The notes under the pieces are model-generated. The model saw nothing but the letters and a program-made list of their open reading frames with translations. It was not told the DNA's origin and did not search any database. Source: Pannonibacter sp. SL95 (GTDB lineage Bacteria > Pseudomonadota > Alphaproteobacteria > Rhizobiales > Stappiaceae). From it: a DNA stretch of 64,000 nt. The stretch lies in NCBI RefSeq assembly GCF_026672425.1, contig NZ_JAPPRC010000003.1, positions 912,501-976,500 of the forward strand. Direction: 5' to 3'. The stretch's first letter is position 1, and each line of letters opens with the position of its first letter. Of the stretch, positions 1 to 64,000 are shown piece by piece. The position numbers and the translations under genes were made by a program.

Positions 1-362
1 AGATTGGCTTCGAGCAGCAGCGCCTCGGTTTCAGTGCGTGTCAGCACGAATTCCATGGCGGCCGTTGCCATGATCATCCGCATGATCCGGTTCGATTGCC
101 CCTGAAGGCGGGTGTAGTTGGTCACGCGCTTCTTGAGGCTGCGCGCCTTGCCGACGTAAAGAACATCGCCATTCACATCGAGCATGCGATAGACGCCCGG
201 CCCCATCGGCAGGCGTTTCACCACATCGGCAATGACCTCGACACCGACGAGGCCTGTCGCGCTCTCCGTGTCCGCTGGCAGGAAGGTGACTGCGGGCTGG
301 ACGGCTTCGACGACTTCCTCGGCCTCTTCAGGCGTGTCGGATCGGGAACGGCTGCTGGACAT
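1..362 (-). CDS. uvrC: UvrABC excinuclease subunit C, N-terminal part (runs off the left edge)
   Basis: UvrC makes the dual incisions around UvrA/UvrB-marked DNA lesions in nucleotide excision repair. The visible 5' end encodes the GIY-YIG nuclease domain: GVY at about residues 56-58 and LYVGKA at 68-73, followed by the basic stretch [12 protein letters not shown] and the conserved segment that ends in [14 protein letters not shown]. An acidic leader of about 45 residues precedes the nuclease domain, as is common in rhizobial UvrC. The ATG at 362 is my choice; a GTG lies directly upstream at 365 and the frame stays open further up, so the start is not certain. The upstream neighbour on the same strand is an SDR gene 119 bases away, an order I recall from other Rhizobiales. 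The C-terminal incision domain lies outside the window. Confidence 0.93.
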
Positions 363-481
363 CACTTCAATCGCTTGCGCCGGCCGGCCTGTGGCCGCCG
401 CGAATCTTGAGGGCAGAAGCGCGAGACTATACCGGATCGGGCGAAAGCCGAAGACGCTGGCGATTCTGGTTCCCGGTCGGC

Positions 482-1249
482 CTATTCGCCCACGCCCACG
501 ACGTCGGCTGTTTCCCAGGCGAGGTGCTGCCCGCCATCCAGTGCGAGCATCTGGCCGGTAACGGATCGCGCCGACCAGAAATAGCGCACGGTCGCGCCGA
601 AGTCTTCGGGAGCCGGGCCACGACGGAGCGGAACGGCGTCCTGCTGCCGCCGGAAATCGTCCTCACTTTGCCGTTCGTTACGGAAGCTTGGTCCCGGCCC
701 GATGGCATTGACGCGGATGCGCGGCGCGAGAGCCTGGGCGGCCATCCGGGTCTGTTCCCACAGGGCGCTTTTCGACAGCGCATAGGACATGAACTTCGGT
801 GTCGGTTTCCAGACCCGCTGGTCGATCAGGTTGACGACAAGACCGTCCGAGCCCTCCGGCAATTGCCGGGCGAAAGCGTCAGTCAGAAACAGCGGTGCCT
901 TCACATGGATCGCAAAATGCTGGTCAAACAGCATCTCGTTCAGCGCGCCGAGTTCGTCCGGCTGGAAGATGGAGGCGTTGTTCACAAGGCAGGTCACGGG
1001 GCCAAGCGGTGATGCGGCGATGTCGCGCATCAGGCGCGCGGTCTCTCCTGCCTCGGTGAGGTCAGCGAAGAAAGTGCCGCAGACGCACCCGGCATCCGAC
1101 AGCTCCCCTGCGAGGGCTTCGACGCGGTCCCGGCCATGATGGGCATGCAGGGCAAGCCGCCAGCCATGGGCTGCCAGATCACGGGCGATCGCCGCGCCGA
1201 TGCGGCTGGAAGCCCCAGTAATCAGGGCAGTTCCGGTCGATGGGGTCAT
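482..1249 (-). CDS. SDR-family oxidoreductase, pteridine reductase/FolM-like
   Basis: A 255-residue short-chain dehydrogenase. The nucleotide-binding motif is TGASSRIG (11-18); the Arg in this motif is typical of NADPH-using pteridine reductases (PTR1) and FolM. NNAS lies at 90-93 and the YxxxK pair is Y156/K160. Thirteen residues before the Tyr the usual Ser is replaced by Asp (NLID, D143), the same D-Y-K catalytic arrangement known from PTR1 and FolM. The likely reaction is NADPH-dependent reduction of a dihydropterin such as dihydromonapterin or dihydrofolate. The C-terminal GGQHLAW also fits this subgroup. It lies upstream of uvrC on the same strand and could be co-transcribed with it. 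Family membership is secure; the substrate is inference. Confidence 0.85.
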
Positions 1250-1375
1250 GATTGTCTTTCTTGTTCAGCCGATCGCCGGATCGAGATCAGGCATCTGGTT
1301 TGCCCGTGCATACGCATCATTGGCAAGGCCCGGATCATCTGCGTTTTCGCGCGGCCGCTGCGGCTCCGGGCTGCG

Positions 1376-1394
1376 TTAACCATGGGCTAACCAT
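1376..1394. promoter_or_regulatory. Paired TTAACCAT-like boxes upstream of the porin gene (possible CtrA sites)
   Basis: TTAACCAT at 1376-1383 is followed one helical turn later by CTAACCAT at 1387-1394. TTAACCAT resembles the CtrA half-site described in Caulobacter and found in many alphaproteobacteria. The pair lies about 180 bases before the porin start, inside a gene-free stretch (1250-1574) in which I see no other feature apart from a T-rich run near 1537-1550 just before the gene. Binding by CtrA is inference only. Confidence 0.35.
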
Positions 1395-1574
1395 GCCGAA
1401 AGTTACCCTGCCCGTGCCACGGTTTTTCCTCATTCCACTAATCTTTCGGACACAAATGGAGCCCATACCTGATCGCGGGTGAGGTTGGGGATTGCTGCCA
1501 CGCTTCATTGCGGCGCTGTCCCTTCTTCAGGTGACGTTTTTTTTGTTTGTAACTGTAATGCGTGGAGCATGATC

Positions 1575-2249
1575 ATGAAGAGTCTTGCAGCAGCCGGCGT
1601 CTCCCTCGCCGTTCTCGCCGCTGTCTCGGGCCAGGCGTTCGCGGCTGACCTTCCGCAGTCGACCTATCCGGCAACCGACTATAGCGCGCCGGTCGACAAT
1701 TCCCGTTTTGACTGGTCTGGTTTCTACTTCGGTGGCAACCTTGGCTGGGGCTGGGGCCAGTTCCGCACCCAGTCGACCCCGACCGGCAAGTTCAATGCCG
1801 ACACGCACGGCGTCGGGTTCGGTGTCCATGGTGGCTACAACCATGAGATTTTCCCGAACTTCATCGCCGGTGTCGAAGCCGACCTGCAGTACTCGGATCT
1901 GGAAAAGCGCCGCGTGTCGAACGGCATCAGCGTTCGCGCCAGCTCCAACTGGAACGGCAGCCTGCGCGGTCGTCTGGGCGTGACCTTTGATCGCTTCATG
2001 ATCTACGGTACCGGTGGTCTGGCCATCGCCGACCTGACCGTCCGCGCTCCGACCGGCAAGCATGACGCCACCCAGCTGGGCTGGACCGTTGGTGCCGGTG
2101 TTGAAGGCGCTGTGACCAACAATGTCACCGCTCGCCTCGAGTACATCTACGCCGACTACGGCCGCGACAGCTTCAACCTGGGTCCGGTTCGGTACCGCAC
2201 CGAAACCCAGACGTCGACGATCCGCGCTGGCGTCAGCTACAAGTTCTGA
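1575..2249 (+). CDS. Outer-membrane beta-barrel protein, Omp25/Omp31-like porin family
   Basis: A 224-residue exported protein. The start at 1575 is chosen because GGAG at 1564-1567 sits 7 bases upstream; in-frame codons further up give an implausible N-terminus. A signal peptide (MKSLAAAGVSLAVLAAVSGQAFA) is followed by a short linker and the typical WSGFYFGGNLGWGWG opening strand, alternating aromatic/glycine strands, and a C-terminal strand ending in Phe (TIRAGVSYKF), the usual barrel-assembly signal. This matches the eight-stranded Omp25/Omp31 and RopB-type proteins of Rhizobiales, which stabilise the outer membrane. It is monocistronic, with a strong terminator 27 bases after the stop. 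Confidence 0.9.
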   Translation: MKSLAAAGVSLAVLAAVSGQAFAADLPQSTYPATDYSAPVDNSRFDWSGFYFGGNLGWGWGQFRTQSTPTGKFNADTHGVGFGVHGGYNHEIFPNFIAGVEADLQYSDLEKRRVSNGISVRASSNWNGSLRGRLGVTFDRFMIYGTGGLAIADLTVRAPTGKHDATQLGWTVGAGVEGAVTNNVTARLEYIYADYGRDSFNLGPVRYRTETQTSTIRAGVSYKF

Positions 2250-2275
2250 TCAGTCTGCCTGACGGCAGCTTGATG

Positions 2276-2305
2276 AGGCCCGGTGATCCGTCACCGGGCC
2301 TTTTT
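2276..2305 (+). terminator. Rho-independent terminator of the porin gene
   Basis: A perfect 11-bp stem (AGGCCCGGTGA at 2276-2286, TCACCGGGCCT at 2291-2301) with a 4-base loop is followed directly by a T run. It lies 27 bases after the porin stop codon. Confidence 0.93.
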
Positions 2306-2386
2306 CGTTTTGATACAAGTTGCGACAAGTGTTTTCTGGAGTTCGGTTTTCCGACTTAGAAGCGACGATTGCACGTATAGACTGCA

Positions 2387-2398
2387 GTTCGGCCGAAC
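2387..2398. promoter_or_regulatory. 12-bp palindrome GTTCGGCCGAAC in front of the RND operon
   Basis: This perfect palindrome lies about 50 bases before the efflux operon start, just after a possible -10-like TATAGA (2376-2381). Its position suits an operator for a TetR-type or similar repressor, but no regulator gene is adjacent. That role is inference. Confidence 0.35.
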
Positions 2399-2449
2399 AG
2401 GCGATGGACCCTGTACGCCGGGCCGGCGGCCATGAGGGAGAGTGACGGG

Positions 2450-3937
2450 ATGCGATTTGTGTTGCGCGGCATCATGGGCCTGTTCTTGTTTGCCGTGATG
2501 CTGGCTGCCATCGGCTTTGGCGGGTATCGCTTCTACAGCGCGGTTACCACGCCTCGGGAGGCGCGCATGCAGCCGCCGGCCGAGCGCAGCTTCATGGCCA
2601 ACACGGCGACATTCGAGGCGACCACGGTTGCGCCCACCATCACGGCCTATGGCCAGATCCGCAGCTGGCGGACGCTGCAACTGCGCGCGTCATCGGATGG
2701 GCGCCTGGTCGAGATGGCCGATACGTTCCGCGACGGCGCCAGGGTCAAGGCAGGCGATGTGCTGTTGCGCATCGATCCGGCCGAAGCCACATCGCGCCTT
2801 CTTGATGCGCAAGCCAACCTTGCCGATGCCCAGTCTGACAAGGCGGAGGCCGAGGAGGCGATTGGCGCAGCGGAGCGCGAGCTGGAGGCAACACGCCAGC
2901 AGGTCGAGCTGCGCAAGCAGGCGCTGGACCGGCAGAAGCAATTGATGGAAAAAGGATATTCCACGATGGCTCTGGTCGAGCAGGAGCAGCTCGCCGTGGC
3001 GTCGATCGAACAGTCCCTCAACAACCGTCTGCAGTCGGTTGTCTCGGCCCGCAAGCGCATCGAGCGCACCGATTTCGCCGTGAAGCGCGGTGAGGTTGCC
3101 GTCAGCGACGCCGAACGCATCCTGCAGGAAACGACTGTCACGGCTCCGTTCGATGGCATTCTCGACACCGTCGGTGTGACCCTCGGGCGCCGTGTCTCGC
3201 CCAACGAGGCGCTTGCCAATCTCATCGATCCAACAGCGCTTGAAGTGCGGTTCTCGGTTTCGACCGAGCAGTTCTCGCGGCTTCTGGATACCCAGGGCCG
3301 CTTGCTGCCGCAGCCGGTTCGGGTCGTGCTGGGACTGGGTGAACGCAAGATCGAGGCGCGGGGGCTGCTGGAGCGGGTCGCCGCTGTCGTCGGCGAGGGC
3401 GAAGCAGGGCGGACGCTGTTCGCCAGCCTGGATGTCACCGCCGACACGGTGTTCCGGCCCGGTGATTTCGTGACCGTCGAAGTCGAGGAACCCGCGCTGA
3501 CCGGCGTCGCCTTGCTTCCTGCAAGTGCTGCGACCGAGGATGGCCGCGTGCTGGTGGTCGGGGAGGGGGATCGTCTCGAAGAGATCCAGACCCGCATTCT
3601 GCGCCGCAGGGGCAACGAGCTGATCGTGGCGGATGTTCCCTTCGGCAAGGATTTCGTGCGTGAACGGCTGCCGCAGCTTGGAACAGGCATTCGCATCCAG
3701 AAGCGCCCGGCCAATCAGCCGCAGCCCGGCCCGGCTGTCGCGTCCGGCACGCCGTCAGCGCCGGCATCTGATGTCGTGACGCTGGATCCGGAGCGCCGCG
3801 CGGCGCTGCTGGCACAGCTTGAGGCCAGCAACATGCCGCAGGACCGCAAAACCCGGCTGATCGAGGCGTTGAAGCAGCCGGAAGTCTCCAAGGCCCTGAT
3901 CGAACGGATCGAAGCGCGCGCTGGACGGAGGGGCTGA
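2450..3937 (+). CDS. RND efflux periplasmic adaptor (membrane fusion protein)
   Basis: A 495-residue HlyD/AcrA-type adaptor that links an RND pump to an outer-membrane channel. A single N-terminal membrane anchor (FVLRGIMGLFLFAVMLAAIGFGGYRF) is followed by the lipoyl half-motif (SSDGRLVEMADTFRDGARVKAGDVLLRID) and a long Lys/Arg/Glu/Ala-rich coiled-coil hairpin at roughly residues 110-205. The second lipoyl half (TVTAPFDGILDTVGVTLGRRV) and the beta-barrel/membrane-proximal domain come next. The C-terminus carries an extra Pro-rich linker and a charged helical tail (about residues 415-495) that is longer than usual. The start at 2450 is preferred over the in-frame ATG at 2432 because GGGAG lies 9 bases before it. 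The permease gene begins 3 bases after the stop. Confidence 0.9.
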   Translation: MRFVLRGIMGLFLFAVMLAAIGFGGYRFYSAVTTPREARMQPPAERSFMANTATFEATTVAPTITAYGQIRSWRTLQLRASSDGRLVEMADTFRDGARVKAGDVLLRIDPAEATSRLLDAQANLADAQSDKAEAEEAIGAAERELEATRQQVELRKQALDRQKQLMEKGYSTMALVEQEQLAVASIEQSLNNRLQSVVSARKRIERTDFAVKRGEVAVSDAERILQETTVTAPFDGILDTVGVTLGRRVSPNEALANLIDPTALEVRFSVSTEQFSRLLDTQGRLLPQPVRVVLGLGERKIEARGLLERVAAVVGEGEAGRTLFASLDVTADTVFRPGDFVTVEVEEPALTGVALLPASAATEDGRVLVVGEGDRLEEIQTRILRRRGNELIVADVPFGKDFVRERLPQLGTGIRIQKRPANQPQPGPAVASGTPSAPASDVVTLDPERRAALLAQLEASNMPQDRKTRLIEALKQPEVSKALIERIEARAGRRG

Positions 3938-3940
3938 CCG

Positions 3941-6900
3941 ATGCGTTCTCCTGGCGGCGAGAAGTTTGGCTCCTTCCTCGACTACATGGTCCGGCATGGG
4001 ACTGCGGCGAACCTGTTGCTGATGATCATGCTGCTGGCCGGCGTCTTTGCCGCGACGCAGATCCGGACGCAGTATTTTCCTGACGTGGTCAACGAGACCA
4101 TGACCGTGACCGTGCGCTGGGCCGGCGCAGGGCCAGAGGACATGGACCGGGGCGTCGTCGAAGTGCTCGCGCCGCCGCTGCTCGCCGTCGAGGGCGTTGA
4201 GGAAGCGCAGACCGTTGCCAGGCAGGGCGTTGCGACCTTCACCCTGACCTTCGAGGCTGACTGGGACATGGCCCGCGCCTCGGAAGAGGTGAAAGCCGCT
4301 GTCGACCAGAACCGCAGCAACCTGCCAGCCGGATCTGAGCAGCCTGACGTTGCCCGCGGCGGCTTTCGTGACCGGGTGACGAATGTCGTCATCTACGGCC
4401 CGGTGGATCTCGACCAGATCGGCCGGCTTGCCGACGATCTGCAGAGCCGGCTGTTTCGCGCCGGTGTGACGCAGGTGACCGTGCGCGGTGTCGCTGATCC
4501 GATCATCCGCGTCAGCCTGCGCGAGGCCGATCTGATCCGGCATGACCTGACGCTTCAGGACGTCGCCGATGCCATCGGCACCGAGGCGGAAGCGACACCG
4601 GCGGGCAACATCGCCAACGGCTCCGCGCGGCTGCGAACGGGGGCAGACCGGCGCAGCGAGAGCGATCTTGGCGATATTCGCATCCGCGCACCGGCCGGCG
4701 GCGAGGCCCTGGTGCTGCGCGCCGTCGCCAACATTGCGACCGAGGGCGCGGAGAAGGGCGTTGCCTATTTCCATGAAGGCCAGCCGGCCGTCGTCCTGCG
4801 CATCGATCGCAATGCCCAGGGCGATACGATCAAGCTGCAATCCCTGGTCGAAAAGACCATTGCGGACATCCGGCCGACGCTGCCGTCCGGCGTGCAGATC
4901 ACGCTGACGGAAACGCGGACACAGGAGATTGTCGACCGGCTGAACATCCTGGTCGAGAACGGCATCGGCGGGCTTCTGCTGGTGCTGCTGTTCTTGTTCC
5001 TGTTCCTGTCGGCACGCACGGCTTTCTGGGTCGCGGCCGGCATCCCGGTTGCCATGGCGGCCACCATCGGCATGATGTACGCGCTCGGCATGACGCTGAA
5101 CATGATGTCGCTGTTCGCGCTCATCATCTGTCTCGGCATCGTGGTCGATGACGCGATCGTCGTTGGCGAGCATGCGGATGCACTTGGCAAACAGGGCTAT
5201 TCGCCGGCCGATGCGGCGTCCCTCGCGGCACGCCGGATGACGGCGCCGGTGATTGCAGCGTCGTTGACCACAATCATCGCCTTTGCCGGGCTTGCAGCTG
5301 TTGGTGGACGCTTTGGTTCGCTGATCAAGGACATTCCGGTGACCGTCGCCATTGTCCTGATGGCCAGTTTGGTGGAGTCCTTCTTCATTCTGCCAGCCCA
5401 CATGAAACACGCCATTGCCGCCGAGCGGCGGACGCAGTCCTGGATCGACTGGCCTAACCGCGTCTTCAATCGTGGCTTCGAATGGTTCGTCCGGCGGCTG
5501 TTCCGTCCGTTCACTGCGCTTGTGCTGAAGCTGCGCTACCCGGTTCTGGGCGGCAGCATCATGATCCTGCTGCTGTCGCTCAGCCTCTATGTGGACGGGA
5601 CCGTGCCCTGGCGGTTCTTCAATTCGCCGGAGCGGGCGGTTGTGTCCGCCAATGTCGCGATGATGCCGGGGGCGGAGCGGGACGACACCAAGGCGATGCT
5701 GCGCGAGATGGAACGGGCGCTGGCTGCGGTCAATGCACGCTATACGGAACAGTATGGCACGGCGCCGGTGCTCTTTGCCCTGACGCAGGTTGGCGGCAGC
5801 TCGGGCTGGGGCTTCAGGGCCGGGGAGACCAAGGACCCGGACCAGCTTGGCAGCATCGACATTGAGCTGATTGACCCGGATCTGCGGCCTTATTCCGCGA
5901 GCCGCTTCCTTTCCGACTGGGAAAAAGAGGTGAAGGCGACGCCGCTGATGGAGACCCTGTCGCTGCGTGGCGGCCGATCGGGTCCGGGTGGCCAGGCCAT
6001 CGACGTCCGCCTGCGCGGGGGATCGGCCGATACGCTGAAGGCGGCAGCCGAAGACCTGAAACGGCAGCTGTCGATGCTTCCCGGCGTCGGCGCGCTCGAA
6101 GACACGATGGCTTATGACAAGACGGAACTCACCGTCCGCCTGACGCCCAAGGGCGAAGCCCTGGGGTTCCGCTCCGAGCAGATTGCCAAGGAGCTGCGCG
6201 ACCGGCTGGAGGGCATCGAGGTCGTCGAGTTCCCGCTCGACCGGCGCACGGTGACGATCAAGGTGAACATGCCGGACGAGGAAACAAATTCCGCGTTCCT
6301 GTATGAAACCCGGATCAAGTCACCGGCCGGTGCCTATGTGGCCCTGAACGAGGTCGTCACCGTTACAGCGGACTACGGCTTTTCGTCCGTGCGGCGCGAG
6401 GATGGGCTGAGAACGCTGCGGGTGACGGGTGACATTTCGGAAGACGATGCATCCGCAGCCGTTCAGGTGATGGACAGCCTGACCGGGCGCATCCTGCCGC
6501 AGATTGCCAGCGGATATGGCATCGAAACCGAGCTTGGCGGCCTTGCGGAACAGGAGAACGATTTCCTGCGCGATGCGATGCTCGGGCTCGGGCTCTGCCT
6601 TGCCGGCATCTACCTGACCCTGGCCTGGATCTTCGAGTCCTGGACACGGCCGCTGATCATCATGCTGGTGATCCCGTTTGGCGCGGTCGGGATGATCTGG
6701 GGCCACTATCTGCACGGACTGCCGCTGTCGATGTTTTCGATCATCGGTTTCATCGGCATGGCCGGGATCATCATCAATGACTCCATCGTGCTGGTGACGA
6801 CGATTGACGAGCAGCGGATGGTGAAGCCGTTCCGGCAGGCGATTGTCGATGGCGTCTGTGACCGGTTGCGCGCGGTGATCCTGACCACGGCGACGACGGT

Positions 6901-7126
6901 TTTCGGTCTCGCACCACTGTTGTTCGAGGCAAGCCGCGCGGCACAGTTCCTGCTGCCGACCGTGATTACGCTGGCCTATGGTCTCGGCTTCGGCCTGTTG
7001 CTGGTGCTGCTTCTGACGCCGTCACTGCTGGCGATCCAGCATGATTGCGGCATGGCGCTGCGCTCGGGGCGCCGCGGACTGAAGGCCATACTGGGCAAGC
7101 GCGGAGCACTCGGCACGCGGACCTGA
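3941..7126 (+). CDS. RND-family efflux permease (AcrB/acriflavine-resistance type)
   Basis: A 1061-residue inner-membrane proton antiporter, the usual length for the family. The N-terminus carries TM1 (NLLLMIMLLAGVFAA) followed by the periplasmic porter-domain start (RTQYFPDVVNETMTVTVRWAGAGPEDMD). A first block of membrane helices (about 340-545) contains the LGIVVDDAIVVGEH segment, with the adjacent Asp pair used for proton relay in RND pumps. A second periplasmic half and a second helix block (about 875-1040) end the protein. It belongs with the adaptor gene directly upstream. No outer-membrane TolC-like gene is nearby, so the pump probably shares a channel encoded elsewhere. Substrates cannot be told from sequence. 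Confidence 0.92.
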   Translation: MRSPGGEKFGSFLDYMVRHGTAANLLLMIMLLAGVFAATQIRTQYFPDVVNETMTVTVRWAGAGPEDMDRGVVEVLAPPLLAVEGVEEAQTVARQGVATFTLTFEADWDMARASEEVKAAVDQNRSNLPAGSEQPDVARGGFRDRVTNVVIYGPVDLDQIGRLADDLQSRLFRAGVTQVTVRGVADPIIRVSLREADLIRHDLTLQDVADAIGTEAEATPAGNIANGSARLRTGADRRSESDLGDIRIRAPAGGEALVLRAVANIATEGAEKGVAYFHEGQPAVVLRIDRNAQGDTIKLQSLVEKTIADIRPTLPSGVQITLTETRTQEIVDRLNILVENGIGGLLLVLLFLFLFLSARTAFWVAAGIPVAMAATIGMMYALGMTLNMMSLFALIICLGIVVDDAIVVGEHADALGKQGYSPADAASLAARRMTAPVIAASLTTIIAFAGLAAVGGRFGSLIKDIPVTVAIVLMASLVESFFILPAHMKHAIAAERRTQSWIDWPNRVFNRGFEWFVRRLFRPFTALVLKLRYPVLGGSIMILLLSLSLYVDGTVPWRFFNSPERAVVSANVAMMPGAERDDTKAMLREMERALAAVNARYTEQYGTAPVLFALTQVGGSSGWGFRAGETKDPDQLGSIDIELIDPDLRPYSASRFLSDWEKEVKATPLMETLSLRGGRSGPGGQAIDVRLRGGSADTLKAAAEDLKRQLSMLPGVGALEDTMAYDKTELTVRLTPKGEALGFRSEQIAKELRDRLEGIEVVEFPLDRRTVTIKVNMPDEETNSAFLYETRIKSPAGAYVALNEVVTVTADYGFSSVRREDGLRTLRVTGDISEDDASAAVQVMDSLTGRILPQIASGYGIETELGGLAEQENDFLRDAMLGLGLCLAGIYLTLAWIFESWTRPLIIMLVIPFGAVGMIWGHYLHGLPLSMFSIIGFIGMAGIIINDSIVLVTTIDEQRMVKPFRQAIVDGVCDRLRAVILTTATTVFGLAPLLFEASRAAQFLLPTVITLAYGLGFGLLLVLLLTPSLLAIQHDCGMALRSGRRGLKAILGKRGALGTRT

Positions 7127-7133
7127 AAACGCC

Positions 7134-7157
7134 GAGGCAGGACAAACGCCCTGCCTC
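7134..7157 (-). terminator. Hairpin between convergent RND and GST genes
   Basis: GAGGCAGG (7134-7141) pairs with CCTGCCTC (7150-7157). On the minus strand the stem is followed by GGCGTTTTC, a weak T tract. It probably ends the GST transcript and may also slow rightward transcription. Confidence 0.45.
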
Positions 7158-7170
7158 AGGCCATTCATAC

Positions 7171-7791
7171 TTACCACTCGACCGGTTCGATCCGGGTCTT
7201 TGCAAACATCGGGACATGCGCCTCGAAGCTGCCGAGCCAGGCTGCCAGATGCGGGGCGTTGTCGCGCCAGACACCCTTGAAGCGCAGGTCGAGATAGCCA
7301 AGAGCGCAGGCGAGGGCGATCTCGCCGATGTCGACACTGCCGCTCGTGACCATGCGCGGTGGCGCGGCTTCCAGCGCTGACAGGGCCCGCGCAACCTTGT
7401 CGGCCTGATAGGCGACCCAGTCGGGGTGGCGACGCTCTTCCGGGCGGACGCGTTTTTCATAGACTTGCAGGATGCTGGCGTCGTTGATGCCATCGGCCAG
7501 CGCCTGCAGGCGGAGAACGTCGAAGCGGGCGATGTCGGCCGGAATGATACGGCCGCCGCCAGCGATGAAATCGAGATACTCGACGATGACGCGACTGTCG
7601 TAGAGCACCGTGCCATCCTCGAGGATCAGGGCCGGGATCTTGCCCAGCGGGTTCTGGATCCGCAGCGTATCTTCCGGGTTGGCGGTGTCGGCCGGATCGA
7701 TGGTGATGCGGTCCATCAACCCCAGCACGCTGGCTGCGATCTTGACCTTGCGCCCGAACGGGGAGGCCGGCGAGGAACGAAGGATGAGCAT
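7171..7791 (-). CDS. Glutathione S-transferase family protein
   Basis: A 206-residue protein with the cytosolic GST layout. The thioredoxin-like N-terminal domain starts MLILRSSPASPFGRKVKIA, with a Ser-Pro-Phe site where the glutathione-activating residue is expected. NPLGKIPALILEDGTVLYDSRVIVEYLD follows and holds the cis-Pro and the Ser that bind the glutathione gamma-glutamyl group. The rest is an all-helical C-terminal domain. The ATG at 7791 matches the family N-terminus; an in-frame ATG seven codons upstream would add an atypical leader. The gene stands alone and converges on the RND operon. The substrate is unknown. Confidence 0.9.
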   Translation of the reverse strand: MLILRSSPASPFGRKVKIAASVLGLMDRITIDPADTANPEDTLRIQNPLGKIPALILEDGTVLYDSRVIVEYLDFIAGGGRIIPADIARFDVLRLQALADGINDASILQVYEKRVRPEERRHPDWVAYQADKVARALSALEAAPPRMVTSGSVDIGEIALACALGYLDLRFKGVWRDNAPHLAAWLGSFEAHVPMFAKTRIEPVEW

Positions 7792-7993
7792 GGGCAGGAA
7801 ACTCCGGAGCATGCGTGCGGCTGGACAGCCGGTTGTGGCAAGGCGTTAACTGTGCACGCCATCCGCAGAGCCGCAAGGGGGGAAACGCCGTTAAATCGCT
7901 GGGATCTTTGAAATAAACTCTAATGGATTGTCTTAAGTTTTTTTAAAGGATTGCGGCTAGGTTCGGGAACGTCGTGAAGCGCGGAGCCGGGAA

Positions 7994-8278
7994 TTGGCGG
8001 TTACAGAAATCTGGAGCAGATACTGGTTTGCAAGATGCCTGATTGAAACGGGGCTGCTCGCTTGCCTGTTCTATGCTCTGTCCGGTCCGGCATTTGAGGC
8101 TTGGCGACCGGGTTTTGCCGACGCTCCGCTGCGTGCCTATCGTGAAGCAGTGCACGAGGCAGCGGATGAGGCTCAGTATGTGCTGGAGAGCGGCCCGGCG
8201 CGTGTCGTTACCTTGCGCATCGAGAGGATGCGCCGCGAATATATCGACAACAATCTGAAGCTCAACCTGCCGCGCTGA
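7994..8278 (+). CDS. Small hypothetical protein with one membrane segment
   Basis: A 94-residue reading frame starting at TTG, with GGAG (7983-7986) 7 bases upstream. A hydrophobic stretch near residues 11-35 (FARCLIETGLLACLFYALSGPAF) suggests a membrane helix, and the second half is charged and helical, ending RREYIDNNLKLNLPR. I do not recognise the family. It converges on the RNase T2 gene with 7 bases between the stops. The preceding 200 bases are AT-richer than their surroundings and probably hold its promoter. A reading frame on the opposite strand overlaps it but has less protein-like composition. Confidence 0.5.
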   Translation: MAVTEIWSRYWFARCLIETGLLACLFYALSGPAFEAWRPGFADAPLRAYREAVHEAADEAQYVLESGPARVVTLRIERMRREYIDNNLKLNLPR

Positions 8279-8285
8279 CAGCTGT

Positions 8286-8951
8286 TCAGTTCCGGGGAGC
8301 TGGAACTTCCACCACCCGTGAGCGGCAGTCCGCCCGATCAACGCCCGGGCACGACCGGAAATTCAGCTCCTTGTCGTAGCAGATCCGGACCTCCTGCAGC
8401 TTTCCACTCGTGCAGGTAACGGCGATGGCCGTGTCGCGCAGACCCGGATTGGCAAGGCGAAACGCGGTTTCAACGGCATCCGGCCCGATGCGGCCGCCAT
8501 TGCGCAGGTTCTGGAAGGCCGCAGGTATGCGGATCTTCTCGAAGGCTGCGCGGGTCTTGTCAAAATAGGCGGACGGGCTCAGGCCGCTGCAACTGCCATG
8601 CTTGCGCCACTGGTGCTGCATCAAGCCCCGGCTCGGCATGATGTCATACATGCCTTGCAGCACCTCCGGGCTTGGCTGCAACTCGCGCGGCAAGGCGCAG
8701 AAATCCGGCCAGCCACGTTCCTTCTGCGGCCAAAGGCCATGCACGATGAAGCGGAATGGCCGCGACGCGCGGCATTGCTGCGGATCGGCACGTGAGCCCG
8801 CTTCGGCGCAATAGGTGGGGGACCAGGACAGCGCCAGGACGTAGAAGTCGAAGTCACCCGGCTCGTCCTCATTTGCCCAGGCCGGCGCAAGCGCTGCGCC
8901 AGCGAGGACAAGCGCGATTGCCGCGCGCTTCGCGATCCAGGATCCAAGCAT
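8286..8951 (-). CDS. Secreted ribonuclease T2 family protein
   Basis: A 221-residue endoribonuclease expected in the periplasm. The start at 8951 gives a clear signal peptide (AIALVLAGAALAPAWA) after a short basic N-terminus. Both catalytic segments are intact: FIVHGLWPQ (CAS1, catalytic His) and HQWRKHGSC (CAS2, His-Glu/Lys-His site, here with Lys-His). The mature domain opens with DFDFYVLALSWSPTYC, the usual RNase T2 first strand, and carries several Cys for disulfides. The enzyme cuts RNA through 2',3'-cyclic phosphates with little base preference. It is the second gene of a two-gene operon, 13 bases behind a small secreted protein. Confidence 0.92.
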   Translation of the reverse strand: MLGSWIAKRAAIALVLAGAALAPAWANEDEPGDFDFYVLALSWSPTYCAEAGSRADPQQCRASRPFRFIVHGLWPQKERGWPDFCALPRELQPSPEVLQGMYDIMPSRGLMQHQWRKHGSCSGLSPSAYFDKTRAAFEKIRIPAAFQNLRNGGRIGPDAVETAFRLANPGLRDTAIAVTCTSGKLQEVRICYDKELNFRSCPGVDRADCRSRVVEVPAPRN

Positions 8952-8964
8952 GGGCCGTCTCTGT

Positions 8965-9414
8965 TTAAGGGCGCACGGTGCGGCAGATGCCGTCGTGGAC
9001 GCGCCAGCGATCGAGATCGTCGAGGCAGGCATCGACGCCCCAGGTCAGGCCGGTAAAGCTGCCATATTCAACCAGCGCATAATGCAGGCTGTGCCGGCTG
9101 CCGTCCGTCAAGGTGGCCACACCAGCACAATACCGGCGAGCAACCGGGCTGATGCCGTCGGCCTTGTAGGCGACTTCGGCAATACGGTCGATCGCCGTAA
9201 TCGTCCGCCCGCCATAATACAGGGTGTCGGCGGACGCGATGTGACCGGCAACTGCGCTCTGAACGGAAGCGCTGTCGCAGGATGGCAGGCGTGGTTCCGC
9301 GGTCGTGGCAAAATAGACCCGCTCGCCGGCGACTGTCGGCGCTCCGAGCGCGGTGGCGCTGACCAGCATCGCAGCCGCGATGCACAGGCGAGAGGCGTTA
9401 CGGAAGCTGGACAT
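8965..9414 (-). CDS. Small secreted protein of unknown function, co-transcribed with RNase T2
   Basis: A 149-residue protein with a signal peptide (LCIAAAMLVSATALGAPTVAG) and a mature part of about 120 residues holding four Cys, enough for two disulfides. It ends WRVHDGICRTVRP. I do not recognise a named domain. The start at 9414 has GGGGA 7 bases upstream. Its stop lies 13 bases before the RNase T2 start, so the two are very likely one operon and may act together in the periplasm. A nuclease partner or inhibitor is one possibility, without direct evidence. Confidence 0.8.
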   Translation of the reverse strand: MSSFRNASRLCIAAAMLVSATALGAPTVAGERVYFATTAEPRLPSCDSASVQSAVAGHIASADTLYYGGRTITAIDRIAEVAYKADGISPVARRYCAGVATLTDGSRHSLHYALVEYGSFTGLTWGVDACLDDLDRWRVHDGICRTVRP

Positions 9415-9543
9415 GCGAAAATCCCCAAGGGTCAACAGCGAAAGCTGATTTGACCTTGGCCGAGCAGCCCGGCAGCGTCAAGACGAAAGCCGAGCCGCGC
9501 TTGCTCGCTTTGTGGCTGCTCGCCGGCAGCCAGCAAAGCTGCC

Positions 9544-10392
9544 TTACTCGGGGACAATCTGGCGGACGATCGCGGCAGCCCCAGGCCCTTCGGCCAACAC
9601 ATCGCGCAGCCAGGGCAAGGCCGTCTTCATGTCCTCTGCCAGCGTGAAGGGCGGATTGATCAGCGTCATGCCCGACCCGCGCATTGGGCTGTCCGGGTCG
9701 CTGCGGCCAATGCTCAGCTCCAGTGCCAGAATGTCCCGCAACCCGGCTTCCTCAAGCGCAGCGTGGAACCAGTCGACGGCACGGCGATCCTTGAGCGGAT
9801 ACCAGAGGAGATACATTCCGCCCGGCCAGCGTTTCCAGGCCTTGATGACGCCGTCGGCCATGCGTTCGAACTCGTCGGTGACCTCGAAGGCAGGATCGAT
9901 CAGCACGACGCCGCGCTTTTCCTTTGGCGGAACAAAGCTGCCAAGGGCGAGCCAGCCATCGAGGTGGATGACCTTGACCTGATGGTCGCCTGCAAACCGG
10001 GCAGCCAGGGTCTCATAATCGGCGGGGTGCAGTTCTGTGAGGGTCAGACGGTCCTGATCGCGCAGCAATGCGCGGGTCAGGGCTGGTGAGCCTGGATAGA
10101 CCTCAAGTTTGTCTGCCGGATTTGCTGCGCGGACAGTGTCCAGCCAAGGCTGCAAAACAGCTGCGACGGCTGGCGGGCAGGGCTCAGCCAGCACACGTCC
10201 GATGCCCCGTTCCCATTCCCCTGTCTTCTGCATCTCTTCCAGCGCCAGCGGATAACTGCCAATGCCGGCATGGGTGTCAATGACACGGAAGGGTGCGGTC
10301 TTACGTTGCATGTAGACCAGACAGGCTGCCAGCACTGCATGCTTCAGGACATCGCCGATGTTACCGGCGTGATAGGCGTGGCGATAGTTCAT
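9544..10392 (-). CDS. rlmJ: 23S rRNA (adenine-2030-N6)-methyltransferase
   Basis: A 282-residue protein that begins MNYRHAYHAGNIGDVLKH, the diagnostic RlmJ N-terminus, with DTHAGIGSY (39-47) as the S-adenosylmethionine site. RlmJ methylates A2030 of 23S rRNA before subunit assembly. The N6-adenine methyltransferase motif IV, normally DPPY/F, reads DPAF (166-169) here: the second Pro is Ala, in a position aligned with D164-PPY of the E. coli enzyme. The rest of the protein looks intact, so activity is probable but not assured. The gene overlaps the upstream GNAT gene by 4 bases (ATGA). Confidence 0.9.
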   Translation of the reverse strand: MNYRHAYHAGNIGDVLKHAVLAACLVYMQRKTAPFRVIDTHAGIGSYPLALEEMQKTGEWERGIGRVLAEPCPPAVAAVLQPWLDTVRAANPADKLEVYPGSPALTRALLRDQDRLTLTELHPADYETLAARFAGDHQVKVIHLDGWLALGSFVPPKEKRGVVLIDPAFEVTDEFERMADGVIKAWKRWPGGMYLLWYPLKDRRAVDWFHAALEEAGLRDILALELSIGRSDPDSPMRGSGMTLINPPFTLAEDMKTALPWLRDVLAEGPGAAAIVRQIVPE

Positions 10393-10880
10393 GCAAGCTC
10401 ATCCTTTGCGGCCCTTGCGAGGAACACCACCGCCTTGTCGCCGTGATCCTTCGTTCCAACCGGTTCAAAGCCCAGACGCTTGTGGAAACGCAGCGAGCCC
10501 GGATTGGCCGGACGTTCGTTCACTTCACAGGTGATCGGTCGGCCCGAACCTCCTTCGGCCTTTGCCAGCGCCGTATAGAGTTGCTCTCCGAGACCAAGGC
10601 TACGGTGGTTCTCAGCGATTGCAATCCGGTCAACATAAGCCATCCGTGGGTACTTCGCGCTCAGCCAGGCGTAATTCGGGCTGCCGTAATCGGCGCCCTC
10701 GTGCAGGCACAGCAGAAACCCTGCCGGTCCGTTGCCTTCGTCGGCAACAAGAACATGCGCAGCTTGTTCGGTCAGCCGGACCTGCTCTGGCATGGTCAGT
10801 TCGCCGACACCGGGCGTGCAGGCATTGTTGATGGTCAGAAGCTGGGGCAGGTCGTCAGGTCGGGCAGGGCGGATCGGCAA
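10389..10880 (-). CDS. GNAT-family N-acetyltransferase
   Basis: A 163-residue acetyl-CoA-dependent acyltransferase. The N-terminal strand IRPARPDDLPQLLTINN is followed by the central AYVDRIAIAENHRSLGLGEQLYTAL, which contains the acetyl-CoA pyrophosphate-binding pattern (H-R-S-L-G-L-G), and the C-terminal SLRFHKRLGFEPVG typical of the fold. The acceptor is unknown. Its stop overlaps the rlmJ start, so the two are translated from one message. Confidence 0.88.
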   Translation of the reverse strand: MPIRPARPDDLPQLLTINNACTPGVGELTMPEQVRLTEQAAHVLVADEGNGPAGFLLCLHEGADYGSPNYAWLSAKYPRMAYVDRIAIAENHRSLGLGEQLYTALAKAEGGSGRPITCEVNERPANPGSLRFHKRLGFEPVGTKDHGDKAVVFLARAAKDELA

Positions 10881-10940
10881 TTGGCACCAGTTTGCAGAGG
10901 CCGGGCAGCGCGCGCCGGGCCGTCAATAATGCGGGACTTC

Positions 10941-10967
10941 AAAAAACGACGGCCCCGAAAGGGGCCG
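10941..10967 (-). terminator. Rho-independent terminator of the cold-shock gene
   Basis: A CGGCCCC/GGGGCCG stem (10950-10956 and 10961-10967) with a GAAA/TTTC loop runs on the minus strand into TCG and six T residues (10941-10946). It lies 29 bases beyond the cold-shock protein stop. Confidence 0.92.
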
Positions 10968-10995
10968 CCGCAATCTGTTTTCGTTGAAGTGACGA

Positions 10996-11841
10996 TCAGT
11001 CGTCGTAACCGTCGTTGTCGCCATCGGCATCGTTGGCTTCAGCGCCAGCTTCGCCTTCGAGAAGCTGCAGGTTCACAGCCTTCGGGCCCTTGCCACGACG
11101 GTCCGGCTCGGTCTCGAAAGACACGCGCTGACCGCTGTCGAGAGCCTGGAAGCCAGACCGCTCAACGGCAGAAATGTGAACGAACACGTCGGCTTCGCCG
11201 TTGTCCGGAGTGATGAAACCAAAGCCCTTGTCGGCCTTGAAGAACTTCACCGTGCCGGGCTGACGCGGACCGCGCTCGACAGGTGCGTCGAACTCGGGAC
11301 GCGGACGACGCGGACGGAAACCGCCTTCGCCATCACCGTCGCCACCACCGCCGCCGCCGCCGAAGCGACCGCCGCCACCGCCACCGCCGTAGCCGCCACC
11401 GCCACCGGAGCGACCACCACCGTAGCCGCCGCCACCGCCGCCGCCATAACCGCCGCCGCCGCCGGAGCGACCGCCGCCGTAGCCGCCGCCGCCGCCGTCA
11501 CGGCCGCCGCCGTAACCGCCGCCACCGCTGCGACCACCACCGTAACCGCCGCCGCCGCCATCACGGCCGCCGCCGTAACCGCCGCCGCCGCCATCGCGAC
11601 CGCCGCCGTAGCCGCCGCCGCCACCACCGCCGTAACGGCCGCCAACGTCACGGTCGCCGGACGCAAATTCTTCGCGACCGTAGCCGAAGCCGCCGCTGCG
11701 ACGGGCTCCGCCAAAGTCACCGCTGCTGCCGCCGCCGAAATCACCGCCGCCGAAATCGCTGCCGAAGTCCTGCGGACCGCCGAACTCGCGCTTGCCGCCG
11801 CGCTTGCCGCGCGCCCGCCGGTCCGAATCGCCATCGTGCAT
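10996..11841 (-). CDS. Cold-shock-domain protein with a long glycine-rich N-terminal region
   Basis: A 281-residue RNA/ssDNA-binding protein, about four times the length of a usual CspA. Residues 1-25 are basic (MHDGDSDRRARGKRGGKREF). Roughly residues 30-195 are low-complexity Gly-Arg-Tyr/Asp repeats (YGGGRDGGGGG and relatives), then an Arg/Pro linker. The cold-shock domain follows at about 205-265 with RNP1 KGFGFI and RNP2 VFVHI, and then an acidic tail ending DGDNDGYDD. The start at 11841 has AAGGTGA 8 bases upstream; an earlier in-frame codon would add an untypical leader. The basic/Gly-rich part should bind nucleic acid non-specifically and could favour condensate formation, while the CSD melts RNA structure. 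The order is the reverse of plant CSD-glycine-rich proteins. Confidence 0.9.
   Translation of the reverse strand: MHDGDSDRRARGKRGGKREFGGPQDFGSDFGGGDFGGGSSGDFGGARRSGGFGYGREEFASGDRDVGGRYGGGGGGGYGGGRDGGGGGYGGGRDGGGGGYGGGRSGGGGYGGGRDGGGGGYGGGRSGGGGGYGGGGGGGYGGGRSGGGGGYGGGGGGGRFGGGGGGGDGDGEGGFRPRRPRPEFDAPVERGPRQPGTVKFFKADKGFGFITPDNGEADVFVHISAVERSGFQALDSGQRVSFETEPDRRGKGPKAVNLQLLEGEAGAEANDADGDNDGYDD
11340..11640 (-). repeat. GGC/GGT triplet-rich low-complexity repeat inside the cold-shock gene
   Basis: Within the cold-shock gene the minus strand consists of near-perfect repeats of Gly codons broken by Tyr, Arg, Asp and Ser (units like YGGGRDGGGGG). Repeat copies are in frame, so copy-number change would alter protein length without breaking it. 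The stretch also gives long spurious Ala- or Arg/His-rich frames on both strands. Confidence 0.9.
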
Positions 11842-12475
11842 TGCTGAATCACCTTCATTTCGTGCCGCCTTTGACGGCACCGACCCATTCCTCGTTATCC
11901 GCATCACAGACGCGGGTTTTGTGCCGGCCACAGGACAGCACCTGCAAACAGCATGGTATTGGGGTGGAACATCGATGCTGCAACCCGACCCAGTCCGCCG
12001 CAGAAAATATCATAGCTGTGCTCAAGGGCTTCCGGCAAGTGAATCCTTCTCAATCTTTCGCCTTCGAACCTTCAGACACGGGGCAGCTTTGCAAGGTCTC
12101 CCGCAAGGGAAGGTTCCAGAGGCTGTGCCGATTTGAGCAGAGCTAATCTGAAGCCTTGCAGACTGTGACTGCACCAAGAAAGACATTCGCTTTGCAAAAG
12201 CTGCCAACGTGTCGCCTTCTGTACGGTCGGTCGTTCCCTCAAGACCATGAATGCCACTGTTCGTTGTAATGAATATATCGAAGTTCTGGAGGGCTTGGCT
12301 TCGACACGGTCTCAAGCCTTGGCAGCCCGGATCTGCGATCTTGCAGTGCAAACCCTAGTGGCGGCGCCAGATATGTGAATGATTGCCAGCGTTTTTCGAC
12401 CTGACACGGGCGCTTGATCGCCTGACCCTTGCCGGGTACTCAGACGCATCGACCGATCAAACGCCGGAGCTGTCC
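11842..12475. other. 634-bp gene-free stretch between divergent cold-shock and MBL genes
   Basis: No convincing protein gene is visible; frames here have no recognisable composition or ribosome site. The part around 12120-12260 is AT-richer than the flanks. A leftward cold-shock transcript would have an untranslated leader here, and cold-shock mRNAs are known for long structured leaders. It could also hide a small RNA. The right end carries the ribosome site of the MBL gene (GGAG at 12466). Confidence 0.5.
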
Positions 12476-13144
12476 ATGTCCATGCCTGCCGAAGACCTGA
12501 GCGGTCTGCCGCCAATCCAGGTCGCGATCATTCCGGTGACGAATTTCCAGCAGAACTGTTCGCTGATCTGGAACCCGGCGACGTCACATGGAGTGGTCGT
12601 TGACCCGGGTGGTGACGTTGAAATCATCCTGGAGACGATTGCTGCCTACAAGGTCAAGGTCGAGCGGATCCTGATCACACATGGCCATCTGGACCACGTC
12701 GGTGGCGCTGCTGATCTGGCTGCGGCACTCGGTGTTCAGGTCGAGGGGCCGCACGAAGCGGATCGGCCGCTGATTGCCCGGGTCGAGCAGCAGGCGGTGC
12801 AGTTTGGTGTGGCAGGGCTCAAGAGCGTCACGCCGGATCGCTGGCTGGTGGAAGGCGATACTGTTGAGATAGCTGACCGTAGTTTTGCGGTCCTGCACTG
12901 CCCTGGGCACGCCCCGGGGCATGTTGTGTTCTTCGACGCGGATCTTCGGTTCGCCATTTCCGGCGATGTGCTGTTCGCCGGCTCGGTCGGGCGCACCGAT
13001 TTGCCGGGCGGGGACCATGCGACGCTGATCGCATCGATCCGCGACAAGCTGTTGCCACTCGGCGACGATGTCACATTCCTGCCGGGCCATGGGCCTGCGT
13101 CGACCTTCGGCGAAGAGCGGCTGACAAATCCGTTCCTGCGTTAA
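12476..13144 (+). CDS. MBL-fold metallohydrolase, glyoxalase II-like (YcbL type)
   Basis: A 222-residue metallo-beta-lactamase-fold hydrolase. The metal motif is THGHLDHVGG, followed by the downstream His in CPGHAPGHVVF, the Asp in ISGDVLFAGSVGR and a C-terminal His in LPGHGP, which together form the dinuclear site. The N-terminus IIPVTNFQQNCSLIW is typical of the small glyoxalase II-like subgroup that lacks the C-terminal substrate domain. The likely reaction is thioester hydrolysis, possibly of S-lactoylglutathione. The start at 12476 has GGAG 6 bases upstream. The gene is monocistronic and converges on the DUF1402 gene. Confidence 0.9.
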   Translation: MSMPAEDLSGLPPIQVAIIPVTNFQQNCSLIWNPATSHGVVVDPGGDVEIILETIAAYKVKVERILITHGHLDHVGGAADLAAALGVQVEGPHEADRPLIARVEQQAVQFGVAGLKSVTPDRWLVEGDTVEIADRSFAVLHCPGHAPGHVVFFDADLRFAISGDVLFAGSVGRTDLPGGDHATLIASIRDKLLPLGDDVTFLPGHGPASTFGEERLTNPFLR

Positions 13145-13159
13145 GGCGCTCGCGCTAGG

Positions 13160-14155
13160 TCAGAGCAGGCTGCGCAGGTCCTTGATCCGGTCATTGACCA
13201 GCCAGCCGTAATAGTTCTCCTCCGGCCAGGCGTTGCCTGACCGGCGGAACTGCGCCGCGCGGCCCCAGGGATTGCCGAGATTGTAAAGCGTGGCTGTCAG
13301 GCCCGGGTTGTCCGAGATGTCGACACCGCCAGCCTTCTTGTAGGCTTCGATGGCGTCCTGAATGATCGCTGCCATGTAGTGCAGCGAAATATTCGGGTCC
13401 ATCGTGGCCTGGTAGATCTCGTTCGCGTCCTTGGCCGTCAGGCGAGAGAACCGGCTGACGCGGGCGACCCTGTCGGTCATCTTCAGGACTGTGAGCGGAT
13501 TGAGCTGACCGAGGCCAAAGCTCTGGCCGGCGAAGAGCGGCTGGAAGAACGTTTCGTTCAGGTTCTTGCGCGGATAGCGGACACCGTCGACGCTGCGGCC
13601 GCGGAAGGTGTTTTCCCAGACGGCCTCATAGCAGGTCCACAGGCTGTTGCTGTTGTCCTGTTTGTCGTCCGAATTGCATTCAGCAAACTCAGGGCGCATG
13701 ACGAAGTCAGCGACATCGACCCCGTCATACTGGAACCGCAGGCTGACGCCGGCATAGGCCAAGGCCTTGACGTAATAGCTCTGGGCGCTGTCGAGGGAAT
13801 CGTAGTTGTAGGTGTGCTCGCCGACGATGGCCCCGATCATGTGAACCGGATCAATGTCATAGCGCGCAGCGACGCGCTTGATGTCGGAGATCAGCGTTGT
13901 GTCGCGGCGCAAGACAGCCAGGACACGCTCGAACTTGGCGTCATAGGAAGACTTGAGCGCGGCCGTCCGGCGGGCGGAGGCAAAGGGAATGGACGGTTGC
14001 TGGCCGTTGCGGTTGCCTTCCGGGACGACGCGGACGCCTTGAGCCTGCACCGGACTGTCCACAAGACACGACGAGGCGAAGCCAAAAGCCGCCAGAAAGC
14101 CAGCCATGGCCAAAGAGATGCGCCGTGCCGGGCGCTTTCTTCCTGTCAATTCCAT
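13160..14155 (-). CDS. DUF1402 family exported protein with lytic-transglycosylase-like motifs
   Basis: A 331-residue protein with a signal sequence (ISLAMAGFLAAFGFASS, processed near VQAQG). It matches the DUF1402 family, which I know as a Rhizobiales-restricted family of this size. Three segments line up with soluble lytic transglycosylase motifs: a Glu in IGAIVGEHTYN (E113), SFGLGQLNPLT (212-222, like the S-x-G-L-x-Q-x-x-P-x-T signature) and TLYNLGN (289-295, like AYNAG). A peptidoglycan-cleaving or peptidoglycan-binding role in the periplasm is therefore plausible, though this is my inference. The start at 14155 has GGAG 7 bases upstream. Confidence 0.85.
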   Translation of the reverse strand: MELTGRKRPARRISLAMAGFLAAFGFASSCLVDSPVQAQGVRVVPEGNRNGQQPSIPFASARRTAALKSSYDAKFERVLAVLRRDTTLISDIKRVAARYDIDPVHMIGAIVGEHTYNYDSLDSAQSYYVKALAYAGVSLRFQYDGVDVADFVMRPEFAECNSDDKQDNSNSLWTCYEAVWENTFRGRSVDGVRYPRKNLNETFFQPLFAGQSFGLGQLNPLTVLKMTDRVARVSRFSRLTAKDANEIYQATMDPNISLHYMAAIIQDAIEAYKKAGGVDISDNPGLTATLYNLGNPWGRAAQFRRSGNAWPEENYYGWLVNDRIKDLRSLL

Positions 14156-14314
14156 CGCCTGACTCCAGGCCCCCGCCGCGTGGAATTACACGGGCCAATG
14201 ATTAAAGCGCAAGACGAAAACATGGTTTTTTGCGGACAAAACGCAGTCGGCAGGCGCAAGGCTGCATCTCTGCGAATCACGTTCCGAATGACGCCACAAC
14301 ATCATTTGCGGGGC

Positions 14315-14330
14315 ACGGCTTGCAAGCCGT
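14315..14330. promoter_or_regulatory. 16-bp perfect palindrome between DUF1402 and MFS genes
   Basis: ACGGCTTGCAAGCCGT at 14315-14330 is fully self-complementary. It lies 15 bases beyond the MFS stop and 160 bases upstream of the DUF1402 start. It could be an operator for the DUF1402 gene or a short hairpin at the end of the MFS transcript. No T tract follows. Confidence 0.35.
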
Positions 14331-14344
14331 CCGCACTGAACGCT

Positions 14345-15670
14345 TCAGATATTTTCGTGTCTCTCACGCGCTGGTGCGAGATTTGATGCCGCTGCGTGAT
14401 CAAGGGCTGGAAGACAACGGAGCAGCCAGATGAGCGTTACAAGCTTCAGGGCGCAGGGAAGCGCGGCATAAGCGATGCTTAGCAACGTCGCGGTTGTCGT
14501 ATCCGGCAGGTTTCCCGGAACGTATCCCAGCAGTCCCAGGACCGGCAGGACCAGGCCAGTTGCCAATGCCAAAGCTGCCTTGGAGACGAACGTCATGATC
14601 GAGTAGAGCCGCGATGCCGCTTCCTGCGCCTTCGTTCGCACGATGTGGTCGGCGAGGATGGCGGCTGGCAGGGCCAGATCTGCCCCCAGCGCCAGTCCCG
14701 AAAGCACGCAGACGATGGTGTAGGCCGCAATGTCGCCGGAACCGAGCAGGGCGGCCCAGATGAAGGTGGCGATGGCCAGAGCCATCGATAGGGCCCAGGC
14801 CCGCGCCTTGCCAATGCGCGCTGCCACTTTCGGCCAGACGGCCATCGATGCTGCTCCGGACAGGAAATAGGCGAGCAGAAACAGGCCGGTCAGATCTTCC
14901 GCGCCAATGCGGTCCCGAATGAAGAACATCACCAGCACGGCCGGGATGCTGCCGGCAATCGTGTTGAGGAGATAGAGGCCGAAGAACCGCTTCCGCCAGG
15001 GGCTGGAGACAAGATCGCGCCAGCGCAGTGCCGGCTGGTCACCGAGCGGATGGTCGAGGGCCGCCTGCCGCAACCAGGACAGCAACGACCAGAGACCCAG
15101 CGCAATGAGCGGCAGGTACAGCACCGCGAGCCAGCCAAAGGCGCTGGAGCGGTCCTGACCTGCCCCGAGCAGCGTTGGGGCCATGGCAGCCAGCAAGAGG
15201 CCAAGCAGCCCGAGGCCTTCGCGCCAGCCGGCGATGCGGGTCCGGTCGGCATCCGTTGCGTGCCAGAGTCCGCCCAAGGCCTGCAGATTGATCGAGACCA
15301 CCGAAAAGCCTGTGGTGCAAAGAAGGACGGCCATGGCAAACCACGTCAGCGGAGCCGAGACGAACGGTGTGAACACCATCCAGAACCCGCCCGCCAGCAT
15401 CAATGCGCCGACAGTCAGGATCGCAGGTCGATGGTTCGACCAACGGTCAGACCAGCTGCCAATCAATGGGTCCTGAACCGCATCGATCAGCCGCAGGACC
15501 AGCAGGATGAGCCCGAGTGCCGTCAGGCTGACGCCAAGATCGGTCGCATAGAAGTCTGGTGCGTGCAGATAGACCGGCAGCCCCGCAAAGGCCAGCGGCA
15601 GGGCCATTGCGCCATAGCGTGCCATGGCCAGCGCGGAGAGGGTCCCGGCAGGGGAAGGTGTTGTGTTCAC
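14345..15670 (-). CDS. MFS transporter, GPH/MelB-like
   Basis: A 441-residue membrane protein with about twelve hydrophobic segments. The loop RLIDAVQDPLIGSWSDRWSNHRP matches the cytoplasmic loop 2-3 signature (D-P-x-x-G-x-x-x-D-R) of the glycoside-pentoside-hexuronide symporters. It begins with GTG at 15670, whose bases overlap the stop of the chalcone-isomerase-like gene (GTGA), so translation is coupled. GPH-type MFS genes beside chalcone-isomerase-like genes occur in bacterial lipid-modification clusters. The transported compound may therefore be a lipid or lipid precursor rather than a sugar; that is inference. Confidence 0.85.
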   Translation of the reverse strand: MNTTPSPAGTLSALAMARYGAMALPLAFAGLPVYLHAPDFYATDLGVSLTALGLILLVLRLIDAVQDPLIGSWSDRWSNHRPAILTVGALMLAGGFWMVFTPFVSAPLTWFAMAVLLCTTGFSVVSINLQALGGLWHATDADRTRIAGWREGLGLLGLLLAAMAPTLLGAGQDRSSAFGWLAVLYLPLIALGLWSLLSWLRQAALDHPLGDQPALRWRDLVSSPWRKRFFGLYLLNTIAGSIPAVLVMFFIRDRIGAEDLTGLFLLAYFLSGAASMAVWPKVAARIGKARAWALSMALAIATFIWAALLGSGDIAAYTIVCVLSGLALGADLALPAAILADHIVRTKAQEAASRLYSIMTFVSKAALALATGLVLPVLGLLGYVPGNLPDTTTATLLSIAYAALPCALKLVTLIWLLRCLPALDHAAASNLAPARERHENI

Positions 15671-16221
15671 CGCGACGCGCCGATCAGGCGGGCCCGCAGA
15701 TCCGGATCCTGCGTATTGTTGCCGAGCCAGATGGAAAAGAAGCGTTGCGCGAATTCGGGATCGTCGATTGTGCCAAGCCGCCGGCTGCCGCTGTAAAAGA
15801 CAGTGCGCCCGGCGGTGTCGCGTACGCCCGTGATCGACTGACCAGGCGAAACGTCCGGGAAAATGCTGCGCATTTTTGCGTCCCAGTCCGCCAGCTTCGC
15901 CTGGTTGGCGTAGCCCTGGCGGCGGATTTCATCGATCGACCGCTCGGCGATCGAGTCGCCCGAAAAATTGCGCAGATAGGTGAGCTTGAGGGCGAAGGGC
16001 TTGCTTGGCGCGTAAACGCCATCAGGGGCGTAGAGTTCTGCGTCAAAAATCCGGAAGCCGAAGAACGTCAGCCGTCCCTGGCCGACGAGTTCCGCAGATG
16101 GAACAAGCCGACTGGCAGGTCCAAGGTCGGCGCGGGCGGGAACTGCAGCAAGCAGAAGTGCGGCTGCGACAAGACAGGCGACGGCCAGTCGTTGCATCAA
16201 TGGATCACGTGCGCTTGTCAT
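15667..16221 (-). CDS. Chalcone isomerase-like exported protein
   Basis: A 184-residue protein with a signal peptide (LAVACLVAAALLLAAVPARA). The mature part has the chalcone-isomerase-like pattern of the bacterial family: GQGRLTFFGFRIFDAELYAPDG, then LKLTYLRNFSGDSIAERSIDEIRRQG and a C-terminal AQRFFSIWLGNNTQDPDLRARLIG. The bacterial members are not flavonoid enzymes as far as known; the fold binds fatty acids in some relatives. The start at 16221 is supported by GGGAG 6 bases upstream. It is the first gene of a pair with the MFS transporter. Confidence 0.8.
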   Translation of the reverse strand: MTSARDPLMQRLAVACLVAAALLLAAVPARADLGPASRLVPSAELVGQGRLTFFGFRIFDAELYAPDGVYAPSKPFALKLTYLRNFSGDSIAERSIDEIRRQGYANQAKLADWDAKMRSIFPDVSPGQSITGVRDTAGRTVFYSGSRRLGTIDDPEFAQRFFSIWLGNNTQDPDLRARLIGASR

Positions 16222-16320
16222 GCTGGCTCCCGATGCCTTGCGGCGTTTGGCTTAACGGGAGTTTTACGCGGAAGGTCGCGAACCGGATTTCCGGCGAGCA
16301 ACTTCCTCAAGGCGAGGTGG

Positions 16321-16350
16321 CGGAGGAGCGTGCTGGCAGCAGCTCCTCCG
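16321..16350 (-). terminator. Hairpin behind the orphan binding-protein gene
   Basis: A perfect 9-bp stem (CGGAGGAGC at 16321-16329, GCTCCTCCG at 16342-16350) lies directly after the stop of the solute-binding protein gene read leftward. No T run follows, so it may protect the mRNA 3' end or act as a weak terminator. Confidence 0.45.
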
Positions 16351-16358
16351 ATGGTCCG

Positions 16359-17072
16359 TCAGAGACCGCTGTTGAAGGCGTCGCGCGCGGCGCGGCCGGC
16401 GTCCGAGTTCTTGAAGCAGACGTGCAGGCCGTGTTCCTTAAGGAGGACCTCATTGAAGGTCAGCTTGCCGGCAACGGCGGCGACCTGCGGATCGGTCTTG
16501 GCGAGGTGTTCGAACACCAGCTTGTCGACAACGGCTGCAGCGGTGCGACCACCAGCTGCCTTCAGGATGTTCTGGCTGTCACTTTCGGCTTCATCGACCT
16601 TGATTTCGCCCTTGGCGACCATCGCGTCGAATTTTTCTTCGTTGTTGTAGCCGCGGACGACGCCGATCTTGAACGCCTTCAGATCGTCATGGGTCTTCCA
16701 GACCATCGGCTTGTCAGCCAGCTGGACGAAGCCGACCGGGCTCACGCCGAAGGATTTGGAGAACAGGCAGCGCGATCCGCCCTTTTCGGCATCGGAATCG
16801 GCGGCGTAATACTCAGGATAAACGCCAATCCAGGCCGGATCCTCGGCCGCCATCTTCACGGCGCGGTTCCAGGGGAACACGGCAACTTCTGCAGAATGAC
16901 CGGCCTTCGCGAAGGCGGCCTTCACGGCGTCGGAACTCGTCCCGCTTGCATCTGCCATCACATACGGCGGCCATTCCAGCGTGGTCAGCTTGAAGGCATC
17001 GGCCAGTGCCGGCGCGGATGCGGTCATCAACAGGGCTGCAGCCAATCCAGTCTTGAAGAAAGTCGTCGACAT
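16359..17072 (-). CDS. Orphan periplasmic solute-binding protein, family 3-like
   Basis: A 237-residue exported protein. The start at 17072 follows AGGGGA with 8 bases between and gives a standard signal peptide (TGLAAALLMTASAPALA). The mature part begins FKLTTLEWPPYVM, the usual opening of amino-acid-type binding proteins (SBP_bac_3), and contains VFPWNRAVKMA and the IGVVRGYNNEEKFDAMV hinge region. No permease or ATPase gene is adjacent, so it either feeds a transporter encoded elsewhere or acts as a sensor or ligand-binding protein. The ligand is unknown. Confidence 0.85.
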   Translation of the reverse strand: MSTTFFKTGLAAALLMTASAPALADAFKLTTLEWPPYVMADASGTSSDAVKAAFAKAGHSAEVAVFPWNRAVKMAAEDPAWIGVYPEYYAADSDAEKGGSRCLFSKSFGVSPVGFVQLADKPMVWKTHDDLKAFKIGVVRGYNNEEKFDAMVAKGEIKVDEAESDSQNILKAAGGRTAAAVVDKLVFEHLAKTDPQVAAVAGKLTFNEVLLKEHGLHVCFKNSDAGRAARDAFNSGL

Positions 17073-17448
17073 GAAATCGTCCCCTAGGTCAGATCGAGTT
17101 GCGATCGGCCGCGGTGCTGCGAAAAAGGCTCTGTTTGCGCTGGAGGTGATCGCGCCGCGGCGAAGGTAGACTAGAAAAACTGTGTTAAGAACAGGCAAAT
17201 GATCGGTATCAAAATGAGGTGATACTCAGAACTCAAAATGTTGTTCATTTTATTTGATGGCTAAGTTCGTTCTTGGGCTTCGGTTGCTTGAATGTTGCTT
17301 TTCCGTAAAATCTTTCACTGTCAAAAATAACTATTTTGGTGTGTTCTAACCTGAACTTCCATCCGGGCGAGCCTGCCTGGCTGCAGCCGGCCAGCATGGT
17401 GCCTGACCCGGCCGGACTGGCTCGCGCCACCCGGCCGGAACATGAGGC
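17073..17448. other. AT-rich gene-free stretch between FMO and binding-protein genes
   Basis: I see no gene here. Bases 17160-17350 are clearly AT-richer than the rest of the window, which suits the promoter region of the leftward binding-protein gene. Bases 17380-17440 contain several short GC-rich inverted repeats built from CCGGCCGG that follow the FMO stop and could fold into a 3' structure, but they lack a T tract. Confidence 0.5.
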
Positions 17449-18939
17449 TCAGCTGGTTGAGACGGTGTAGCGCGGGACCGTTTCCAGGTAACTCCGATAG
17501 GCGTCGGCATCGGGCGGCAGCAAGTTTTCCGCCAGCGGATTGCCTCGGCTGCGCCTGGTTGCCCCCATGTCCGTGATCAGATCGTCGAGATAGCGGAAGT
17601 GGTAGGGCGCAGAGCACAGGCCGCCATAGACCTTTGCAGCCGGTCGTACGGTCCGCCGCCAGGCGAGATGGCTGTCGATCCAGCCCTGCATCGACGCCTT
17701 GTCCGGCTGCTTTGCGAGCTTGCCGTCGGCGTAGCGAACCAGCCAGCGGGCGGCCACATCACTGGTCAGAACCGTCGCGAAGGATGAGTTGAAGCCGACG
17801 AACCCGAGGTCCGGCACATCCGGGTTCACAGCGAGCCGGTACAGGCGGAACTGGCCGTCCGGTTCCATCAGCTTCTGCTTCACATCCTCCGGCAGGAACG
17901 GCACGCCCATCTTCCAGCCGACGGCAAGAATAGCGACGTCCGCCTCGACCTTGTCACCGGTCGACAGCAGGACCTTGCCCGGTTCATATCCTGAGATCGT
18001 GCCCTGGATCGCCTTGATCCGGCCGTCTTTCAGCATCGGATAGAAGCCTTCGGTTGCCAGGGACAGCCCGCAGGATATGCCGTTCTCGATTGGCTGGCTT
18101 GGCCGCATGCCAAGCTTCTTCAGCCCGAACTGCATCGTCAGCAGGCTTTCCAGCGCCCGCCAGTTTGCCCAGACGAGGGGTTTGGTGAGGGCGTGGCGCA
18201 GCTTCTCGCCCCAGGACATTTCCCATCCGGGGAACATGGCCTCGGAAGCGCGGCAGTAGAGTATTCGCTTGAAGTTGATCAGGCCGCCGAAGTGATAGGG
18301 CACCCGCCAGACCGGTTCGAGATAGACAATCGTGACCGACGCCGCGCCCTGCTGTACGGCGTTGACGGCGACATCCGTTGCCGACTTGGAAAAGCCGAGG
18401 ATGACGACCTTGCGGCCCCTTATCTGCTTTGGGTCGGTGTATTCGCTGGAATGCAGGATCTCGCCGCCAGCGTCCCGGAACGCTTCCATGCCGGGATGCT
18501 TCAGCTCGTTCCGATCGCTGAATACCCCGCTGGCCACGACGACAAAGTCATAGCCTGTGCGGCTTGGAGTATTGTCCTGCGTGGTCTCGACCCACCAGCC
18601 GCCACCGTCGCGGCGGCTCATGCCGGTCACGGTCGTCTTGAACCGGATTAGCGGTGCGATGCCCTGCTTCTTCGCGAAGTCGTCCAGATATCCATGAACC
18701 TGTGCACCGGACGGCCACTCCGGATAGCTGTCCGGCATGGCTGCCTGGGTGTATCGGTAAAGATCCTTGGGGCTTTGGGTCCGGATGCCCGGATAGGACC
18801 GGTGCGGTGCCCAGACGCCGCCCAGTTCATGGCTGCGCTCCAGGACGGTGACGTCGTGTCCCTGGTCCTTGAAGGCCAGCGCTGCGGCAAGGCCGCTCAC
18901 GCCCGCGCCGATGACGCAGACTGCTTTGCGTTTTGTCAT
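17449..18939 (-). CDS. Flavin-containing monooxygenase (FMO/Baeyer-Villiger-like)
   Basis: A 496-residue flavoprotein. The FAD Rossmann motif is VCVIGAGVSGLAAA near the N-terminus, and ELGGVWAPHRSYPGIRTQSPKDLYRYT follows as in class B monooxygenases. A second nucleotide site VVILGFSKSATDVAV (about residues 185-200) binds NADPH. The classical FMO fingerprint FxGxxxHxxxY/F is not strict here: VVASGVFSDRNELKHPGMEAF carries the linker and LHSSEY the downstream part. The start at 18939 has GGAG 9 bases before it. The enzyme should oxygenate a small carbonyl, amine or sulfur compound. It is on the same strand as the cupin gene, 185 bases away. Confidence 0.87.
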   Translation of the reverse strand: MTKRKAVCVIGAGVSGLAAALAFKDQGHDVTVLERSHELGGVWAPHRSYPGIRTQSPKDLYRYTQAAMPDSYPEWPSGAQVHGYLDDFAKKQGIAPLIRFKTTVTGMSRRDGGGWWVETTQDNTPSRTGYDFVVVASGVFSDRNELKHPGMEAFRDAGGEILHSSEYTDPKQIRGRKVVILGFSKSATDVAVNAVQQGAASVTIVYLEPVWRVPYHFGGLINFKRILYCRASEAMFPGWEMSWGEKLRHALTKPLVWANWRALESLLTMQFGLKKLGMRPSQPIENGISCGLSLATEGFYPMLKDGRIKAIQGTISGYEPGKVLLSTGDKVEADVAILAVGWKMGVPFLPEDVKQKLMEPDGQFRLYRLAVNPDVPDLGFVGFNSSFATVLTSDVAARWLVRYADGKLAKQPDKASMQGWIDSHLAWRRTVRPAAKVYGGLCSAPYHFRYLDDLITDMGATRRSRGNPLAENLLPPDADAYRSYLETVPRYTVSTS

Positions 18940-19124
18940 GATCGAAATCTCCATCGCCGTGCCGGACGAGCGGACGGCGCGGGCAGGGAGGTCCCGGTCA
19001 GACAGGGCGGCGGATGGGACGCCAGAGGGTAAACCGGGGGAAATCTGCCCGCGCCGAGCCGGTCCGGCCGGCGGATATGGCCGCCAGGCCGGTTGCTGTC
19101 CGTTCCGGTCAGTCGCGGCTGCCG

Positions 19125-19625
19125 TCAGATCTTCAGCGTCAGCGGGTCAAACACCATTTCGTCCGGACGCAGGAAATTGACCTCGCGCAGGGCCGACTGG
19201 CGCACGACTTCCATCGGATCGCCAAGATTGTGCAGATTGTCGAAGAGCTCACGCAGGCGGCGGGCCGGCGATACCCAGAAGAGGGCACGGTTCGGCTTGT
19301 CGGTCAGGTTGTAGTAGCCGTGCGCAATGCCCATCGGCATGCGCACCAGATCGCCCTTCTGCGCCACATGATGCTCGCCACCCAGATAGAGATCGAAGCG
19401 GCCTTCGAGGACATAGATGAACTCGTCCTGCGTCGGGTGGATATGCGGGGGAACAAAAGTGCCCGGGGGATCAAGGGTTTCGAAGGAGAAGCAGGTCTCG
19501 CCCTCGGTCTTCATCCAGTAGGTGTGCCCCAGGATGCTCCATTCCACGTCGTGCTGGCCGGTGCCGGCCCGCGTGATGCCCGGATCGGTGTTGACTTGCA
19601 CCATGTTTGCAATGGCGGTTTTCAT
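19125..19625 (-). CDS. Cupin-domain protein
   Basis: A 166-residue single-domain cupin. Motif 1 is PPHIHPTQDEFIYVLEGRFDLYLG (two His, one Glu, the usual metal ligands) and motif 2 is GDLVRMPMGIAHGYYNL (third His). The start at 19625 follows GGAGAG. The protein could be a metal-dependent oxygenase, isomerase or binding protein. It sits between the FMO gene on the same strand and a divergent AraC regulator, so the regulator may control both cupin and FMO; this is inference from position. Confidence 0.87.
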   Translation of the reverse strand: MKTAIANMVQVNTDPGITRAGTGQHDVEWSILGHTYWMKTEGETCFSFETLDPPGTFVPPHIHPTQDEFIYVLEGRFDLYLGGEHHVAQKGDLVRMPMGIAHGYYNLTDKPNRALFWVSPARRLRELFDNLHNLGDPMEVVRQSALREVNFLRPDEMVFDPLTLKI

Positions 19626-19913
19626 GTTGGTCTCTCCTTCGTGGCCCTCTGCGGGCACGCTGTTCCCTTGAGACGGGCGGCGCTTGCTGGCCGGACCTGC
19701 ATCGCAGGAGCCTTGCACCTGTCTCCGTCCTGACCTCAGGAGATCCCTTCCGGGGCGCGTGGGTCTATCCACTGCGCGCAAGGCTGCATACAGCCAGCGA
19801 AATTCGGCTGAAATCCGCTTTCCTTTGCCGGCATGCCGGTGCTAGCGTCAGCAACAACCGGTCCAGCAAGGAGCAAAAAAGCCGAGGGGACGGGCCGGGG
19901 GAACAAGCTGGTA

Positions 19914-19943
19914 CAAGCCATGCAGATGCAAGCCATGCAGATG
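19914..19943 (+). repeat. Tandem 15-bp duplication at the start of the AraC gene
   Basis: CAAGCCATGCAGATG occurs twice head to tail (19914-19928 and 19929-19943). It duplicates five codons in frame and gives four closely spaced Met codons (MQMQAMQM), each a possible start. Confidence 0.9.
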
Positions 19944-20930
19944 CCGCTGTCGGGTCACGCCCGGGTGGCGACGCGGGATGTGGATCAGGCTGCGGAGGAG
20001 GTCGGGAGGATCTTCTGCTCGCACCGCCTGTCACCGCATGACCATGGCCGCGACTTCTTTGCCTGCCACAACAGTCGGCTGTTTGCGGGTGGGTCGATCA
20101 ACTATGTCGCCTATGGCGGTGACGTGGAGATCGATCCGGGCTGCCTTGAACGCTTCTTTCTGGTGCAAGTGCCGCTCAGCGGCGGCACGCAGATCCGGAT
20201 CGGCAGCAAGATGGTGACCACCGCGCCAGGCCGTGCTGCATCCGTCCTGTCGCCCACGCGGCCGAGCCTGATGCGCTGGCAGGCAAACTGCGGTCAGGTG
20301 ATCCTGAAACTGGAGCGACGGGCCGTCGAGGATCTGCTTGCGGCCCTGAGCGGCCGGGAGACCGGCGAGATCGTCTTTGAGCCGCAGCTGCGTCTGGACA
20401 GCGAACCGGGCCGGACGCTCGGCGCGCAGATCCTGGCACTGGCCCGGATGGCCGATGCGGGCGTGCCCGGTGAACCGGGTCGGGACGAGGCGCTCAACAG
20501 CCTTGGATGGTCGGTTGCGCACGCGCTGCTGTGGACCCATGCCGGCAGCGCCCGAGACCTGCTTCTGGCCGCGCCGCAGGAGACCGGAGGAGCGCGGCGG
20601 AAGGTGTCGCGTGCGCTGGACTTTGTCGACGCACACCTCGCCGAGCCGATTGATTTTGCTGAACTCGCCCGGGCCTGCGGCTACAGCCTGCGATCGCTGC
20701 AGCTGGCTTTCCAGGCCGAGCGCGGCCAGACGATTTCACAGGCGGTGCAGGAACGCCGCCTCAGCCTGCTGCGCCAGCATCTTCTGGCGGCCGGGGGCAA
20801 AGCCAATGTGACTGCCTTGATGCAAACCTGCGGGCTGGTGCATGCTGGGCGCGCGGCGGGAGCGTATCGGGAGCTTTTTGGCGAGACGCCCGCGGAAACA
20901 CTGCGCAAGGGGCGTTCGGGCAAGGCGTGA
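19920..20930 (+). CDS. AraC-family transcriptional regulator
   Basis: About 336 residues, with an N-terminal cupin-like sensing domain (YGGDVEIDPGCLERFFLVQVPLSGGTQIRIG) of the AraC_binding_2 type and a C-terminal double helix-turn-helix from about residue 235. The DNA-binding part runs ALDFVDAHLAEPIDFAELARACGYSLRSLQLAFQ to HAGRAAGAYRELFGETPAETLRKG. The start is uncertain because the gene begins inside a 15-bp tandem repeat with ATG at 19920, 19926, 19935 and 19941; a frame open from 19833 looks non-coding before 19920. It is divergent from the cupin gene across about 290 bases with no other gene, and probably regulates that side. Confidence 0.87.
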   Translation: MQMQAMQMPLSGHARVATRDVDQAAEEVGRIFCSHRLSPHDHGRDFFACHNSRLFAGGSINYVAYGGDVEIDPGCLERFFLVQVPLSGGTQIRIGSKMVTTAPGRAASVLSPTRPSLMRWQANCGQVILKLERRAVEDLLAALSGRETGEIVFEPQLRLDSEPGRTLGAQILALARMADAGVPGEPGRDEALNSLGWSVAHALLWTHAGSARDLLLAAPQETGGARRKVSRALDFVDAHLAEPIDFAELARACGYSLRSLQLAFQAERGQTISQAVQERRLSLLRQHLLAAGGKANVTALMQTCGLVHAGRAAGAYRELFGETPAETLRKGRSGKA

Positions 20931-20939
20931 GCCGTTGGC

Positions 20940-21617
20940 CTAGCCGTTGAGGCCTGCCAGCAGGCGCGGCGGCAGGCGCAGCGCGGAGACCGCAAAGCGC
21001 GCCAGTTTCTGGCGTGCCGGACGCGGGGCGTCCTGCGGCGCGACAGCGGCACTGCGCAACAGAACGAGGCGGCTGCGCCCGATCCGGTTGATCAGATCAA
21101 AATCGGACAGCGTTCCCAGATCGCGATGTCCGCCGACCGATGTATAGAGCCGCCGCGAAATCAGAAGGCCCTGTTCGCTCGACGCCATGCCAAGCAGCTG
21201 TGTCGACAGGTTGGACAGGGCTTCCCCGGCGCGGGCACCCCAGCCAAATGCATCGCGCTTGAGGCGGAAGGCGGCGGCGCAACGTTCTGCTTGGCCGCTG
21301 CGCTCGGCGCGCTCGACAAAGTTCGAGGCATCCACGTGCCAGCCCGGTTCAAGCATCGAACCGGCCGGCAGGAACATCAGCCATGGCGATTTTAGCGCCA
21401 CCTTTGAGCCCGCGGCAAACCTGGCTCCCTCGCTGCCCTTGACCACATGCATCTCGCAGCCTGCGGCGTCGGCAACCGTGCGGGTTGAATCGCGCGAGCC
21501 GCCATCCATCACGACGACTTCGCGCACGATGCCCTCGGCAGCCGCCGGGACGAGGGCGGTCAGGCTGTGGGCGAGGCCTTCCTCGCAATCGAGACAGGAG
21601 ACGACGACACTGATCAT
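20940..21617 (-). CDS. Family 2 glycosyltransferase
   Basis: A 225-residue GT-A fold enzyme. The opening strand ISVVVSCLDCEEGLAHSLTALVPAA and VMDGGSRDSTRTVADAAG are the GT2 nucleotide-sugar region. It is shorter than secreted polysaccharide synthases and has no clear membrane helix, and the usual DxD motif is not obvious. The C-terminus is basic (PPRLLAGLNG). It converges on the AraC gene with 9 bases between the stops. The acceptor and sugar are unknown. Confidence 0.8.
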   Translation of the reverse strand: MISVVVSCLDCEEGLAHSLTALVPAAAEGIVREVVVMDGGSRDSTRTVADAAGCEMHVVKGSEGARFAAGSKVALKSPWLMFLPAGSMLEPGWHVDASNFVERAERSGQAERCAAAFRLKRDAFGWGARAGEALSNLSTQLLGMASSEQGLLISRRLYTSVGGHRDLGTLSDFDLINRIGRSRLVLLRSAAVAPQDAPRPARQKLARFAVSALRLPPRLLAGLNG

Positions 21618-21729
21618 GCACGCCGTTCTAGCGCCTTTCTTGGGTCAAGGCGAGGGAGGCCCTTGTCGCGTCTGCGATTTCGGATAATGTTCCTGTAATG
21701 TTCTCATTTCGAGTCGAGTGGACGGACCC

Positions 21730-22854
21730 ATGGCAGCGATCACGCTGATTGATCAGGTGAACAGCGAATCGGCGCTTGCTGGCGCGCGTGTTGCGGAAGA
21801 CCTGCGCCGGGGTCGCGGGGCAGGGTTGAACCGGTCCGGCCGCTTCGAGAAGGACCAGCGCGAGGTCTTTGATGACGGATGGGAAACGCTCGACGAGCTG
21901 CCGCCGCTGAAGACAACGGTGCAGGAAGAGAAGGCGCGCACGATCATCACGCGCAATTCCTCGCCCGATATTTCCTTCGACCGCTCGATCAACCCGTACC
22001 GGGGCTGCGAACATGGCTGTGTCTACTGCTTTGCTCGGCCGACGCATGCCTATGTCGGACTGTCGCCCGGCCTTGATTTCGAGACAAAGCTGTTTGCCAA
22101 GCCGAACGCCGCCGAGCTGCTCGAACGGGAACTGGGCAGGCCGGGCTATCAGCCGCGGACGATTGCGATCGGAACCAATACGGATCCCTATCAGCCGGTC
22201 GAGCGGCGCTACCGGTTGATGCGCGAGATCCTCGAAGTGCTCGAAAAGACCAATCATCCCGTGGGCATCGTGACCAAGTCGGCGCTGGTGCTGCGTGATG
22301 TCGATATCCTTTCGCGGATGGCCGAAAAGGGCCTCGCCAAGGTCGCGCTGTCGGTGACGTCCCTCGACAAGGACATTGCCCGCACGCTGGAGCCGCGGGC
22401 GAGCGCGCCGCATCGCCGCCTTGCCGCCATCAAGGGCTTGTCCGAGGCCGGAATTCCCGTGTCGGTGATGATGGCCCCGGTGATCCCCGCGCTGACTGAC
22501 AGCGAGATCGAGGCGATCCTTGAGGCGGCGGCCGAGAACGGCGCGGGGGAGGCGGGCTACATCCTGCTGCGTCTGCCGCTGGAAGTGTCGGAGCTGTTCC
22601 GCGACTGGCTGCTGCGCAACCGGCCAGACCGCTACCGCCATGTCATGAACATCCTGCGGTCGATGCGCGGCGGCAAGGATTACGACGCCGAATGGGGCCA
22701 GCGGATGAAGGGGCAGGGACCTTACGCGCAGCAGATCGGCCAGCGCTTCACGCTCGCCGCCCGGCGTCTTGGTCTCAACCAGCGCCGGCGCAAGCTGACG
22801 ACCGAACTGTTCAGCGCGCCTCAGACTGGCGGCGTGCAGCTGTCGCTGTTCTGA
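21730..22854 (+). CDS. PA0069-family radical SAM protein
   Basis: A 374-residue radical S-adenosylmethionine protein. The cluster motif is CEHGCVYCFAR (CxxxCxxC) near residue 95, in the context INPYRGCEHGCVYCFARPTHAYVGLSPGLDFE that defines the PA0069 family, related to spore photoproduct lyase-like SplB proteins. Later segments IAIGTNTDPYQPVERRYRLMR and VSVMMAPVIPALTD belong to the TIM barrel. The function of the family is not established. The start at 21730 is chosen over the in-frame GTG at 21718. The stop codon overlaps the ATG of a 33-codon frame that leads into the chorismate mutase gene. Confidence 0.88.
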   Translation: MAAITLIDQVNSESALAGARVAEDLRRGRGAGLNRSGRFEKDQREVFDDGWETLDELPPLKTTVQEEKARTIITRNSSPDISFDRSINPYRGCEHGCVYCFARPTHAYVGLSPGLDFETKLFAKPNAAELLERELGRPGYQPRTIAIGTNTDPYQPVERRYRLMREILEVLEKTNHPVGIVTKSALVLRDVDILSRMAEKGLAKVALSVTSLDKDIARTLEPRASAPHRRLAAIKGLSEAGIPVSVMMAPVIPALTDSEIEAILEAAAENGAGEAGYILLRLPLEVSELFRDWLLRNRPDRYRHVMNILRSMRGGKDYDAEWGQRMKGQGPYAQQIGQRFTLAARRLGLNQRRRKLTTELFSAPQTGGVQLSLF

Positions 22855-22951
22855 TGTTTTCGCTGCGCCGCATTGCGACGATGCGGCGCTTGACCGGCAC
22901 ACCCCATGCCGTTACCGCAGCCGGGACCGCAATGAACGGCGAGGCGATGGT

Positions 22952-23302
22952 GTGACGGACGAAGCGGACAGGCGGCTGCGCGTGGCAGCGGATTGCACGG
23001 AGAAGGCGCATATCCGGCACGAGATCGACCGGCTCGACCGCGCCTTGCTGCATCTGTTTGCTGAACGGCAGACCTATGTCCGCCGCATGGCCGAGATCAA
23101 GCAGCACCCGGACGAGGCCTATGACCAGCACCGAATCGACACCATGCTGGCTGAGTTGCGGGCGCGGGCCGAAGTCCTCGGGCTTGAGCCGGACCAGGTC
23201 GAGGCGGTCTGGCAGGTGCTGATCGACTGGAATGTCGCCTACGAGCAACGCACCATTTCAGCACGGACCGGGCTACCATTGAGTGACCGGGCGCCGGCCT
23301 GA
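22952..23302 (+). CDS. Chorismate mutase, AroQ class
   Basis: A 116-residue all-helical protein that converts chorismate to prephenate for Phe and Tyr synthesis. The helix-1 pattern HIRHEIDRLDRALLHLFAERQTYVRRMAEIK carries the Arg and Lys that bind substrate in AroQ enzymes, and RIDTMLAELRARAEVLGL is helix 2. Length and layout match the stand-alone alphaproteobacterial type. The start is GTG at 22952, with GAGG 7 bases upstream. It follows the radical SAM gene on the same strand. Confidence 0.88.
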   Translation: MTDEADRRLRVAADCTEKAHIRHEIDRLDRALLHLFAERQTYVRRMAEIKQHPDEAYDQHRIDTMLAELRARAEVLGLEPDQVEAVWQVLIDWNVAYEQRTISARTGLPLSDRAPA

Positions 23303-23370
23303 GGCGCATTGTTGCTGCGCTGGCGCGGGGTTAGGCCTGATCGGCCGGGCAAGGCCGGACAGTCCCGTGC

Positions 23371-23399
23371 TTGACATTGCAGCGCACAAGGCAGATACA
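23371..23399 (+). promoter_or_regulatory. Candidate promoter with long leader for the DEAD-box gene
   Basis: TTGACA (23371-23376), 17 bases, then GATACA (23394-23399). If used, it gives an untranslated leader of nearly 390 bases before the helicase start. The leader (23303-23794 holds no gene) contains a GGCGGAC-N6-GTCCGCC inverted repeat at 23671-23690. Long leaders are common on cold-induced helicase mRNAs. Confidence 0.45.
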
Positions 23400-23794
23400 C
23401 GGGGGCGGATGTGGTCCGGTCGCCGCGTGAGCGACCCGTGCCAATCTCCATGCGCCCGCCCTGGCATTCCCTGGGCAACGCGGCCAGAAGCCGCGTCCGG
23501 GCTGAAACCGGCACGATGGCCCCGGTCCCTTCAGGACTGACGTTGGGCGATCCGGCAGCTGGCAGCGGAGATTGATTGCAACGAGGACCATCGCTCGCCG
23601 CAGGACGGTCTGTCCCGGCGTTTCTTCCCTGGTTCCCATGTCACGCGGGGTTCTGACGGTTCTGAGGACCGGCGGACAATGAGGTCCGCCTCAAGACCTT
23701 GAACCGCAACCGCATTCGGGCTGGTGCGAGACGTCTCGCCGCCTGCCCCTGCGTGCATGGCTGTTCAGGCCATGCCGCATGTGAAGGACATTTC

Positions 23795-25177
23795 TTGACT
23801 GATTTTGCTACCCTCGGGCTCTCGTCCGCTCTTCTGAAGTCCGTTGCCGCTGCTGGCTACACCACTCCGACCCCGATCCAGCAGGCGGCCATTCCGCATG
23901 TGCTGGCCGGCAATGACCTGATGGGTCTGGCCCAGACCGGCACCGGCAAGACCGCTGCCTTCGGTCTGCCGCTGATCGAGCGCCTGATGGCGCGCCCGGT
24001 TCCGGCCGCGCCGCGCGGCACCCGCGCGCTGATCCTGGCCCCGACCCGCGAACTGGTGAACCAGATCGCACAGAACCTCATCACCTTCGTCAAGGGCTCG
24101 CCGCTGCAGGTGACCACCATCATGGGTGGCGTCTCGATGGGCCCGCAGATCAAGCGCATGGCGCGGGGCTGCGACGTCCTCGTTGCAACGCCGGGCCGCC
24201 TGATCGACCTGATCGAGCGCAATGCCCTGCGTCTGGACGGGGTCGAGTATCTCGTGCTCGACGAAGCCGACCAGATGCTGGACCTCGGCTTCATCCATGC
24301 CCTGCGCCGCATCGCGACGCTAATCCCGAAGAAGCGCCAGACCCTGCTGTTCTCGGCCACCATGCCGAAGCAGATCGAGGAACTGTCGCGTTCCTATCTC
24401 AATGATCCGATCCGCGTGGAAGTGGCTCCGGCCGGCCGCACGGCTGACAAGGTCACCCAGTGCGTCCATTTCGTGTCGCAGGCGGAGAAGATCGACAAGC
24501 TGATCGCCTGCCTCAGTGAACGGCCGCAGGATCTGTCGCTGGTCTTTGCCCGCACCAAGCATGGTGCCGACAAGGTTGTGCGCAAGATCGAGGCGGCTGG
24601 TCTGAAGGCCAATGCTATCCATGGCAACAAGAGCCAGAACCAGCGTGACCGCGCCATCAAGGAACTGAAGTCCGGCGAGACGCGCATTCTGGTTGCCACC
24701 GACGTGGCCGCGCGCGGCATCGACATTCCGGGCGTCAGCCACGTCTATAACCTCGACCTGCCGGATGTGCCGGAAAGCTACGTCCACCGGATCGGCCGGA
24801 CGGCACGCGCCGGCGCTGATGGCGATGCTATTGCCTTCTGTGCACCGGATGAAATTGGTCTGCTGCGCGACATCGAGAAGCTGACGGGCCTCAAGATCCC
24901 GGTTGCCAGCGGTGAAGCTCCGCCGGAAGGCCGATTTGCCGCTCCCCGTCCGCCGCGTGGCCGCCAGGGTCAGGGCCAGGGGCGTGGTGCAGGCGGTGGC
25001 CAGCGTCAGGGCCAGTCCCAGGGTCAGTCCCAGGGCCGCAATGGCCAGGGCAAGCCCGGTGGCCGCTCCGGCGAAGGCCGCTTCGAAGGTGGCCGCAGCG
25101 AGGGTGGCCAGGGCCGCCCGCAGCCGCACGCCCGTGGTGGCCAGCTAAGCCCATGGCGACAAGCGCCCGGCCCGTAA
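23795..25177 (+). CDS. DEAD-box RNA helicase (RhlE-like), tail altered by a frameshift
   Basis: About 460 residues as read. The start is TTG at 23795, with AAGGA 6 bases upstream, giving TDFATLGLSSALLKSVAAAGYTTPTPIQ as in relatives. All helicase motifs are intact: Q motif PTPIQ, AQTGTGKT (I), APTRELVNQ (Ia), TPGRLIDL (Ib), DEAD (II), SAT (III), VFARTKHG (IV), TDVAARGIDIPGVSHVYNLD (V) and HRIGRTARAGADG (VI). The enzyme unwinds RNA in ribosome assembly, cold adaptation or mRNA decay. A Gly/Gln/Arg-rich tail follows. Near 25145 the frame breaks: as read, it ends LSPWRQAPGP, while the next frame continues a basic tail to 25280. The helicase core is unaffected. Confidence 0.92.
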   Translation: MTDFATLGLSSALLKSVAAAGYTTPTPIQQAAIPHVLAGNDLMGLAQTGTGKTAAFGLPLIERLMARPVPAAPRGTRALILAPTRELVNQIAQNLITFVKGSPLQVTTIMGGVSMGPQIKRMARGCDVLVATPGRLIDLIERNALRLDGVEYLVLDEADQMLDLGFIHALRRIATLIPKKRQTLLFSATMPKQIEELSRSYLNDPIRVEVAPAGRTADKVTQCVHFVSQAEKIDKLIACLSERPQDLSLVFARTKHGADKVVRKIEAAGLKANAIHGNKSQNQRDRAIKELKSGETRILVATDVAARGIDIPGVSHVYNLDLPDVPESYVHRIGRTARAGADGDAIAFCAPDEIGLLRDIEKLTGLKIPVASGEAPPEGRFAAPRPPRGRQGQGQGRGAGGGQRQGQSQGQSQGRNGQGKPGGRSGEGRFEGGRSEGGQGRPQPHARGGQLSPWRQAPGP

Positions 25178-25280
25178 CGGCCAGAGCAGCCGCAAGCCCC
25201 AGTCGGGTGGTCCGGCGCAGATCGCTGCAGAAGTGCAGTCCCGCTCGCACCGCGACGGGTCCGGCCGCCGCAACGGCTGA
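25149..25280 (+). pseudogene. Displaced C-terminal tail of the DEAD-box helicase
   Basis: In the frame one base on from the helicase, bases 25149-25280 encode a basic tail (AHGDKRPARNGQSSRKPQ, later SRSHRDGSGRRNG and a stop) that continues the helicase tail composition without a break. Removing one base near 25146 joins GGQ to QAHGDKRPARNG smoothly. The cause is a real indel or a base-calling error in this assembly. Confidence 0.75.
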
Positions 25281-25489
25281 ATGAATTGATGTTTCGCCGG
25301 GGCGGCTGACGTTGTCCCGGCGAAAAGCTCTCCGGCCGCACCTTGCGACCCTGCAGATCGGTCCGCCGCCTTCATTTTGTGCACTCCGGGTCGAAGTCTG
25401 CGAACGCTTTGAGCTTGGCCTTGCTGGTCGAAGCGGAAACAATCCCGACATGCGCGCTCTACCGCTGCTGCCGTCAGATGAGGGATTGA

Positions 25490-26086
25490 ATGATGTTTCC
25501 GCGCCTTGCGATGTCCGCCTTTGCCCTGCTTGCCCTGAGCCTTCCAGCTCACGCTCACCTTGATCCGCTGGCGCATGGCTCGTTTGCCGCTGGCTTCACC
25601 CATCCGGTCTTCGGGCTCGATCATGTGCTGGTGATGGTTGCGGTTGGCCTCTGGGCCTTTAGCAGTGGCGGCCGCGCGATCTGGATCATTCCTGCTGCTT
25701 TTGTAGGCACCATGGTGCTGGGCTTTGCCGCCGCCGTGATTGGCATGCCGCTGCCCTTTGTCGAGCCGGTGATCGCCGCCTCGGTCGTTGCTCTCGGTCT
25801 GATCGTGGCTATGGCCGTGCGTCTGCCGGTCGTTCCCAGCGCCGCTATTGTCGCGGTGTTCGCCTTCTTCCACGGTCATGCCCATGGCGGGGAGATCGGA
25901 TCGGCCGGGGAACTCGGCTATGCGCTCGGCTTTGTGCTGGCCACCGCGCTGCTGCATGCCAGTGGCCTCGCGCTTGGCTGGGCCATCGGGGCCGTGCTGG
26001 GAACCGAAAGCCGCACCGGCGCTCTTGTATCGCGAACCCTCGGCGCGGTTGTCGCAGTGGCAGGTATTGGCATTTTGGCCGGCTGA
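25490..26086 (+). CDS. HupE/UreJ family membrane protein
   Basis: A 198-residue inner-membrane protein with a signal-like first helix and about six further hydrophobic segments. The family motif HPVFGLDHVLVMVAVGLWA follows the first helix, and His-rich FFHGHAHGGE lies near residue 125, both expected for metal transport. HupE/UreJ proteins carry nickel or cobalt for hydrogenase or urease. Neither enzyme is encoded nearby, so the metal is uncertain. AGGGA precedes two adjacent ATG codons (25490 and 25493); the second has the better spacing. It converges on nadC. The 300 bases upstream hold the leftover helicase tail and no further gene. Confidence 0.88.
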   Translation: MMFPRLAMSAFALLALSLPAHAHLDPLAHGSFAAGFTHPVFGLDHVLVMVAVGLWAFSSGGRAIWIIPAAFVGTMVLGFAAAVIGMPLPFVEPVIAASVVALGLIVAMAVRLPVVPSAAIVAVFAFFHGHAHGGEIGSAGELGYALGFVLATALLHASGLALGWAIGAVLGTESRTGALVSRTLGAVVAVAGIGILAG

Positions 26087-26180
26087 CAACGCGGTCCTGC
26101 GGGCGGCTGGTGGCCGCCAGCTGCCCTCAGGAACGGTTTGATGTTGTCAGCGCAGGGACGTGTCGCCGCGCTTGGCGGTG

Positions 26181-27053
26181 TCAGCCGATTTCGATGTCGA
26201 GGCCGAGGTCGAGCACCGGGGCTGAATGGGTGATCCAGCCTGAGGAAATGAGATCGACGCCCGTTTCGGCGACCGCGCGGACGGTGTCCAACTCGATGCC
26301 GCCGGAGGCTTCCAGCTTGATCCTGTCGCCGACAGCCGCCCGGACGATGGCAACGGCCTCTGCGAGGCGGTCCGGGCTCATGTTGTCGAGCATGATCACA
26401 TCAGGCGCGGCGGGAATGGCCTCGCGCAGCTGATCAAGCGTGTCGACCTCCACTTCGATCTTCACCAGATGCCCGGCAAAGGCCTTGGCCGCCGTGATGG
26501 CGGCCGTGACGCCGCCCGCAACGGCGATGTGATTGTCCTTGATCAGGATTGCATCATCGAGGCCGAAGCGGTGGTTCATGCCGCCGCCACAGCGCACGGC
26601 ATATTTCTCGAAGGCACGCAGGCCCGGCGTCGTCTTGCGGGTGCAGACGATCTTCGCCTTTGTGTGGGCAATCGCCTCGGCAAAGCGCGCGGTGGCGCTG
26701 GCGATGCCGGAGAGATGGCCCAGATAGTTGAGCGCTACACGTTCGGCGGACAGCAGCGCCCGCGCCGGTCCCTCGATCCGCGCGACAACGTCTTTCGGTG
26801 AGAGGCGCGCGCCGTCGGTCTTCAGCACCTCCACCTTCAGATCGGGTGATGTAAGACGGAAGGCGGTTTCGGCGAGCCGCATCCCGGCCAGTGCGCCGGG
26901 CTTGCGTGCGGCAATCACGGCGCGCGCGGTGACGCCGGCACCGATGGTTGCCTGGCTCGTGATGTCGCCGGCGCGGCCCCAGTCTTCCAGCAGGGCCGCG
27001 TGAACCGCGTCATCGATCATCAGCTGCGGCAGTTCGGGCAGGGGAGCGGTCAT
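26181..27053 (-). CDS. nadC: Nicotinate-nucleotide pyrophosphorylase (carboxylating)
   Basis: A 290-residue quinolinate phosphoribosyltransferase that turns quinolinate and PRPP into nicotinate mononucleotide. Visible family segments are [15 protein letters not shown] at the N-terminus, [18 protein letters not shown]-like [47 protein letters not shown] with the phosphate- and quinolinate-binding Arg/Lys/His, and EVEVDTLDQ and IMLDNM of the barrel. It is the last gene of nadA-nadB-nadC; its ATG overlaps the nadB stop by 4 bases. Confidence 0.96.
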
Positions 27054-28702
27054 TGGGTTTCTCCCGCCGTTGCGGCGCTGGTGACGCCCTGCAGCGCGTT
27101 CGGGTGGGCGACGCTCGCCTTGGCTGCAGCGGCGTTGACCTGATCGAGCGTCAGATAGCTGCGCTGGGCCTGGGCGGGATCGGTCTCCCTTGCGTCTGTG
27201 CGATAGTGCGCGCCGCGGCTTTCCTTGCGTTGCAGGGCAGCGGCAGCCACGATCTTGCCGGCGATCATCATGTTGCGGATCGAGGTGCGCTGCACGCGCG
27301 TCTCGGCGGCGGCAATGCGGGCAAGTGCCTTGGTGAGGCCGTCGGCGTCGCGCTCGACACCAACCAGATCGCTCATGGTCTGACGCAGGATGGAGATCGC
27401 GGCGCGTTCCTCCTGGTTGCGCTGGCTGGGCAGGCCCGGTTCGTCATCCAGTGCTTCCCAATACGCGGTGCGCGGGGTCGGCATCAGGCCCTGGATGTCC
27501 TCGGCAATGCGTGCGGCAAAGACGACGGCTTCCAGCAAGGAGTTCGAGGCCAGCCGGTTCGCGCCATGCGCACCGGTGCAGGCGACTTCACCGGCAGCCC
27601 AGAGGCCGTCCAGCGAGGTGCGGCCGTTGGCGTCGGTCAGCACGCCGCCCATGTGGTAGTGCTCGGCCGGCGCGATCGGGATCGGATCGGTGGCCGGGTC
27701 GATCCCGGCGGCAATGCAGGCCGCATGGACGGTGGGGAAGTGCTCGGCAAACTTCGCGCCAATGGCCGTGCGGCAATCCAGAAACGCACCGCGGCCGGCA
27801 GCACGCTCGCGGAAAATGGCACGGGCGACAATGTCACGCGGGGCGAGTTCCATCAGCGGATGCACCGCTTCCATGAAACGGGCGCCGGCAGAGTTGATCA
27901 GGGTCGCGCCTTCGCCGCGCAGGGCTTCCGTGGCGAGCGGTGCCGGATCACGGCCCACATCCAGCGCCGTCGGATGGAACTGCACGAACTCGGCGTCTGC
28001 AATCACGGCACCGGCGCGTGCGGCCATGCCGATGCCATGGCCGTTCGCTTCACCCGGGTTGGTGGTGACCGCATAGAGATGGCCGATGCCACCGGAGGCA
28101 AGCACGACAGCCGCCGCCTGGAAGGCAAGGCGCTCCAGACCGCCGCGCCGACGCGCCATGACGCCGGTGACGAACTTGCCCTCGGTGATCAGGCTCTCGC
28201 CCAGAAAACCCTCGATGACGCGGATGGACTGGGTCTGGCGCACGGCAGCGACCAGGGCATCCATGATGGCCCGTCCGGCCATGTCACCGCGCACGCGCAC
28301 GACGCGGCTGGCGGAATGGGCCGCCTCGCGTGAGACGGCGAGATGTCCCTCCAGATCCTTGTCGAAGGGAACGCCATAGCTCAGGAGATCGCGCACCCGG
28401 CGCGGCGCTTCCGCCGTCATCATGGCGACGATCTTGTCCTGACAGATGCCGCCGCCCACCGCGATGGTGTCGGCCATGTGGGCTTCTGTGGTGTCGCCTT
28501 CGGAGACGGCTGCGGCGATGCCACCCTGGGCCCAGGCGGATGACGCGCCTTCGCCAATCGGGGCGTTGGAGATGATGGTGACCGGCCGCGGCGCCAGTTT
28601 CAGCGCGCAGAACAGGCCGGCGAGGCCGCCGCCAAGAATCACAACATCATCTACGCCTCGGGCCGACTGGGCCGGGACAAACTGGTCGCTGCGTACTGCC
28701 AT
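27050..28702 (-). CDS. nadB: L-aspartate oxidase
   Basis: A flavoprotein of about 550 residues that oxidises L-aspartate to iminoaspartate, the first step of de novo NAD synthesis. The FAD motif [17 protein letters not shown] is near the N-terminus. [13 protein letters not shown] follows, as in all NadB, and further on [34 protein letters not shown] and [45 protein letters not shown] carry the remaining FAD and substrate contacts. The ATG at 28702 is preferred over an in-frame TTG at 28735. A hairpin lies in the gap to nadA. Confidence 0.96.
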
Positions 28703-28799
28703 GGGAGGGCTTTCGTTTCTGGACTGCGGAGGCAAAGCCTAGCCGCTCAGGCTGGGCGGGGCAATGCGCGCGCCAGGTCAGCCGGGAGGGGAAAGCAGA

Positions 28800-28826
28800 A
28801 CGGGCGAGGCTTGCGGCCTCGCCCGT
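28800..28826 (-). terminator. Intercistronic hairpin between nadA and nadB
   Basis: A perfect 11-bp stem (ACGGGCGAGGC at 28800-28810, GCCTCGCCCGT at 28816-28826) starts 9 bases after the nadA stop on the minus strand. The following TCTGCTTTCC is only mildly T-rich, so partial termination or mRNA protection is more likely than full termination. Confidence 0.5.
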
Positions 28827-28834
28827 CGGGACTG

Positions 28835-29920
28835 TCACATCTTCAGATTGATCATGCGCTCGACGGCCAGACGGGCGCGGGCGGCAACCGCCGGGTCGAC
28901 CGTCACCTCCTCCTTCATCTCGACGAGGGCGTCGAGGATCTTGGCCAGCGTGATGCGCTTCATGTGCGGGCACAGGTTGCAGGGGCGGATGAAATCCACG
29001 TCCGGCGTTTCGCTGGCCACGTTGTCCGCCATGGAGCACTCGGTGATCATCATCACCTTGGCCGGCTTGTTGGCCTTGACCCAGTCGATCATGTGCTTGG
29101 TCGATCCGGCAAAATCGGCTTCGTCCACCACTTCCGGCGGGCATTCCGGATGGGCGATGATCTTCACCTCCGGGTCGATCTTGCGGTAGTCGCGCAGCTC
29201 CTGCGCTGTGAAGCGCTCGTGGACCTCGCAGGCACCATCCCAGGTGAGGACCTCGACGTCGGTCTGGCGGCCGACATTGGCGGCAAGATACTTGTCCGGG
29301 ATCAGGAACACCTTGGGTACGCCGAGGCTTTCCACGACCTGAACCGCGTTGGACGAGGTGCAGCAGATGTCGCACTCGGCCTTCACTGCGGCCGATGTGT
29401 TGACATAGGTGATGATCGGAATGCCCGGGTTGCGCTCGCGCAGGGCGCGCACATCCGCCGCCGTCACCGATTCCGCCAGCGAGCAGCCCGCGCGCATGTC
29501 GGGGATCAGCACGGTCTTGGCCGGGTTCAGGATCTTCGACGTCTCGGCCATGAAATGCACGCCGCACTGCACGATCACGTCCGCATCCGCGCGGGTTGCC
29601 TCGATCGCCAGCTGCAGGCTGTCACCGACGACGTCGGCAACGCCGTGGAAGATGTCCGGCGTCATGTAGTTGTGGGCAAGGATGACTGCGTTGCGCTGCT
29701 TCTTGAGCACGTTGATCGCGTGGATCGTCGGGGCCAGCGCCGGCCATTCGATGGCCGGGATGATGTGCTTGACCTTCTCATAGATCGGCGCCGTCGCGCG
29801 GGCGACTTCTTCGGTATAGGCAAGCTCGGGACGGGAGACCGAACCATGACGGTCGATCGCAAGGTCGGCGGCGGGCTTCACCTGGCAGGCGGAACTGGTC
29901 GAAATCAACGTGGTAGCCAT
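28835..29920 (-). CDS. nadA: Quinolinate synthase, [4Fe-4S] enzyme
   Basis: A 361-residue protein that condenses iminoaspartate with dihydroxyacetone phosphate to quinolinate. Family segments are [62 protein letters not shown] and [12 protein letters not shown]; the Cys of the first, third and fourth are the expected cluster ligands. It is the first gene of the nad operon. Its 5' region (29921-30296, no other gene) carries a striking TGCTCA palindrome, presumably the operator of an NAD-responsive repressor. Confidence 0.97.
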
Positions 29921-29952
29921 CGGACCTAACTCCCTGCTGGACCGGCAAGCTT

Positions 29953-29975
29953 TTTATGCTCAGTTTGAGCATAAA
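29953..29975. promoter_or_regulatory. Palindromic operator in front of nadABC (NadQ-like site)
   Basis: A perfect inverted repeat, TTTATGCTCA at 29953-29962 and TGAGCATAAA at 29966-29975 with a 3-base spacer, lies 33 bases upstream of nadA. Regulation of nad genes by NadQ has been proposed in alphaproteobacteria; I match it by position and palindrome form, not by a remembered exact consensus. Confidence 0.75.
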
Positions 29976-30016
29976 GGAGGCAAAAGAAAACGGGACTTAT
30001 CGGTCCCTTCATCCGC

Positions 30017-30032
30017 TTTTGCTCAACGTGAG
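30017..30032. promoter_or_regulatory. Second, weaker copy of the nad operator
   Basis: TTTTGCTCA-ACG-TGAG at 30017-30032 repeats the TGCTCA-N3-TGAG core of the site at 29953, about six helical turns upstream of it. Two sites would allow looping or cover both the nadA promoter and the divergent MFS promoter. Confidence 0.5.
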
Positions 30033-30257
30033 TTTATATAGGCCATTTCAGGCAGCAAATCCACTCTTTCTGAGGGCTTTGGGTCAAGTTTTTGAAATTT
30101 GCCGTCTTTTCAATGGGTTGAAATGAAAGAAGCGGCAAGTGAAGTAAGTTGGCAAAGTCGCGTCCTTTTGGCCCTGTCCCGTTCATCAACGGCGCAGATT
30201 GGAGCTTCACAAACTTTCATTGTTACGAGCCGATTGGTCCGTCCATAGTCACGGCCA

Positions 30258-30273
30258 GGTACCGTGTGGTACC
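30258..30273. promoter_or_regulatory. Paired GGTACC boxes before the MFS gene
   Basis: GGTACC occurs at 30258-30263 and 30268-30273, one helical turn apart, 24 bases before the MFS start codon. Because each box is self-complementary the unit GGTACC-GTGT-GGTACC can act as an inverted repeat. The position suits an operator. No matching regulator gene is adjacent. Confidence 0.35.
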
Positions 30274-30296
30274 GCGTCACCGGAGGGGCTGACTGA

Positions 30297-31517
30297 ATGA
30301 ACCTTGCGACCGGGTCCCGGCCAAATGTTCCGCTCATCATTGTTTGCGGTTGCGCCATCGCGCTGTTGTCCTTTGGACCCCGCTCGGCGATGGGGCTGTT
30401 CTTCCAGCCCATGACCGAAGCCCGGGACTGGAGCCGCGAGATCTTCGCATTGGCGATTGCGATCCAGAACCTCCTGTGGGGCGCAGGCCAGCCGATTGCC
30501 GGCATGATGGCCGACCGGTTCGGCACCTGGAAGACGCTTGTCACCGGCGCGGTGCTCTATGCGCTCGGGCTGGTGCTGATGGCGGAAGCCGAGGGCCCGG
30601 TGATGCTGCATGTCACCGGCGGTGTGCTGATCGGGCTTGGCATTGCCTTTTCCAGTTTCTCGCTGATCCTGGCCGCCTTTGCCCGGTCGGTGTCGCCGGC
30701 GCAGCGCTCGCTCGCCTTTGGCGTCGGCACCGCGTCCGGCTCGCTCGGCCAGTTCCTGTTTGCGCCGCTCGGCATCGGCCTCATCGAGACCGTGGGCTGG
30801 CATTCGACGTTGCTGGTCTTTGCCGGGTTGATGGCGCTGGTGCCGCTGCTGGCGATCCCGCTGCGTGGCAAAGCGGATGTTGGCGCCTATTCCGGCACGA
30901 CGGCCGATCAGAAGCTCGGCGACGCAATTGCGGAGGCCTTCAACACGCGCGGCTATATCCTGCTGACGCTGGGCTTTTTCGTCTGTGGCTTCCATGTCGC
31001 CTTCATCACCGTGCATCTGCCGCCCTACCTGGCCGATCTCGGGCTGGATGCGCGCTGGGGCGCCTATGCCATCGGGCTGATCGGCCTGTGCAACATCGCC
31101 GGCTCGCTCGCTTCGGGCTACATCGGTGGACGCTGGTCCAAGCCGCATTTCCTGTCGCTGATCTATCTCGGCCGGGCGATTGCCATTGCGGTGTTCCTGA
31201 TGGTGCCGGCCTCGCCGTTGTCGGCGATGATCTTTGCCGGCGTGATGGGGCTTCTGTGGTTGTCCACGGTGCCGCCGACGTCAGGGCTGGTCGCGGTGAT
31301 GTTCGGGCCGCGCTACATGGCGACCCTGTTCGGCTTTGTTTTCTTCTCGCACCAGATCGGTTCATTCCTGGGCGTCTGGCTCGGCGGGCGGCTCTACGAC
31401 CAGACCGGCTCCTATGACGCGATCTGGTGGATGGGCATCGCCCTTGGCCTTTTCGCTGCTGTGGTGCACTGGCCGATCAAGGAACAGCCGGTGGCGCGGT
31501 TGCAGCCCGGCGAATGA
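30297..31517 (+). CDS. MFS transporter, monocarboxylate/OFA-like
   Basis: A 406-residue twelve-helix transporter. The opening IIVCGCAIALLSFGPRSAMGLFFQPMTEARDWSREIFALAIAIQNLLWGAGQPIAGMMADRFG is typical of the OFA/monocarboxylate group within the MFS, including the WSREIF segment and the DRFG loop. GGAGG lies about 10 bases before the start. It is divergent from nadA and stands alone. The substrate is probably a small organic acid, by family only. Confidence 0.87.
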   Translation: MNLATGSRPNVPLIIVCGCAIALLSFGPRSAMGLFFQPMTEARDWSREIFALAIAIQNLLWGAGQPIAGMMADRFGTWKTLVTGAVLYALGLVLMAEAEGPVMLHVTGGVLIGLGIAFSSFSLILAAFARSVSPAQRSLAFGVGTASGSLGQFLFAPLGIGLIETVGWHSTLLVFAGLMALVPLLAIPLRGKADVGAYSGTTADQKLGDAIAEAFNTRGYILLTLGFFVCGFHVAFITVHLPPYLADLGLDARWGAYAIGLIGLCNIAGSLASGYIGGRWSKPHFLSLIYLGRAIAIAVFLMVPASPLSAMIFAGVMGLLWLSTVPPTSGLVAVMFGPRYMATLFGFVFFSHQIGSFLGVWLGGRLYDQTGSYDAIWWMGIALGLFAAVVHWPIKEQPVARLQPGE

Positions 31518-31555
31518 AAACAAAAGGCCCTTCAGAGCGATGGCTCTGAAGGGCC
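31517..31555 (-). terminator. Rho-independent terminator of the leftward aminotransferase operon
   Basis: A perfect 13-bp stem (GGCCCTTCAGAGC at 31526-31538, GCTCTGAAGGGCC at 31543-31555) with a 4-base loop is followed on the minus strand by TTTTGTTTT. It ends the IclR/Tm-1/HAD/aminotransferase operon and also blocks the convergent MFS transcript. Confidence 0.93.
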
Positions 31556-31561
31556 GGATTG

Positions 31562-32911
31562 TCAGGCCTTGGACAGGCCGGCCGCCAGACCGTCCGCTAT
31601 CGTGGCGACATCGGCAGAGGTGATCACCAGCGGGGGCGACAGGATGATGTTGTTGCCCGACACGCGGATCATGATCCCCGCCTCGTAGGCCCCGTCGGCA
31701 ACGGCTGCCATCACCTTCTTGTCGAGGGGCTTCTTGCTGGCGCGGTCGCTGACCAGTTCGAGCGCGGCCATCAGCCCCTTGCTGCGCACGTCGCCGACCA
31801 CATCGAAGCGTGCCTTGAGGTCCGCCAGCACGGCGGCCAGCTCCTCGCCCCGTGCGGCGGCATTGCCGGCGAGGTTCAGGCGCTTCGTTTCGGCAAGGGC
31901 GGCGAGCCCTGCCGCGCAGCCGACCGGATGACCCGAATAGGTGTAGCCGTGGCCGATGGCGCCGAAGGAGGTGCGGTCCGCCTCGAAGACGTCGGCGACC
32001 TTCTGGCTGATCAGGGTGGCGCCCAGCGGGAAGTAGCCGGAGGTTATGGCCTTGGCGATGGTCATCATGTCCGGCTTGACGCCCCACAGCCGCGAGCCCG
32101 ACCAGGCCCCTGTGCGGCCGAAGCCGGTGACCACCTCGTCGGCGATCAAGAGGATGCCATGCCGGTCGAGCACCTCGCGCAGCATCGGCATGAATGTCTC
32201 ATGCGGGACGATGACGCCGCCCGCGCCCAGCACCGGCTCCATGATGAAGGCGGCAATTGTGTCGCCGCCCTGGAAGGCGATCTCGTCCTCCAGCGCGCGG
32301 ATGCAAAGCTTGGCGAGCTTCGCCGGATCGGTCTCGTCAAAGGGATTGCGATAGGTCCAGGGGGCGGGGATGTGGAAGCAGCCCGGCAGCAGCGGCTCGT
32401 AGTTGCGGCGGAAATTGGCGTTGCCGTTGACGGAGGCCCCACCGAAATGGGTGCCGTGATAGCCCTTCTTCAGCGCCAGGAACTTGGTCCGGTCGGCCTC
32501 GCCCTTGATCTTCCAGTACTGGCGGGCAAGACGCAGGGCAGATTCCACCGAATCCGAGCCGCCGGAGGTGAAGAAGCTGCGCACCATGCCTTCGGGGGCG
32601 AAGAACTCCGCCAGCTCATAGGCCAGCTCGATCGAGGGGCCGGTCGAGGTGCCGCGGAAACCGGAATAATAGGGCAGCTCTGCCAGCTGGCGGGCGATTG
32701 CCTCCTTCACCGGATCGCTGGAATAGCCAAGGTTGACGTTCCACAGGCCGCCGACCGCATCCAGCACTGACCGGCCGTCGATGTCGGTTACAGTCACGCC
32801 TTCACCCTTCATGATGACGCGGGGTGGATTGGCCTGCATCTCGGCCGGATGGGCCATTGGATGCCAGATTGAGCGGGCGTTGTTTTCCGTCAGGAAGTTC
32901 ATGTCGCGCAT
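31562..32911 (-). CDS. Class III PLP-dependent aminotransferase (omega-transaminase type)
   Basis: A 449-residue fold-type I enzyme that moves an amino group from an omega- or beta-amino compound to pyruvate or a similar acceptor. The N-terminus SIWHPMAHPAEM is typical of the omega-amino-acid:pyruvate group. YHGTHFGGASVNG binds the cofactor, LLIADEVVTGFGRTG holds the conserved Asp, TIAKAITSGYFPLGA the PLP Lys, and GYTYSGHPVGCAAGLA the phosphate-binding Thr region. The start at 32911 has GAGGAG 6 bases upstream. It is the last gene of the leftward operon headed by the IclR regulator. Confidence 0.92.
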   Translation of the reverse strand: MRDMNFLTENNARSIWHPMAHPAEMQANPPRVIMKGEGVTVTDIDGRSVLDAVGGLWNVNLGYSSDPVKEAIARQLAELPYYSGFRGTSTGPSIELAYELAEFFAPEGMVRSFFTSGGSDSVESALRLARQYWKIKGEADRTKFLALKKGYHGTHFGGASVNGNANFRRNYEPLLPGCFHIPAPWTYRNPFDETDPAKLAKLCIRALEDEIAFQGGDTIAAFIMEPVLGAGGVIVPHETFMPMLREVLDRHGILLIADEVVTGFGRTGAWSGSRLWGVKPDMMTIAKAITSGYFPLGATLISQKVADVFEADRTSFGAIGHGYTYSGHPVGCAAGLAALAETKRLNLAGNAAARGEELAAVLADLKARFDVVGDVRSKGLMAALELVSDRASKKPLDKKVMAAVADGAYEAGIMIRVSGNNIILSPPLVITSADVATIADGLAAGLSKA

Positions 32912-32931
32912 GGCGCACTCCTCTTGGAGGA

Positions 32932-33603
32932 TCAGAAGGGGGAGGGAAGACCGAGATGGCGGAGCGCCTCGGCGTAGGACTGGTCAGGGCGGATGACATC
33001 GAAGTGCACGCAGATCATGCCGGCCGCCTCGCCGCCGCGGATGTTGCGAAGCTGGTCATCGACAAAGACGCAGTCGCCGGCCGGCAGCTGCAGCGCGTCC
33101 GTGACGGCGGCATAGGCGCGGGGATCGGGCTTGAGAATGCCGCTGTAGGTCGCGTCGACGATCACCTCGAAGTCGGCGAGGAACGGCAGTTTCTGCCGGA
33201 AATCAGCGCCGTAGAAGAGATCCAGTTCGTTCGACAGGATCGCGAGCCGCTTGCCGGCCGCCTTGGCAAGGGCGATGGATTTCAGCGCTTCCGGCCGCAT
33301 GACGGCTTCAGGATCGGCCCCTCGGGCGCGCTGGACAAAGGTTTCCATCTTCGTCCAGGTCTCACCCAGCAGGGCACCGGTCTCGCGGGTGCGCGTCATC
33401 CAGTAGTCGCGTTCGGAAACTTCGTCGCGCTGCATCGCCTGCCACAGCGCATCTGTCTCAGATCCCTCTGCCGGCGCAAACGGTCCGCGCCAGGTTAGGG
33501 TACCGGGCGCAAGGCCAAGCGCTGCCTCGGTCAGGTCATGGGTCTCGAACAGTGTCCGCGTCACCACGCCGCCGAAGTCGAGGACAAGAGCCTGGGCCGT
33601 CAT
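32932..33603 (-). CDS. HAD-superfamily hydrolase
   Basis: A 223-residue haloacid-dehalogenase-fold protein. Motif I is LVLDFGGVVT, where the second Asp is Gly; motif II is AILSNE, and motifs III/IV are GILKPDPRAYAAV and CVFVDDQLRNIRGGEAAGM. The DFGG form of motif I occurs in the epoxide-hydrolase/acid-phosphatase-like subgroup and lacks the general acid Asp, so phosphatase activity may be altered. Its ATG overlaps the stop of the Tm-1-like gene by 4 bases, and the aminotransferase follows 20 bases later. Confidence 0.87.
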   Translation of the reverse strand: MTAQALVLDFGGVVTRTLFETHDLTEAALGLAPGTLTWRGPFAPAEGSETDALWQAMQRDEVSERDYWMTRTRETGALLGETWTKMETFVQRARGADPEAVMRPEALKSIALAKAAGKRLAILSNELDLFYGADFRQKLPFLADFEVIVDATYSGILKPDPRAYAAVTDALQLPAGDCVFVDDQLRNIRGGEAAGMICVHFDVIRPDQSYAEALRHLGLPSPF

Positions 33604-34874
33604 GCCGCCGCTCCCTCTGCTGCCGGGGCACCCGGTTCGATGAGGCCTGCCGCGACCCAGCGGTCGAAAAGGGCGAGGGCGGTGTCGGTGAATTCAGCGC
33701 TGTTGATGTGTCCGTCGATCTCGACCAGCTCGGCATTGGCGGGAACGGTCCGGCGCATCTCGTCGAGGAATGCGGCAAGGCTTTCGGGGTCGTGCAGCGG
33801 CTCGCCCTCCTGGTCCCATTGCTGGATGCCACCGTTCGGCAGCAGAAAGGTGACGGGTCCGGTCGCCTTTGCCAGCTTGCGCCCGATTTCGCGCGCCACT
33901 TCGCGCCGCCCATCGGGGCCGGTTGTGACTGAGGCGAGCAGGCGGTTGTGGGCGTGGTAGGGGCGGTCGGCGAACTGGCCGGGAACGGGTTGCCAGGTCG
34001 GAAAATCGACCATGTCGATGGCACCGGGGGCGACGATCTGCGGAATGCCGGCAAGTCCGGCGCTTTCCAGCCGGTCAGCGCCGGAGGTCACGACGGAGCC
34101 GTTGAGGTGATTGGCCACCTCCTGCAGGCTGAAGTCGAGCACGGCGGCAAAGCGCTTCTGTGCGGCGAGCGCTTCAAGGGCGCGGCCGCCCATGCCGGTG
34201 GTGTGGAAGACCACGACCTCGTAGCCGCGTTTCTCCAGTTCAGGGCGCAAGCGCACCATGTAGGACAGGCAGCTCTTGCCAAGTGAAGACATGGCGACGA
34301 CCGGGCGGGCCTGAAGCGGGCGCTGGGCGCTGCGGGCCGCGCCGACTACAGCGCCGCAAGCCTGCGAGAGCACGGCGCGGCAGGTCTCGTTGAGACCATA
34401 GAGCCCACCGGCCCAGAGGATCATCATCAGGTCAGCGGCGACCCGTTCCGGCGGCACCAGATGCGAATAGGAAATGGTGGAGACGACAAACTTCGGCACG
34501 CCGAGCGGCAGGGCAAGGGCCACATCCAAGGCGAGGTCAGTGCCCATGGTGCCGCCCAGTATCAGTGCGCCATCGATCTCGCCGCGCTCATGCAGCTGAC
34601 GCGCCAGAGTGGAGGCGCCGAGGGCCATGGCGGACATGGCGGTGTTCTCGTCACCACTTGCGGCAATGGCTTCGATGGTCGTTTCTGCCGCCGCTGCGAC
34701 CGCATGCTTGTCATGTTCAGGAATATACGGCGGGTCACCGAGCACGCTGACATCCATCATGACCGGGCGTCCCCCAGCCTCCTGGATCTTCTCGGCCATG
34801 TAGGTCAGCTCGTCGGCCTTCGTGTCGCCGGTGCCGACAAGCAGGATCGCGGGCGGTCGTACGCCTCTGGTCAT
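33600..34874 (-). CDS. Tm-1-like ATP-binding domain protein (UPF0261)
   Basis: A 424-residue protein of the Tm-1/UPF0261 family. The ATP-site segment ILLVGTGDTKADEL at the N-terminus, LILGGTMGTDLALDVALALPLGVPKFVVSTI in the middle and VFHTTGMGGRALE further on are family hallmarks. In tomato the same domain is the ATP-binding inhibitor of tobamovirus replication; the bacterial function is not known. Bacterial members often neighbour a TIM-barrel partner of the phosphoenolpyruvate hydrolase-like family; none is seen in this window. It sits in the IclR operon, 18 bases behind the regulator gene. Confidence 0.88.
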   Translation of the reverse strand: MTRGVRPPAILLVGTGDTKADELTYMAEKIQEAGGRPVMMDVSVLGDPPYIPEHDKHAVAAAAETTIEAIAASGDENTAMSAMALGASTLARQLHERGEIDGALILGGTMGTDLALDVALALPLGVPKFVVSTISYSHLVPPERVAADLMMILWAGGLYGLNETCRAVLSQACGAVVGAARSAQRPLQARPVVAMSSLGKSCLSYMVRLRPELEKRGYEVVVFHTTGMGGRALEALAAQKRFAAVLDFSLQEVANHLNGSVVTSGADRLESAGLAGIPQIVAPGAIDMVDFPTWQPVPGQFADRPYHAHNRLLASVTTGPDGRREVAREIGRKLAKATGPVTFLLPNGGIQQWDQEGEPLHDPESLAAFLDEMRRTVPANAELVEIDGHINSAEFTDTALALFDRWVAAGLIEPGAPAAEGAAA

Positions 34875-34892
34875 GGTTCAAGGTCCCTCTGG

Positions 34893-35654
34893 TTATCTTT
34901 TTTGGCGGATGTCCAGTCCGTAAAGCGCTGCGGACAGGCGGCTGGCCGCAGCCTGCGCTGCCGAATTCAGCTCGGCGAGGCGCGCGTCATCGACACGCAC
35001 TTCCGGCGCGGCGATGGAAATCGTTCCGACCGGCAACCCATCCGGTGAGAGGACCGGCGCGGCAGTGCTGATCACCCCAGGTTCGAGGCCATTCCGGCTG
35101 ACCGAGGTGCCGCGCGCCCGCGTCTCGTTGATGCGCGCGCGCAATGCTTCGGGATCGGTAACGGTGTGCGGCGTGAAGGCCTTCAGCGGCTGCGCCAGAA
35201 ACGCCTCGCGCTGCTCCTCGGGCAAAAACGCAAGAAGGGCGAGGCCTGACGCCGTTGCATGCAGCGGATAGCAGGAGCCGACATCGACGATGACGCGATT
35301 GGCGCGGGGTGATGTCTCCACATGCACGGTCCACAGCTCGTGGCCGGAGAACTCGCTGAGGTGGCAGGTTTCCTCTGTTTCCTCGTTGAGCGCCTTCACC
35401 ACCGGAATGGCGGTGCGCAGGAACGGGAACCGGGCTTCGCGGATCCGGGCGAGGCGAACCGGGGCTGCGCCGATGCGGTAGCGCTTGGTTGCCTTGTCCT
35501 GCTCGATGAAACCGTGCGCCTCAAGATCGACCAGCATCCGGCGGGCGGTAGCCTTGTCGAGGACCGCAAGCCGGGCGATCTCCGACAGGCCTGTGTCCTC
35601 GCTGAGCGAGGCAACCAGGTTCAGGAGCGACAGCGCCTTGCCCACAGTGCTCAC
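34893..35654 (-). CDS. IclR-family transcriptional regulator
   Basis: A 253-residue regulator. The start is GTG at 35654 with GGGAGGA just upstream; an in-frame ATG at 35684 would include the ribosome site. The N-terminal winged helix (STVGKALSLLNLVAS, then LSEIARLAVLDKATARRMLVDLEAHGFIEQ) binds DNA, and the C-terminal GAF-like effector domain runs from about residue 75 (ETCHLSEFSGHELWTVH to GTISIAAPEVRVDDARL). It heads the leftward operon and is divergent from the TctC gene. An inverted repeat in the 140-base gap is its probable operator, controlling both directions. Confidence 0.92.
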   Translation of the reverse strand: MSTVGKALSLLNLVASLSEDTGLSEIARLAVLDKATARRMLVDLEAHGFIEQDKATKRYRIGAAPVRLARIREARFPFLRTAIPVVKALNEETEETCHLSEFSGHELWTVHVETSPRANRVIVDVGSCYPLHATASGLALLAFLPEEQREAFLAQPLKAFTPHTVTDPEALRARINETRARGTSVSRNGLEPGVISTAAPVLSPDGLPVGTISIAAPEVRVDDARLAELNSAAQAAASRLSAALYGLDIRQKR

Positions 35655-35733
35655 GGTGATCCTCCCAGATCGATAACATCGCAATTAACTTGACAGCAGC
35701 CGGATTCATTTGCAAGTCTATATTTGAAATGAA

Positions 35734-35750
35734 GGTTCACATAATGAACC
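35734..35750. promoter_or_regulatory. Inverted repeat GGTTCA-N5-TGAACC, candidate IclR operator
   Basis: GGTTCA (35734-35739) and TGAACC (35745-35750) with a 5-base spacer lie between the divergent IclR and TctC genes, 44 bases before the TctC start. Size and symmetry suit an IclR-family dimer. A TTGACA at 35690-35695 and TATATT at 35719-35724 are nearby but too far apart for a normal promoter pair. Confidence 0.65.
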
Positions 35751-35794
35751 GATAAGGCCAAAGGCCACCGGGAACAGCAGAAGAGGACGGAACC

Positions 35795-36751
35795 ATGCAG
35801 AAGGCATTTCTCGCCGCTGTGGCGGCAGCAGTGACAGCAACAGCTCCGATTGGCATGTCGGGCGCAGCACAGGCCGAGTATCCGGAAAAGCCGGTCAGCT
35901 TCGTGGTGCCCTTTCCCCCCGGCGATCTGGAGGACGTGCTGACGCGCATGATCGCGGAAGACTTCCAGGCGAAGTACGGCGTCGCGGCAGCGGTCATCAA
36001 CAAGCCCAGCGATGGCGGTCCGTTCCCGGGCGCGGTTGATGTGGCGGGCGGCAAGGCGGATGGCTACACGGTCGGCTCGTTCGTCGTGGACATTCCGGTC
36101 ATCGGGCCGGAGGTCGGCATTCCGGCGCTCAACCCCAATCCGTTTGAGCCGGTCGGCATTTTCCTGACCTATCCCTTCGTGATCGCCACGCTGAAGGATG
36201 CGCCCTACGACACGATGGCACACCTGGCCAAGCACGTGAAGGATACGGGTGACAGCGTCGCGCTCGGCCACTTCGGATCGTTCCTGCTGCCGACCCAGGC
36301 AACGCTGGCTGCGGCAAAGGTGATGGGCTTCGAGTGGGGCGCGGAAGCGGCCAATGACGCGCTCGACTGCAACACGCTGGCCTCGGGCGACTTCGATGTC
36401 GTGACCACCACGATGCAGCAGCTGCTCCCCTGCCTCGACAAGGTGCAGATCCTGGCGACGATCACCGACAGCCCGATCCCCGTGATCCCGGATGCGCCGC
36501 AGCTGTCGTCAGTTGCGCCCGAGCTGAAACTGTCGCTCTGGAACGGGCTGTTCGTGCCCAAAGGCACGCCGCAGGATGTGAAGGACAAGCTTGCCGCCGT
36601 GGCGAAGGAGACCATGGTTTCCGAGCGAGCCCGCAAGCTCTCCGCCGATACCGGCGCCATTCTCTACTGGAAGGATGCGGCTGCGTCAGACGCGCAGATC
36701 GAGGCGGACAAGGCTGTCGTCTCGCGCGTGAACACGCTTCTCGGCCAGTAA
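35795..36751 (+). CDS. Tripartite tricarboxylate transporter substrate-binding protein (TctC/Bug family)
   Basis: A 318-residue periplasmic binding protein. The signal peptide ends SGAAQA, and the mature N-terminus EYPEKPVSFVVPFPPGDLEDVLTR is the TctC/Bug signature region, in which the usual GGxxD reads GDLED. Segments GGKADGYTVGSF and WNGLFVPKGTPQDVKDKLA are also typical. The TctC family binds carboxylates and many other small acids and amides. It starts the rightward operon with TctB and TctA, with a hairpin right behind it. Confidence 0.92.
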   Translation: MQKAFLAAVAAAVTATAPIGMSGAAQAEYPEKPVSFVVPFPPGDLEDVLTRMIAEDFQAKYGVAAAVINKPSDGGPFPGAVDVAGGKADGYTVGSFVVDIPVIGPEVGIPALNPNPFEPVGIFLTYPFVIATLKDAPYDTMAHLAKHVKDTGDSVALGHFGSFLLPTQATLAAAKVMGFEWGAEAANDALDCNTLASGDFDVVTTTMQQLLPCLDKVQILATITDSPIPVIPDAPQLSSVAPELKLSLWNGLFVPKGTPQDVKDKLAAVAKETMVSERARKLSADTGAILYWKDAAASDAQIEADKAVVSRVNTLLGQ

Positions 36752-36759
36752 GCGGAAAA

Positions 36760-36784
36760 GGCCGGTGCACCCCGCGCACTGGCC
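36760..36784 (+). terminator. Hairpin behind the TctC gene
   Basis: GGCCGGTGC (36760-36768) pairs with GCACTGGCC (36776-36784), with one G-U pair. It lies 8 bases after the TctC stop and 45 bases before TctB. No T run follows; the likely role is mRNA stabilisation or partial read-through, favouring the binding protein. Confidence 0.5.
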
Positions 36785-36829
36785 ACTTCTCGCCAAACGT
36801 CTTCAGCATCTCCATCAGACGGCGGTACC

Positions 36830-37369
36830 ATGCAGTCCGACGACACCTCGCCTCACGTCTTCCCCAATGCGCGCCGACCGGGCGAGCTGCTGTTCGCCAT
36901 GATCTTTCTGGGGCTGTCAGTTCTGCTTCTGGCGCAGATCGGCTGGCAGACCCAGTGGCTGCCCGGCAAGGGGCTGGCCGCGCAGCCGCGCACCTGGCCG
37001 TTTATCGGTCTGGCCGGCATGATGCTGTTCGGCACGCTGCATCTCATCGCCACCAACCGGGTCCGTCGCACGCCGGGCCGGTGGCGCGAGGCGCTTCTTT
37101 GGGTGCGGTCCCTGGAATTCGTGGCCTGGTATCTGGCCTATGTCTTCAGCGTACCCTTCCTTGGGTACCTGCCCGCAACGCTGCTGTTCTGCGTCAGCCT
37201 GACCTGGCGCTGCGGCTACAGAAGCGCCCTTGCGCTGGGAACTGCCGCAGCCTTCGGGCTTGGGGTGGTGTTGTTCTTCCGCACCCTGCTGGCGGTGAAG
37301 ATCCCCGGCGGCGCGCTCTACGAGCTGCTGCCTCAGCCGCTCAACTCCTTTTTCCTCACGTATTTCTGA
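36830..37369 (+). CDS. Tripartite tricarboxylate transporter small membrane subunit (TctB family)
   Basis: A 179-residue protein with four hydrophobic segments (LLFAMIFLGLSVLLLAQI, PFIGLAGMMLFGTLHLI, VAWYLAYVFSVPFLGYLPATLLF and ALALGTAAAFGLGVVLFF), the layout of TctB. It forms the membrane part together with TctA, 12 bases downstream. The order TctC-TctB-TctA is standard. Confidence 0.88.
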   Translation: MQSDDTSPHVFPNARRPGELLFAMIFLGLSVLLLAQIGWQTQWLPGKGLAAQPRTWPFIGLAGMMLFGTLHLIATNRVRRTPGRWREALLWVRSLEFVAWYLAYVFSVPFLGYLPATLLFCVSLTWRCGYRSALALGTAAAFGLGVVLFFRTLLAVKIPGGALYELLPQPLNSFFLTYF

Positions 37370-37381
37370 CCGGAACGGACC

Positions 37382-38869
37382 ATGGACCTGCTGTTTTCCA
37401 GTCTCGAGATCCTCGCCCGCTGGGATGTCTTTGCCGCACTCGTCATCGGGTCGGTCGGCGGCGTGATTGTCGGGGCCATGCCGGGGGTCGGCGCGGCGGT
37501 CGCCATCGCCATCCTGCTGCCCGCAACCTTTTCGCTGGAGCCGATCGTCGGCCTGACGGCACTCCTTGGCATCTATGGCTCGTCGATGTTCGGCGGCGCG
37601 ATCCCTGCGATCCTGATCAACACGCCCGGAACGCCGGTCAATGCGCTGACCACCTATGACGGCTATCCGATGACCCGCCGCGGTGAGGCGCGCCGCGCCC
37701 TCAGCCTTGCCTATTCGGCCAGCTTCTTTGGCGGCATCTTCTCGATCCTCTGCCTGATCCTGCTGGCGCCGGTGCTTGCCTCCATCGCGCCGATGTTCGG
37801 AGCGCGGGAGATCTTTCTGGCGGCGCTTCTCGGCATCGTGCTGGTGGTGCTGACCCATCGCGGCCAGATCCTTGCGGCCGGCATGCTGGTCTGCTTCGGC
37901 ATCTTTCTGAAGACGGTTGGGCTGGAAGGCACCGCCTATACCCAGCGCTACACCTTCGGCCAGACCTGGCTGGCTTCGGGTGTTGACCTGATCGTGGTGG
38001 TGCTCGGCATCTTTGCCCTGTCGCAGGCCTTCCTGCTGCTGACCCAGCGCGACACGACCTACGAGCTGCCGCCAGTGAAGGGCAAGTTCCTGCAGGGCCT
38101 CACCGAGATCTTCAAGTACAAGCGCCTGGCCACCGTCGGCTCCAGCTTTGGCGTCATCTGCGGCATGATCCCGGGCGTCGGCGAGTTCATGTCGCAGTTC
38201 CTCTCCTACAGCTATGCCCAGCGGACATCGAAGACGCCGGAACTGTTCGGCAAGGGCAACCCCGAAGGCATCGTCGCCTCGGAGGCAGCCAACAACTCGG
38301 TGCCGCCCGCCGCCATGATCCCGCTGCTAGCCCTCGGCATCCCGGGCGAGGAACTGACGGCCATGATGCTGTCGGTGTTCTATGTCCACAACGTCATCCC
38401 CGGGCCGCAGCTGTTCCGCGACCAGATGGACTTTGTGCTGGCGCTCTACATCGCCCTCTTCGTGCTCAACGTGCTGGTCATCCTGTTCCTGATGACCTCC
38501 ACCAACATCCTCATGCAGGTGATGCGCATCCCCAGCCGCTTCCTTGGCATGATGATCCTCACCTTCAGCCTCATCGGCGTCTATTCGCTGCGCAACTCAC
38601 TGACGGACTGCGCCATTGCCGCCGGCTTTGGCGTCTTTGGCTTCATTCTCAAGCGGCTGGACCTGCCGACCTCGCCGGTGATCCTCGGCATCGTGCTGGG
38701 CGGGCTGATGGAAACAAAGCTGCGCACGGCCATGACCCGGGTGAAGTCGCCCCTCGACTTCATCGACCGTCCGATCGCCTTCATCCTCTTTGCCATGATC
38801 ATCCTGGCGATCGGCCTGCACATCACCACCCATCTGCGCAACCGCGCCAAGGACAAGGCCCATGCTTGA
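37382..38869 (+). CDS. Tripartite tricarboxylate transporter large membrane subunit (TctA family)
   Basis: A 495-residue protein with about twelve membrane helices. The family signature is repeated in both halves: GAMPGVGAAVAIAILLPATFSLEPIVGLTALLGIYGSSMFGGAIPAILINTPGTPVNA in the first, and ICGMIPGVGEFMSQFLSYSYAQRTSK with NNSVPPAAMIPLLALGIPGEELTA in the second. It moves the substrate delivered by TctC, driven by an ion gradient. Its end overlaps the aldehyde dehydrogenase gene by 8 bases. Confidence 0.94.
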   Translation: MDLLFSSLEILARWDVFAALVIGSVGGVIVGAMPGVGAAVAIAILLPATFSLEPIVGLTALLGIYGSSMFGGAIPAILINTPGTPVNALTTYDGYPMTRRGEARRALSLAYSASFFGGIFSILCLILLAPVLASIAPMFGAREIFLAALLGIVLVVLTHRGQILAAGMLVCFGIFLKTVGLEGTAYTQRYTFGQTWLASGVDLIVVVLGIFALSQAFLLLTQRDTTYELPPVKGKFLQGLTEIFKYKRLATVGSSFGVICGMIPGVGEFMSQFLSYSYAQRTSKTPELFGKGNPEGIVASEAANNSVPPAAMIPLLALGIPGEELTAMMLSVFYVHNVIPGPQLFRDQMDFVLALYIALFVLNVLVILFLMTSTNILMQVMRIPSRFLGMMILTFSLIGVYSLRNSLTDCAIAAGFGVFGFILKRLDLPTSPVILGIVLGGLMETKLRTAMTRVKSPLDFIDRPIAFILFAMIILAIGLHITTHLRNRAKDKAHA

Positions 38870-40352
38870 TCAGGCTCGCATCGACGCCCTGAGACACCTT
38901 CCCGTTGCTCCGCAGCAGCTGTTCATTGATGGCCGCGAGGCCGCGGCCGTCGATGGTCGCCGGATGGATGTGGTGTCCCCGCTCGACGGCAAGGTCTTCA
39001 CCAGTCTGGCGCTGGCCGGCGCGGCCGATGTGGACCGGGCCGTCGCCAGCGCCCGCGCCGCCTTCGAGCGTGGCAGCTGGTCGCGCGCGGCACCGTCCGA
39101 GCGCAAGAAGGTGATGCTGCGCATTGCAGAGGCCATCGAGCGCGAGGCGCTGGAGCTGGCCGTCCTTGGCGTGCGCGACAACGGCACCGAGATTTCCATG
39201 GCGCTGAAAGCTGAACCGCTGTCGGCCGCCGCCACCTTCCGCTACTACGGCGAGGCCATCGACAAAGTCTATGGCGAGATCGCGCCGACGGCCGAAGGCG
39301 TCCTGGGCCTCGTCCGGCGCGAGGCGCTGGGCGTCATCGGGGCCATCGTGCCCTGGAACTTCCCGATGATGATCGGGGCGTGGAAACTGGCGCCTGCGCT
39401 TGCTGCCGGCAATTCCGTCGTGCTGAAACCGGCCGAAAGCGCGTCGCTGACGCTGCTCCGCCTTGCCCGCATCTGCGTGGAGGCCGGGCTGCCGGAGGGC
39501 GTGCTCAATGTCGTCACCGGCGAGGGCGCGGTCGCCGGCGAGGCGCTCGGGCTCAGCATGGACGTGGATGCGCTTGCCTTCACCGGGTCGGGCGGGGTTG
39601 GTCGCCGGCTTCTCGATTATGCAGCCCGCTCCAACCTGAAGCGGGTGCATCTGGAGCTGGGCGGCAAGTCGCCCAACATTGTCTTTGCCGATGCACCGGA
39701 TCTCGGCAAGGCGGCGAAGGCAGCCGCCAACGCAATCTTCCGCAATGCCGGCCAGGTCTGCGTCGCCGGTTCGCGGCTTCTGGTCGAGAACAACGTGCGT
39801 GAGGCCTTCCTTGGCGAGCTGGTGAAGGCGACCGAGGCCCTGCGCGTCGATGATCCGCTCGCCGTGACCACCGACATCGGTGCCCTGTCGAGTGCCGAGC
39901 ATCTCGCCCGCGTCGAGGCGCATCTCGCCCGCGCCACGCAGGAGGGCGCTGAATGCCTCACCGGCGGGGCGCGCATCAGGACGGAGACGGGCGGCTATTT
40001 CCTGTCACCGGCGGTGTTTGCCGGCGTGACGCCGGAGATGGCGCTGGCGCGGGCGGAGGTCTTCGGCCCCGTGCTGGCCGTGCAGGGCTTTGACAGCGAG
40101 GACGAGGCCGTTCGCCTTGCCAACGACACCGACTATGGCCTCGCCGCCGGCGTCTGGACCGCCAACCTCGGCCGGGCACACCGGATGATCGCCCGGGTCC
40201 GCGCCGGCCTCGTGCATGTTAACACCTATGGCGGTTCGGACCTGACCGTGCCGCTCGGCGGCTTCCGCCAGTCCGGCTTCGGCCGGGACAAGTCGCTGCA
40301 TGCCTTCGACAGCTACACCGATCTCAAGAGCGCGTGGATTTCCCTGACATGA
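38862..40352 (+). CDS. NAD(P)+-dependent aldehyde dehydrogenase
   Basis: A 496-residue ALDH-superfamily enzyme that oxidises an aldehyde to an acid. PWNFPMMIGAWKLAPALAAGNSVVLKPAE and FTGSGGVGRRLL form the cofactor site, HLELGGKSPNIV carries the general-base Glu, and FRNAGQVCVAGSRLLVE the nucleophile Cys. Overall it resembles the PuuC-like amino-aldehyde dehydrogenases, which fits neighbouring aminotransferases. The start overlaps the TctA stop by 8 bases and the stop overlaps the next start by 4, so the genes are translationally coupled. Confidence 0.93.
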   Translation: MLDQARIDALRHLPVAPQQLFIDGREAAAVDGRRMDVVSPLDGKVFTSLALAGAADVDRAVASARAAFERGSWSRAAPSERKKVMLRIAEAIEREALELAVLGVRDNGTEISMALKAEPLSAAATFRYYGEAIDKVYGEIAPTAEGVLGLVRREALGVIGAIVPWNFPMMIGAWKLAPALAAGNSVVLKPAESASLTLLRLARICVEAGLPEGVLNVVTGEGAVAGEALGLSMDVDALAFTGSGGVGRRLLDYAARSNLKRVHLELGGKSPNIVFADAPDLGKAAKAAANAIFRNAGQVCVAGSRLLVENNVREAFLGELVKATEALRVDDPLAVTTDIGALSSAEHLARVEAHLARATQEGAECLTGGARIRTETGGYFLSPAVFAGVTPEMALARAEVFGPVLAVQGFDSEDEAVRLANDTDYGLAAGVWTANLGRAHRMIARVRAGLVHVNTYGGSDLTVPLGGFRQSGFGRDKSLHAFDSYTDLKSAWISLT

Positions 40353-41758
40353 CCATCGACTACGCCCCGACGCAACAGGCCACCGACCGCGCCGCCGCCA
40401 TCGACCGCCTGATCGAGGCGGAGCAGGCCCGGTTTGCCGCCCGGCATCCGAAGTCTGCCGCCGCCTGGGCGAGGGGGAGGGAGCATTATCTCTATGGCGG
40501 CCCCTCGCACTGGATGCGCCGCTGGGCCGGCGGCTTTCCTATCTATGCCGAGGCGGCCAGCGGCGCGCGCATCCGCGACATCGACGGTCACGACTATGTC
40601 GACTTCTGTTTGGGCGACACCGGCGGCATGTGCGGCCATGCGCCGGAGCCGGTGACCCGGGCCGCCCTGCACCAGCTGCAGCGCGGCACCACCATGATGC
40701 TGCCGACGCTGGACAGCCTCTGGGTCGGCGAGGAACTCACCCGCCGCTTCGGTCTGCCCTACTGGACGCTGACCACCTCGGCCACCGATGCCAACCGCGG
40801 TGCCATCCGCATCGCCCGCATGATCACCGGCCGCGACAAGGTGCTGGTCTTCTCCGGCTGCTATCACGGCGGCGTCGAGGAGGCCCATGTCGAGATCCGA
40901 AACGGCAAGATCGGCATGCGCAACATGATCCATCCGAATGCGGTCGACCATGCGGCCGTGTCACGGGTGGTGGAGTTCAACGATGTCGCGGCCCTGGAAC
41001 AGGCGCTGAAAGCCGGTGACGTCGCCTGCGTGCTGACCGAGCCGCTGATGACCAATTTCGGCATGATCCCGGTCGAGCCCGGGTTCCATGACGCGCTGCG
41101 GCGGCTGACGCGCGAGACCGGCACGCTGCTGGTGATCGACGAGACACACACCATCTCCTGCGGCCCCGGCGGCTACACGGCCCTCAATGGCCTCGAGCCC
41201 GACATGCTGGTGGCCGGCAAGGCCATCGCCGGCGGCATTCCGGCGGGTATCTTCGGCCTGAGCCAGGCGGTCGCCGAGCGCATGTGGCAGGTCGTGCCCC
41301 ATGCCAATCCTAAGCTGCGCCAGTCGGCGCATCTAGGCATCGGCGGCACGCTGGCCGGCAATGCGCTCACCGTCGCCACCATGAAGGCCGTGCTCGAGGA
41401 GGTGCTCACCGAGGCGAACTACGCCCGCATGATCGCGCTGGCGACGCGGCTGGCCGAGGAGGCGCGGGCGCTGATCTCGGGCAGCCGCAAGCCCTGGCAC
41501 GTGACCCAGATCGGCGCGCGCGCGGAGATCATGTTCACGCCGAAAGTGCCGCGCTCCGGCGCCGATGTGATTGCCACGCGGCAGGGCGATCTCGAGACGC
41601 TGCTGCATGCCTTCTACATGAACGAGGGCATCCTGGTGACGCCGTTCCACACCATGTTCCTGATGTGCCCGGCCAGCACCGACGAGGATGTGGCGCGGCA
41701 CACCGAGGTGTTCGCCCGCTTCATCGAGCTCCTCGACCGGGAGGGCATTGCCGGATGA
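40349..41758 (+). CDS. Class III PLP-dependent aminotransferase, glutamate-1-semialdehyde mutase-like
   Basis: A 469-residue PLP enzyme. DGHDYVDFCLGDTGGMCGHAPEPV and TTSATDANRGAIRIARMITGRDKVLVFSGCYHGGVEEAHV are cofactor-site regions (Ser-Ala-Thr phosphate pocket, Tyr-His stacking), LLVIDETHTISCGPGG holds the conserved Asp, and DMLVAGKAIAGGIPAGIFG the PLP Lys. It is unlike the omega-transaminase in the leftward operon and closer to the GSAM/beta-amino-acid aminotransferase branch. The start at 40349 overlaps the upstream stop (ATGA). Together with the aldehyde dehydrogenase it could convert an amino acid to an aldehyde and then to an acid. Confidence 0.88.
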   Translation: MTIDYAPTQQATDRAAAIDRLIEAEQARFAARHPKSAAAWARGREHYLYGGPSHWMRRWAGGFPIYAEAASGARIRDIDGHDYVDFCLGDTGGMCGHAPEPVTRAALHQLQRGTTMMLPTLDSLWVGEELTRRFGLPYWTLTTSATDANRGAIRIARMITGRDKVLVFSGCYHGGVEEAHVEIRNGKIGMRNMIHPNAVDHAAVSRVVEFNDVAALEQALKAGDVACVLTEPLMTNFGMIPVEPGFHDALRRLTRETGTLLVIDETHTISCGPGGYTALNGLEPDMLVAGKAIAGGIPAGIFGLSQAVAERMWQVVPHANPKLRQSAHLGIGGTLAGNALTVATMKAVLEEVLTEANYARMIALATRLAEEARALISGSRKPWHVTQIGARAEIMFTPKVPRSGADVIATRQGDLETLLHAFYMNEGILVTPFHTMFLMCPASTDEDVARHTEVFARFIELLDREGIAG

Positions 41759-42567
41759 CGACGCCCCCCTTCCGCCTCGACGGACAGGTCGCGCTGGTCA
41801 CCGGCGGCGCGCGCGGCATTGGCGCGGCCATCGTCACGCGGCTGGCCGAGGCCGGTGCGCTTGTCATCATTGCCAACCGCACGCTTGATGTCGCCGAAGA
41901 GCTGGCCCGGACCCTCGGTGGACGGGGCCTTTCCGCCGCCGCCGTGGCTCTCGCCGACCTGTCGCGGGACGGGCTCGCCCGGCTGGTGCAGGAGACCACG
42001 GCGCGCGAGGGCTAGCTCGACATCCTGGTGCACAATGCCGGCGGTTGTCCCTGGGCGGGCATCGAGGAGATGACCGAGGATCAGCTGGACGAAGCGCTCG
42101 ACATCAACCTGAAGGCGGCCGTGTGGCTGACCCAGGCGGCTGTGCCGGGGATGCGGGCGGCTAGCCATGGTGCACTCCTGTTCACCTCGTCCGTGTCCGC
42201 GCGGGTGGCCATGGCCGGCGGGGCGCATTACTCGGCGGCAAAGGCCGGGCTCAACGCCTTCATCCGGGGCGCGGCCTTCGAGCTGGCGCGCAGCGGCATC
42301 ACGGTCAACGGCGTCGAGCCGGGCTTCATCGCCAAGCCGGGGCGCGGCACGCTGAGCACCCCGGAAAAGCAGGCCGAGATCGGTGCCGCGATCCCCATGG
42401 GCCGGATGGGCGAGGCCGACGACATCGCCTGCGCCATGCTCTACCTCGCCTCGCGCGAGGCGAAATACATCACCGGCCAGACCATCGTCGTCGACGGCGG
42501 CTCCACCCTGCCGGAGACCGGCTATGCGGTGACGAGCCATTTCGGGGCAGGGGAGGGCGCGGCATGA
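41755..42567 (+). pseudogene. SDR-family oxidoreductase interrupted by an in-frame TAG
   Basis: A 271-codon reading frame encodes a full classical SDR except for an amber codon at 42013-42015 (codon 87). Before it: FRLDGQVALVTGGARGIGAAI (NAD site) up to TTAREG. After it: LDILVHNAGG (NNAG region), LLFTSSVSA with the catalytic Ser, HYSAAKAG with Tyr and Lys, and ITGQTIVVDGG at the end. Every other SDR feature is intact, so the mutation is recent, is an error, or is read through. Relatives normally have Arg, Lys or Gln at this point; CAG to TAG would be one transition. Both ends overlap neighbouring genes by 4 bases. Confidence 0.88.
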
Positions 42568-43337
42568 GCGGCGCACTGTCAGGCCTCACCGCGCTGATCA
42601 CGGGGGCTGCCACCGGCATGGGGGCGGCGACGGCCGAGCGCTTTGCCGCCGAAGGTGCGCGGCTCGTGCTGTTTGGGCTCGGCGGCGCGGCGCTCGACCA
42701 GATGGCGGCGGCGACCGGTGGCGTTGCCGTGCATGGCGACGTGACCAGCCCCGCCGACATCGACCGGGCAATTGCGGCCTGCGACGGGCGGCTCGACTGT
42801 CTCGTCAATGCCGCCGGCCTCATCGTCCCGGACCGTCCCGACAGCATCGAGGATGCCGTCTGGGCGCGGACGCTTTCGGTCAATCTCACCGGCACCATGA
42901 TGGTCTGCCGCGCGGCGCTGCCGCTTCTGAAGCGACAGGGCGGCACCATCGTCAACATCGCCTCGGTCGCAGCCTTCAACGCCAGCCCGGACAGCGCCAG
43001 CTATGCCGCCAGCAAGGCAGGCGTTGTCGCCCTGACCCGGTCGCTCGCCTATGCCCATGGCAGCGACGGCATCCGGGTGAATGCCATCGCGCCCGGCTGG
43101 GTGCGCACGCCGATGAGCGAGATGGAGATGGACCTTGCGGCTAGCGCCGCCGGGACCACGCGCGAGGAGGAATTTGCCGCGCTCACCCGCCGGATTGCGC
43201 TTGGCCGCATTGCCGAGCCGGAGGAGATCGCGGCCTGCTGCCTGTTCCTTGCCAGCGCCCAGTCCTCTTTCGTCACGGGCACCGTCCTCGTGGCGGATGG
43301 CGGCGGGCGCTCACCGACCCAGAACAGGGCGGTCTGA
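42564..43337 (+). CDS. SDR-family oxidoreductase
   Basis: A 257-residue classical short-chain dehydrogenase: TALITGAATGMGAATAERF (NAD(P) site), CLVNAAG, VNIASVAAF with the catalytic Ser, YAASKAG with Tyr and Lys, and the C-terminal FVTGTVLVADGGGRSP. It oxidises or reduces a hydroxyl/keto group; the substrate is unknown. It is 4 bases overlapped with the interrupted SDR and ends the first block of the rightward operon. The next 289 bases (43338-43626) hold no gene I can see. Confidence 0.92.
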   Translation: MSGALSGLTALITGAATGMGAATAERFAAEGARLVLFGLGGAALDQMAAATGGVAVHGDVTSPADIDRAIAACDGRLDCLVNAAGLIVPDRPDSIEDAVWARTLSVNLTGTMMVCRAALPLLKRQGGTIVNIASVAAFNASPDSASYAASKAGVVALTRSLAYAHGSDGIRVNAIAPGWVRTPMSEMEMDLAASAAGTTREEEFAALTRRIALGRIAEPEEIAACCLFLASAQSSFVTGTVLVADGGGRSPTQNRAV

Positions 43338-43626
43338 TGTGCCCGCCGCGTCTCTTCAGGGTGGAGGAGACCCGGCGGATCCGGCCCTTAATGCCGGATG
43401 AACTTTTGCTTGATCCAGCGCGCAGGCCGGTGAAGCCTGCCTTGAGCTGGACGAGCGCTGCAAATACCGCTGGGCTGGGGTCTCTTACCCTCGGCCCCCA
43501 AAAGCGAAAACCATTCAGGCCACCACTGACGCTGGCCTTCAAAAATCAAGACCAAGTCGCGGCACCGCTGCCGCCCCGGGGATCTGTCCGGGCCTGTTTC
43601 ATCTTCAAGTGGGGGGAGGATCACCC

Positions 43627-45306
43627 ATGTCCGCAGTTCACGCCGTCTCCGATCTGGTTCTGACCAACGGCCGCATCTACACGGTTGACCCGGCGCGCAG
43701 CAGCGCCGAGGCGCTGGCCGTGCGCAATGGCCGGATCATCGCCGTGGGCACCGACGCGGACGTGCGCCCGCACATCGGACCTGAGACGCGGGTCGTCGAT
43801 CTCGGCGGCCGGCTGGCGATGCCCGGCATCGTCGACATTCATACGCACATGATGATGGGTGGGCAGGCGGAGCTGTTCGAGCTGCGCTTCGGCAACACGC
43901 TGCGCCGCGAGGCCATTCTGGATCAGGTGCGCGCGGCGGCGGAGACGACGCCCGAGGGCAAGTGGATCATCGGCGCGCAATGGGGCAGCGATCTCCTTGC
44001 CCTGTTCAACAGCGAGGAGTCCCTCGCCCTGCTGGACGCGGCCAGCCTCGGCCGTCCGGTCATGCTGCGCGACGATACCTATCACAACCGCTGGGTCAAC
44101 ACGGCGGCCCTGCGGCTGGCCGGCATCACCGAGGACACCCCCGATCCGGACCAGGGCAGCTTCGGCCGTGACCCGTCGTCCGGCCGCCTCACCGGCATCA
44201 TGATCGAGGCCGCGGCCGGTCTGATCGAGCGCACCATCGTCGCCAGCGGCCACTACACCGAGGACATGGACCGGGCCGCCGTCGCCCATTCCATCGCCAC
44301 GCTCAACCAGCATGGCGTGACGGCCTTCCTCGATGCGGCGGCGATGCAGCCCGTGCTGGCGGCACTGAAGGGACTGGATGATCGCGGCCTGCTGACCGCC
44401 TGGGCCAGCGGCGCCATGCCGGTCACCGAACCGTCGTTCCTGTTCGGCGTGGCAGGCGAGGAGCTGTTTGCCCTGCGCGACACGTTCCGCAGCCGGCACG
44501 TGCGGCCCGACTTCACCAAGATCTTCCTCGACGGCGTGCCCGGTGCGCGCACCGCGGCCTTCCACGAACCCTACACGCCCGATGCGGTCTTCGGCTGCTG
44601 CTTCCGCGGCACGACGCTGGCGACCGTACCGGAACTGGTGCGCTGGATCGGCCGCTGCGAGGACCTCGGCCTGTCGGTCAAGATCCACTGCGCGGGCGAT
44701 GCGGCCGTGACCATGGCGCTGGATGCGCTGGACGTGGTGCGCTCCTTCAACGGCCCGACGCGGCTGACGCATCACATCGCCCATGCCAGCTACATCCGGG
44801 ACGCGGACATCCCCCGCTTCCGCGAGCTGGGCATGGGGGCCGACTTGTCGCCCTTCATCTGGTTCCCGACCGCCTTCCTCGAGGGCCACAAGCAGACCAT
44901 GGGCGTCGAACGCGCCACCCGCTTCTGGCCCAACCGCGACCTGCTCGACGCCGGTGCCCTGATGGCCGGTGGCAGCGACTGGCCGGTGATCCCCAACCCG
45001 AACCCCTGGACCGGCATCGAGGGTCTGGTGACGCGTCAGAACCCGCATGGCGATTTCCCGGGCGAGAGCCTGTGGCCGGAACAGGCGCTCGATATCGCCA
45101 CCGTGCTCGAGATCTTCACCATCAACTCGGCCCGCATGATGGGTCTGGGCGATGTGGTCGGCTCGCTGGAGATCGGCAAGTCCGCCGACATCATCGTCCT
45201 CGACCAGGACGTGCTGACCTGCCCGGCCGGTGCGATCGGCAAGACCCGGGTGCTGCAGACCTGGTTCGAGGGGCGGCTGGTGCATGGCACGGAGGCGCTG
45301 GCATGA
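43627..45306 (+). CDS. Amidohydrolase, YtcJ-like (amidohydrolase_3)
   Basis: A 559-residue metal-dependent hydrolase. The start at 43627 has GGGGGAGG 7 bases upstream. The metal motif is MPGIVDIHTHMMMGG (HxH), with further ligands expected in KIFLDGVPGARTAAFHEPY, VKIHCAGDAAV, HHIAHASYI and the catalytic Asp of AGGSDWPV. The C-terminal VVGSLEIGKSADIIVLDQD is the usual beta-sandwich closing segment. The YtcJ group acts on amides, N-acyl amino acids and related bonds. It is translationally coupled to a CobW GTPase, which may load its metal, and upstream of an amino-acid-type ABC importer. Confidence 0.9.
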   Translation: MSAVHAVSDLVLTNGRIYTVDPARSSAEALAVRNGRIIAVGTDADVRPHIGPETRVVDLGGRLAMPGIVDIHTHMMMGGQAELFELRFGNTLRREAILDQVRAAAETTPEGKWIIGAQWGSDLLALFNSEESLALLDAASLGRPVMLRDDTYHNRWVNTAALRLAGITEDTPDPDQGSFGRDPSSGRLTGIMIEAAAGLIERTIVASGHYTEDMDRAAVAHSIATLNQHGVTAFLDAAAMQPVLAALKGLDDRGLLTAWASGAMPVTEPSFLFGVAGEELFALRDTFRSRHVRPDFTKIFLDGVPGARTAAFHEPYTPDAVFGCCFRGTTLATVPELVRWIGRCEDLGLSVKIHCAGDAAVTMALDALDVVRSFNGPTRLTHHIAHASYIRDADIPRFRELGMGADLSPFIWFPTAFLEGHKQTMGVERATRFWPNRDLLDAGALMAGGSDWPVIPNPNPWTGIEGLVTRQNPHGDFPGESLWPEQALDIATVLEIFTINSARMMGLGDVVGSLEIGKSADIIVLDQDVLTCPAGAIGKTRVLQTWFEGRLVHGTEALA

Positions 45307-46445
45307 CCGGTGCCGCACCTCTTCCGCTCACGGTCCTGACCGGATTTCTCGGGGCAGGCAAGACGACGCTCCTCAACCGGCTGCTGCGCCAGCCGGCGCT
45401 GGACGGCACGCTGGCGATCATCAACGAATTCGGCGCGATCGGCCTTGATCACCTGCTGGTGGAGACGAGCGAGGAGCGTTTTGCCCTGCTCGACAACGGC
45501 TGCATCTGCTGCACCGTGCGGGATGATCTCGTCACCACACTGACCGGGATCCTCGCCCGGCGCGACAAGGGCGAGCTGGCCTCCGTCACCCGCATCCTGA
45601 TCGAGACCACGGGTCTCGCCGATCCGGTGCCCGTGCTGCATACGCTGCTGGTTGCCCCCGCGCTGTCGGGCCGGCTGGCGGTGGAGGGGGTCGTGACCGC
45701 CGTTGATGCCGTCAACGGCCTTGCCACCCTCAACGCCCATCCGGAGGCGGTGAAACAGGTGGGCCTTGCCGAGCGCATCGTCATCACCAAGACGGATCTG
45801 GCCAGCGACGCGGAGCTGGAGCGTCTGCGCATTGCATTGGGCCTCATCAATCCGGCCGCGCGGGTGCTGGAAGCCGACATGGGGCATGTCGCGGCCGCGC
45901 GTCTCATCGGCACGGGCTTCGATCCGGATGCGCTCGGCCGGGCTGCTGTCGACTGGTTCGCCTCCGCCACAGCGCCGGCCGGCTTCGTCTGCAGCGATCC
46001 GCAGGCGGGCGATCCGGGCCACGTGCATGGCCCCGGCTGCGGCCATCATCTCCCTGCTGGAGTTGTGAGGACCGGACATGCCGGCATCGAGACCCATGCT
46101 TTCGTCATCGACCAGCCGCTGTCGTCGCCCGCCTTCTTCCGCTGGCTTGAGTATCTGACCTTGCTCAAGGGCGAGAGCCTGTTGCGGATGAAGGGGCTCG
46201 TCGAACTGGACGACGACCGCGACCGTCCGCTGCTGGTGCAGGGCGTGCAGCATGTGCTGCATCCGCCCGTCCGCCTTCCGGCCTGGCCGGACCAGACCCG
46301 AGGCACCCGCCTCGTCTTCATCGTGCGCGGCATTCCGCGCGACGTGATCGAGCGAACCCTGGCCCGGTTCGCCGACGTGGATGCGGCCGCTATCAAGAAC
46401 CCGGCAAGGGGCGCGATGGCCGCATCGGGGAACATGGCCGCCTGA
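45303..46445 (+). CDS. CobW/COG0523-family GTPase, putative metal chaperone
   Basis: A 380-residue G3E GTPase. Walker A GFLGAGKT (14-21) is followed by the family Cys motif CICC (67-70, in DNGCICCTVRDDL), and IVITKTDL holds the guanine-specific TKxD. A His-rich patch, PGHVHGPGCGHH, occurs near residues 238-249, and the CobW C-terminal domain follows (THAFVIDQPLSSPAFFRWLEYL). COG0523 proteins deliver Zn, Co or other metals to client enzymes. Here the client is probably the amidohydrolase, whose stop codon overlaps this start (ATGA). No Zur-like site is obvious, since the gene lacks its own promoter region. Confidence 0.9.
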   Translation: MTGAAPLPLTVLTGFLGAGKTTLLNRLLRQPALDGTLAIINEFGAIGLDHLLVETSEERFALLDNGCICCTVRDDLVTTLTGILARRDKGELASVTRILIETTGLADPVPVLHTLLVAPALSGRLAVEGVVTAVDAVNGLATLNAHPEAVKQVGLAERIVITKTDLASDAELERLRIALGLINPAARVLEADMGHVAAARLIGTGFDPDALGRAAVDWFASATAPAGFVCSDPQAGDPGHVHGPGCGHHLPAGVVRTGHAGIETHAFVIDQPLSSPAFFRWLEYLTLLKGESLLRMKGLVELDDDRDRPLLVQGVQHVLHPPVRLPAWPDQTRGTRLVFIVRGIPRDVIERTLARFADVDAAAIKNPARGAMAASGNMAA

Positions 46446-46495
46446 ACTGCTGTTTCTGGATCAACCGCGATCAACGCGATTGGGAGGGTTATCAC

Positions 46496-47683
46496 ATGAA
46501 GTCCATTTCGATGCTTCTGGGCGGCGTCGCCCTTGCCTGCCTCGCCGGCCTGTCCGCAACGACCGCCGCCGAGGCGGCCGGCCCCACCTGCAAGGATGGC
46601 GTGATCCGTCTGGGCGCCGTCTCCACCATCACAGGCCCGGCCGACTTCAGCGAGGTTCCCGAGGCTGCCGCTGCCGTCTTCGACGCGGTCAATGCCAAGG
46701 GCGGTCTCAACGGCTGCAAGATCGAGTACACGATCTCCGACGACAAGGCCGATCCGGCCGTGGCGGCCCAGGCCGCGCGCGATCTCATCGACAACAAGGA
46801 AGTGGTGGCCCTCGTCGGCTCGGGCAGCCTGCTCGACTGCGCCGTCAACGCCACCACCTACAAGCGTAAGGGCGTGCTGTCGGTGCAGGGCCTTGGCGTC
46901 GACGCCGCCTGCTTCAACGCCCCGTCGGTTGCCCCGGTCAACGTGGGGCCTTACACGCTGTCGACGGCGATGGCCTATTACGCCACCAACCAGCTCAAGG
47001 CCGAGAAGGTCTGCGGCTTCTTCATCATCATCGGCGGCACCCAGGAAGCCTACAAGGGCGCCATCGAGACCTGGGAAAAGATCTCGGGCAAGAAGATCCA
47101 CCTGCTCGACATGACCCTGCCGTTCCAGGGGGATCTCACGCCTTATGTCATCAAGGCGCGCGATGCGGGCTGCGATGCGGTGATTCAGAACGCGGTCGAG
47201 CCGGGCGTGGTGCAGTGGGTGAAGACGGCGGACGCGCAGAAGATCACCGGCATCAACTGGCTGTTCCTTGCCCCCGGCTACACCCAGGAAGTTGCCAAGG
47301 CGCTGGCCGACAGCACTCAGCCGGTCTACGTCGGCACCGAGTGGGAGCCCTTCACGGAAACCGGGTCTGCGGCCAACAAGGACTGGATCGCCACCATGAC
47401 GGCGGCCGGCAAGCCGCTGACGGCCTTCTCCCAGGGCGGCTATCTCGCAGCCACGGTGATGCTGGATGTCCTCTCCGGCATCAACGGCGAAGTGACCCGC
47501 GAGAGCGTGACCGAGGCCCTGCAGAAGATGCAGCCGAAGTCCTATGAACTCGCCGGCACGCCCTACGTCTTTGGCGAGGGTGACCGTCATGCCCCGATGC
47601 AGGCGACCAAGGTGATGAAGCTCGACAAGGGCAAGTGGACCGTCGAGACGCCGGACTGGGTCGTTCTCCCGTCCGCCAACTGA
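46496..47683 (+). CDS. Branched-chain-amino-acid-type ABC transporter substrate-binding protein
   Basis: A 395-residue periplasmic binding protein of the LivK type (Peripla_BP_6). The signal peptide ends TTAAEAA, and the mature part begins KDGVIRLGAVSTITGPADFSEVPEAAAAVFDAVNAKGGLNG, the usual opening. Later VVALVGSGSLLDCAV contacts ligand. Six or more Cys are present, unusual for the family. The bound ligand may be any amino acid, amide or urea-like compound. GGGAGG precedes the ATG by about 7 bases. It is the first gene of the importer and is followed by a hairpin. Confidence 0.92.
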   Translation: MKSISMLLGGVALACLAGLSATTAAEAAGPTCKDGVIRLGAVSTITGPADFSEVPEAAAAVFDAVNAKGGLNGCKIEYTISDDKADPAVAAQAARDLIDNKEVVALVGSGSLLDCAVNATTYKRKGVLSVQGLGVDAACFNAPSVAPVNVGPYTLSTAMAYYATNQLKAEKVCGFFIIIGGTQEAYKGAIETWEKISGKKIHLLDMTLPFQGDLTPYVIKARDAGCDAVIQNAVEPGVVQWVKTADAQKITGINWLFLAPGYTQEVAKALADSTQPVYVGTEWEPFTETGSAANKDWIATMTAAGKPLTAFSQGGYLAATVMLDVLSGINGEVTRESVTEALQKMQPKSYELAGTPYVFGEGDRHAPMQATKVMKLDKGKWTVETPDWVVLPSAN

Positions 47684-47691
47684 CCGACACC

Positions 47692-47717
47692 GGTGGCACG
47701 GCGTTCGCCGTGCCACC
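47692..47717 (+). terminator. Hairpin between the binding-protein and permease genes of the Liv-type importer
   Basis: A perfect 11-bp stem (GGTGGCACGGC at 47692-47702, GCCGTGCCACC at 47707-47717) with a 4-base loop starts 8 bases after the stop. No T run follows, so it most likely limits read-through or protects the upstream mRNA. Confidence 0.6.
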
Positions 47718-47740
47718 GTCCTGCAGCGGGAACACTTGCC

Positions 47741-48610
47741 ATGAATGCGCTTCTCACCTCGGCCGTGGCCGGGCTGACTGCCGCCGGCGCCTATGCGCTG
47801 CTCGGGGTCTGCGCGGTCTTCACCTTCCGCCTTGTCGCCGTGGTCAATTTCACCGGCGCGGCCATCGGCACCGCCGGCACCTTCTCCATGATCGGTTTCA
47901 TTTCCCTCGGCGTGCCGCTGTGGCCTGCCGTGGTGCTCGGCATTCTTGTCGGCACGCTGGCCGGCGCGCTCATCGGCCTCGTCATGACGCAGTGGTTCTC
48001 GGAAGCCACCGCAACCACCAAGGCGGCGGTCACGGCGGCGCTGCTGGTCGGGATTGTCGCACTGGGGCTGCGGCTCACCGGCGGCCAGAGCCCGAAGGAG
48101 TTTCCGACCCTGTTCCCCGGCTCGGCCTTCCGTCTCGCAGGGGTGGAGGTGACGGTGGCCTCTGTCCTGACCGTCGTGCTGGCGCTGGTGTTCACCCTGC
48201 TTGCCGACGCCTTCCTCAACCGCACCCGCACGGGCCTGCACTTGCGCGCCCTGTCGGAACGGCCCATGGCAGCCGAACTGCTGGGCGTGCGCGTGCGCAT
48301 CCTCGCCCTGCTGGTCTGGGCGGTGACGGGGGCCTTCACGACCTTCGCGCTGATGATCATCGCGCCGCAGCGCTCGCCCGACTTCATGTCGCTGTCGTTG
48401 CTGGTGGTTCCCGCCCTTGCGGCGGCGCTGGTGGGCGCGTTCCGCTCCTTCCCGCTGGCGCTGGCCGGCGGCCTCACGATCGGCATCGTCGAAGGCATGA
48501 GCAGTGCCATCGACGGCATCAGCCAGTACCGGGGCATCCTGCCCTTCTTTGTCATCCTGGCCGTTCTTCTGTGGTCGCAACGTGGAGCCCGCTGGGATGA
48601 AGCGCGCTGA
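47741..48610 (+). CDS. Branched-chain-amino-acid-type ABC transporter permease (LivH-like)
   Basis: A 289-residue membrane protein with about eight helices. The start MNALLTSAVAGLTAAGAYALLGVCAVFTFRLVAVVNFTGAAIGTAGTF matches LivH-type permeases. LRALSERPMAAELLGVRVRILALLVWAVTGAFT is the cytoplasmic coupling loop that docks on the ATPase. The ATG at 47741 is preferred to the longer in-frame start. It overlaps the next gene by 14 bases. Confidence 0.9.
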   Translation: MNALLTSAVAGLTAAGAYALLGVCAVFTFRLVAVVNFTGAAIGTAGTFSMIGFISLGVPLWPAVVLGILVGTLAGALIGLVMTQWFSEATATTKAAVTAALLVGIVALGLRLTGGQSPKEFPTLFPGSAFRLAGVEVTVASVLTVVLALVFTLLADAFLNRTRTGLHLRALSERPMAAELLGVRVRILALLVWAVTGAFTTFALMIIAPQRSPDFMSLSLLVVPALAAALVGAFRSFPLALAGGLTIGIVEGMSSAIDGISQYRGILPFFVILAVLLWSQRGARWDEAR

Positions 48611-50333
48611 TCTCACCTCCTGTCTCGCCCTTGTCGTCGTCACCGCCGTGGCGGGCCTTGCGGTCTACGGGCTGCTGCCGTCCTACTGGGTGTTCCTCGC
48701 CACTGCCGTCGTCATCACGGCGATCTCGCTGCAGGGCCTCGGTCTGGTGACTGGCCGCGCGGGCATGATTGCCCTGTGCCAGATGTCCTTTGCCGGCGTC
48801 GGCGCCTGGACCGTCGGCTGGCTCAATGTCATTGAGGCTCCGGGCGGCCTGCCGGTCTGGGTCGTGCTCGGCGGTCTGGCGGCCGTGCCGTTTGGCGTCG
48901 CCATCGGCCTGCCGGCCCTGCGCCTGCGCGGCATCAACCTCGCCATCGTGACGCTGGCCTTTGCGGCGGCCTTCGACGTGATCCTGGCGACGATCACCTT
49001 CCCCGGACAGACCAGCTTCCTGTCGGTTGCCCGACCGGAGCTGTTCGACAGCGACGAGGGCTATTTTGTCTTCGCGCTGCTGTTCTATCTGGCGGTCGCG
49101 CTCGGCCTTTCGATCCTGTCACGCTCCCGGCTCGGCAGCGCCTTCCTCGCCATCCGTCACTCCGAGCGGGCCGCGGCGGCGCTCGGCGTGTCGATCCCGC
49201 TGACCAAGCTGTCGGCCTTTGCCATCTCGGCCTTCATCGCGGGCCTGTCCGGGGGACTTCTGGCGGGCTATCTCGGCACGCTCGTCTCGGAAAACTTCTC
49301 GATGATGCAGTCGCTGGCGCTGTTTGCGGTCGCCACCATGGCCGGGGCCCAGCTCGCCGAGGGGGCGATCATCGGCGGCATGCTGGTGACGCTGTTTCCC
49401 GAGCTGCTGCGCCGCCTTGGCCTGCCGCAGGATGTGGGCAACGTGCTCTTTGCCCTCGGCGCCGTCCAGGCGCTGGCCAGCGGCGAGACCATGGCCGAGA
49501 CCTTGCGGCGCAATCTTGCAAGCCTGACGGCAAGGCTGGGACTGCCGCGCTTTGCTCCCTCGGCACCCGTCGGCACCGTGTTGCCGCCGCCCCGGAACCG
49601 GCGTGATCCGGCGGCTGCCGGGCCGACGCTGGTCATCGACCGGCTCGGCGTGCGCTACGGGCAGGTCGTCGCGCTGTCGAACGTCAGCCTGAGCGTGCCG
49701 GCCGGAACCGTGGTCGGGCTGATCGGTCCCAACGGCGCCGGCAAGTCGACCTTCATCGACGCGGTGACCGGGTTCCTCCCGGCCTACGAGGGGTCGGTGC
49801 GCCTGGAGGGGCGGCCACTCGAAGGGCTGCCGGCCCATGAGCGCGCGCGCCTCGGCGTCCGCCGCACCTGGCAGACCACCCGCATTCCGCCCGATCTCTC
49901 GGTGGGTGCCTATCTCGACCTCGCCGCTCCCGGTCTGAGCCCGGAGGAAAGCGCCGCCGTGCTCACCTGGATCGGCTGTCCGTCGCCTGAGACCCTGGTG
50001 CAGGCGGTGGATGCCGGCACCCGGCGGCTGCTGGACGTGGCCGGGGTCGTCGCCGCACGGCCGGCGGTGGTGCTGCTCGATGAGCCGGCGGCCGGCCAGT
50101 CCTATGACCAGGCGCTGCGGCTTGCGCGGCGCATTGCCGAGATCCCCAAGCTGTTCGGCTCGTCCGTGCTTCTGGTGGAACATGACATGGATCTGGTGCG
50201 CGGCGCCTGCTCGCAGATCACGGTCTGCGACTTCGGCCAGGTCATCGCCTCCGGTCCGCCGCTGCGCGTGCTGGAGGAACCCGTGGTGAAGAAGGCCTAT
50301 CTCGGCATAGCGCTGGAGGAGGATGCGGCATGA
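48597..50333 (+). CDS. Fused LivM-like permease and LivG-like ATPase with a degenerate signature motif
   Basis: A 578-residue fusion. Residues 1 to about 315 form the LivM permease (GLVTGRAGMIALCQMSFAGVGAW, AIRHSERAAAALGVSI coupling loop). A Pro/Arg linker at about 320-343 joins it to the LivG ATPase. Walker A GPNGAGKST (377-385), Q-loop RRTWQTTR, Walker B VVLLDEPAAG (491-500) and the switch His in LLVEHD (H529) are intact. The ABC signature, normally LSGGQ or LSYGQ, reads VDAGT (471-475). Such a site cannot complete ATP hydrolysis on the partner subunit in the usual way. The gene overlaps LivH by 14 bases and LivF by 4. Confidence 0.9.
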   Translation: MKRADLTSCLALVVVTAVAGLAVYGLLPSYWVFLATAVVITAISLQGLGLVTGRAGMIALCQMSFAGVGAWTVGWLNVIEAPGGLPVWVVLGGLAAVPFGVAIGLPALRLRGINLAIVTLAFAAAFDVILATITFPGQTSFLSVARPELFDSDEGYFVFALLFYLAVALGLSILSRSRLGSAFLAIRHSERAAAALGVSIPLTKLSAFAISAFIAGLSGGLLAGYLGTLVSENFSMMQSLALFAVATMAGAQLAEGAIIGGMLVTLFPELLRRLGLPQDVGNVLFALGAVQALASGETMAETLRRNLASLTARLGLPRFAPSAPVGTVLPPPRNRRDPAAAGPTLVIDRLGVRYGQVVALSNVSLSVPAGTVVGLIGPNGAGKSTFIDAVTGFLPAYEGSVRLEGRPLEGLPAHERARLGVRRTWQTTRIPPDLSVGAYLDLAAPGLSPEESAAVLTWIGCPSPETLVQAVDAGTRRLLDVAGVVAARPAVVLLDEPAAGQSYDQALRLARRIAEIPKLFGSSVLLVEHDMDLVRGACSQITVCDFGQVIASGPPLRVLEEPVVKKAYLGIALEEDAA

Positions 50334-51037
50334 CCAGAACACTCGACGTCTCCGGCCTCGTCATCAACCGGGCCGGTCTGCCGGTGGTGCGCGGGGTCAG
50401 CCTTTCGGCGCAGAAGGGGCAGATCAGCGTCCTGCTCGGCGCCAACGGGGCCGGCAAGACGACGCTGCTGGAAGGGCTTTCCGGGATCATCCCGACCAGC
50501 GGGGGCGACATTGCCCTCAACGGGCGGAGCGTGATCGCTGCCCGCGCCGGCGAGCGGGCTCGGGCGGGCCTGTCCCATGTCGAACAGGGGCGGACCGTGT
50601 TCCGCCAGCTGTCGACCGAGGAAAACCTGCTCGTCGGCATGGCTCCGGGCGCCGATCTCGCCGATGCCTATGACCTCTTTCCCGAGCTGCTCAACCGGCG
50701 CGGCGTCAGGGCCGGGCTCCTGTCCGGCGGCGAGCAGCAGATGCTGGTGATTGCCCGTTCTCTGCTCACCCGTCCGGAGGTGATCCTGATCGACGAGATG
50801 TCGGCTGGCCTTGCGCCGGTGGTGGTGCAGCGGCTGATGGCGGCGGTGCGCCGGCTGGCGGACGCCGGCCTTGCCATCCTGCTGGTGGAACAGTTCGCGG
50901 CGCTGGCGCTCCGGATCGCAGATCATGCCTATGTCATGCGGCGGGGCGAACTGGTCTATGACGGTCTGCCGCAGCCGCTGCTCGCCGATCCGGACCGTCT
51001 GCATCACTTGTACCTTGGTGATGTCCAGGCGGCGTGA
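50330..51037 (+). CDS. Branched-chain-amino-acid-type ABC transporter ATPase (LivF-like)
   Basis: A 235-residue ATPase. Walker A is GANGAGKTT, the signature LSGGEQQML is intact and Walker B is VILIDEMSAG. The position of the switch His is Gln (ILLVEQF), as usual for LivF. In a LivG-LivF pair the LivG Walker A would therefore meet an intact signature, while the LivF Walker A would face the degenerate LivG signature. It is the last gene of the importer. Confidence 0.93.
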   Translation: MTRTLDVSGLVINRAGLPVVRGVSLSAQKGQISVLLGANGAGKTTLLEGLSGIIPTSGGDIALNGRSVIAARAGERARAGLSHVEQGRTVFRQLSTEENLLVGMAPGADLADAYDLFPELLNRRGVRAGLLSGGEQQMLVIARSLLTRPEVILIDEMSAGLAPVVVQRLMAAVRRLADAGLAILLVEQFAALALRIADHAYVMRRGELVYDGLPQPLLADPDRLHHLYLGDVQAA

Positions 51038-51094
51038 CAGGAAAATCAGGAGCGGGGGAGTGGTCCATCGGCTCATGTCCGGCGTACACTGGTC

Positions 51095-52072
51095 ATGAGC
51101 ACAGCAAGCCCCCGTTCCGACATTGCGATCATTGGTGCCGGTATGTCCGGACTTGCCGCAGCACGACGTCTGCGGGCAAACGGCCATACCTGCCGGATCT
51201 TCGAGAAAAGCCGTGGTGTCGGTGGACGTCTGGCTACCCGGCGTGCTGGAGATCTGCGCTTTGACCATGGCGCGCAGTTCTTCACCGCGCGCGGCAACAC
51301 CTTCCGCAAGGCGGTGGCGGACTGGACATCCGAGGGCATTGTGACCGCGTGGTTTGACGACAACCTTGTCGGCATTCCGGCCATCGGTGCACCTGTTCGC
51401 TCGATGGCCAATCAGTTCGATGTGCTTCTCGAAACGCAGATCACGGCGCTGCAGTCGGTCGAGGGGGGCTGGCATCTCCTTGATGCGCAGGGCCGGGTCC
51501 ATGACGCCGGGCACGGAGCCTTTTCCGCCGTCATTCTCGCCGTTCCGGCACCGCAGGTTTTGCCGCTTGTGCAAACAGCCGGTGTGTCGATGCCCGGCCT
51601 TGACGATGTGCGCTACGCGCCCTGCTGGACGCTGATGGCAGCCTTTGAAGAGTCCCTGGGTGGGCCGGATCATCACGCCTCGCCGGAAGGGGCCCTGTCG
51701 TGGCTGGCTCGGAATTCGGCCAAGCCCGGCCGCGATCCGTCGCCGGAAACCTGGGTCATCCACGCCTCTCCGGCCTGGAGCCGCGCCCATCTGGAACTGT
51801 CGCCCGACGAGGTGACACCGCTCCTGTGGCAGCTGGCTCGGACCATTCTCAACACCGATGCCACACCCGGCTTCATGGCGGCCCATCGCTGGCGTTACGC
51901 CCGGGTCGAACAGACCGCGCCCAAACCCTTCCTCTGGAACGCCGATGCGCGCATCGGTGCCTGTGGCGACTGGGGTCTCGGGGCCCGTGTCGAAGCTGCC
52001 TTCGACAGTGGCGACGGGCTCGGCATGATTGTCGCCAACAGCCTGTCGCGGGCGTCCAGCGCAGCGGAGTGA
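51095..52072 (+). CDS. Renalase-like FAD-dependent oxidoreductase
   Basis: A 325-residue flavoprotein. The FAD motif IAIIGAGMSGLAAARRLRANGHTCRIFEKSRGVGGRLATRR and the following LRFDHGAQFFTAR match the bacterial renalase-like group, as does the C-terminal ACGDWGLGARVEAAFDSGDGLG. Bacterial renalases oxidise off-pathway isomers of dihydropyridine nucleotides. No strong ribosome site precedes the ATG. It follows the Liv-type operon by 57 bases and may be transcribed separately. Confidence 0.85.
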   Translation: MSTASPRSDIAIIGAGMSGLAAARRLRANGHTCRIFEKSRGVGGRLATRRAGDLRFDHGAQFFTARGNTFRKAVADWTSEGIVTAWFDDNLVGIPAIGAPVRSMANQFDVLLETQITALQSVEGGWHLLDAQGRVHDAGHGAFSAVILAVPAPQVLPLVQTAGVSMPGLDDVRYAPCWTLMAAFEESLGGPDHHASPEGALSWLARNSAKPGRDPSPETWVIHASPAWSRAHLELSPDEVTPLLWQLARTILNTDATPGFMAAHRWRYARVEQTAPKPFLWNADARIGACGDWGLGARVEAAFDSGDGLGMIVANSLSRASSAAE

Positions 52073-52149
52073 TCCGCAGCGCTTGCCATGCCATCATTTT
52101 CCCGACAAGGATCTGCCCCGGCACAACCTGCTGCGGGACACGTTATTTC

Positions 52150-53016
52150 ATGGAAGCAACTCCGGATCTCGTTCGCGCGCTGATCGCAGACCAGTTTCCC
52201 GTCTGGGCGGATCTCTTGGTGCAGCCGGTCGCGACCGGGGGCTGGTGCAACCGGACTTTCCATCTCGGGGTGGACAAGCTGGTGCGGCTGCCGAGTGCCG
52301 AGCGCTATGCCGCACAGATCCCAAAGGAATGCAGTCTGCTGCCTCTCCTGCGTTTGCATCTGCCACTGGAAATCCCCGAGGTGCTGGGGCAGGGGGCACC
52401 GGCACTTGGCTATCCCTACTCCTGGAGTGTGCTCGCCTGGATCGAGGGGACTCAGGTGCCGAGCGATGGAACGGTCGATCTGGACGTCCTGGCTGAGGAC
52501 CTTGGCCGGTTCCTCACCCTGTTGCAGCTGGCTCCCGTCCCCGGTCCCGCGCCGGGTACCCATAACTTCTGGCGCGGCGGCGCGCTGCAGGTCTACGACG
52601 CCGATACCCGCTCAGCCCTTGGGCGTCTTCAGGGCAGGGTTGATACGGAACGATGTCTGGATCTCTGGGACGAAGCCCTGGCGGTACACTGGGACCAGAA
52701 CCCTGTTTGGGTGCATGGCGATGTCAGCCCGGCCAATCTGATCGTGCGCGGCGGACGCCTTGCTGCCGTGATCGATTTTGGCAACTGCGCCGTCGGCGAT
52801 CCGGCGTGTGACTACTCGATTGCCTGGACCAGTCTGCCGTATTCCGCCCGCCGCCGGTTGCGACAGACGGCCGGTGGCGACGCTGGCCTTTGGCTCCGGG
52901 CGCGGGGGTGGGCACTCTGGAAGGCGTTGATTTCGCTGGCAGGCGAGCCTGGCAACCAGGGTGAAGCGCAGCACCGCGCGACGCTTCAGGCCATTCTCGA
53001 CGATCCGGTGTTTTGA
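52150..53016 (+). CDS. Aminoglycoside-phosphotransferase-family kinase
   Basis: A 288-residue APH/choline-kinase-fold protein. The Brenner motif is VHGDVSPANLIV (catalytic Asp and metal-binding Asn) and the DFG-equivalent is VIDFGNCAVGDPACDY. The N-terminal lobe includes GGWCNRTFHLGVDKLVRLPSAERYAAQIPKE. Substrates of this subgroup range from aminoglycosides to sugars and small alcohols; nothing nearby specifies it. The ATG at 52150 follows GGGACA by 9 bases. It converges on the DeoR gene with 7 bases between the stops. Confidence 0.87.
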   Translation: MEATPDLVRALIADQFPVWADLLVQPVATGGWCNRTFHLGVDKLVRLPSAERYAAQIPKECSLLPLLRLHLPLEIPEVLGQGAPALGYPYSWSVLAWIEGTQVPSDGTVDLDVLAEDLGRFLTLLQLAPVPGPAPGTHNFWRGGALQVYDADTRSALGRLQGRVDTERCLDLWDEALAVHWDQNPVWVHGDVSPANLIVRGGRLAAVIDFGNCAVGDPACDYSIAWTSLPYSARRRLRQTAGGDAGLWLRARGWALWKALISLAGEPGNQGEAQHRATLQAILDDPVF

Positions 53017-53023
53017 GCGCCGC

Positions 53024-53818
53024 TCATGGCGCGTCCGGTGCCGCTCCAATCAGAACTTTCGTGCCGCGGGCCTGCAACATGCTGTCCAGTCCGGCCGGGA
53101 TCGGCGCATCGCAGACGACATGGCTGACATCGCTGATGTGGCCCCCGCGCACATGGGCCGCGCGGCCGAATTTGCTGTGGTCGAGCACCAGCAGCGACTG
53201 GCGGCAATTGGCCAGGATCGCCTGCCGGGCGGCCACTTCTTCTTCGTGGAAGTCCAGCAGCGTGCCGTCCTCGTCGACGCCAGCGACGCCAAAGATGCCG
53301 AAGTCCACCTTGTAGCTGGCGAAGAACTCCTGCGTCCCCGCACCCAGGATGTCACGGTCGCCGGAGCGCAGCCGCCCGCCGGCAATGGTCACGTCGACCG
53401 TGGGGTTTTCGGATGCGGTGAAGGCGACGTTCAGGTTGTTGGTGAAGACCTTCAGTCCGCTGTGGCGTACCAGCGCCTGCATGACGATTTCCGGCGTGGT
53501 GCCAATCGAAAAGGCAAGGGAGGCCCCATCCGGGATCAGCGATGCGACATGGCTGGCAATCAGTCGTTTTGCCGGCAAGTTGAGGATCCGGCGGGTGCTG
53601 TAGTGCACGTTGCCCGTCGGCACCGGCGGTTCCACCCCGCCATGCATGCGGCGCAGGATGCCGAGATCACAAAGGCGGTTCACATCGCGGCGGATGGTCT
53701 GGGTGGTAACGTCAAACCGCTCGGCCAGGCTTTCCACGGACATGAAGCCGTTGGCCTGAACAAGATCGGTGATCTCCGCCTGCCGTTCCGAGATTTCCCC
53801 TTGCTCCAGCATCACCAT
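53024..53818 (-). CDS. DeoR-family regulator, GlpR-like
   Basis: A 264-residue repressor. The helix-turn-helix SVESLAERFDVTTQTIRRDVNRLCDLGILRRMHGGV is followed by the sugar-phosphate-binding domain. IGTTPEIVMQALVRHSGLKVFTNNLNVA matches GlpR, the glycerol-3-phosphate repressor, more closely than other DeoR types. Several Met codons cluster at the start; 53818 has AGGA 6 bases upstream. No glp genes are adjacent, so the targets lie elsewhere or include its own promoter. Palindromes upstream are candidate operators. Confidence 0.88.
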   Translation of the reverse strand: MVMLEQGEISERQAEITDLVQANGFMSVESLAERFDVTTQTIRRDVNRLCDLGILRRMHGGVEPPVPTGNVHYSTRRILNLPAKRLIASHVASLIPDGASLAFSIGTTPEIVMQALVRHSGLKVFTNNLNVAFTASENPTVDVTIAGGRLRSGDRDILGAGTQEFFASYKVDFGIFGVAGVDEDGTLLDFHEEEVAARQAILANCRQSLLVLDHSKFGRAAHVRGGHISDVSHVVCDAPIPAGLDSMLQARGTKVLIGAAPDAP

Positions 53819-53927
53819 CATCATTCCTGATCGCCGCCATCCCGGTGGATCACGCGTCGCGCGACCCGATATCGGGCCGCCCCGCGCGACTCGCACGCTT
53901 GCCAATCTTGGGACGGAATTAATCGGC

Positions 53928-53959
53928 TCATATGAAACTAAGGCGACGTTCATATGAAC
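53928..53959. promoter_or_regulatory. Two TCATATGA boxes upstream of the DeoR gene
   Basis: TCATATGA occurs at 53928-53935 and 53950-53957, exactly 22 bases (two helical turns) apart; the second is the core of the perfect palindrome GTTCATATGAAC (53948-53959). The pair lies about 110-140 bases before the DeoR start and could be its own operator. The rest of 53819-54376 holds no gene. Confidence 0.5.
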
Positions 53960-54102
53960 ATAAAATGACGGGCGCCGCCATGTCTGTTTGGCCAAATGCA
54001 ACCGGAGCTCTGTTCTCCATGCGACATGGCGATGCCGCAAAACTGGTCGCCTCTGCGCAAACAATCACCTTGACCGGTGGGGCCGGCTTTCCCTACGGTT
54101 TT

Positions 54103-54117
54103 TTGACCATTTGGTCA
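54103..54117. promoter_or_regulatory. RutR-like palindrome TTGACCA-TT-TGGTCA
   Basis: TGACCA (54104-54109), TT, TGGTCA (54112-54117) forms a perfect palindrome that matches the RutR consensus TTGACCANNTGGTCAA at all but the last base. RutR controls pyrimidine use in proteobacteria. The site lies 260 bases before the orphan NMT1/THI5-type binding-protein gene, a class that includes pyrimidine-binding proteins. Confidence 0.65.
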
Positions 54118-54376
54118 GCCTGTTTCCCGTCTGGTGCATGCCGCACAGGCGTGGCAGGCTGTCGATGGATACCGCGTTCAGCGGCACAGTCAAGACAATG
54201 GACCCGGGCAAACCCGGGCCTCAAAGGGGAATGGCAATTGAACAGCCGTCACGGTCGATGAACCGCGACGCGCCATGCGCGCGTCCCCCGGTTTCGGCGT
54301 GCCGGCGTGCGTGCCAGTTCCCCGCGCTTTCCAGAGCCGGTTGTCAAACCGCCGGCCGATCAAGAGGAGAAGGGGA

Positions 54377-55372
54377 ATGGCGAAATTCGCAGTAAAGGCT
54401 CTCGCCGCCGCCACAATGCTTGCGGGTGTCCTGTCCGCTGGCGCAGCGTCGGCCGCTGACCAGCTCACCCTGCAGCTCAAGTGGGTGACGCAGGGCCAGT
54501 TTGCCGGTTACTACGTTGCCAAGGACAAGGGCTTCTATGAGGCTGAAGGGCTGGACGTCACGATCAAGCCGGGCGGCCCGGACATTGCTCCGCCGCAGGT
54601 GATCGCCGGTGGCGGCGCCGATGTGGTTGTCGACTGGATGCCGTCGGCGCTGGCCTCGCGCGAAAAGGGCGTTCCGCTCGTCAACATCGCCCAGCCGTTC
54701 AAGAAGTCCGGCATGATGCTGACCTGCCGCAAGGAAACCGGCATCAAGGCGCCGGCCGACTTCAAGGGCAAGACCCTCGGCGTCTGGTTCTTCGGCAACG
54801 AGTATCCGTTCCTGTCCTGGATGAGCCAGCTCGGCATCCCGACCAGCGGCGGCGCCGACGGCGTCACCGTTCTGAAGCAGGGCTTCAACGTCGATCCGCT
54901 GCTGCAGAAGCAGGCAGACTGCATCTCCACCATGACCTACAACGAGTACTGGCAGGTCATCGATGCGGGCATTCCGGCGGATGACCTTGTCGTCTTCAAG
55001 TATGAAGACCAGGGCGTTGCCACCCTTGAGGACGGCCTTTACGTGCTGGAAGACAGCCTGAAGGACGCGAAGATGGTCGACAAATACGCCCGCTTCGTCC
55101 GCGCTTCGATGAAGGGCTGGGCCTATGCCGCTGCCAACCCGGATGAGGCCGCTGAAATCGTGCTCGAAAATGATGCATCCGGCGCGCAGACCGAAAAGCA
55201 TCAGAAGCGCATGGTCGGCGAGATCGTGAAGCTGGTTGATGGCTCGGATGGCAAGCTCGACAAGGCCGCCTACGAGCGCACCGTAAAGTCGCTGCTGTCG
55301 GGCGGCTCTGACCCGGTCATCTCCAAGGAGCCAACGGGCGCGACCACGACGGTCGTGACCGACAAGCTCTGA
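54377..55372 (+). CDS. Orphan NMT1/THI5-like ABC substrate-binding protein
   Basis: A 331-residue periplasmic protein. The start at 54377 follows GAGGAGAAGGGG; the signal peptide ends AGAASAA. The mature opening LTLQLKWVTQGQFAGYYVAKDKGFYEAEGLDVTIKPGG is the NMT1/THI5-like signature, shared by binding proteins for pyrimidines, hydroxymethylpyrimidine, riboflavin and taurine-like compounds. GGGADVVVDWMPSALASREKG lines the ligand cleft. No permease or ATPase gene is adjacent. A RutR-like palindrome upstream points to a pyrimidine-type ligand; I see no TPP or FMN riboswitch. The gene ends at a strong bidirectional terminator. Confidence 0.88.
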   Translation: MAKFAVKALAAATMLAGVLSAGAASAADQLTLQLKWVTQGQFAGYYVAKDKGFYEAEGLDVTIKPGGPDIAPPQVIAGGGADVVVDWMPSALASREKGVPLVNIAQPFKKSGMMLTCRKETGIKAPADFKGKTLGVWFFGNEYPFLSWMSQLGIPTSGGADGVTVLKQGFNVDPLLQKQADCISTMTYNEYWQVIDAGIPADDLVVFKYEDQGVATLEDGLYVLEDSLKDAKMVDKYARFVRASMKGWAYAAANPDEAAEIVLENDASGAQTEKHQKRMVGEIVKLVDGSDGKLDKAAYERTVKSLLSGGSDPVISKEPTGATTTVVTDKL

Positions 55373-55380
55373 GCTGAAAC

Positions 55381-55421
55381 AAAAAAGCCCCGCCCGGGGT
55401 CCGGGCGGGGCCTTCTTTCTT
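55381..55421. terminator. Bidirectional terminator between the binding-protein gene and xylA
   Basis: An 11-bp perfect stem (GCCCCGCCCGG at 55387-55397, CCGGGCGGGGC at 55401-55411) has six A residues on the left and CTTCTTTCTT on the right. It gives a T run on both strands and serves both convergent genes. Confidence 0.93.
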
Positions 55422-55431
55422 GCGACTTGCG

Positions 55432-56748
55432 TCAAACGAACAGGTTGACCAGGCTTTCCAGATATTCCTGACGGCCCGACTTGGGCTGCGGCTCGAGGTT
55501 GGTCGCGTGCACGCGGTCGGCCAGGGCTTCCAGCGTCACGTTCCCCTTCAGGATCTCGGCGTTCTCCGGCTTGTCCCAACCGGCGTACCGGTCCTTGACG
55601 AAGCCGCCGAGACGGCCATCCTCGATCATGGCAGCTGCCGCCAGCAGGCCGCGCGCGATGGCGTCGGCCGAGCCGACATGGGCCTGGATCAGGTCGACGG
55701 CGTCGATCGACTGACGGCGGATCTTGCTGTCGAAGTTGGTGCCGCCGGTGGTAAAGCCGCCGCCTTTCAGGATTTCGTAGTAGGCCAGCGCCATTTCCGG
55801 CACGTTCATGGCGAACTGGTCCGTGTCCCAGCCCGACTGATAGTCGTTCCGGTTCATGTCGACCGAGCCGAAGATGCCCAACGCGTTTGCAAGCGCCAGC
55901 TCATGCTCGAAGGAGTGGCCGGCAAGGATCGCGTGGCCTTGTTCGATGTTGACCTTGACCTCGTTCTCCAGGCCATAGGCCTTGAGGAAACCGAAGACCG
56001 TGGCGACGTCGAAGTCGTACTGGTGCTTGGTCGGCTCCTGCGGCTTCGGCTCGATCAGGATCGTGCCCTTGAAGCCGATGCTGTGCTTGTACTCCACCAC
56101 CATGGTCAGGAAGCGGCCGAGCTGGTCCAGCTCGCGCTTCAGTTCGGTGTTGAGCAGGGTCTCATAGCCTTCACGGCCGCCCCAGAGCACGTAGTTCGCG
56201 CCGCCGAGGCGGTGCGTCACGTCCATCGCGTTCTTCACCTGGGCCGCGCCATAGGCGAAGACATCCGGGTCCGGGTTGGTTGCGGCGCCGCCCATGAAGC
56301 GGCGGTTGGAGAACAGGTTTGCCGTGCCCCAGAGCAGCTTGACGCCGCTGTCCGCCATCTTGCGCTCGAAGATGTCGGCGATGGCGTTCACATTGGCGTT
56401 GCTCTCGGCCAGCGTTGCGCCTTCCGGCGCAATGTCGCGGTCGTGGAACGTGAAGAACGGCATGTCCAGCAGCTGGAACATCTCGAAGGCGACATCCGCC
56501 TTGAGTCTTGCCTGCTGCATCGGATCACCAGCGGCCATCCACTTGCGCTGGAACGTGTCGCCGCCGAACGGATCACCACCCGGCCAGCAGAAGGAATGCC
56601 AGTAACAGATGGCCAGGCGCAGGTGGTCTTCCATGCGCTTGCCCAGGACCACGCGGTCCTTGTCGTAATAGCGATACCCGTAGGGGTCGCGGGCGTCCGG
56701 GCCGACAAAGCGGACCGGGTCCAGGCCGTCAAAAAATCCAGTGGCCAC
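55432..56748 (-). CDS. xylA: Xylose isomerase
   Basis: A 438-residue enzyme that converts D-xylose to D-xylulose, the usual class II length. The catalytic His lies in [13 protein letters not shown]; metal ligands are in [17 protein letters not shown] and [31 protein letters not shown] and [11 protein letters not shown] are further family signatures. It follows xylB by 1 base on the minus strand and its transcript ends at the strong terminator beyond its stop. Confidence 0.97.
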
Positions 56749-56749
56749 G

Positions 56750-58195
56750 TCAGATCTCCTTCATTGCAGGATAGAGGTTCCGCCAGCGCCGATAGGCATC
56801 GGCATAGGCGGAACGGAGGTTGGGATTGGGGTCGATGCTTGCCGCCAGCGGCGGTGCGAAGAAGGTGGCCGGGTCGTAGCCGTCGGCCGCCGCCTGTCCG
56901 AGGCGGGCAGCACCCAGGGCCGCGCCGAAATCGCCGTCCTGCGGCACGTCAACGGTGACGCCCAGAACGGTGGCAATGATCTCCAGCCACGCGCGCGAGC
57001 GGGAGCCTCCGCCAACAGCCGTCACGCGCGTGACGCTGCTGCCGGCCGCTGTGAGGGCGCCGAGGCAGTCCATCAGGGCGAAGGCGACGCCATCGAGGAC
57101 CGCATGGGTCAGATCCGCCTCGCCGGTCTCATGGGCGAGACCCTGGAAGCCGCCGCGGATCGTCACATCATTGTGCGGGGTCCGCTCGCCACCAAGATAA
57201 GGCATGAACTGGACTGCCGACGGTCCTTTGAGGTCGGTGACCATTGCCGTCAGCTCGGCGGCCGGCCGGCGCAGGATCTTCGACAGCCAGTTGAGGCTGT
57301 CGGTGGCCGACAAGATCACGCCCATCTGGTGCCAGGTATCCGGCACGGCATGGCAAAAGGCATGCACCGCGCTGGCGACATTCGGCGAGAAGCGGTCATT
57401 GGTGACAAACAGCACGCCGGAGGTGCCGAGCGAGACGAAGGCCGAGCCCGGCTTGACGGCGCCGACGCCGCAGGCCGACGCAGCATTGTCGCCGCCGCCC
57501 CCTGCCACCACCGGGGCCTGTGTCATGCCCCAGCGTGCCGCCAGCTCCGGTCGCAGACGGCCGCTGGCATCCGATCCTTCGACGAGCCGGGGCATGTGCT
57601 CCCGGGTCAGGCCGGTTGCCGCCAGCAATGGTTCCGACCAGTCGCGGGCCGCCACGTCCAGCCACAGCGTGCCGGCGCTGTCCGACATGTCGCCGACATG
57701 CTCGCCGGTGAGGCGTAGCCGCACGTAGTCTTTCGGCAGCAGCACCTTGGCGACCTTCGCGAAGATGTCCGGCTCGTTCTCGCGCACCCATTGCAGCTTG
57801 GGCGCGGTGAAGCCGGGCATGACCCGGTTGCCGCCGAGTGTCAGGAAACGGGGCTCACGCGCCTCCAGCTCGGTGCACTGGCTGGCCGAGCGTCCGTCGT
57901 TCCACAGGATGCAGGGGCGCAGCGGCCGGTCGGCGGCGTCCAGCAGGGTCGCGCCATGCATATGGCCCGAGAGGCCTATGCCGCGAACGGCCGCCATCTC
58001 GCGCGGAAACCGGTGGCTGAGGTCATCCAGTGTCGCCTCGACGCCGGTCCACCAGCTGTCCGGACCCTGTTCCGACCAGCCGGGGTGAGGGCGGGAGACA
58101 TCGAGATGGGCGCTGGCCGAGGCAACAGGGTGCTGGTCGTCGTCCAGCAGCACCGCCTTGACGGAACTGGTGCCGATATCGAGGCCGATGAACAT
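56750..58195 (-). CDS. xylB: Xylulokinase
   Basis: A 481-residue FGGY-family kinase that makes xylulose 5-phosphate. The N-terminal phosphate-binding loop is [28 protein letters not shown] is the first FGGY signature region, [12 protein letters not shown] holds the catalytic Asp, and [22 protein letters not shown] the C-terminal signature. It is 1 base upstream of xylA. The 170-base gap to xylG contains a GGCAGCC/GGCTGCC hairpin (58290-58312) and no gene. Confidence 0.96.
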
Positions 58196-58289
58196 GAGGT
58201 GCGTTCCTCAAAACTGGTCCAAGAGAACCCCGGGCCTGCGAACCACGTCGGGTTCCGGCACCGGGGAGCCTTGTCTTAACGGGTTTGGA

Positions 58290-58312
58290 GGCAGCCGGAA
58301 AGGGCGGCTGCC
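58290..58312 (-). terminator. Intercistronic hairpin between xylG and xylB
   Basis: GGCAGCC (58290-58296) pairs with GGCTGCC (58306-58312). No T run follows on the minus strand. It may separate transport and catabolic parts of the operon. Confidence 0.35.
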
Positions 58313-58366
58313 CGGATGCGATGGCCGGCCCGATGCGGACCGGCCGCTGCTGTCAGCAGGCCCGGC

Positions 58367-59188
58367 TCAGGCGGCTTCGAGATCCTCGGCCATGGCGCCG
58401 GGACCTGGCTTTGCACCCGGAGGGCACTTGCCCAGGATGATCATGCCGAGGACTTCGTCCTTGGTGACATCCTGTGTGCGGGCCGTGCCGACCACGCGGC
58501 CGTTCTTCATGACGGTCAGGCGGTCGCACAGCTCGAACACGTCTTCGATGTCGTGGCTGATGAGGAAGATGCCCAGGCCCTGGCGCTTCAGCTCCTGGAT
58601 CAGCTCGCCCACCATCTGCGTCTCGTGCACGCCGAGCGCTGCGGTCGGCTCGTCCATAATGAGAATGCGCGCATTGAAATAAACCGCGCGGGCAATGGCC
58701 ACCGACTGGCGCTGGCCGCCGGAGAGGGCTTTCACCGGAACCTTGAACTTCTTGAAGTTCGGGTTGAGCTTGCCCATGATCTTGCGCGTTTCGGCTTCCA
58801 TCTGGTCGTCATTGACGAAACCGAACGGCGTCACCAGCTCGCGGCCGAGGAACAGGTTCGAGGCCGCGTCGAGATTGTCCGCCAGCGCGAGCGTCTGGTA
58901 GATCGTCTCGATGTTGTAGGAGCGGGCATCGCGCGGGCTGTTGATGGTTGCCGGCTTGCCGTCGATGCGGATCTCGCCGCTGTCCGGGCGGTAGGCGCCG
59001 GACAGGATCTTGATCAGCGTTGACTTGCCGGCACCATTGTGGCCGAGCAGGCCGACCACTTCGCCGGGATAGAGATCCACATAGGCGTGGTCCACCGCAT
59101 GCACCCCGCCAAACGAGATGCAGATGTCTTTCATTTCGACCAGAGGCGTTGCGCCCTGGTTGGGCATTCCACCAAGAGGCGTGGCCAT
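58367..59188 (-). CDS. xylG: D-xylose ABC transporter ATPase (single-domain type)
   Basis: A 273-residue ATPase. Walker A is GHNGAGKST, the signature LSGGQRQS is intact, Walker B is [10 protein letters not shown] and the switch His lies in LISHDIEDV. It has one ATPase domain instead of the two fused ones in E. coli XylG, as usual in alphaproteobacterial sugar importers of this class. It lies 3 bases behind the permease gene. Xylose as substrate follows from xylA, xylB and xylF context. Confidence 0.92.
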
Positions 59189-59191
59189 GGC

Positions 59192-60487
59192 TCAGTCTCC
59201 CGTGCGCTTGCGATAGAGGATGTCAACGAGGACGGCGAGGACCAGCACGATGCCGACGACGATGGCCTGTAGTGGTGCGTCAACGCCCACCATGGCCATG
59301 CCGGACTGCAGCGACTGCATGATCAGCGCGCCGAGAATGGCGCCATAGATCGTGCCGATGCCGCCGGACAGCGCCGTGCCACCAATGACGGCTGCCGCGA
59401 TCACGCGCAGTTCGTCGAGTGTGCCGATGTCGTTGGTCGAGAAGCCGAGGCGTGCGGAGGCCACGGCAGCGGAGAGTGCGCAAAGCCCCCCCATCAGGGC
59501 GAAGACCTTCACGGTCAGAAGACGCGTGTTGATGCCCGAGAGTTCCGCAGCATCCGGATTGCCGCCGGTGGCGAAGATGTAGCGGCCAAGGCGGGTGCGG
59601 CGCGCAATCACGGTCATGGCAACAGCGACGACGATGAGCAGCAGTACCGAGATCGGGATGCCATACCCCATCACCAGGCCTTCCGGCATGGTCTGGCCTT
59701 GCGCGGCAAAGATGCGCTGCAGCCGCTGGGCCGGAATTTCAGCAGCATTGAGAACCGCGACAAACCCAAGGATGGCACCGCTGATGATGACCGCCATGGT
59801 TGCTTCAGCCCAGGCCGGCTTGACCGGGAAGCCATGGGCCGCGCGACGACGACGTGCGGACAGCAACAGCCAGATGGACACGCCAACCGCGACAAGGCCG
59901 AGGACCCAGGACCAGGTTTCACCCATGGTGCCACCGGCGCCACCCATGATGGCGAAGGTTTCGTCCAGAGGGCCGATCGTCTGGCCATTGGTGATGAACC
60001 AGGCCGCGTTGCGCCAGACCAGCAGGCCGCCAAGCGTGACGATGAAGGCAGGAATGCCGAGGTAGCCGACCATCCAGCCCTGGAATGCGCCGATGCCGGC
60101 ACCGACGATCAGGCCGACGACCAGTGCGATGATCCAGATCGCGGGATGCCCGAGACCAAGACCGAAGGTGACAGGCAGAACCTGCGTCTGCACCACAGCC
60201 ATCACTGCCGCTACCGTGGCCAGGAGCGAGCCGACCGACAGGTCGATGTGGCGCGTGACGATGATGAACACCATGCCGGTGGCCATGATGGCAACCGAGA
60301 CGGTCTGGATCGTCAGGTTGAAGATGTTGCGCGGCGTGAGGAAGCGCCCATCCGTGAACACGTTGAAGACGATGCAAAGCACGATGAACGCGCCGATCAT
60401 GCCAAGCAGGCGCGTGTCGAGTTGCAATGCGGATACAAGGGATCGGGCTGTCGGGGTCTTGGACCCGGACAGGGTGGCATCGGACAT
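59192..60487 (-). CDS. xylH: D-xylose ABC transporter permease
   Basis: A 431-residue membrane protein with about ten helices. FLTPRNIFNLTIQTVSVAIMATGMVFIIVTRHIDLSVGSLLA is the family signature of sugar (CUT2) permeases, and ALSGGIGTIYGAILGALIMQSLQSGM near the end is the second. The start at 60487 has GGAG 8 bases upstream. It lies between xylF and xylG, with a hairpin before it. Confidence 0.93.
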   Translation of the reverse strand: MSDATLSGSKTPTARSLVSALQLDTRLLGMIGAFIVLCIVFNVFTDGRFLTPRNIFNLTIQTVSVAIMATGMVFIIVTRHIDLSVGSLLATVAAVMAVVQTQVLPVTFGLGLGHPAIWIIALVVGLIVGAGIGAFQGWMVGYLGIPAFIVTLGGLLVWRNAAWFITNGQTIGPLDETFAIMGGAGGTMGETWSWVLGLVAVGVSIWLLLSARRRRAAHGFPVKPAWAEATMAVIISGAILGFVAVLNAAEIPAQRLQRIFAAQGQTMPEGLVMGYGIPISVLLLIVVAVAMTVIARRTRLGRYIFATGGNPDAAELSGINTRLLTVKVFALMGGLCALSAAVASARLGFSTNDIGTLDELRVIAAAVIGGTALSGGIGTIYGAILGALIMQSLQSGMAMVGVDAPLQAIVVGIVLVLAVLVDILYRKRTGD

Positions 60488-60587
60488 CGGAATGCTCCTG
60501 ATAAAACCGGTCGCCGGAGGCCTGATAAGAGCGCGTGCCGCAGGGGCAGTCAACAAGGCGCTACAGGCTTCATCGGCAAGTCACGCC

Positions 60588-60606
60588 GCCCCGGACAAGC
60601 CGGGGC
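60588..60606 (-). terminator. Hairpin behind xylF
   Basis: GCCCCGG (60588-60594) pairs with CCGGGGC (60600-60606) in the 141-base gap between xylF and xylH. There is no T run on the minus strand. It probably stabilises the xylF part of the message. Confidence 0.5.
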
Positions 60607-60628
60607 AGCGGAATAGGACCGGAAGGTC

Positions 60629-61660
60629 TTAGTTGCAGGGGGCCGGGCCGCCCGACACGCCCTGGCACAGGGCGTCCTTGGTAATCCAGCCGGCGTCAAC
60701 GACGACGTTCAGATTGTCCTTGGTGATGGCGATCGGGATGAGGAACTTGGCCGTCAGGTCGTTGCCGCCCGGGGACTTCCAGGAGCCCGAACCGGCAACG
60801 TCGGTCAGCTTAGCGCCCTTGGCCAGAGCCACGGCCACTTCGCCGGCGGTCTTGCCGAGTTCGCGTGCGTCCTTCCAGACGGACACGGTCTGGGTGCCCT
60901 TGGCGATGCGGTTCAGAGCGGCAGCGTCGCCGTCCTGACCGGAGACCGGGGTGCCTTCCATGCCCTGTGCAGCAAGAGCTGCCACGGCGCCGCCAGCGGT
61001 GCCGTCGTTCGATGCCACGACCGCATCGACCTTGTTGTCGTTGGCGGTGAGGATCTGCTCCATGTTGCGCTGGGCGTTGGCCGGCAGCCAGCCATCCGTG
61101 TAAGCCTCGCCAACGATCTTGACCTTGCCGGCGTCGATCGCTGCCTTCAGGACTTCCTGCTGGCCGCCACGCAGGAAGTCTGCGTTCGGGTCAGTGGCCG
61201 AGCCCTTGATCATGACGTAGTTGCCTTCCGGCTTCGCCTTCAGGATCTCGCGAGCCTGCATGCGGCCCACTTCCACGTTGTCGAAGGTCAGGTAGAAGGC
61301 GCGCGGATCGTCGATCAGACGGTCGTAGCCGACGACCGGAATGCCTTCGTCTGCAGCAGCCTGAACGGCCGGGCCGATTGCCTGGGCGTCCTGGGCGAGG
61401 ATGATCAGGGCGGTGGCGCCCTGTGCGATCAGCGCTTCAACGTCGGAGAGCTGCTTTGCGGACGAGCTCTGCGCGTCAGCGGAAATGTACTTGGCGCCAG
61501 CGGCTTCAAGGGCAGCCTTGATGGCGGCTTCGTCGGTCTTCCAGCGTTCTTCCTGGAAGTTCGACCAGCTCACGCCGACCACGAGGTCCTTGGCATTGGC
61601 GGCAGTCAGGGCGGTCGCGGACAGAAGCGCTCCCGCGACGAGTACGGCAATCTTGCGCAT
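60629..61660 (-). CDS. xylF: D-xylose ABC transporter substrate-binding protein
   Basis: A 343-residue periplasmic protein of the ribose/xylose type (Peripla_BP_4). The signal peptide ends TAANA, and VVGVSWSNFQEERWKTDEAAIKAALEAAGAKYISADAQSSSAKQLSDVEALIAQGATALIILAQD closely follows E. coli XylF. VVASNDGTAGGAVAALAAQGMEGTPVSGQDGD lines the sugar site. GGAGGAAA precedes the ATG. It is the first gene of the leftward transport operon, under the operator next to xylR. Confidence 0.95.
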   Translation of the reverse strand: MRKIAVLVAGALLSATALTAANAKDLVVGVSWSNFQEERWKTDEAAIKAALEAAGAKYISADAQSSSAKQLSDVEALIAQGATALIILAQDAQAIGPAVQAAADEGIPVVGYDRLIDDPRAFYLTFDNVEVGRMQAREILKAKPEGNYVMIKGSATDPNADFLRGGQQEVLKAAIDAGKVKIVGEAYTDGWLPANAQRNMEQILTANDNKVDAVVASNDGTAGGAVAALAAQGMEGTPVSGQDGDAAALNRIAKGTQTVSVWKDARELGKTAGEVAVALAKGAKLTDVAGSGSWKSPGGNDLTAKFLIPIAITKDNLNVVVDAGWITKDALCQGVSGGPAPCN

Positions 61661-61761
61661 TGCGGTGTTTCCTCCAAAAGGCGCCGCCCTTCTCCCGGCA
61701 GCACCTCCATTTTTCCCTGAGGGATTGAGAGCACCCTCCTGTGCTCAGGCGCCACATCTAT

Positions 61762-61784
61762 TTTTTTCGACGCCCGAAAAAAAG
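61762..61784. promoter_or_regulatory. XylR (ROK) operator between xylF and xylR
   Basis: A perfect inverted repeat, TTTTTTTCG (61762-61770) and CGAAAAAAA (61776-61784) with a 5-base spacer, lies between the divergent genes. ROK repressors such as NagC and Mlc use sites of this T-rich/CG/A-rich form. A second inverted repeat, GAGCAC-N7-GTGCTC (61729-61747), lies beside it. Confidence 0.85.
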
Positions 61785-61913
61785 TTGCTCCAACTCTTTG
61801 CTCCTGTCAACATGCTTTTCGAAGCGGTACATCCGTTTCAGATCTCGCGGACCATGCCGGCAAACAGAATCGGCAGGCCTAGGGCGGAAACACGAGAGAA
61901 GAAACGTCGTCCC

Positions 61914-63140
61914 ATGACGCAGACAGCGAACAGGGATCAGGTCCGGCTGCGCAACCGCAGCTTGATTCTGCAAACCCTGAGACGAGAAGGGCAAATGGCG
62001 CGCATCGACCTCGGTCGCGCCACGCAGCTCAGCCCGGCGACCATCACAGCCATCACGTCCGACATGCTCGAAGAGGGGCTGATTGTCGGCATTGACGCCG
62101 ACGAACCCAAGGCGCCGCTGGGTCGCGGGCGTCCGAGAAGCCTTCTGGCGATCGACGGCGGTGCCGCAAACGTGATCAGCGTCCGCATTTCGGTCAGCCG
62201 AATCGATCTGGCGCTGGCCGACTTCACCGGGCGCATCTTCCACAGCCGGAAGGTGTACTACGACGCATCGACGGCCAACGCCGCAACGTTTCCCTCGACC
62301 CTCACCGACGCCGTCCGGACCTTCGTGTCCGAAGCCGGGATCGAGCCGGCCAGCGTGCTGGAGATCGGCGTGGCCTCGCAGGGTATCGTCGACACCAACA
62401 AGGGCGAAGTCGTCTGGAGCCCGGCCTTTTCCGGGCGCAACATTCCCCTTGTCGGACCGCTGCAGGAGACCTTTTCGGCCCGCGTCACGCTGTCCAACGA
62501 CACCAACATGATCACCGAGGCGCTGCACTGGTCTGATCCGCAGCGGTACAGCGGCACCTTTGCCGTGGTCATGGTCGATTACGGTGTCGGCATGGGCCTG
62601 TTCCTCGACGATCACCTCTTCGTTGGTGCCAGTGGAGCGGCGGCGGAAATCGGTCATGCCAACCATATTCCCGGCGGTGCGCGCTGCCGCTGTGGCCGCA
62701 GGGGATGCCTGGAAGCCTACCTCGCCGACTATGCGCTGCTGCGCATGACGCAAGGACTGGCCGACGATACCGATCCGGCCAACATGCCGGTGACGCCGCA
62801 GACCTTCGAGGAGCTGCATGACCGGGCCGAGGGCGGCGATGCCGGCGTCATTGCCTCGCTGCATCAGGCCGGAACGGCGCTTGGCTATGGCATCGCAAGG
62901 CTTCTGGCGGTGATCGACCCCGCGCGCGTGGTCCTGACCGGCGCCGGTATCCGGGCCTATCCCTTCATGGAAGGCGCAATGCACGAGGCGCTGGAGGCGG
63001 CATTGGTGGAGGACCTGCGCCGCTCGCTGACCATCGACGTTGTGCCCTGGAACGAGGATTTCATCCGCCGTGGCCTGATTGCGCAGGCAATGCGGCGGCT
63101 GGACGAGACACTGGTGATCGCGACAGGACGCAGCCGCTAG
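61914..63140 (+). CDS. xylR: ROK-family xylose-responsive repressor
   Basis: A 408-residue regulator. The N-terminal winged helix (LRNRSLILQTLRREGQMARIDLGRATQLSPATITAITSDMLEEGLI) binds DNA. The ROK domain follows with VMVDYGVGMGLFLDDHLFVGASGAAAEIGHANHIPGGARCRCGRRGCLEAYLADYALL, including the zinc motif CRCGRRGC. The start at 61914 matches the family N-terminus; the open frame further up is not protein-like. It is divergent from xylF and should repress the xylose genes until xylose binds. Confidence 0.9.
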   Translation: MTQTANRDQVRLRNRSLILQTLRREGQMARIDLGRATQLSPATITAITSDMLEEGLIVGIDADEPKAPLGRGRPRSLLAIDGGAANVISVRISVSRIDLALADFTGRIFHSRKVYYDASTANAATFPSTLTDAVRTFVSEAGIEPASVLEIGVASQGIVDTNKGEVVWSPAFSGRNIPLVGPLQETFSARVTLSNDTNMITEALHWSDPQRYSGTFAVVMVDYGVGMGLFLDDHLFVGASGAAAEIGHANHIPGGARCRCGRRGCLEAYLADYALLRMTQGLADDTDPANMPVTPQTFEELHDRAEGGDAGVIASLHQAGTALGYGIARLLAVIDPARVVLTGAGIRAYPFMEGAMHEALEAALVEDLRRSLTIDVVPWNEDFIRRGLIAQAMRRLDETLVIATGRSR

Positions 63141-63238
63141 GGCAAGTCCGGCGGATGCGTGGCCCGTGATCTCGCAGAAGGAAGACGAACAGCAAGGCAA
63201 TCGCCCGCTACCGGGGCAGCAGGGAGGAGACTGCAGCC

Positions 63239-64000
63239 ATGAACGGACCCAGACTTTGGCGACTGGAGTGCGCGGGCCGGTTTTGGCCGGCGGCGCTGAT
63301 GGCACTCGGACTTGGGTGGACGGCCCCCGTGCTGGCCGGAAGCTGGAGCGAGACGCATCTGGATCGCCCGCTCGCCTATGAGGACTTGCGCGAAGCGCTG
63401 AAGGCCGAGGCGGAGACCGGCAAGGACACCCGCCTGCAGGAGCTGATCCTCGAGGGGCAACGGCTGTTCGAGGCTCGTTTCACCCGCGATGAAGGCGCGG
63501 GGCGGCCGATGGCGACCCAGGCCATCGTTCCCACCCGGCGCAAGCGGCCGGCAGAGCTGGCCTTCAACCGCCTGCCCGGACCCGATGCCAGCGCCTGTTC
63601 CGGCTGCCACAATCAGCCAGTCACCGGCGGGGCAGGGGACTTCGTCGCCAATGTCTTCGTCTCCGAGGGCTTCGAGAGCGCGGATTTCGACACCACGGAC
63701 CCGCAGTTTTCCAACGAGCGCGGCACCAACATCCTGCATGGCTCGGGCCTGATCGAGCTGCTGGCGCGGGAGATGACGGCCGAGCTGCAAGGCCAGCGCC
63801 GCAATGCACTGGCCGAGGCGCGCAAGACCGGTGCGCCGGTGACGGTGCCCCTGACAACAAAGGATGTCGGCTTCGGCAAGCTGACGGCCCATCCGGACGG
63901 GACGCTGGATGTCACGGCCCTCGATGGCATCGACGCGGATCTGGTGCTGCGCCCCTTCAGCCAGAAGGGCGTGTTTGCCAGCCTGCGCCAGTTCACGGTG
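63239..64000 (+). CDS. Di-heme oxidoreductase-like c-type cytochrome, N-terminal part (runs off the right edge)
   Basis: At least 254 residues are visible. AGGGAGGAGA lies 8 bases before the ATG, and a signal peptide (PAALMALGLGWTAPVLAG) follows. One heme c site, CSGCHNQP, is seen near residue 123. The surrounding FTRDEGAGRP, FNRLPGPDASACSGCH, ERGTNILHGSGLIELLAREMTAEL and the later segments fit the di-heme cytochrome c peroxidase-like oxidoreductase family (DUF1111 type). The second heme site would lie beyond the window. The gene is on the same strand as xylR, 98 bases downstream. Confidence 0.85.
   Translation, partial: MNGPRLWRLECAGRFWPAALMALGLGWTAPVLAGSWSETHLDRPLAYEDLREALKAEAETGKDTRLQELILEGQRLFEARFTRDEGAGRPMATQAIVPTRRKRPAELAFNRLPGPDASACSGCHNQPVTGGAGDFVANVFVSEGFESADFDTTDPQFSNERGTNILHGSGLIELLAREMTAELQGQRRNALAEARKTGAPVTVPLTTKDVGFGKLTAHPDGTLDVTALDGIDADLVLRPFSQKGVFASLRQFTV

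Follow-up and report, generated by a model that had tools for sequence, protein, structure and literature searches.

A probable IclR-controlled upper pathway for phenolic arylethylamines in Pannonibacter sp. SL95

Introduction

Arcos et al. are said to have described in 2010 a 3,4-dihydroxyphenylacetate catabolon for tyramine and dopamine in Pseudomonas putida U. In this catabolon the aromatic amine is converted to an arylacetaldehyde and then to an arylacetate, which enters homoprotocatechuate meta-cleavage, and the amine step is performed by an oxidase or dehydrogenase. Cuskey and Olsen reportedly found in 1988 that aromatic biogenic amines are catabolized by Pseudomonas aeruginosa PAO1 via homoprotocatechuate meta-cleavage as well, and to our knowledge the genes of its amine step were never assigned. 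In a further system, of the Arthrobacter type, tyramine/phenylethylamine oxidation is due to a copper amine oxidase (PMC2991359). MoaF is linked to this system.

Here we describe a locus at positions 31562-51037 of a 64,000-nucleotide stretch of the Pannonibacter sp. SL95 genome (the window), which by its sequence is probably an upper pathway, under IclR control, through which soil bacteria would use phenolic arylethylamines of the tyramine/dopamine type. The proposed flow is the same as that of the P. putida U catabolon, it would share with PAO1 the end in homoprotocatechuate meta-cleavage, and its substrate class is that of the Arthrobacter-type system. One difference is that the candidate for the amine step is a class III transaminase, whereas P. 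putida U uses an oxidase/dehydrogenase; in domain scans none of the 17 locus genes was an amine oxidase (a copper amine oxidase included) or amine dehydrogenase, but a flavoprotein gene with an amine-oxidoreductase match lies just past them. We know of no Tm-1, HAD, glutamate-1-semialdehyde-aminomutase-like aminotransferase (GSAT), pair of short-chain dehydrogenases (SDR1 and SDR2), amidohydrolase or CobW in the P. putida U catabolon. A P. aeruginosa plasmid carries a GSAT homologue with MoaF, an SDR and hpaBC. A literature search, which covered a minority of the subscription journals, found, among titles and the openings of abstracts, no paper about this gene set.

Organization of the locus

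Gene calling and domain scans of the window placed 17 genes in the interval, and the genes and families named in a first-pass annotation were recovered by domain and family profile scans. On the minus strand are a class III transaminase (wTA; 31562..32911; NCBIfam PRK07481, NF005683, 758 bits against a cut-off of 575), whose nearest solved structure is the omega transaminase 5lh9, a HAD-IA family hydrolase (32932..33603; PF00702), a Tm-1-like protein (Tm1; 33600..34874; NF002676, 644 against 556 bits) holding both UPF0261 domains, PF06792 and PF23189, and an IclR-family regulator (34893..35684; PF09339 and PF01614). The leftward operon (Tm1, HAD and wTA) ends at an intrinsic terminator on the same strand (31526..31555), a hairpin with a 13-pair stem followed by a T tract. 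The 110-base spacer between the IclR and TctC genes is a divergent promoter, and it contains a 17-bp palindrome, GGTTCACATAATGAACC (35734..35750), a putative IclR operator.

On the plus strand are the substrate-binding protein TctC (35795..36751; PF03401), TctB (36830..37369; PF07331), the permease TctA (37382..38869; PF01970), a putative arylacetaldehyde dehydrogenase (ALDH; 38862..40352; PF00171), for which the closest NCBIfam model is PuuC at 540 bits, below its cut-off of 850, GSAT (40334..41758; PRK07046, NF005453, 624 against 425 bits), SDR1 (41755..42567) and SDR2 (42564..43337; PF13561). They are followed by a YtcJ/NfdA-like amidohydrolase (AHyd; 43627..45306; PF07969), a CobW/COG0523 GTPase with a CICC motif (45303..46445; PF02492 and PF07683), which is the putative metallochaperone of AHyd, a Liv-type substrate-binding protein (46496..47683; PF13458), a LivH-type permease (47741..48610; PF02653), a fused LivM permease-LivG ATPase (48597..50333; PF02653 and PF00005) and a LivF ATPase (50330..51037; PF00005); the starts of CobW (45303) and of the fused protein (48597) are corrected ones. 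A flavoprotein gene (51095-52072; PF01593 amine-oxidoreductase match, 63.9 bits) begins 57 bases past LivF; of 80 loci, only that of the close relative L023 (loci carry L numbers) has it.

The earlier statement that nearly all the genes overlap or touch stands for 11 of the 16 junctions, which lie within -19 to +20 bases, but not for the 289-base gap (43338..43626) between SDR2 and AHyd; the other four junctions measure 110 (IclR/TctC), 78 (TctC/TctB), 50 and 57 bases. The arrangement is not due to chance, because it recurs in many relatives. The 289-base gap is about 95% identical in L023, L125 and L127 and is possibly a second promoter region before AHyd; a mobile element was rejected, as the fetched sequences held no further copy and the gap is conserved across the genus.

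SDR1 is split by an in-frame TAG at 42013-42015. Among 66 aligned matches a stop is present only in the window's own copy, and the other two congeneric genomes with an SDR1 gene have an open frame at the site. A systematic sequencing error, by which GCCGGC would be read as GCTAGC, was ruled out by comparison with L023, because only one of its 67 GCCGGC sites is GCTAGC in the window, while 45 are unaltered.

Protein families and proposed pathway

GSAT was rejected as a HemL glutamate-1-semialdehyde aminomutase, its score of 199 bits being below the equivalog cut-off of 527.3. Its PLP lysine is K296 by alignment. For AHyd, which shares 36% identity with an annotated NfdA protein, residues H72, H74, K298, H354, H386 and D451 are invariant in 11 of 11 sequences and are candidate metal ligands. 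CobW matched the generic CobW domains and fell below the ZigA equivalog cut-off (115.5 against 600 bits). The wTA and ALDH families are broad, and solved structures or families gave no substrate hint for CobW, the Liv binding protein or the SDRs. UPF0261 genes have a TIM-barrel (TBST) partner gene nearby; no such partner domain was found among the locus proteins scanned. Of 504 bacterial genomes that carry a TBST gene, 491 have UPF0261 too (PMC5028733).

We infer every substrate and reaction of the following route, including the jobs of Tm1, HAD, GSAT and the amidohydrolase. Arylethylamines would be taken up by TctCBA and the Liv-type importer, and N-acylated forms would lose their acyl group to the amidohydrolase, for which the CobW partner would supply the metal. 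wTA would transaminate the amine, with an oxo acid as acceptor, to yield an arylacetaldehyde, ALDH would convert this to (hydroxy)phenylacetate, and the ring would be cleaved by homoprotocatechuate enzymes encoded elsewhere (hpaHGDEF). GSAT, SDR1 and SDR2 would prepare side chains bearing an oxygen on the beta carbon, and octopamine/noradrenaline-like beta-hydroxylated or N-substituted forms are probably substrates too. The Tm-1-like protein and HAD would take part as well. Among the features of this genome that count against the pathway are the distance of the hpa genes, which are not adjacent, and the interruption of SDR1.

The palindrome and a possible regulon

Many relatives carry the pattern GGTTCA-N5-TGAACC, to which IclR would bind, at their IclR promoter. 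A search of 2.30 Mb of related sequence gave 43 occurrences (39 once repeats are removed), in comparison to at most 3 for permuted arms. The pattern was found in 26 of the 43 GSAT loci that include an IclR gene versus none of the 29 lacking one; the exact palindrome is missing from the other 17 of the 43. No site was found upstream of the window's own amidohydrolase. Two relatives (L074 and L103) have the palindrome not only at the IclR promoter but upstream of the amidohydrolase gene too, which suggests a single regulon. The first-pass proposal of one IclR-controlled pathway with uptake, transamination and oxidation is supported by the shared palindrome and with the co-occurrence of the two halves of the locus in relatives.

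Modules among relatives

The neighbourhoods of 72 loci with a GSAT orthologue served as the sample for module counts. SDR1 was present in 64 of these loci, wTA in 46, Tm1 in 44 and AHyd in 22, HAD was always accompanied by Tm1, and both halves were together in seven. The idea that the two importers serve an amide and its acid was not borne out, as in relatives an amino-acid-type (APC) permease adjoining IclR and ALDH substitutes for TctCBA.

Since an amidohydrolase is present, an amide is possible as the outer substrate. Taken further, the primary substrates could be plant or microbial N-acylated phenolic amines such as hydroxycinnamoyl tyramine or octopamine, with the amidohydrolase as entry enzyme and the Liv system importing the amide, a reading that we consider less likely than not. 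It gains from the cohesion of the module (CobW in 21 and Liv genes in 20 of the 22 AHyd loci), the palindromes upstream of AHyd in L074 and L103, the resemblance to annotated NfdA and the carriers, many of which belong to genera of plant-associated bacteria; against it, AHyd was not within the fetched stretch in 50 of the 72 GSAT loci, and its activity is only predicted, PF07969 being a very broad family. An AHyd homologue of 41% identity has a copper amine oxidase, MoaF and hpaE as neighbours on Paenarthrobacter pTC2; a closer one (45%, in Streptomyces) and two of 39% occur in other settings.

The modules also occur apart, with wTA and Tm1 but not AHyd and Liv in 37 of the 72 loci and the reverse in 15, as expected if two pathways lie side by side, wTA-HAD-Tm1-ALDH for aromatic amines and GSAT-SDR1-SDR2 with amidohydrolase-CobW-Liv for another compound, such as an aromatic beta-amino acid or its amide, via beta-transamination. 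The remote solved relatives of GSAT include beta-phenylalanine and D-phenylglycine aminotransferases, its R62-R63 pair is conserved in 70 of 70 orthologues and missing in most paralogues, and in seven of eight Mesorhizobium stretches a second IclR copy precedes GSAT, the palindrome being at the GSAT side only. A beta-amino acid remains a rival substrate for the GSAT module. We nevertheless consider two separate pathways rather unlikely, as the hpaD linkage described below holds for the GSAT loci themselves, the palindromes of L103 precede AHyd, Tm1 and the permease/IclR pair alike, and Variovorax has GSAT, Tm1, wTA and HAD in a single gene run.

A kinase and class III phospholyase pair (ETNPPL, 5g4i) adjoins Tm1-HAD-wTA or Tm1 where the window type has GSAT-SDR1-SDR2. 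The pair occurs without GSAT in six of 12 plasmid clusters examined (L103, L104, L106, L107, L109 and L113) and, at the thresholds used, in none of the 72 GSAT loci; in Rhizobium-type clusters it may be the counterpart of GSAT-SDR1-SDR2. In a speculative and improbable extension of the arylethylamine pathway, one SDR would oxidize the benzylic hydroxyl to an alpha-aminoketone, GSAT would act on adjacent carbons as an aminomutase-like enzyme or transaminase, and the second SDR or ALDH would oxidize the product. Beta-hydroxylated phenethylamines such as octopamine and noradrenaline would then be degraded by a route not described before, in place of the Rhizobium-type pair, and the bacterial proteins related to tomato Tm-1, an antiviral protein, would as members of this regulon act in aromatic-amine breakdown.

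Link to homoprotocatechuate genes

In an order-level sample of 101 genomes, Tm1 was found in five and hpaD in 11, and all five Tm1 genomes hold hpaD (p 5.8e-6; 5.4e-5 leaving out the window's genome), at 7-12 kb from Tm1 in three of the five. In a one-genus sample of 146 genomes, GSAT was found in 33, hpaD in 65 and both in 31 (Fisher 1.9e-11), in comparison to hpaD in 34 of the 113 GSAT-negative genomes, and 21 of the 24 GSAT-hpaD pairs sharing a contig lie within 60 kb. In all eight Mesorhizobium stretches, which were selected as close pairs with gene order read within 20 kb, the order was hpa genes, hpaC, hpaB, wTA, HAD, Tm1, IclR, permease and ALDH, with GSAT beyond ALDH in the seven that extend that far. 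On plasmids of Rhizobium, Agrobacterium, Gemmobacter, Ruegeria and S. fredii, wTA or Tm1 lies near hpa, hmgA, hppD or hpaR. Five of 80 loci have hpa structural genes at a distance of no more than 10 kb from GSAT. For 20 of the 46 hpaD-positive genomes with GSAT loci, including 16 of 18 Bradyrhizobium, the hpaD match is at only 54-57% identity and may be another dioxygenase.

The window's genome has hpaHGDEF about 704 kb from the locus, with HpaD at 422.9 bits against the TIGR02295 equivalog cut-off of 321.4 and HpaE above its NCBIfam cut-off, and it also has hmgA. A search of this genome for HpaB, with a query whose own score of 755 bits is under the HpaB-2 cut-off of 885, found no homologue, so that 4-hydroxyphenylacetate would need another hydroxylase or the homogentisate route (hmgA), or else only catecholic substrates would be used.

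The linked genes (hpa genes, MoaF and copper amine oxidase) belong to phenolic amine/phenylacetate metabolism and suggest that the substrates are phenolic aromatic amines, which would enter homoprotocatechuate cleavage. They lend no direct support to the amide-plus-acid, lactam or beta-amino acid substrates proposed at first, which survive within the two alternatives above. It is very improbable that the hpa link reflects mere clustering of catabolic genes in the same variable chromosome region or megaplasmids, with a non-aromatic amine or amino acid as substrate. In favour of this view, unrelated pathways are often gathered in catabolic islands, the hpa genes are remote here, and a PLP decarboxylase found near some of the loci has as its nearest NCBIfam models diaminobutyrate and aspartate decarboxylases (far below cut-off), which point to no aromatic role. 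Against it, the genome-level association holds regardless of proximity, and hpa-related neighbours are also found in Rhodobacterales and beside the AHyd homologue on the actinomycete plasmid.

Implications

A gene set frequent among rhizobia and their relatives obtains a likely substrate class and a regulon from this analysis, and the uncharacterized Tm-1-like (UPF0261) family is set in a metabolic context that can be tested. It suggests two interchangeable solutions for the side-chain oxygen in aromatic amines, and the palindrome provides a handle for mapping the regulon in other genomes.

Gene content and conservation of the locus

All 17 genes named in the first-pass annotation were present in the locus (31562-51037). 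The leftward operon is composed of a class III transaminase (wTA), a HAD gene and a Tm-1-like gene of UPF0261 (Tm1), with IclR ahead and a strong hairpin at its end, and the rightward genes follow in the order TctC, TctB, TctA, ALDH, a GSAM-like aminotransferase (GSAT), SDR1, SDR2 and, after 289 bases, an amidohydrolase (AHyd), CobW and a Liv-type importer which includes a fused permease-ATPase. SDR1 has an in-frame TAG (42013-42015) found in the window copy only among 66 aligned matches, and the frame is open at this position in the two other SDR1-bearing genomes of the genus. Of the five GCTAGC hexamers in the window, three fall in 42011-43140. The locus is adjoined by nadC-nadB-nadA (leftward, 26181-31517), with an MFS transporter gene in between, and by a flavoprotein gene with a PF01593 amine-oxidoreductase match (51095-52072) on the same strand, 57 bases past LivF, which among 80 GSAT loci was seen only in L023, a near-identical relative of the window.

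From 132 relatives found by the GSAT scan the best 80 were retained; 72 of these were orthologues at at least 64% identity, and the module counts cover at most 10 kb on either side of GSAT, some stretches being shorter. Within these 72 loci, from the best 80 of 132, SDR1 was found in 64, SDR2 in 61, wTA in 46, ALDH in 46, Tm1 in 44 and HAD in 42, and AHyd in 22 (21 with CobW, 20 with Liv genes). The two halves, which the first-pass annotation had joined, do occur together in relatives, with wTA, Tm1 and AHyd in seven of the 72 (L023, L074, L076, L078, L081, L082 and L085); the refutation which that annotation had set, relatives with the halves always separate, is not borne out. Counted as modules, 37 loci had wTA and Tm1 without AHyd and Liv genes, 15 had the reverse, 5 had both and 15 had neither complete.

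AHyd belongs to PF07969, with 36% identity to an annotated NfdA. Among 87 genomes of the family, 3 have it at 98-100%, each of them from the window's genus (a fourth match was 36%), and SDR1 was found in three of five genomes of the genus, a scatter consistent with gain by transfer or with repeated loss. Five AHyd homologues were examined out of 23 matched plasmid records: that of Paenarthrobacter (41%) lies beside hpaE, phenol hydroxylase, MoaF and a copper amine oxidase, that of plasmid locus L103 (58%) within an amine cluster, and those of Streptomyces (45%), Pararhizobium and Bosea (both 39%) in other settings.

Association with homoprotocatechuate genes

Using hpaD (homoprotocatechuate dioxygenase) of R. 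leguminosarum as query, with hpaD and Tm1 both searched at E 1e-100, hpaD was found in 11 and Tm1 in 5 of 101 genomes sampled evenly across the order. All five Tm1 genomes carried hpaD (p 5.8e-6; p 5.4e-5 with the window's genome excluded); three of the five pairs were 7-12 kb apart, one was on two contigs, and that of the window's genome was about 704 kb apart. Among 146 Mesorhizobium genomes (the genus of L025), GSAT orthologues were found in 33, hpaD in 65 and both in 31, so that hpaD was present in 31 of 33 genomes with GSAT in comparison to 34 of 113 without (Fisher p 1.9e-11, uncorrected for kinship). The two genes shared a contig in 24 of the 31, within 60 kb in 21 and within 20 kb in 8, the distances in the remaining three pairs being 117 kb, 2.3 Mb and 2.4 Mb. 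A set of 50 of the 72 orthologue loci, with 49 genomes covered, had hpaD in 46 of the 49 at E 1e-100 or better, the match being only 54-57% identical in 20 of the 46, including 16 of 18 Bradyrhizobium.

Stretches were examined between eight of the nine closest pairs, and the order hpa genes, hpaC, hpaB, wTA, HAD, Tm1, IclR, amino-acid-type (APC) permease, ALDH was common to all eight, possibly with unmatched ORFs in between; GSAT lay beyond ALDH in all seven long enough to reach it. Hpa structural genes lay within 10 kb of GSAT in five of the best 80 of 132 loci (L054, L074, L076, L080, L088). On annotated Rhizobium and Agrobacterium plasmids, Tm1-HAD-wTA sits beside IclR, APC permease and ALDH, near 4-hydroxyphenylacetate hydroxylase-type genes, hpaD, hpaE or hpaR. 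In Shinella it is near a PLP decarboxylase, with no hpa gene in the stretch; this decarboxylase, of a type that the R. leguminosarum cluster has too, belongs to PF00282, and the nearest NCBIfam models, diaminobutyrate and aspartate decarboxylases, are far below cut-off. The locus genes accompany hppD, hpaR and hpaE in Gemmobacter, hpaR in Ruegeria, and homogentisate genes with two flavoenzymes, one sarcosine-dehydrogenase-like (DAO+GCV_T) and one of OYE type, in S. fredii NXT3. Pseudosulfitobacter has a wTA-IclR-Tct-ALDH-Tm1 block, with no hpa gene in the surrounding stretch, and Variovorax a single run ALDH-wTA-Tm1-HAD-GSAT-SDR-SDR without hpaD.

In L110 (7472-13281) and L131, Tm1 lies between a sarcosine-dehydrogenase-like and an OYE-type flavoenzyme, an arrangement that one would expect if N-methyl aromatic amines were N-demethylated. 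A P. aeruginosa plasmid carries a GSAT homologue (53%) beside MoaF, SDR and hpaBC; this MoaF-GSAT homologue-SDR-hpaB-hpaC cluster (L114, 9141-17228) also includes a gene, a cupin by Pfam, with the annotation 2,4'-dihydroxyacetophenone dioxygenase, a hint that beta-oxygenated amines may leave by a further route.

A shared palindrome as candidate IclR operator

The IclR-TctC gap holds a 17-bp palindrome, GGTTCA-N5-TGAACC (GGTTCACATAATGAACC, 35734-35750), to which IclR would bind. The pattern occurs 43 times in 2,303,756 bases of 113 related sequences, 41 of which contain it; 4 of the 43 repeat one place, leaving 39 distinct, and palindromes with permuted arms occur at most 3 times in the same sequences. 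None falls inside a query-matched gene. The sites are found in the divergent promoter region between IclR and TctC, GSAT, ALDH or APC permease, or else ahead of AHyd (L074, L103) or Tm1 (L103). An IclR gene lies within the stretch in 43 of 72 GSAT loci, and an exact site was found in 26 of these 43 in comparison to 0 of the 29 without IclR; variants such as GGATCA-N5-TGATCC stand at the IclR promoter of L033, L059 and L068. In Mesorhizobium loci with two IclR genes, the site is on the GSAT side only (L024, L050, L091, L093), and L076, also of this type, has no exact copy.

The same site occurs in plasmid clusters without GSAT (L103, L104, L106-L109, L112). In L103 it precedes AHyd, Tm1-HAD-wTA and the permease/IclR pair, a placement that connects the amide and amine modules. 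The record of this plasmid (NZ_CP084753.1) names Roseateles (UNVERIFIED_ORG), perhaps in error; its amine cluster is similar to the Shinella and Rhizobium ones. The exact site occurs once in the window, and at up to two mismatches four sites are seen (1.8 expected), none of them before AHyd; GGTTCAAGCATCGAACC (21346-21362), one mismatch away and remote from the locus, may be chance.

Interchangeable parts and a possible role of GSAT

TctCBA and APC permease each take a position beside IclR and ALDH, and the two were not seen together in one locus: TctA was found in 10 and APC permease in 6 of the 72 GSAT loci (best 80 of 132), and TctCBA in 3 and APC permease in 6 of 12 plasmid loci, with no overlap in either set. 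Six of the 12 plasmid loci, all without GSAT, carry a phospholyase-type class III aminotransferase, whose best solved relatives (5g4i, 6tor) are ethanolamine-phosphate phospho-lyase, together with an APH-type kinase, and neither gene was found in any of the 72 GSAT loci. From known families, beta-hydroxy amines are what such a pair would be expected to act on. This mutual exclusion suggests that GSAT-SDR1-SDR2 does the same job by different chemistry.

R62 and R63 are present in 70 of 70 GSAT orthologues in comparison to 5 and 1 of 25 paralogues, respectively, by which residues the orthologues form a distinct group. Arginines bind the carboxylate in aminomutases, and R62 and R63 as possible carboxylate binders may favour the rival explanation, in which the GSAT substrate is a beta-amino acid. 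The window's genome has a second GSAT paralogue (L118, G000:C3:742044-743345; 48% identical), with no partner gene in the fetched stretch except a generic 27% ATPase match.

Proposed pathway

The window's genome contains an hpaHGDEF-hpaR cluster, whose HpaD and HpaE exceed the NCBIfam cut-offs, and hmgA. No HpaB homologue was found there at E 1e-20, an empty search which is weak alone, the query scoring 755 bits, below the HpaB-2 cut-off of 885. If HpaB is indeed absent, breakdown could still run directly to its end for catecholic amines such as dopamine, and monophenolic amines would depend on a different hydroxylase or on the homogentisate route.

UPF0261 is described in PMC5028733 as co-evolving with a TIM-barrel partner gene, and none is in the locus; PMC2991359 describes an Arthrobacter amine oxidase acting on tyramine. 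Our literature search found no papers on this gene set and no description of a transaminase-based upper part with Tm-1, HAD, GSAT, SDRs and amidohydrolase-CobW; the lower pathway is already known. The locus is a real, conserved catabolic regulon, which most likely encodes the upper part of phenolic aromatic amine breakdown.
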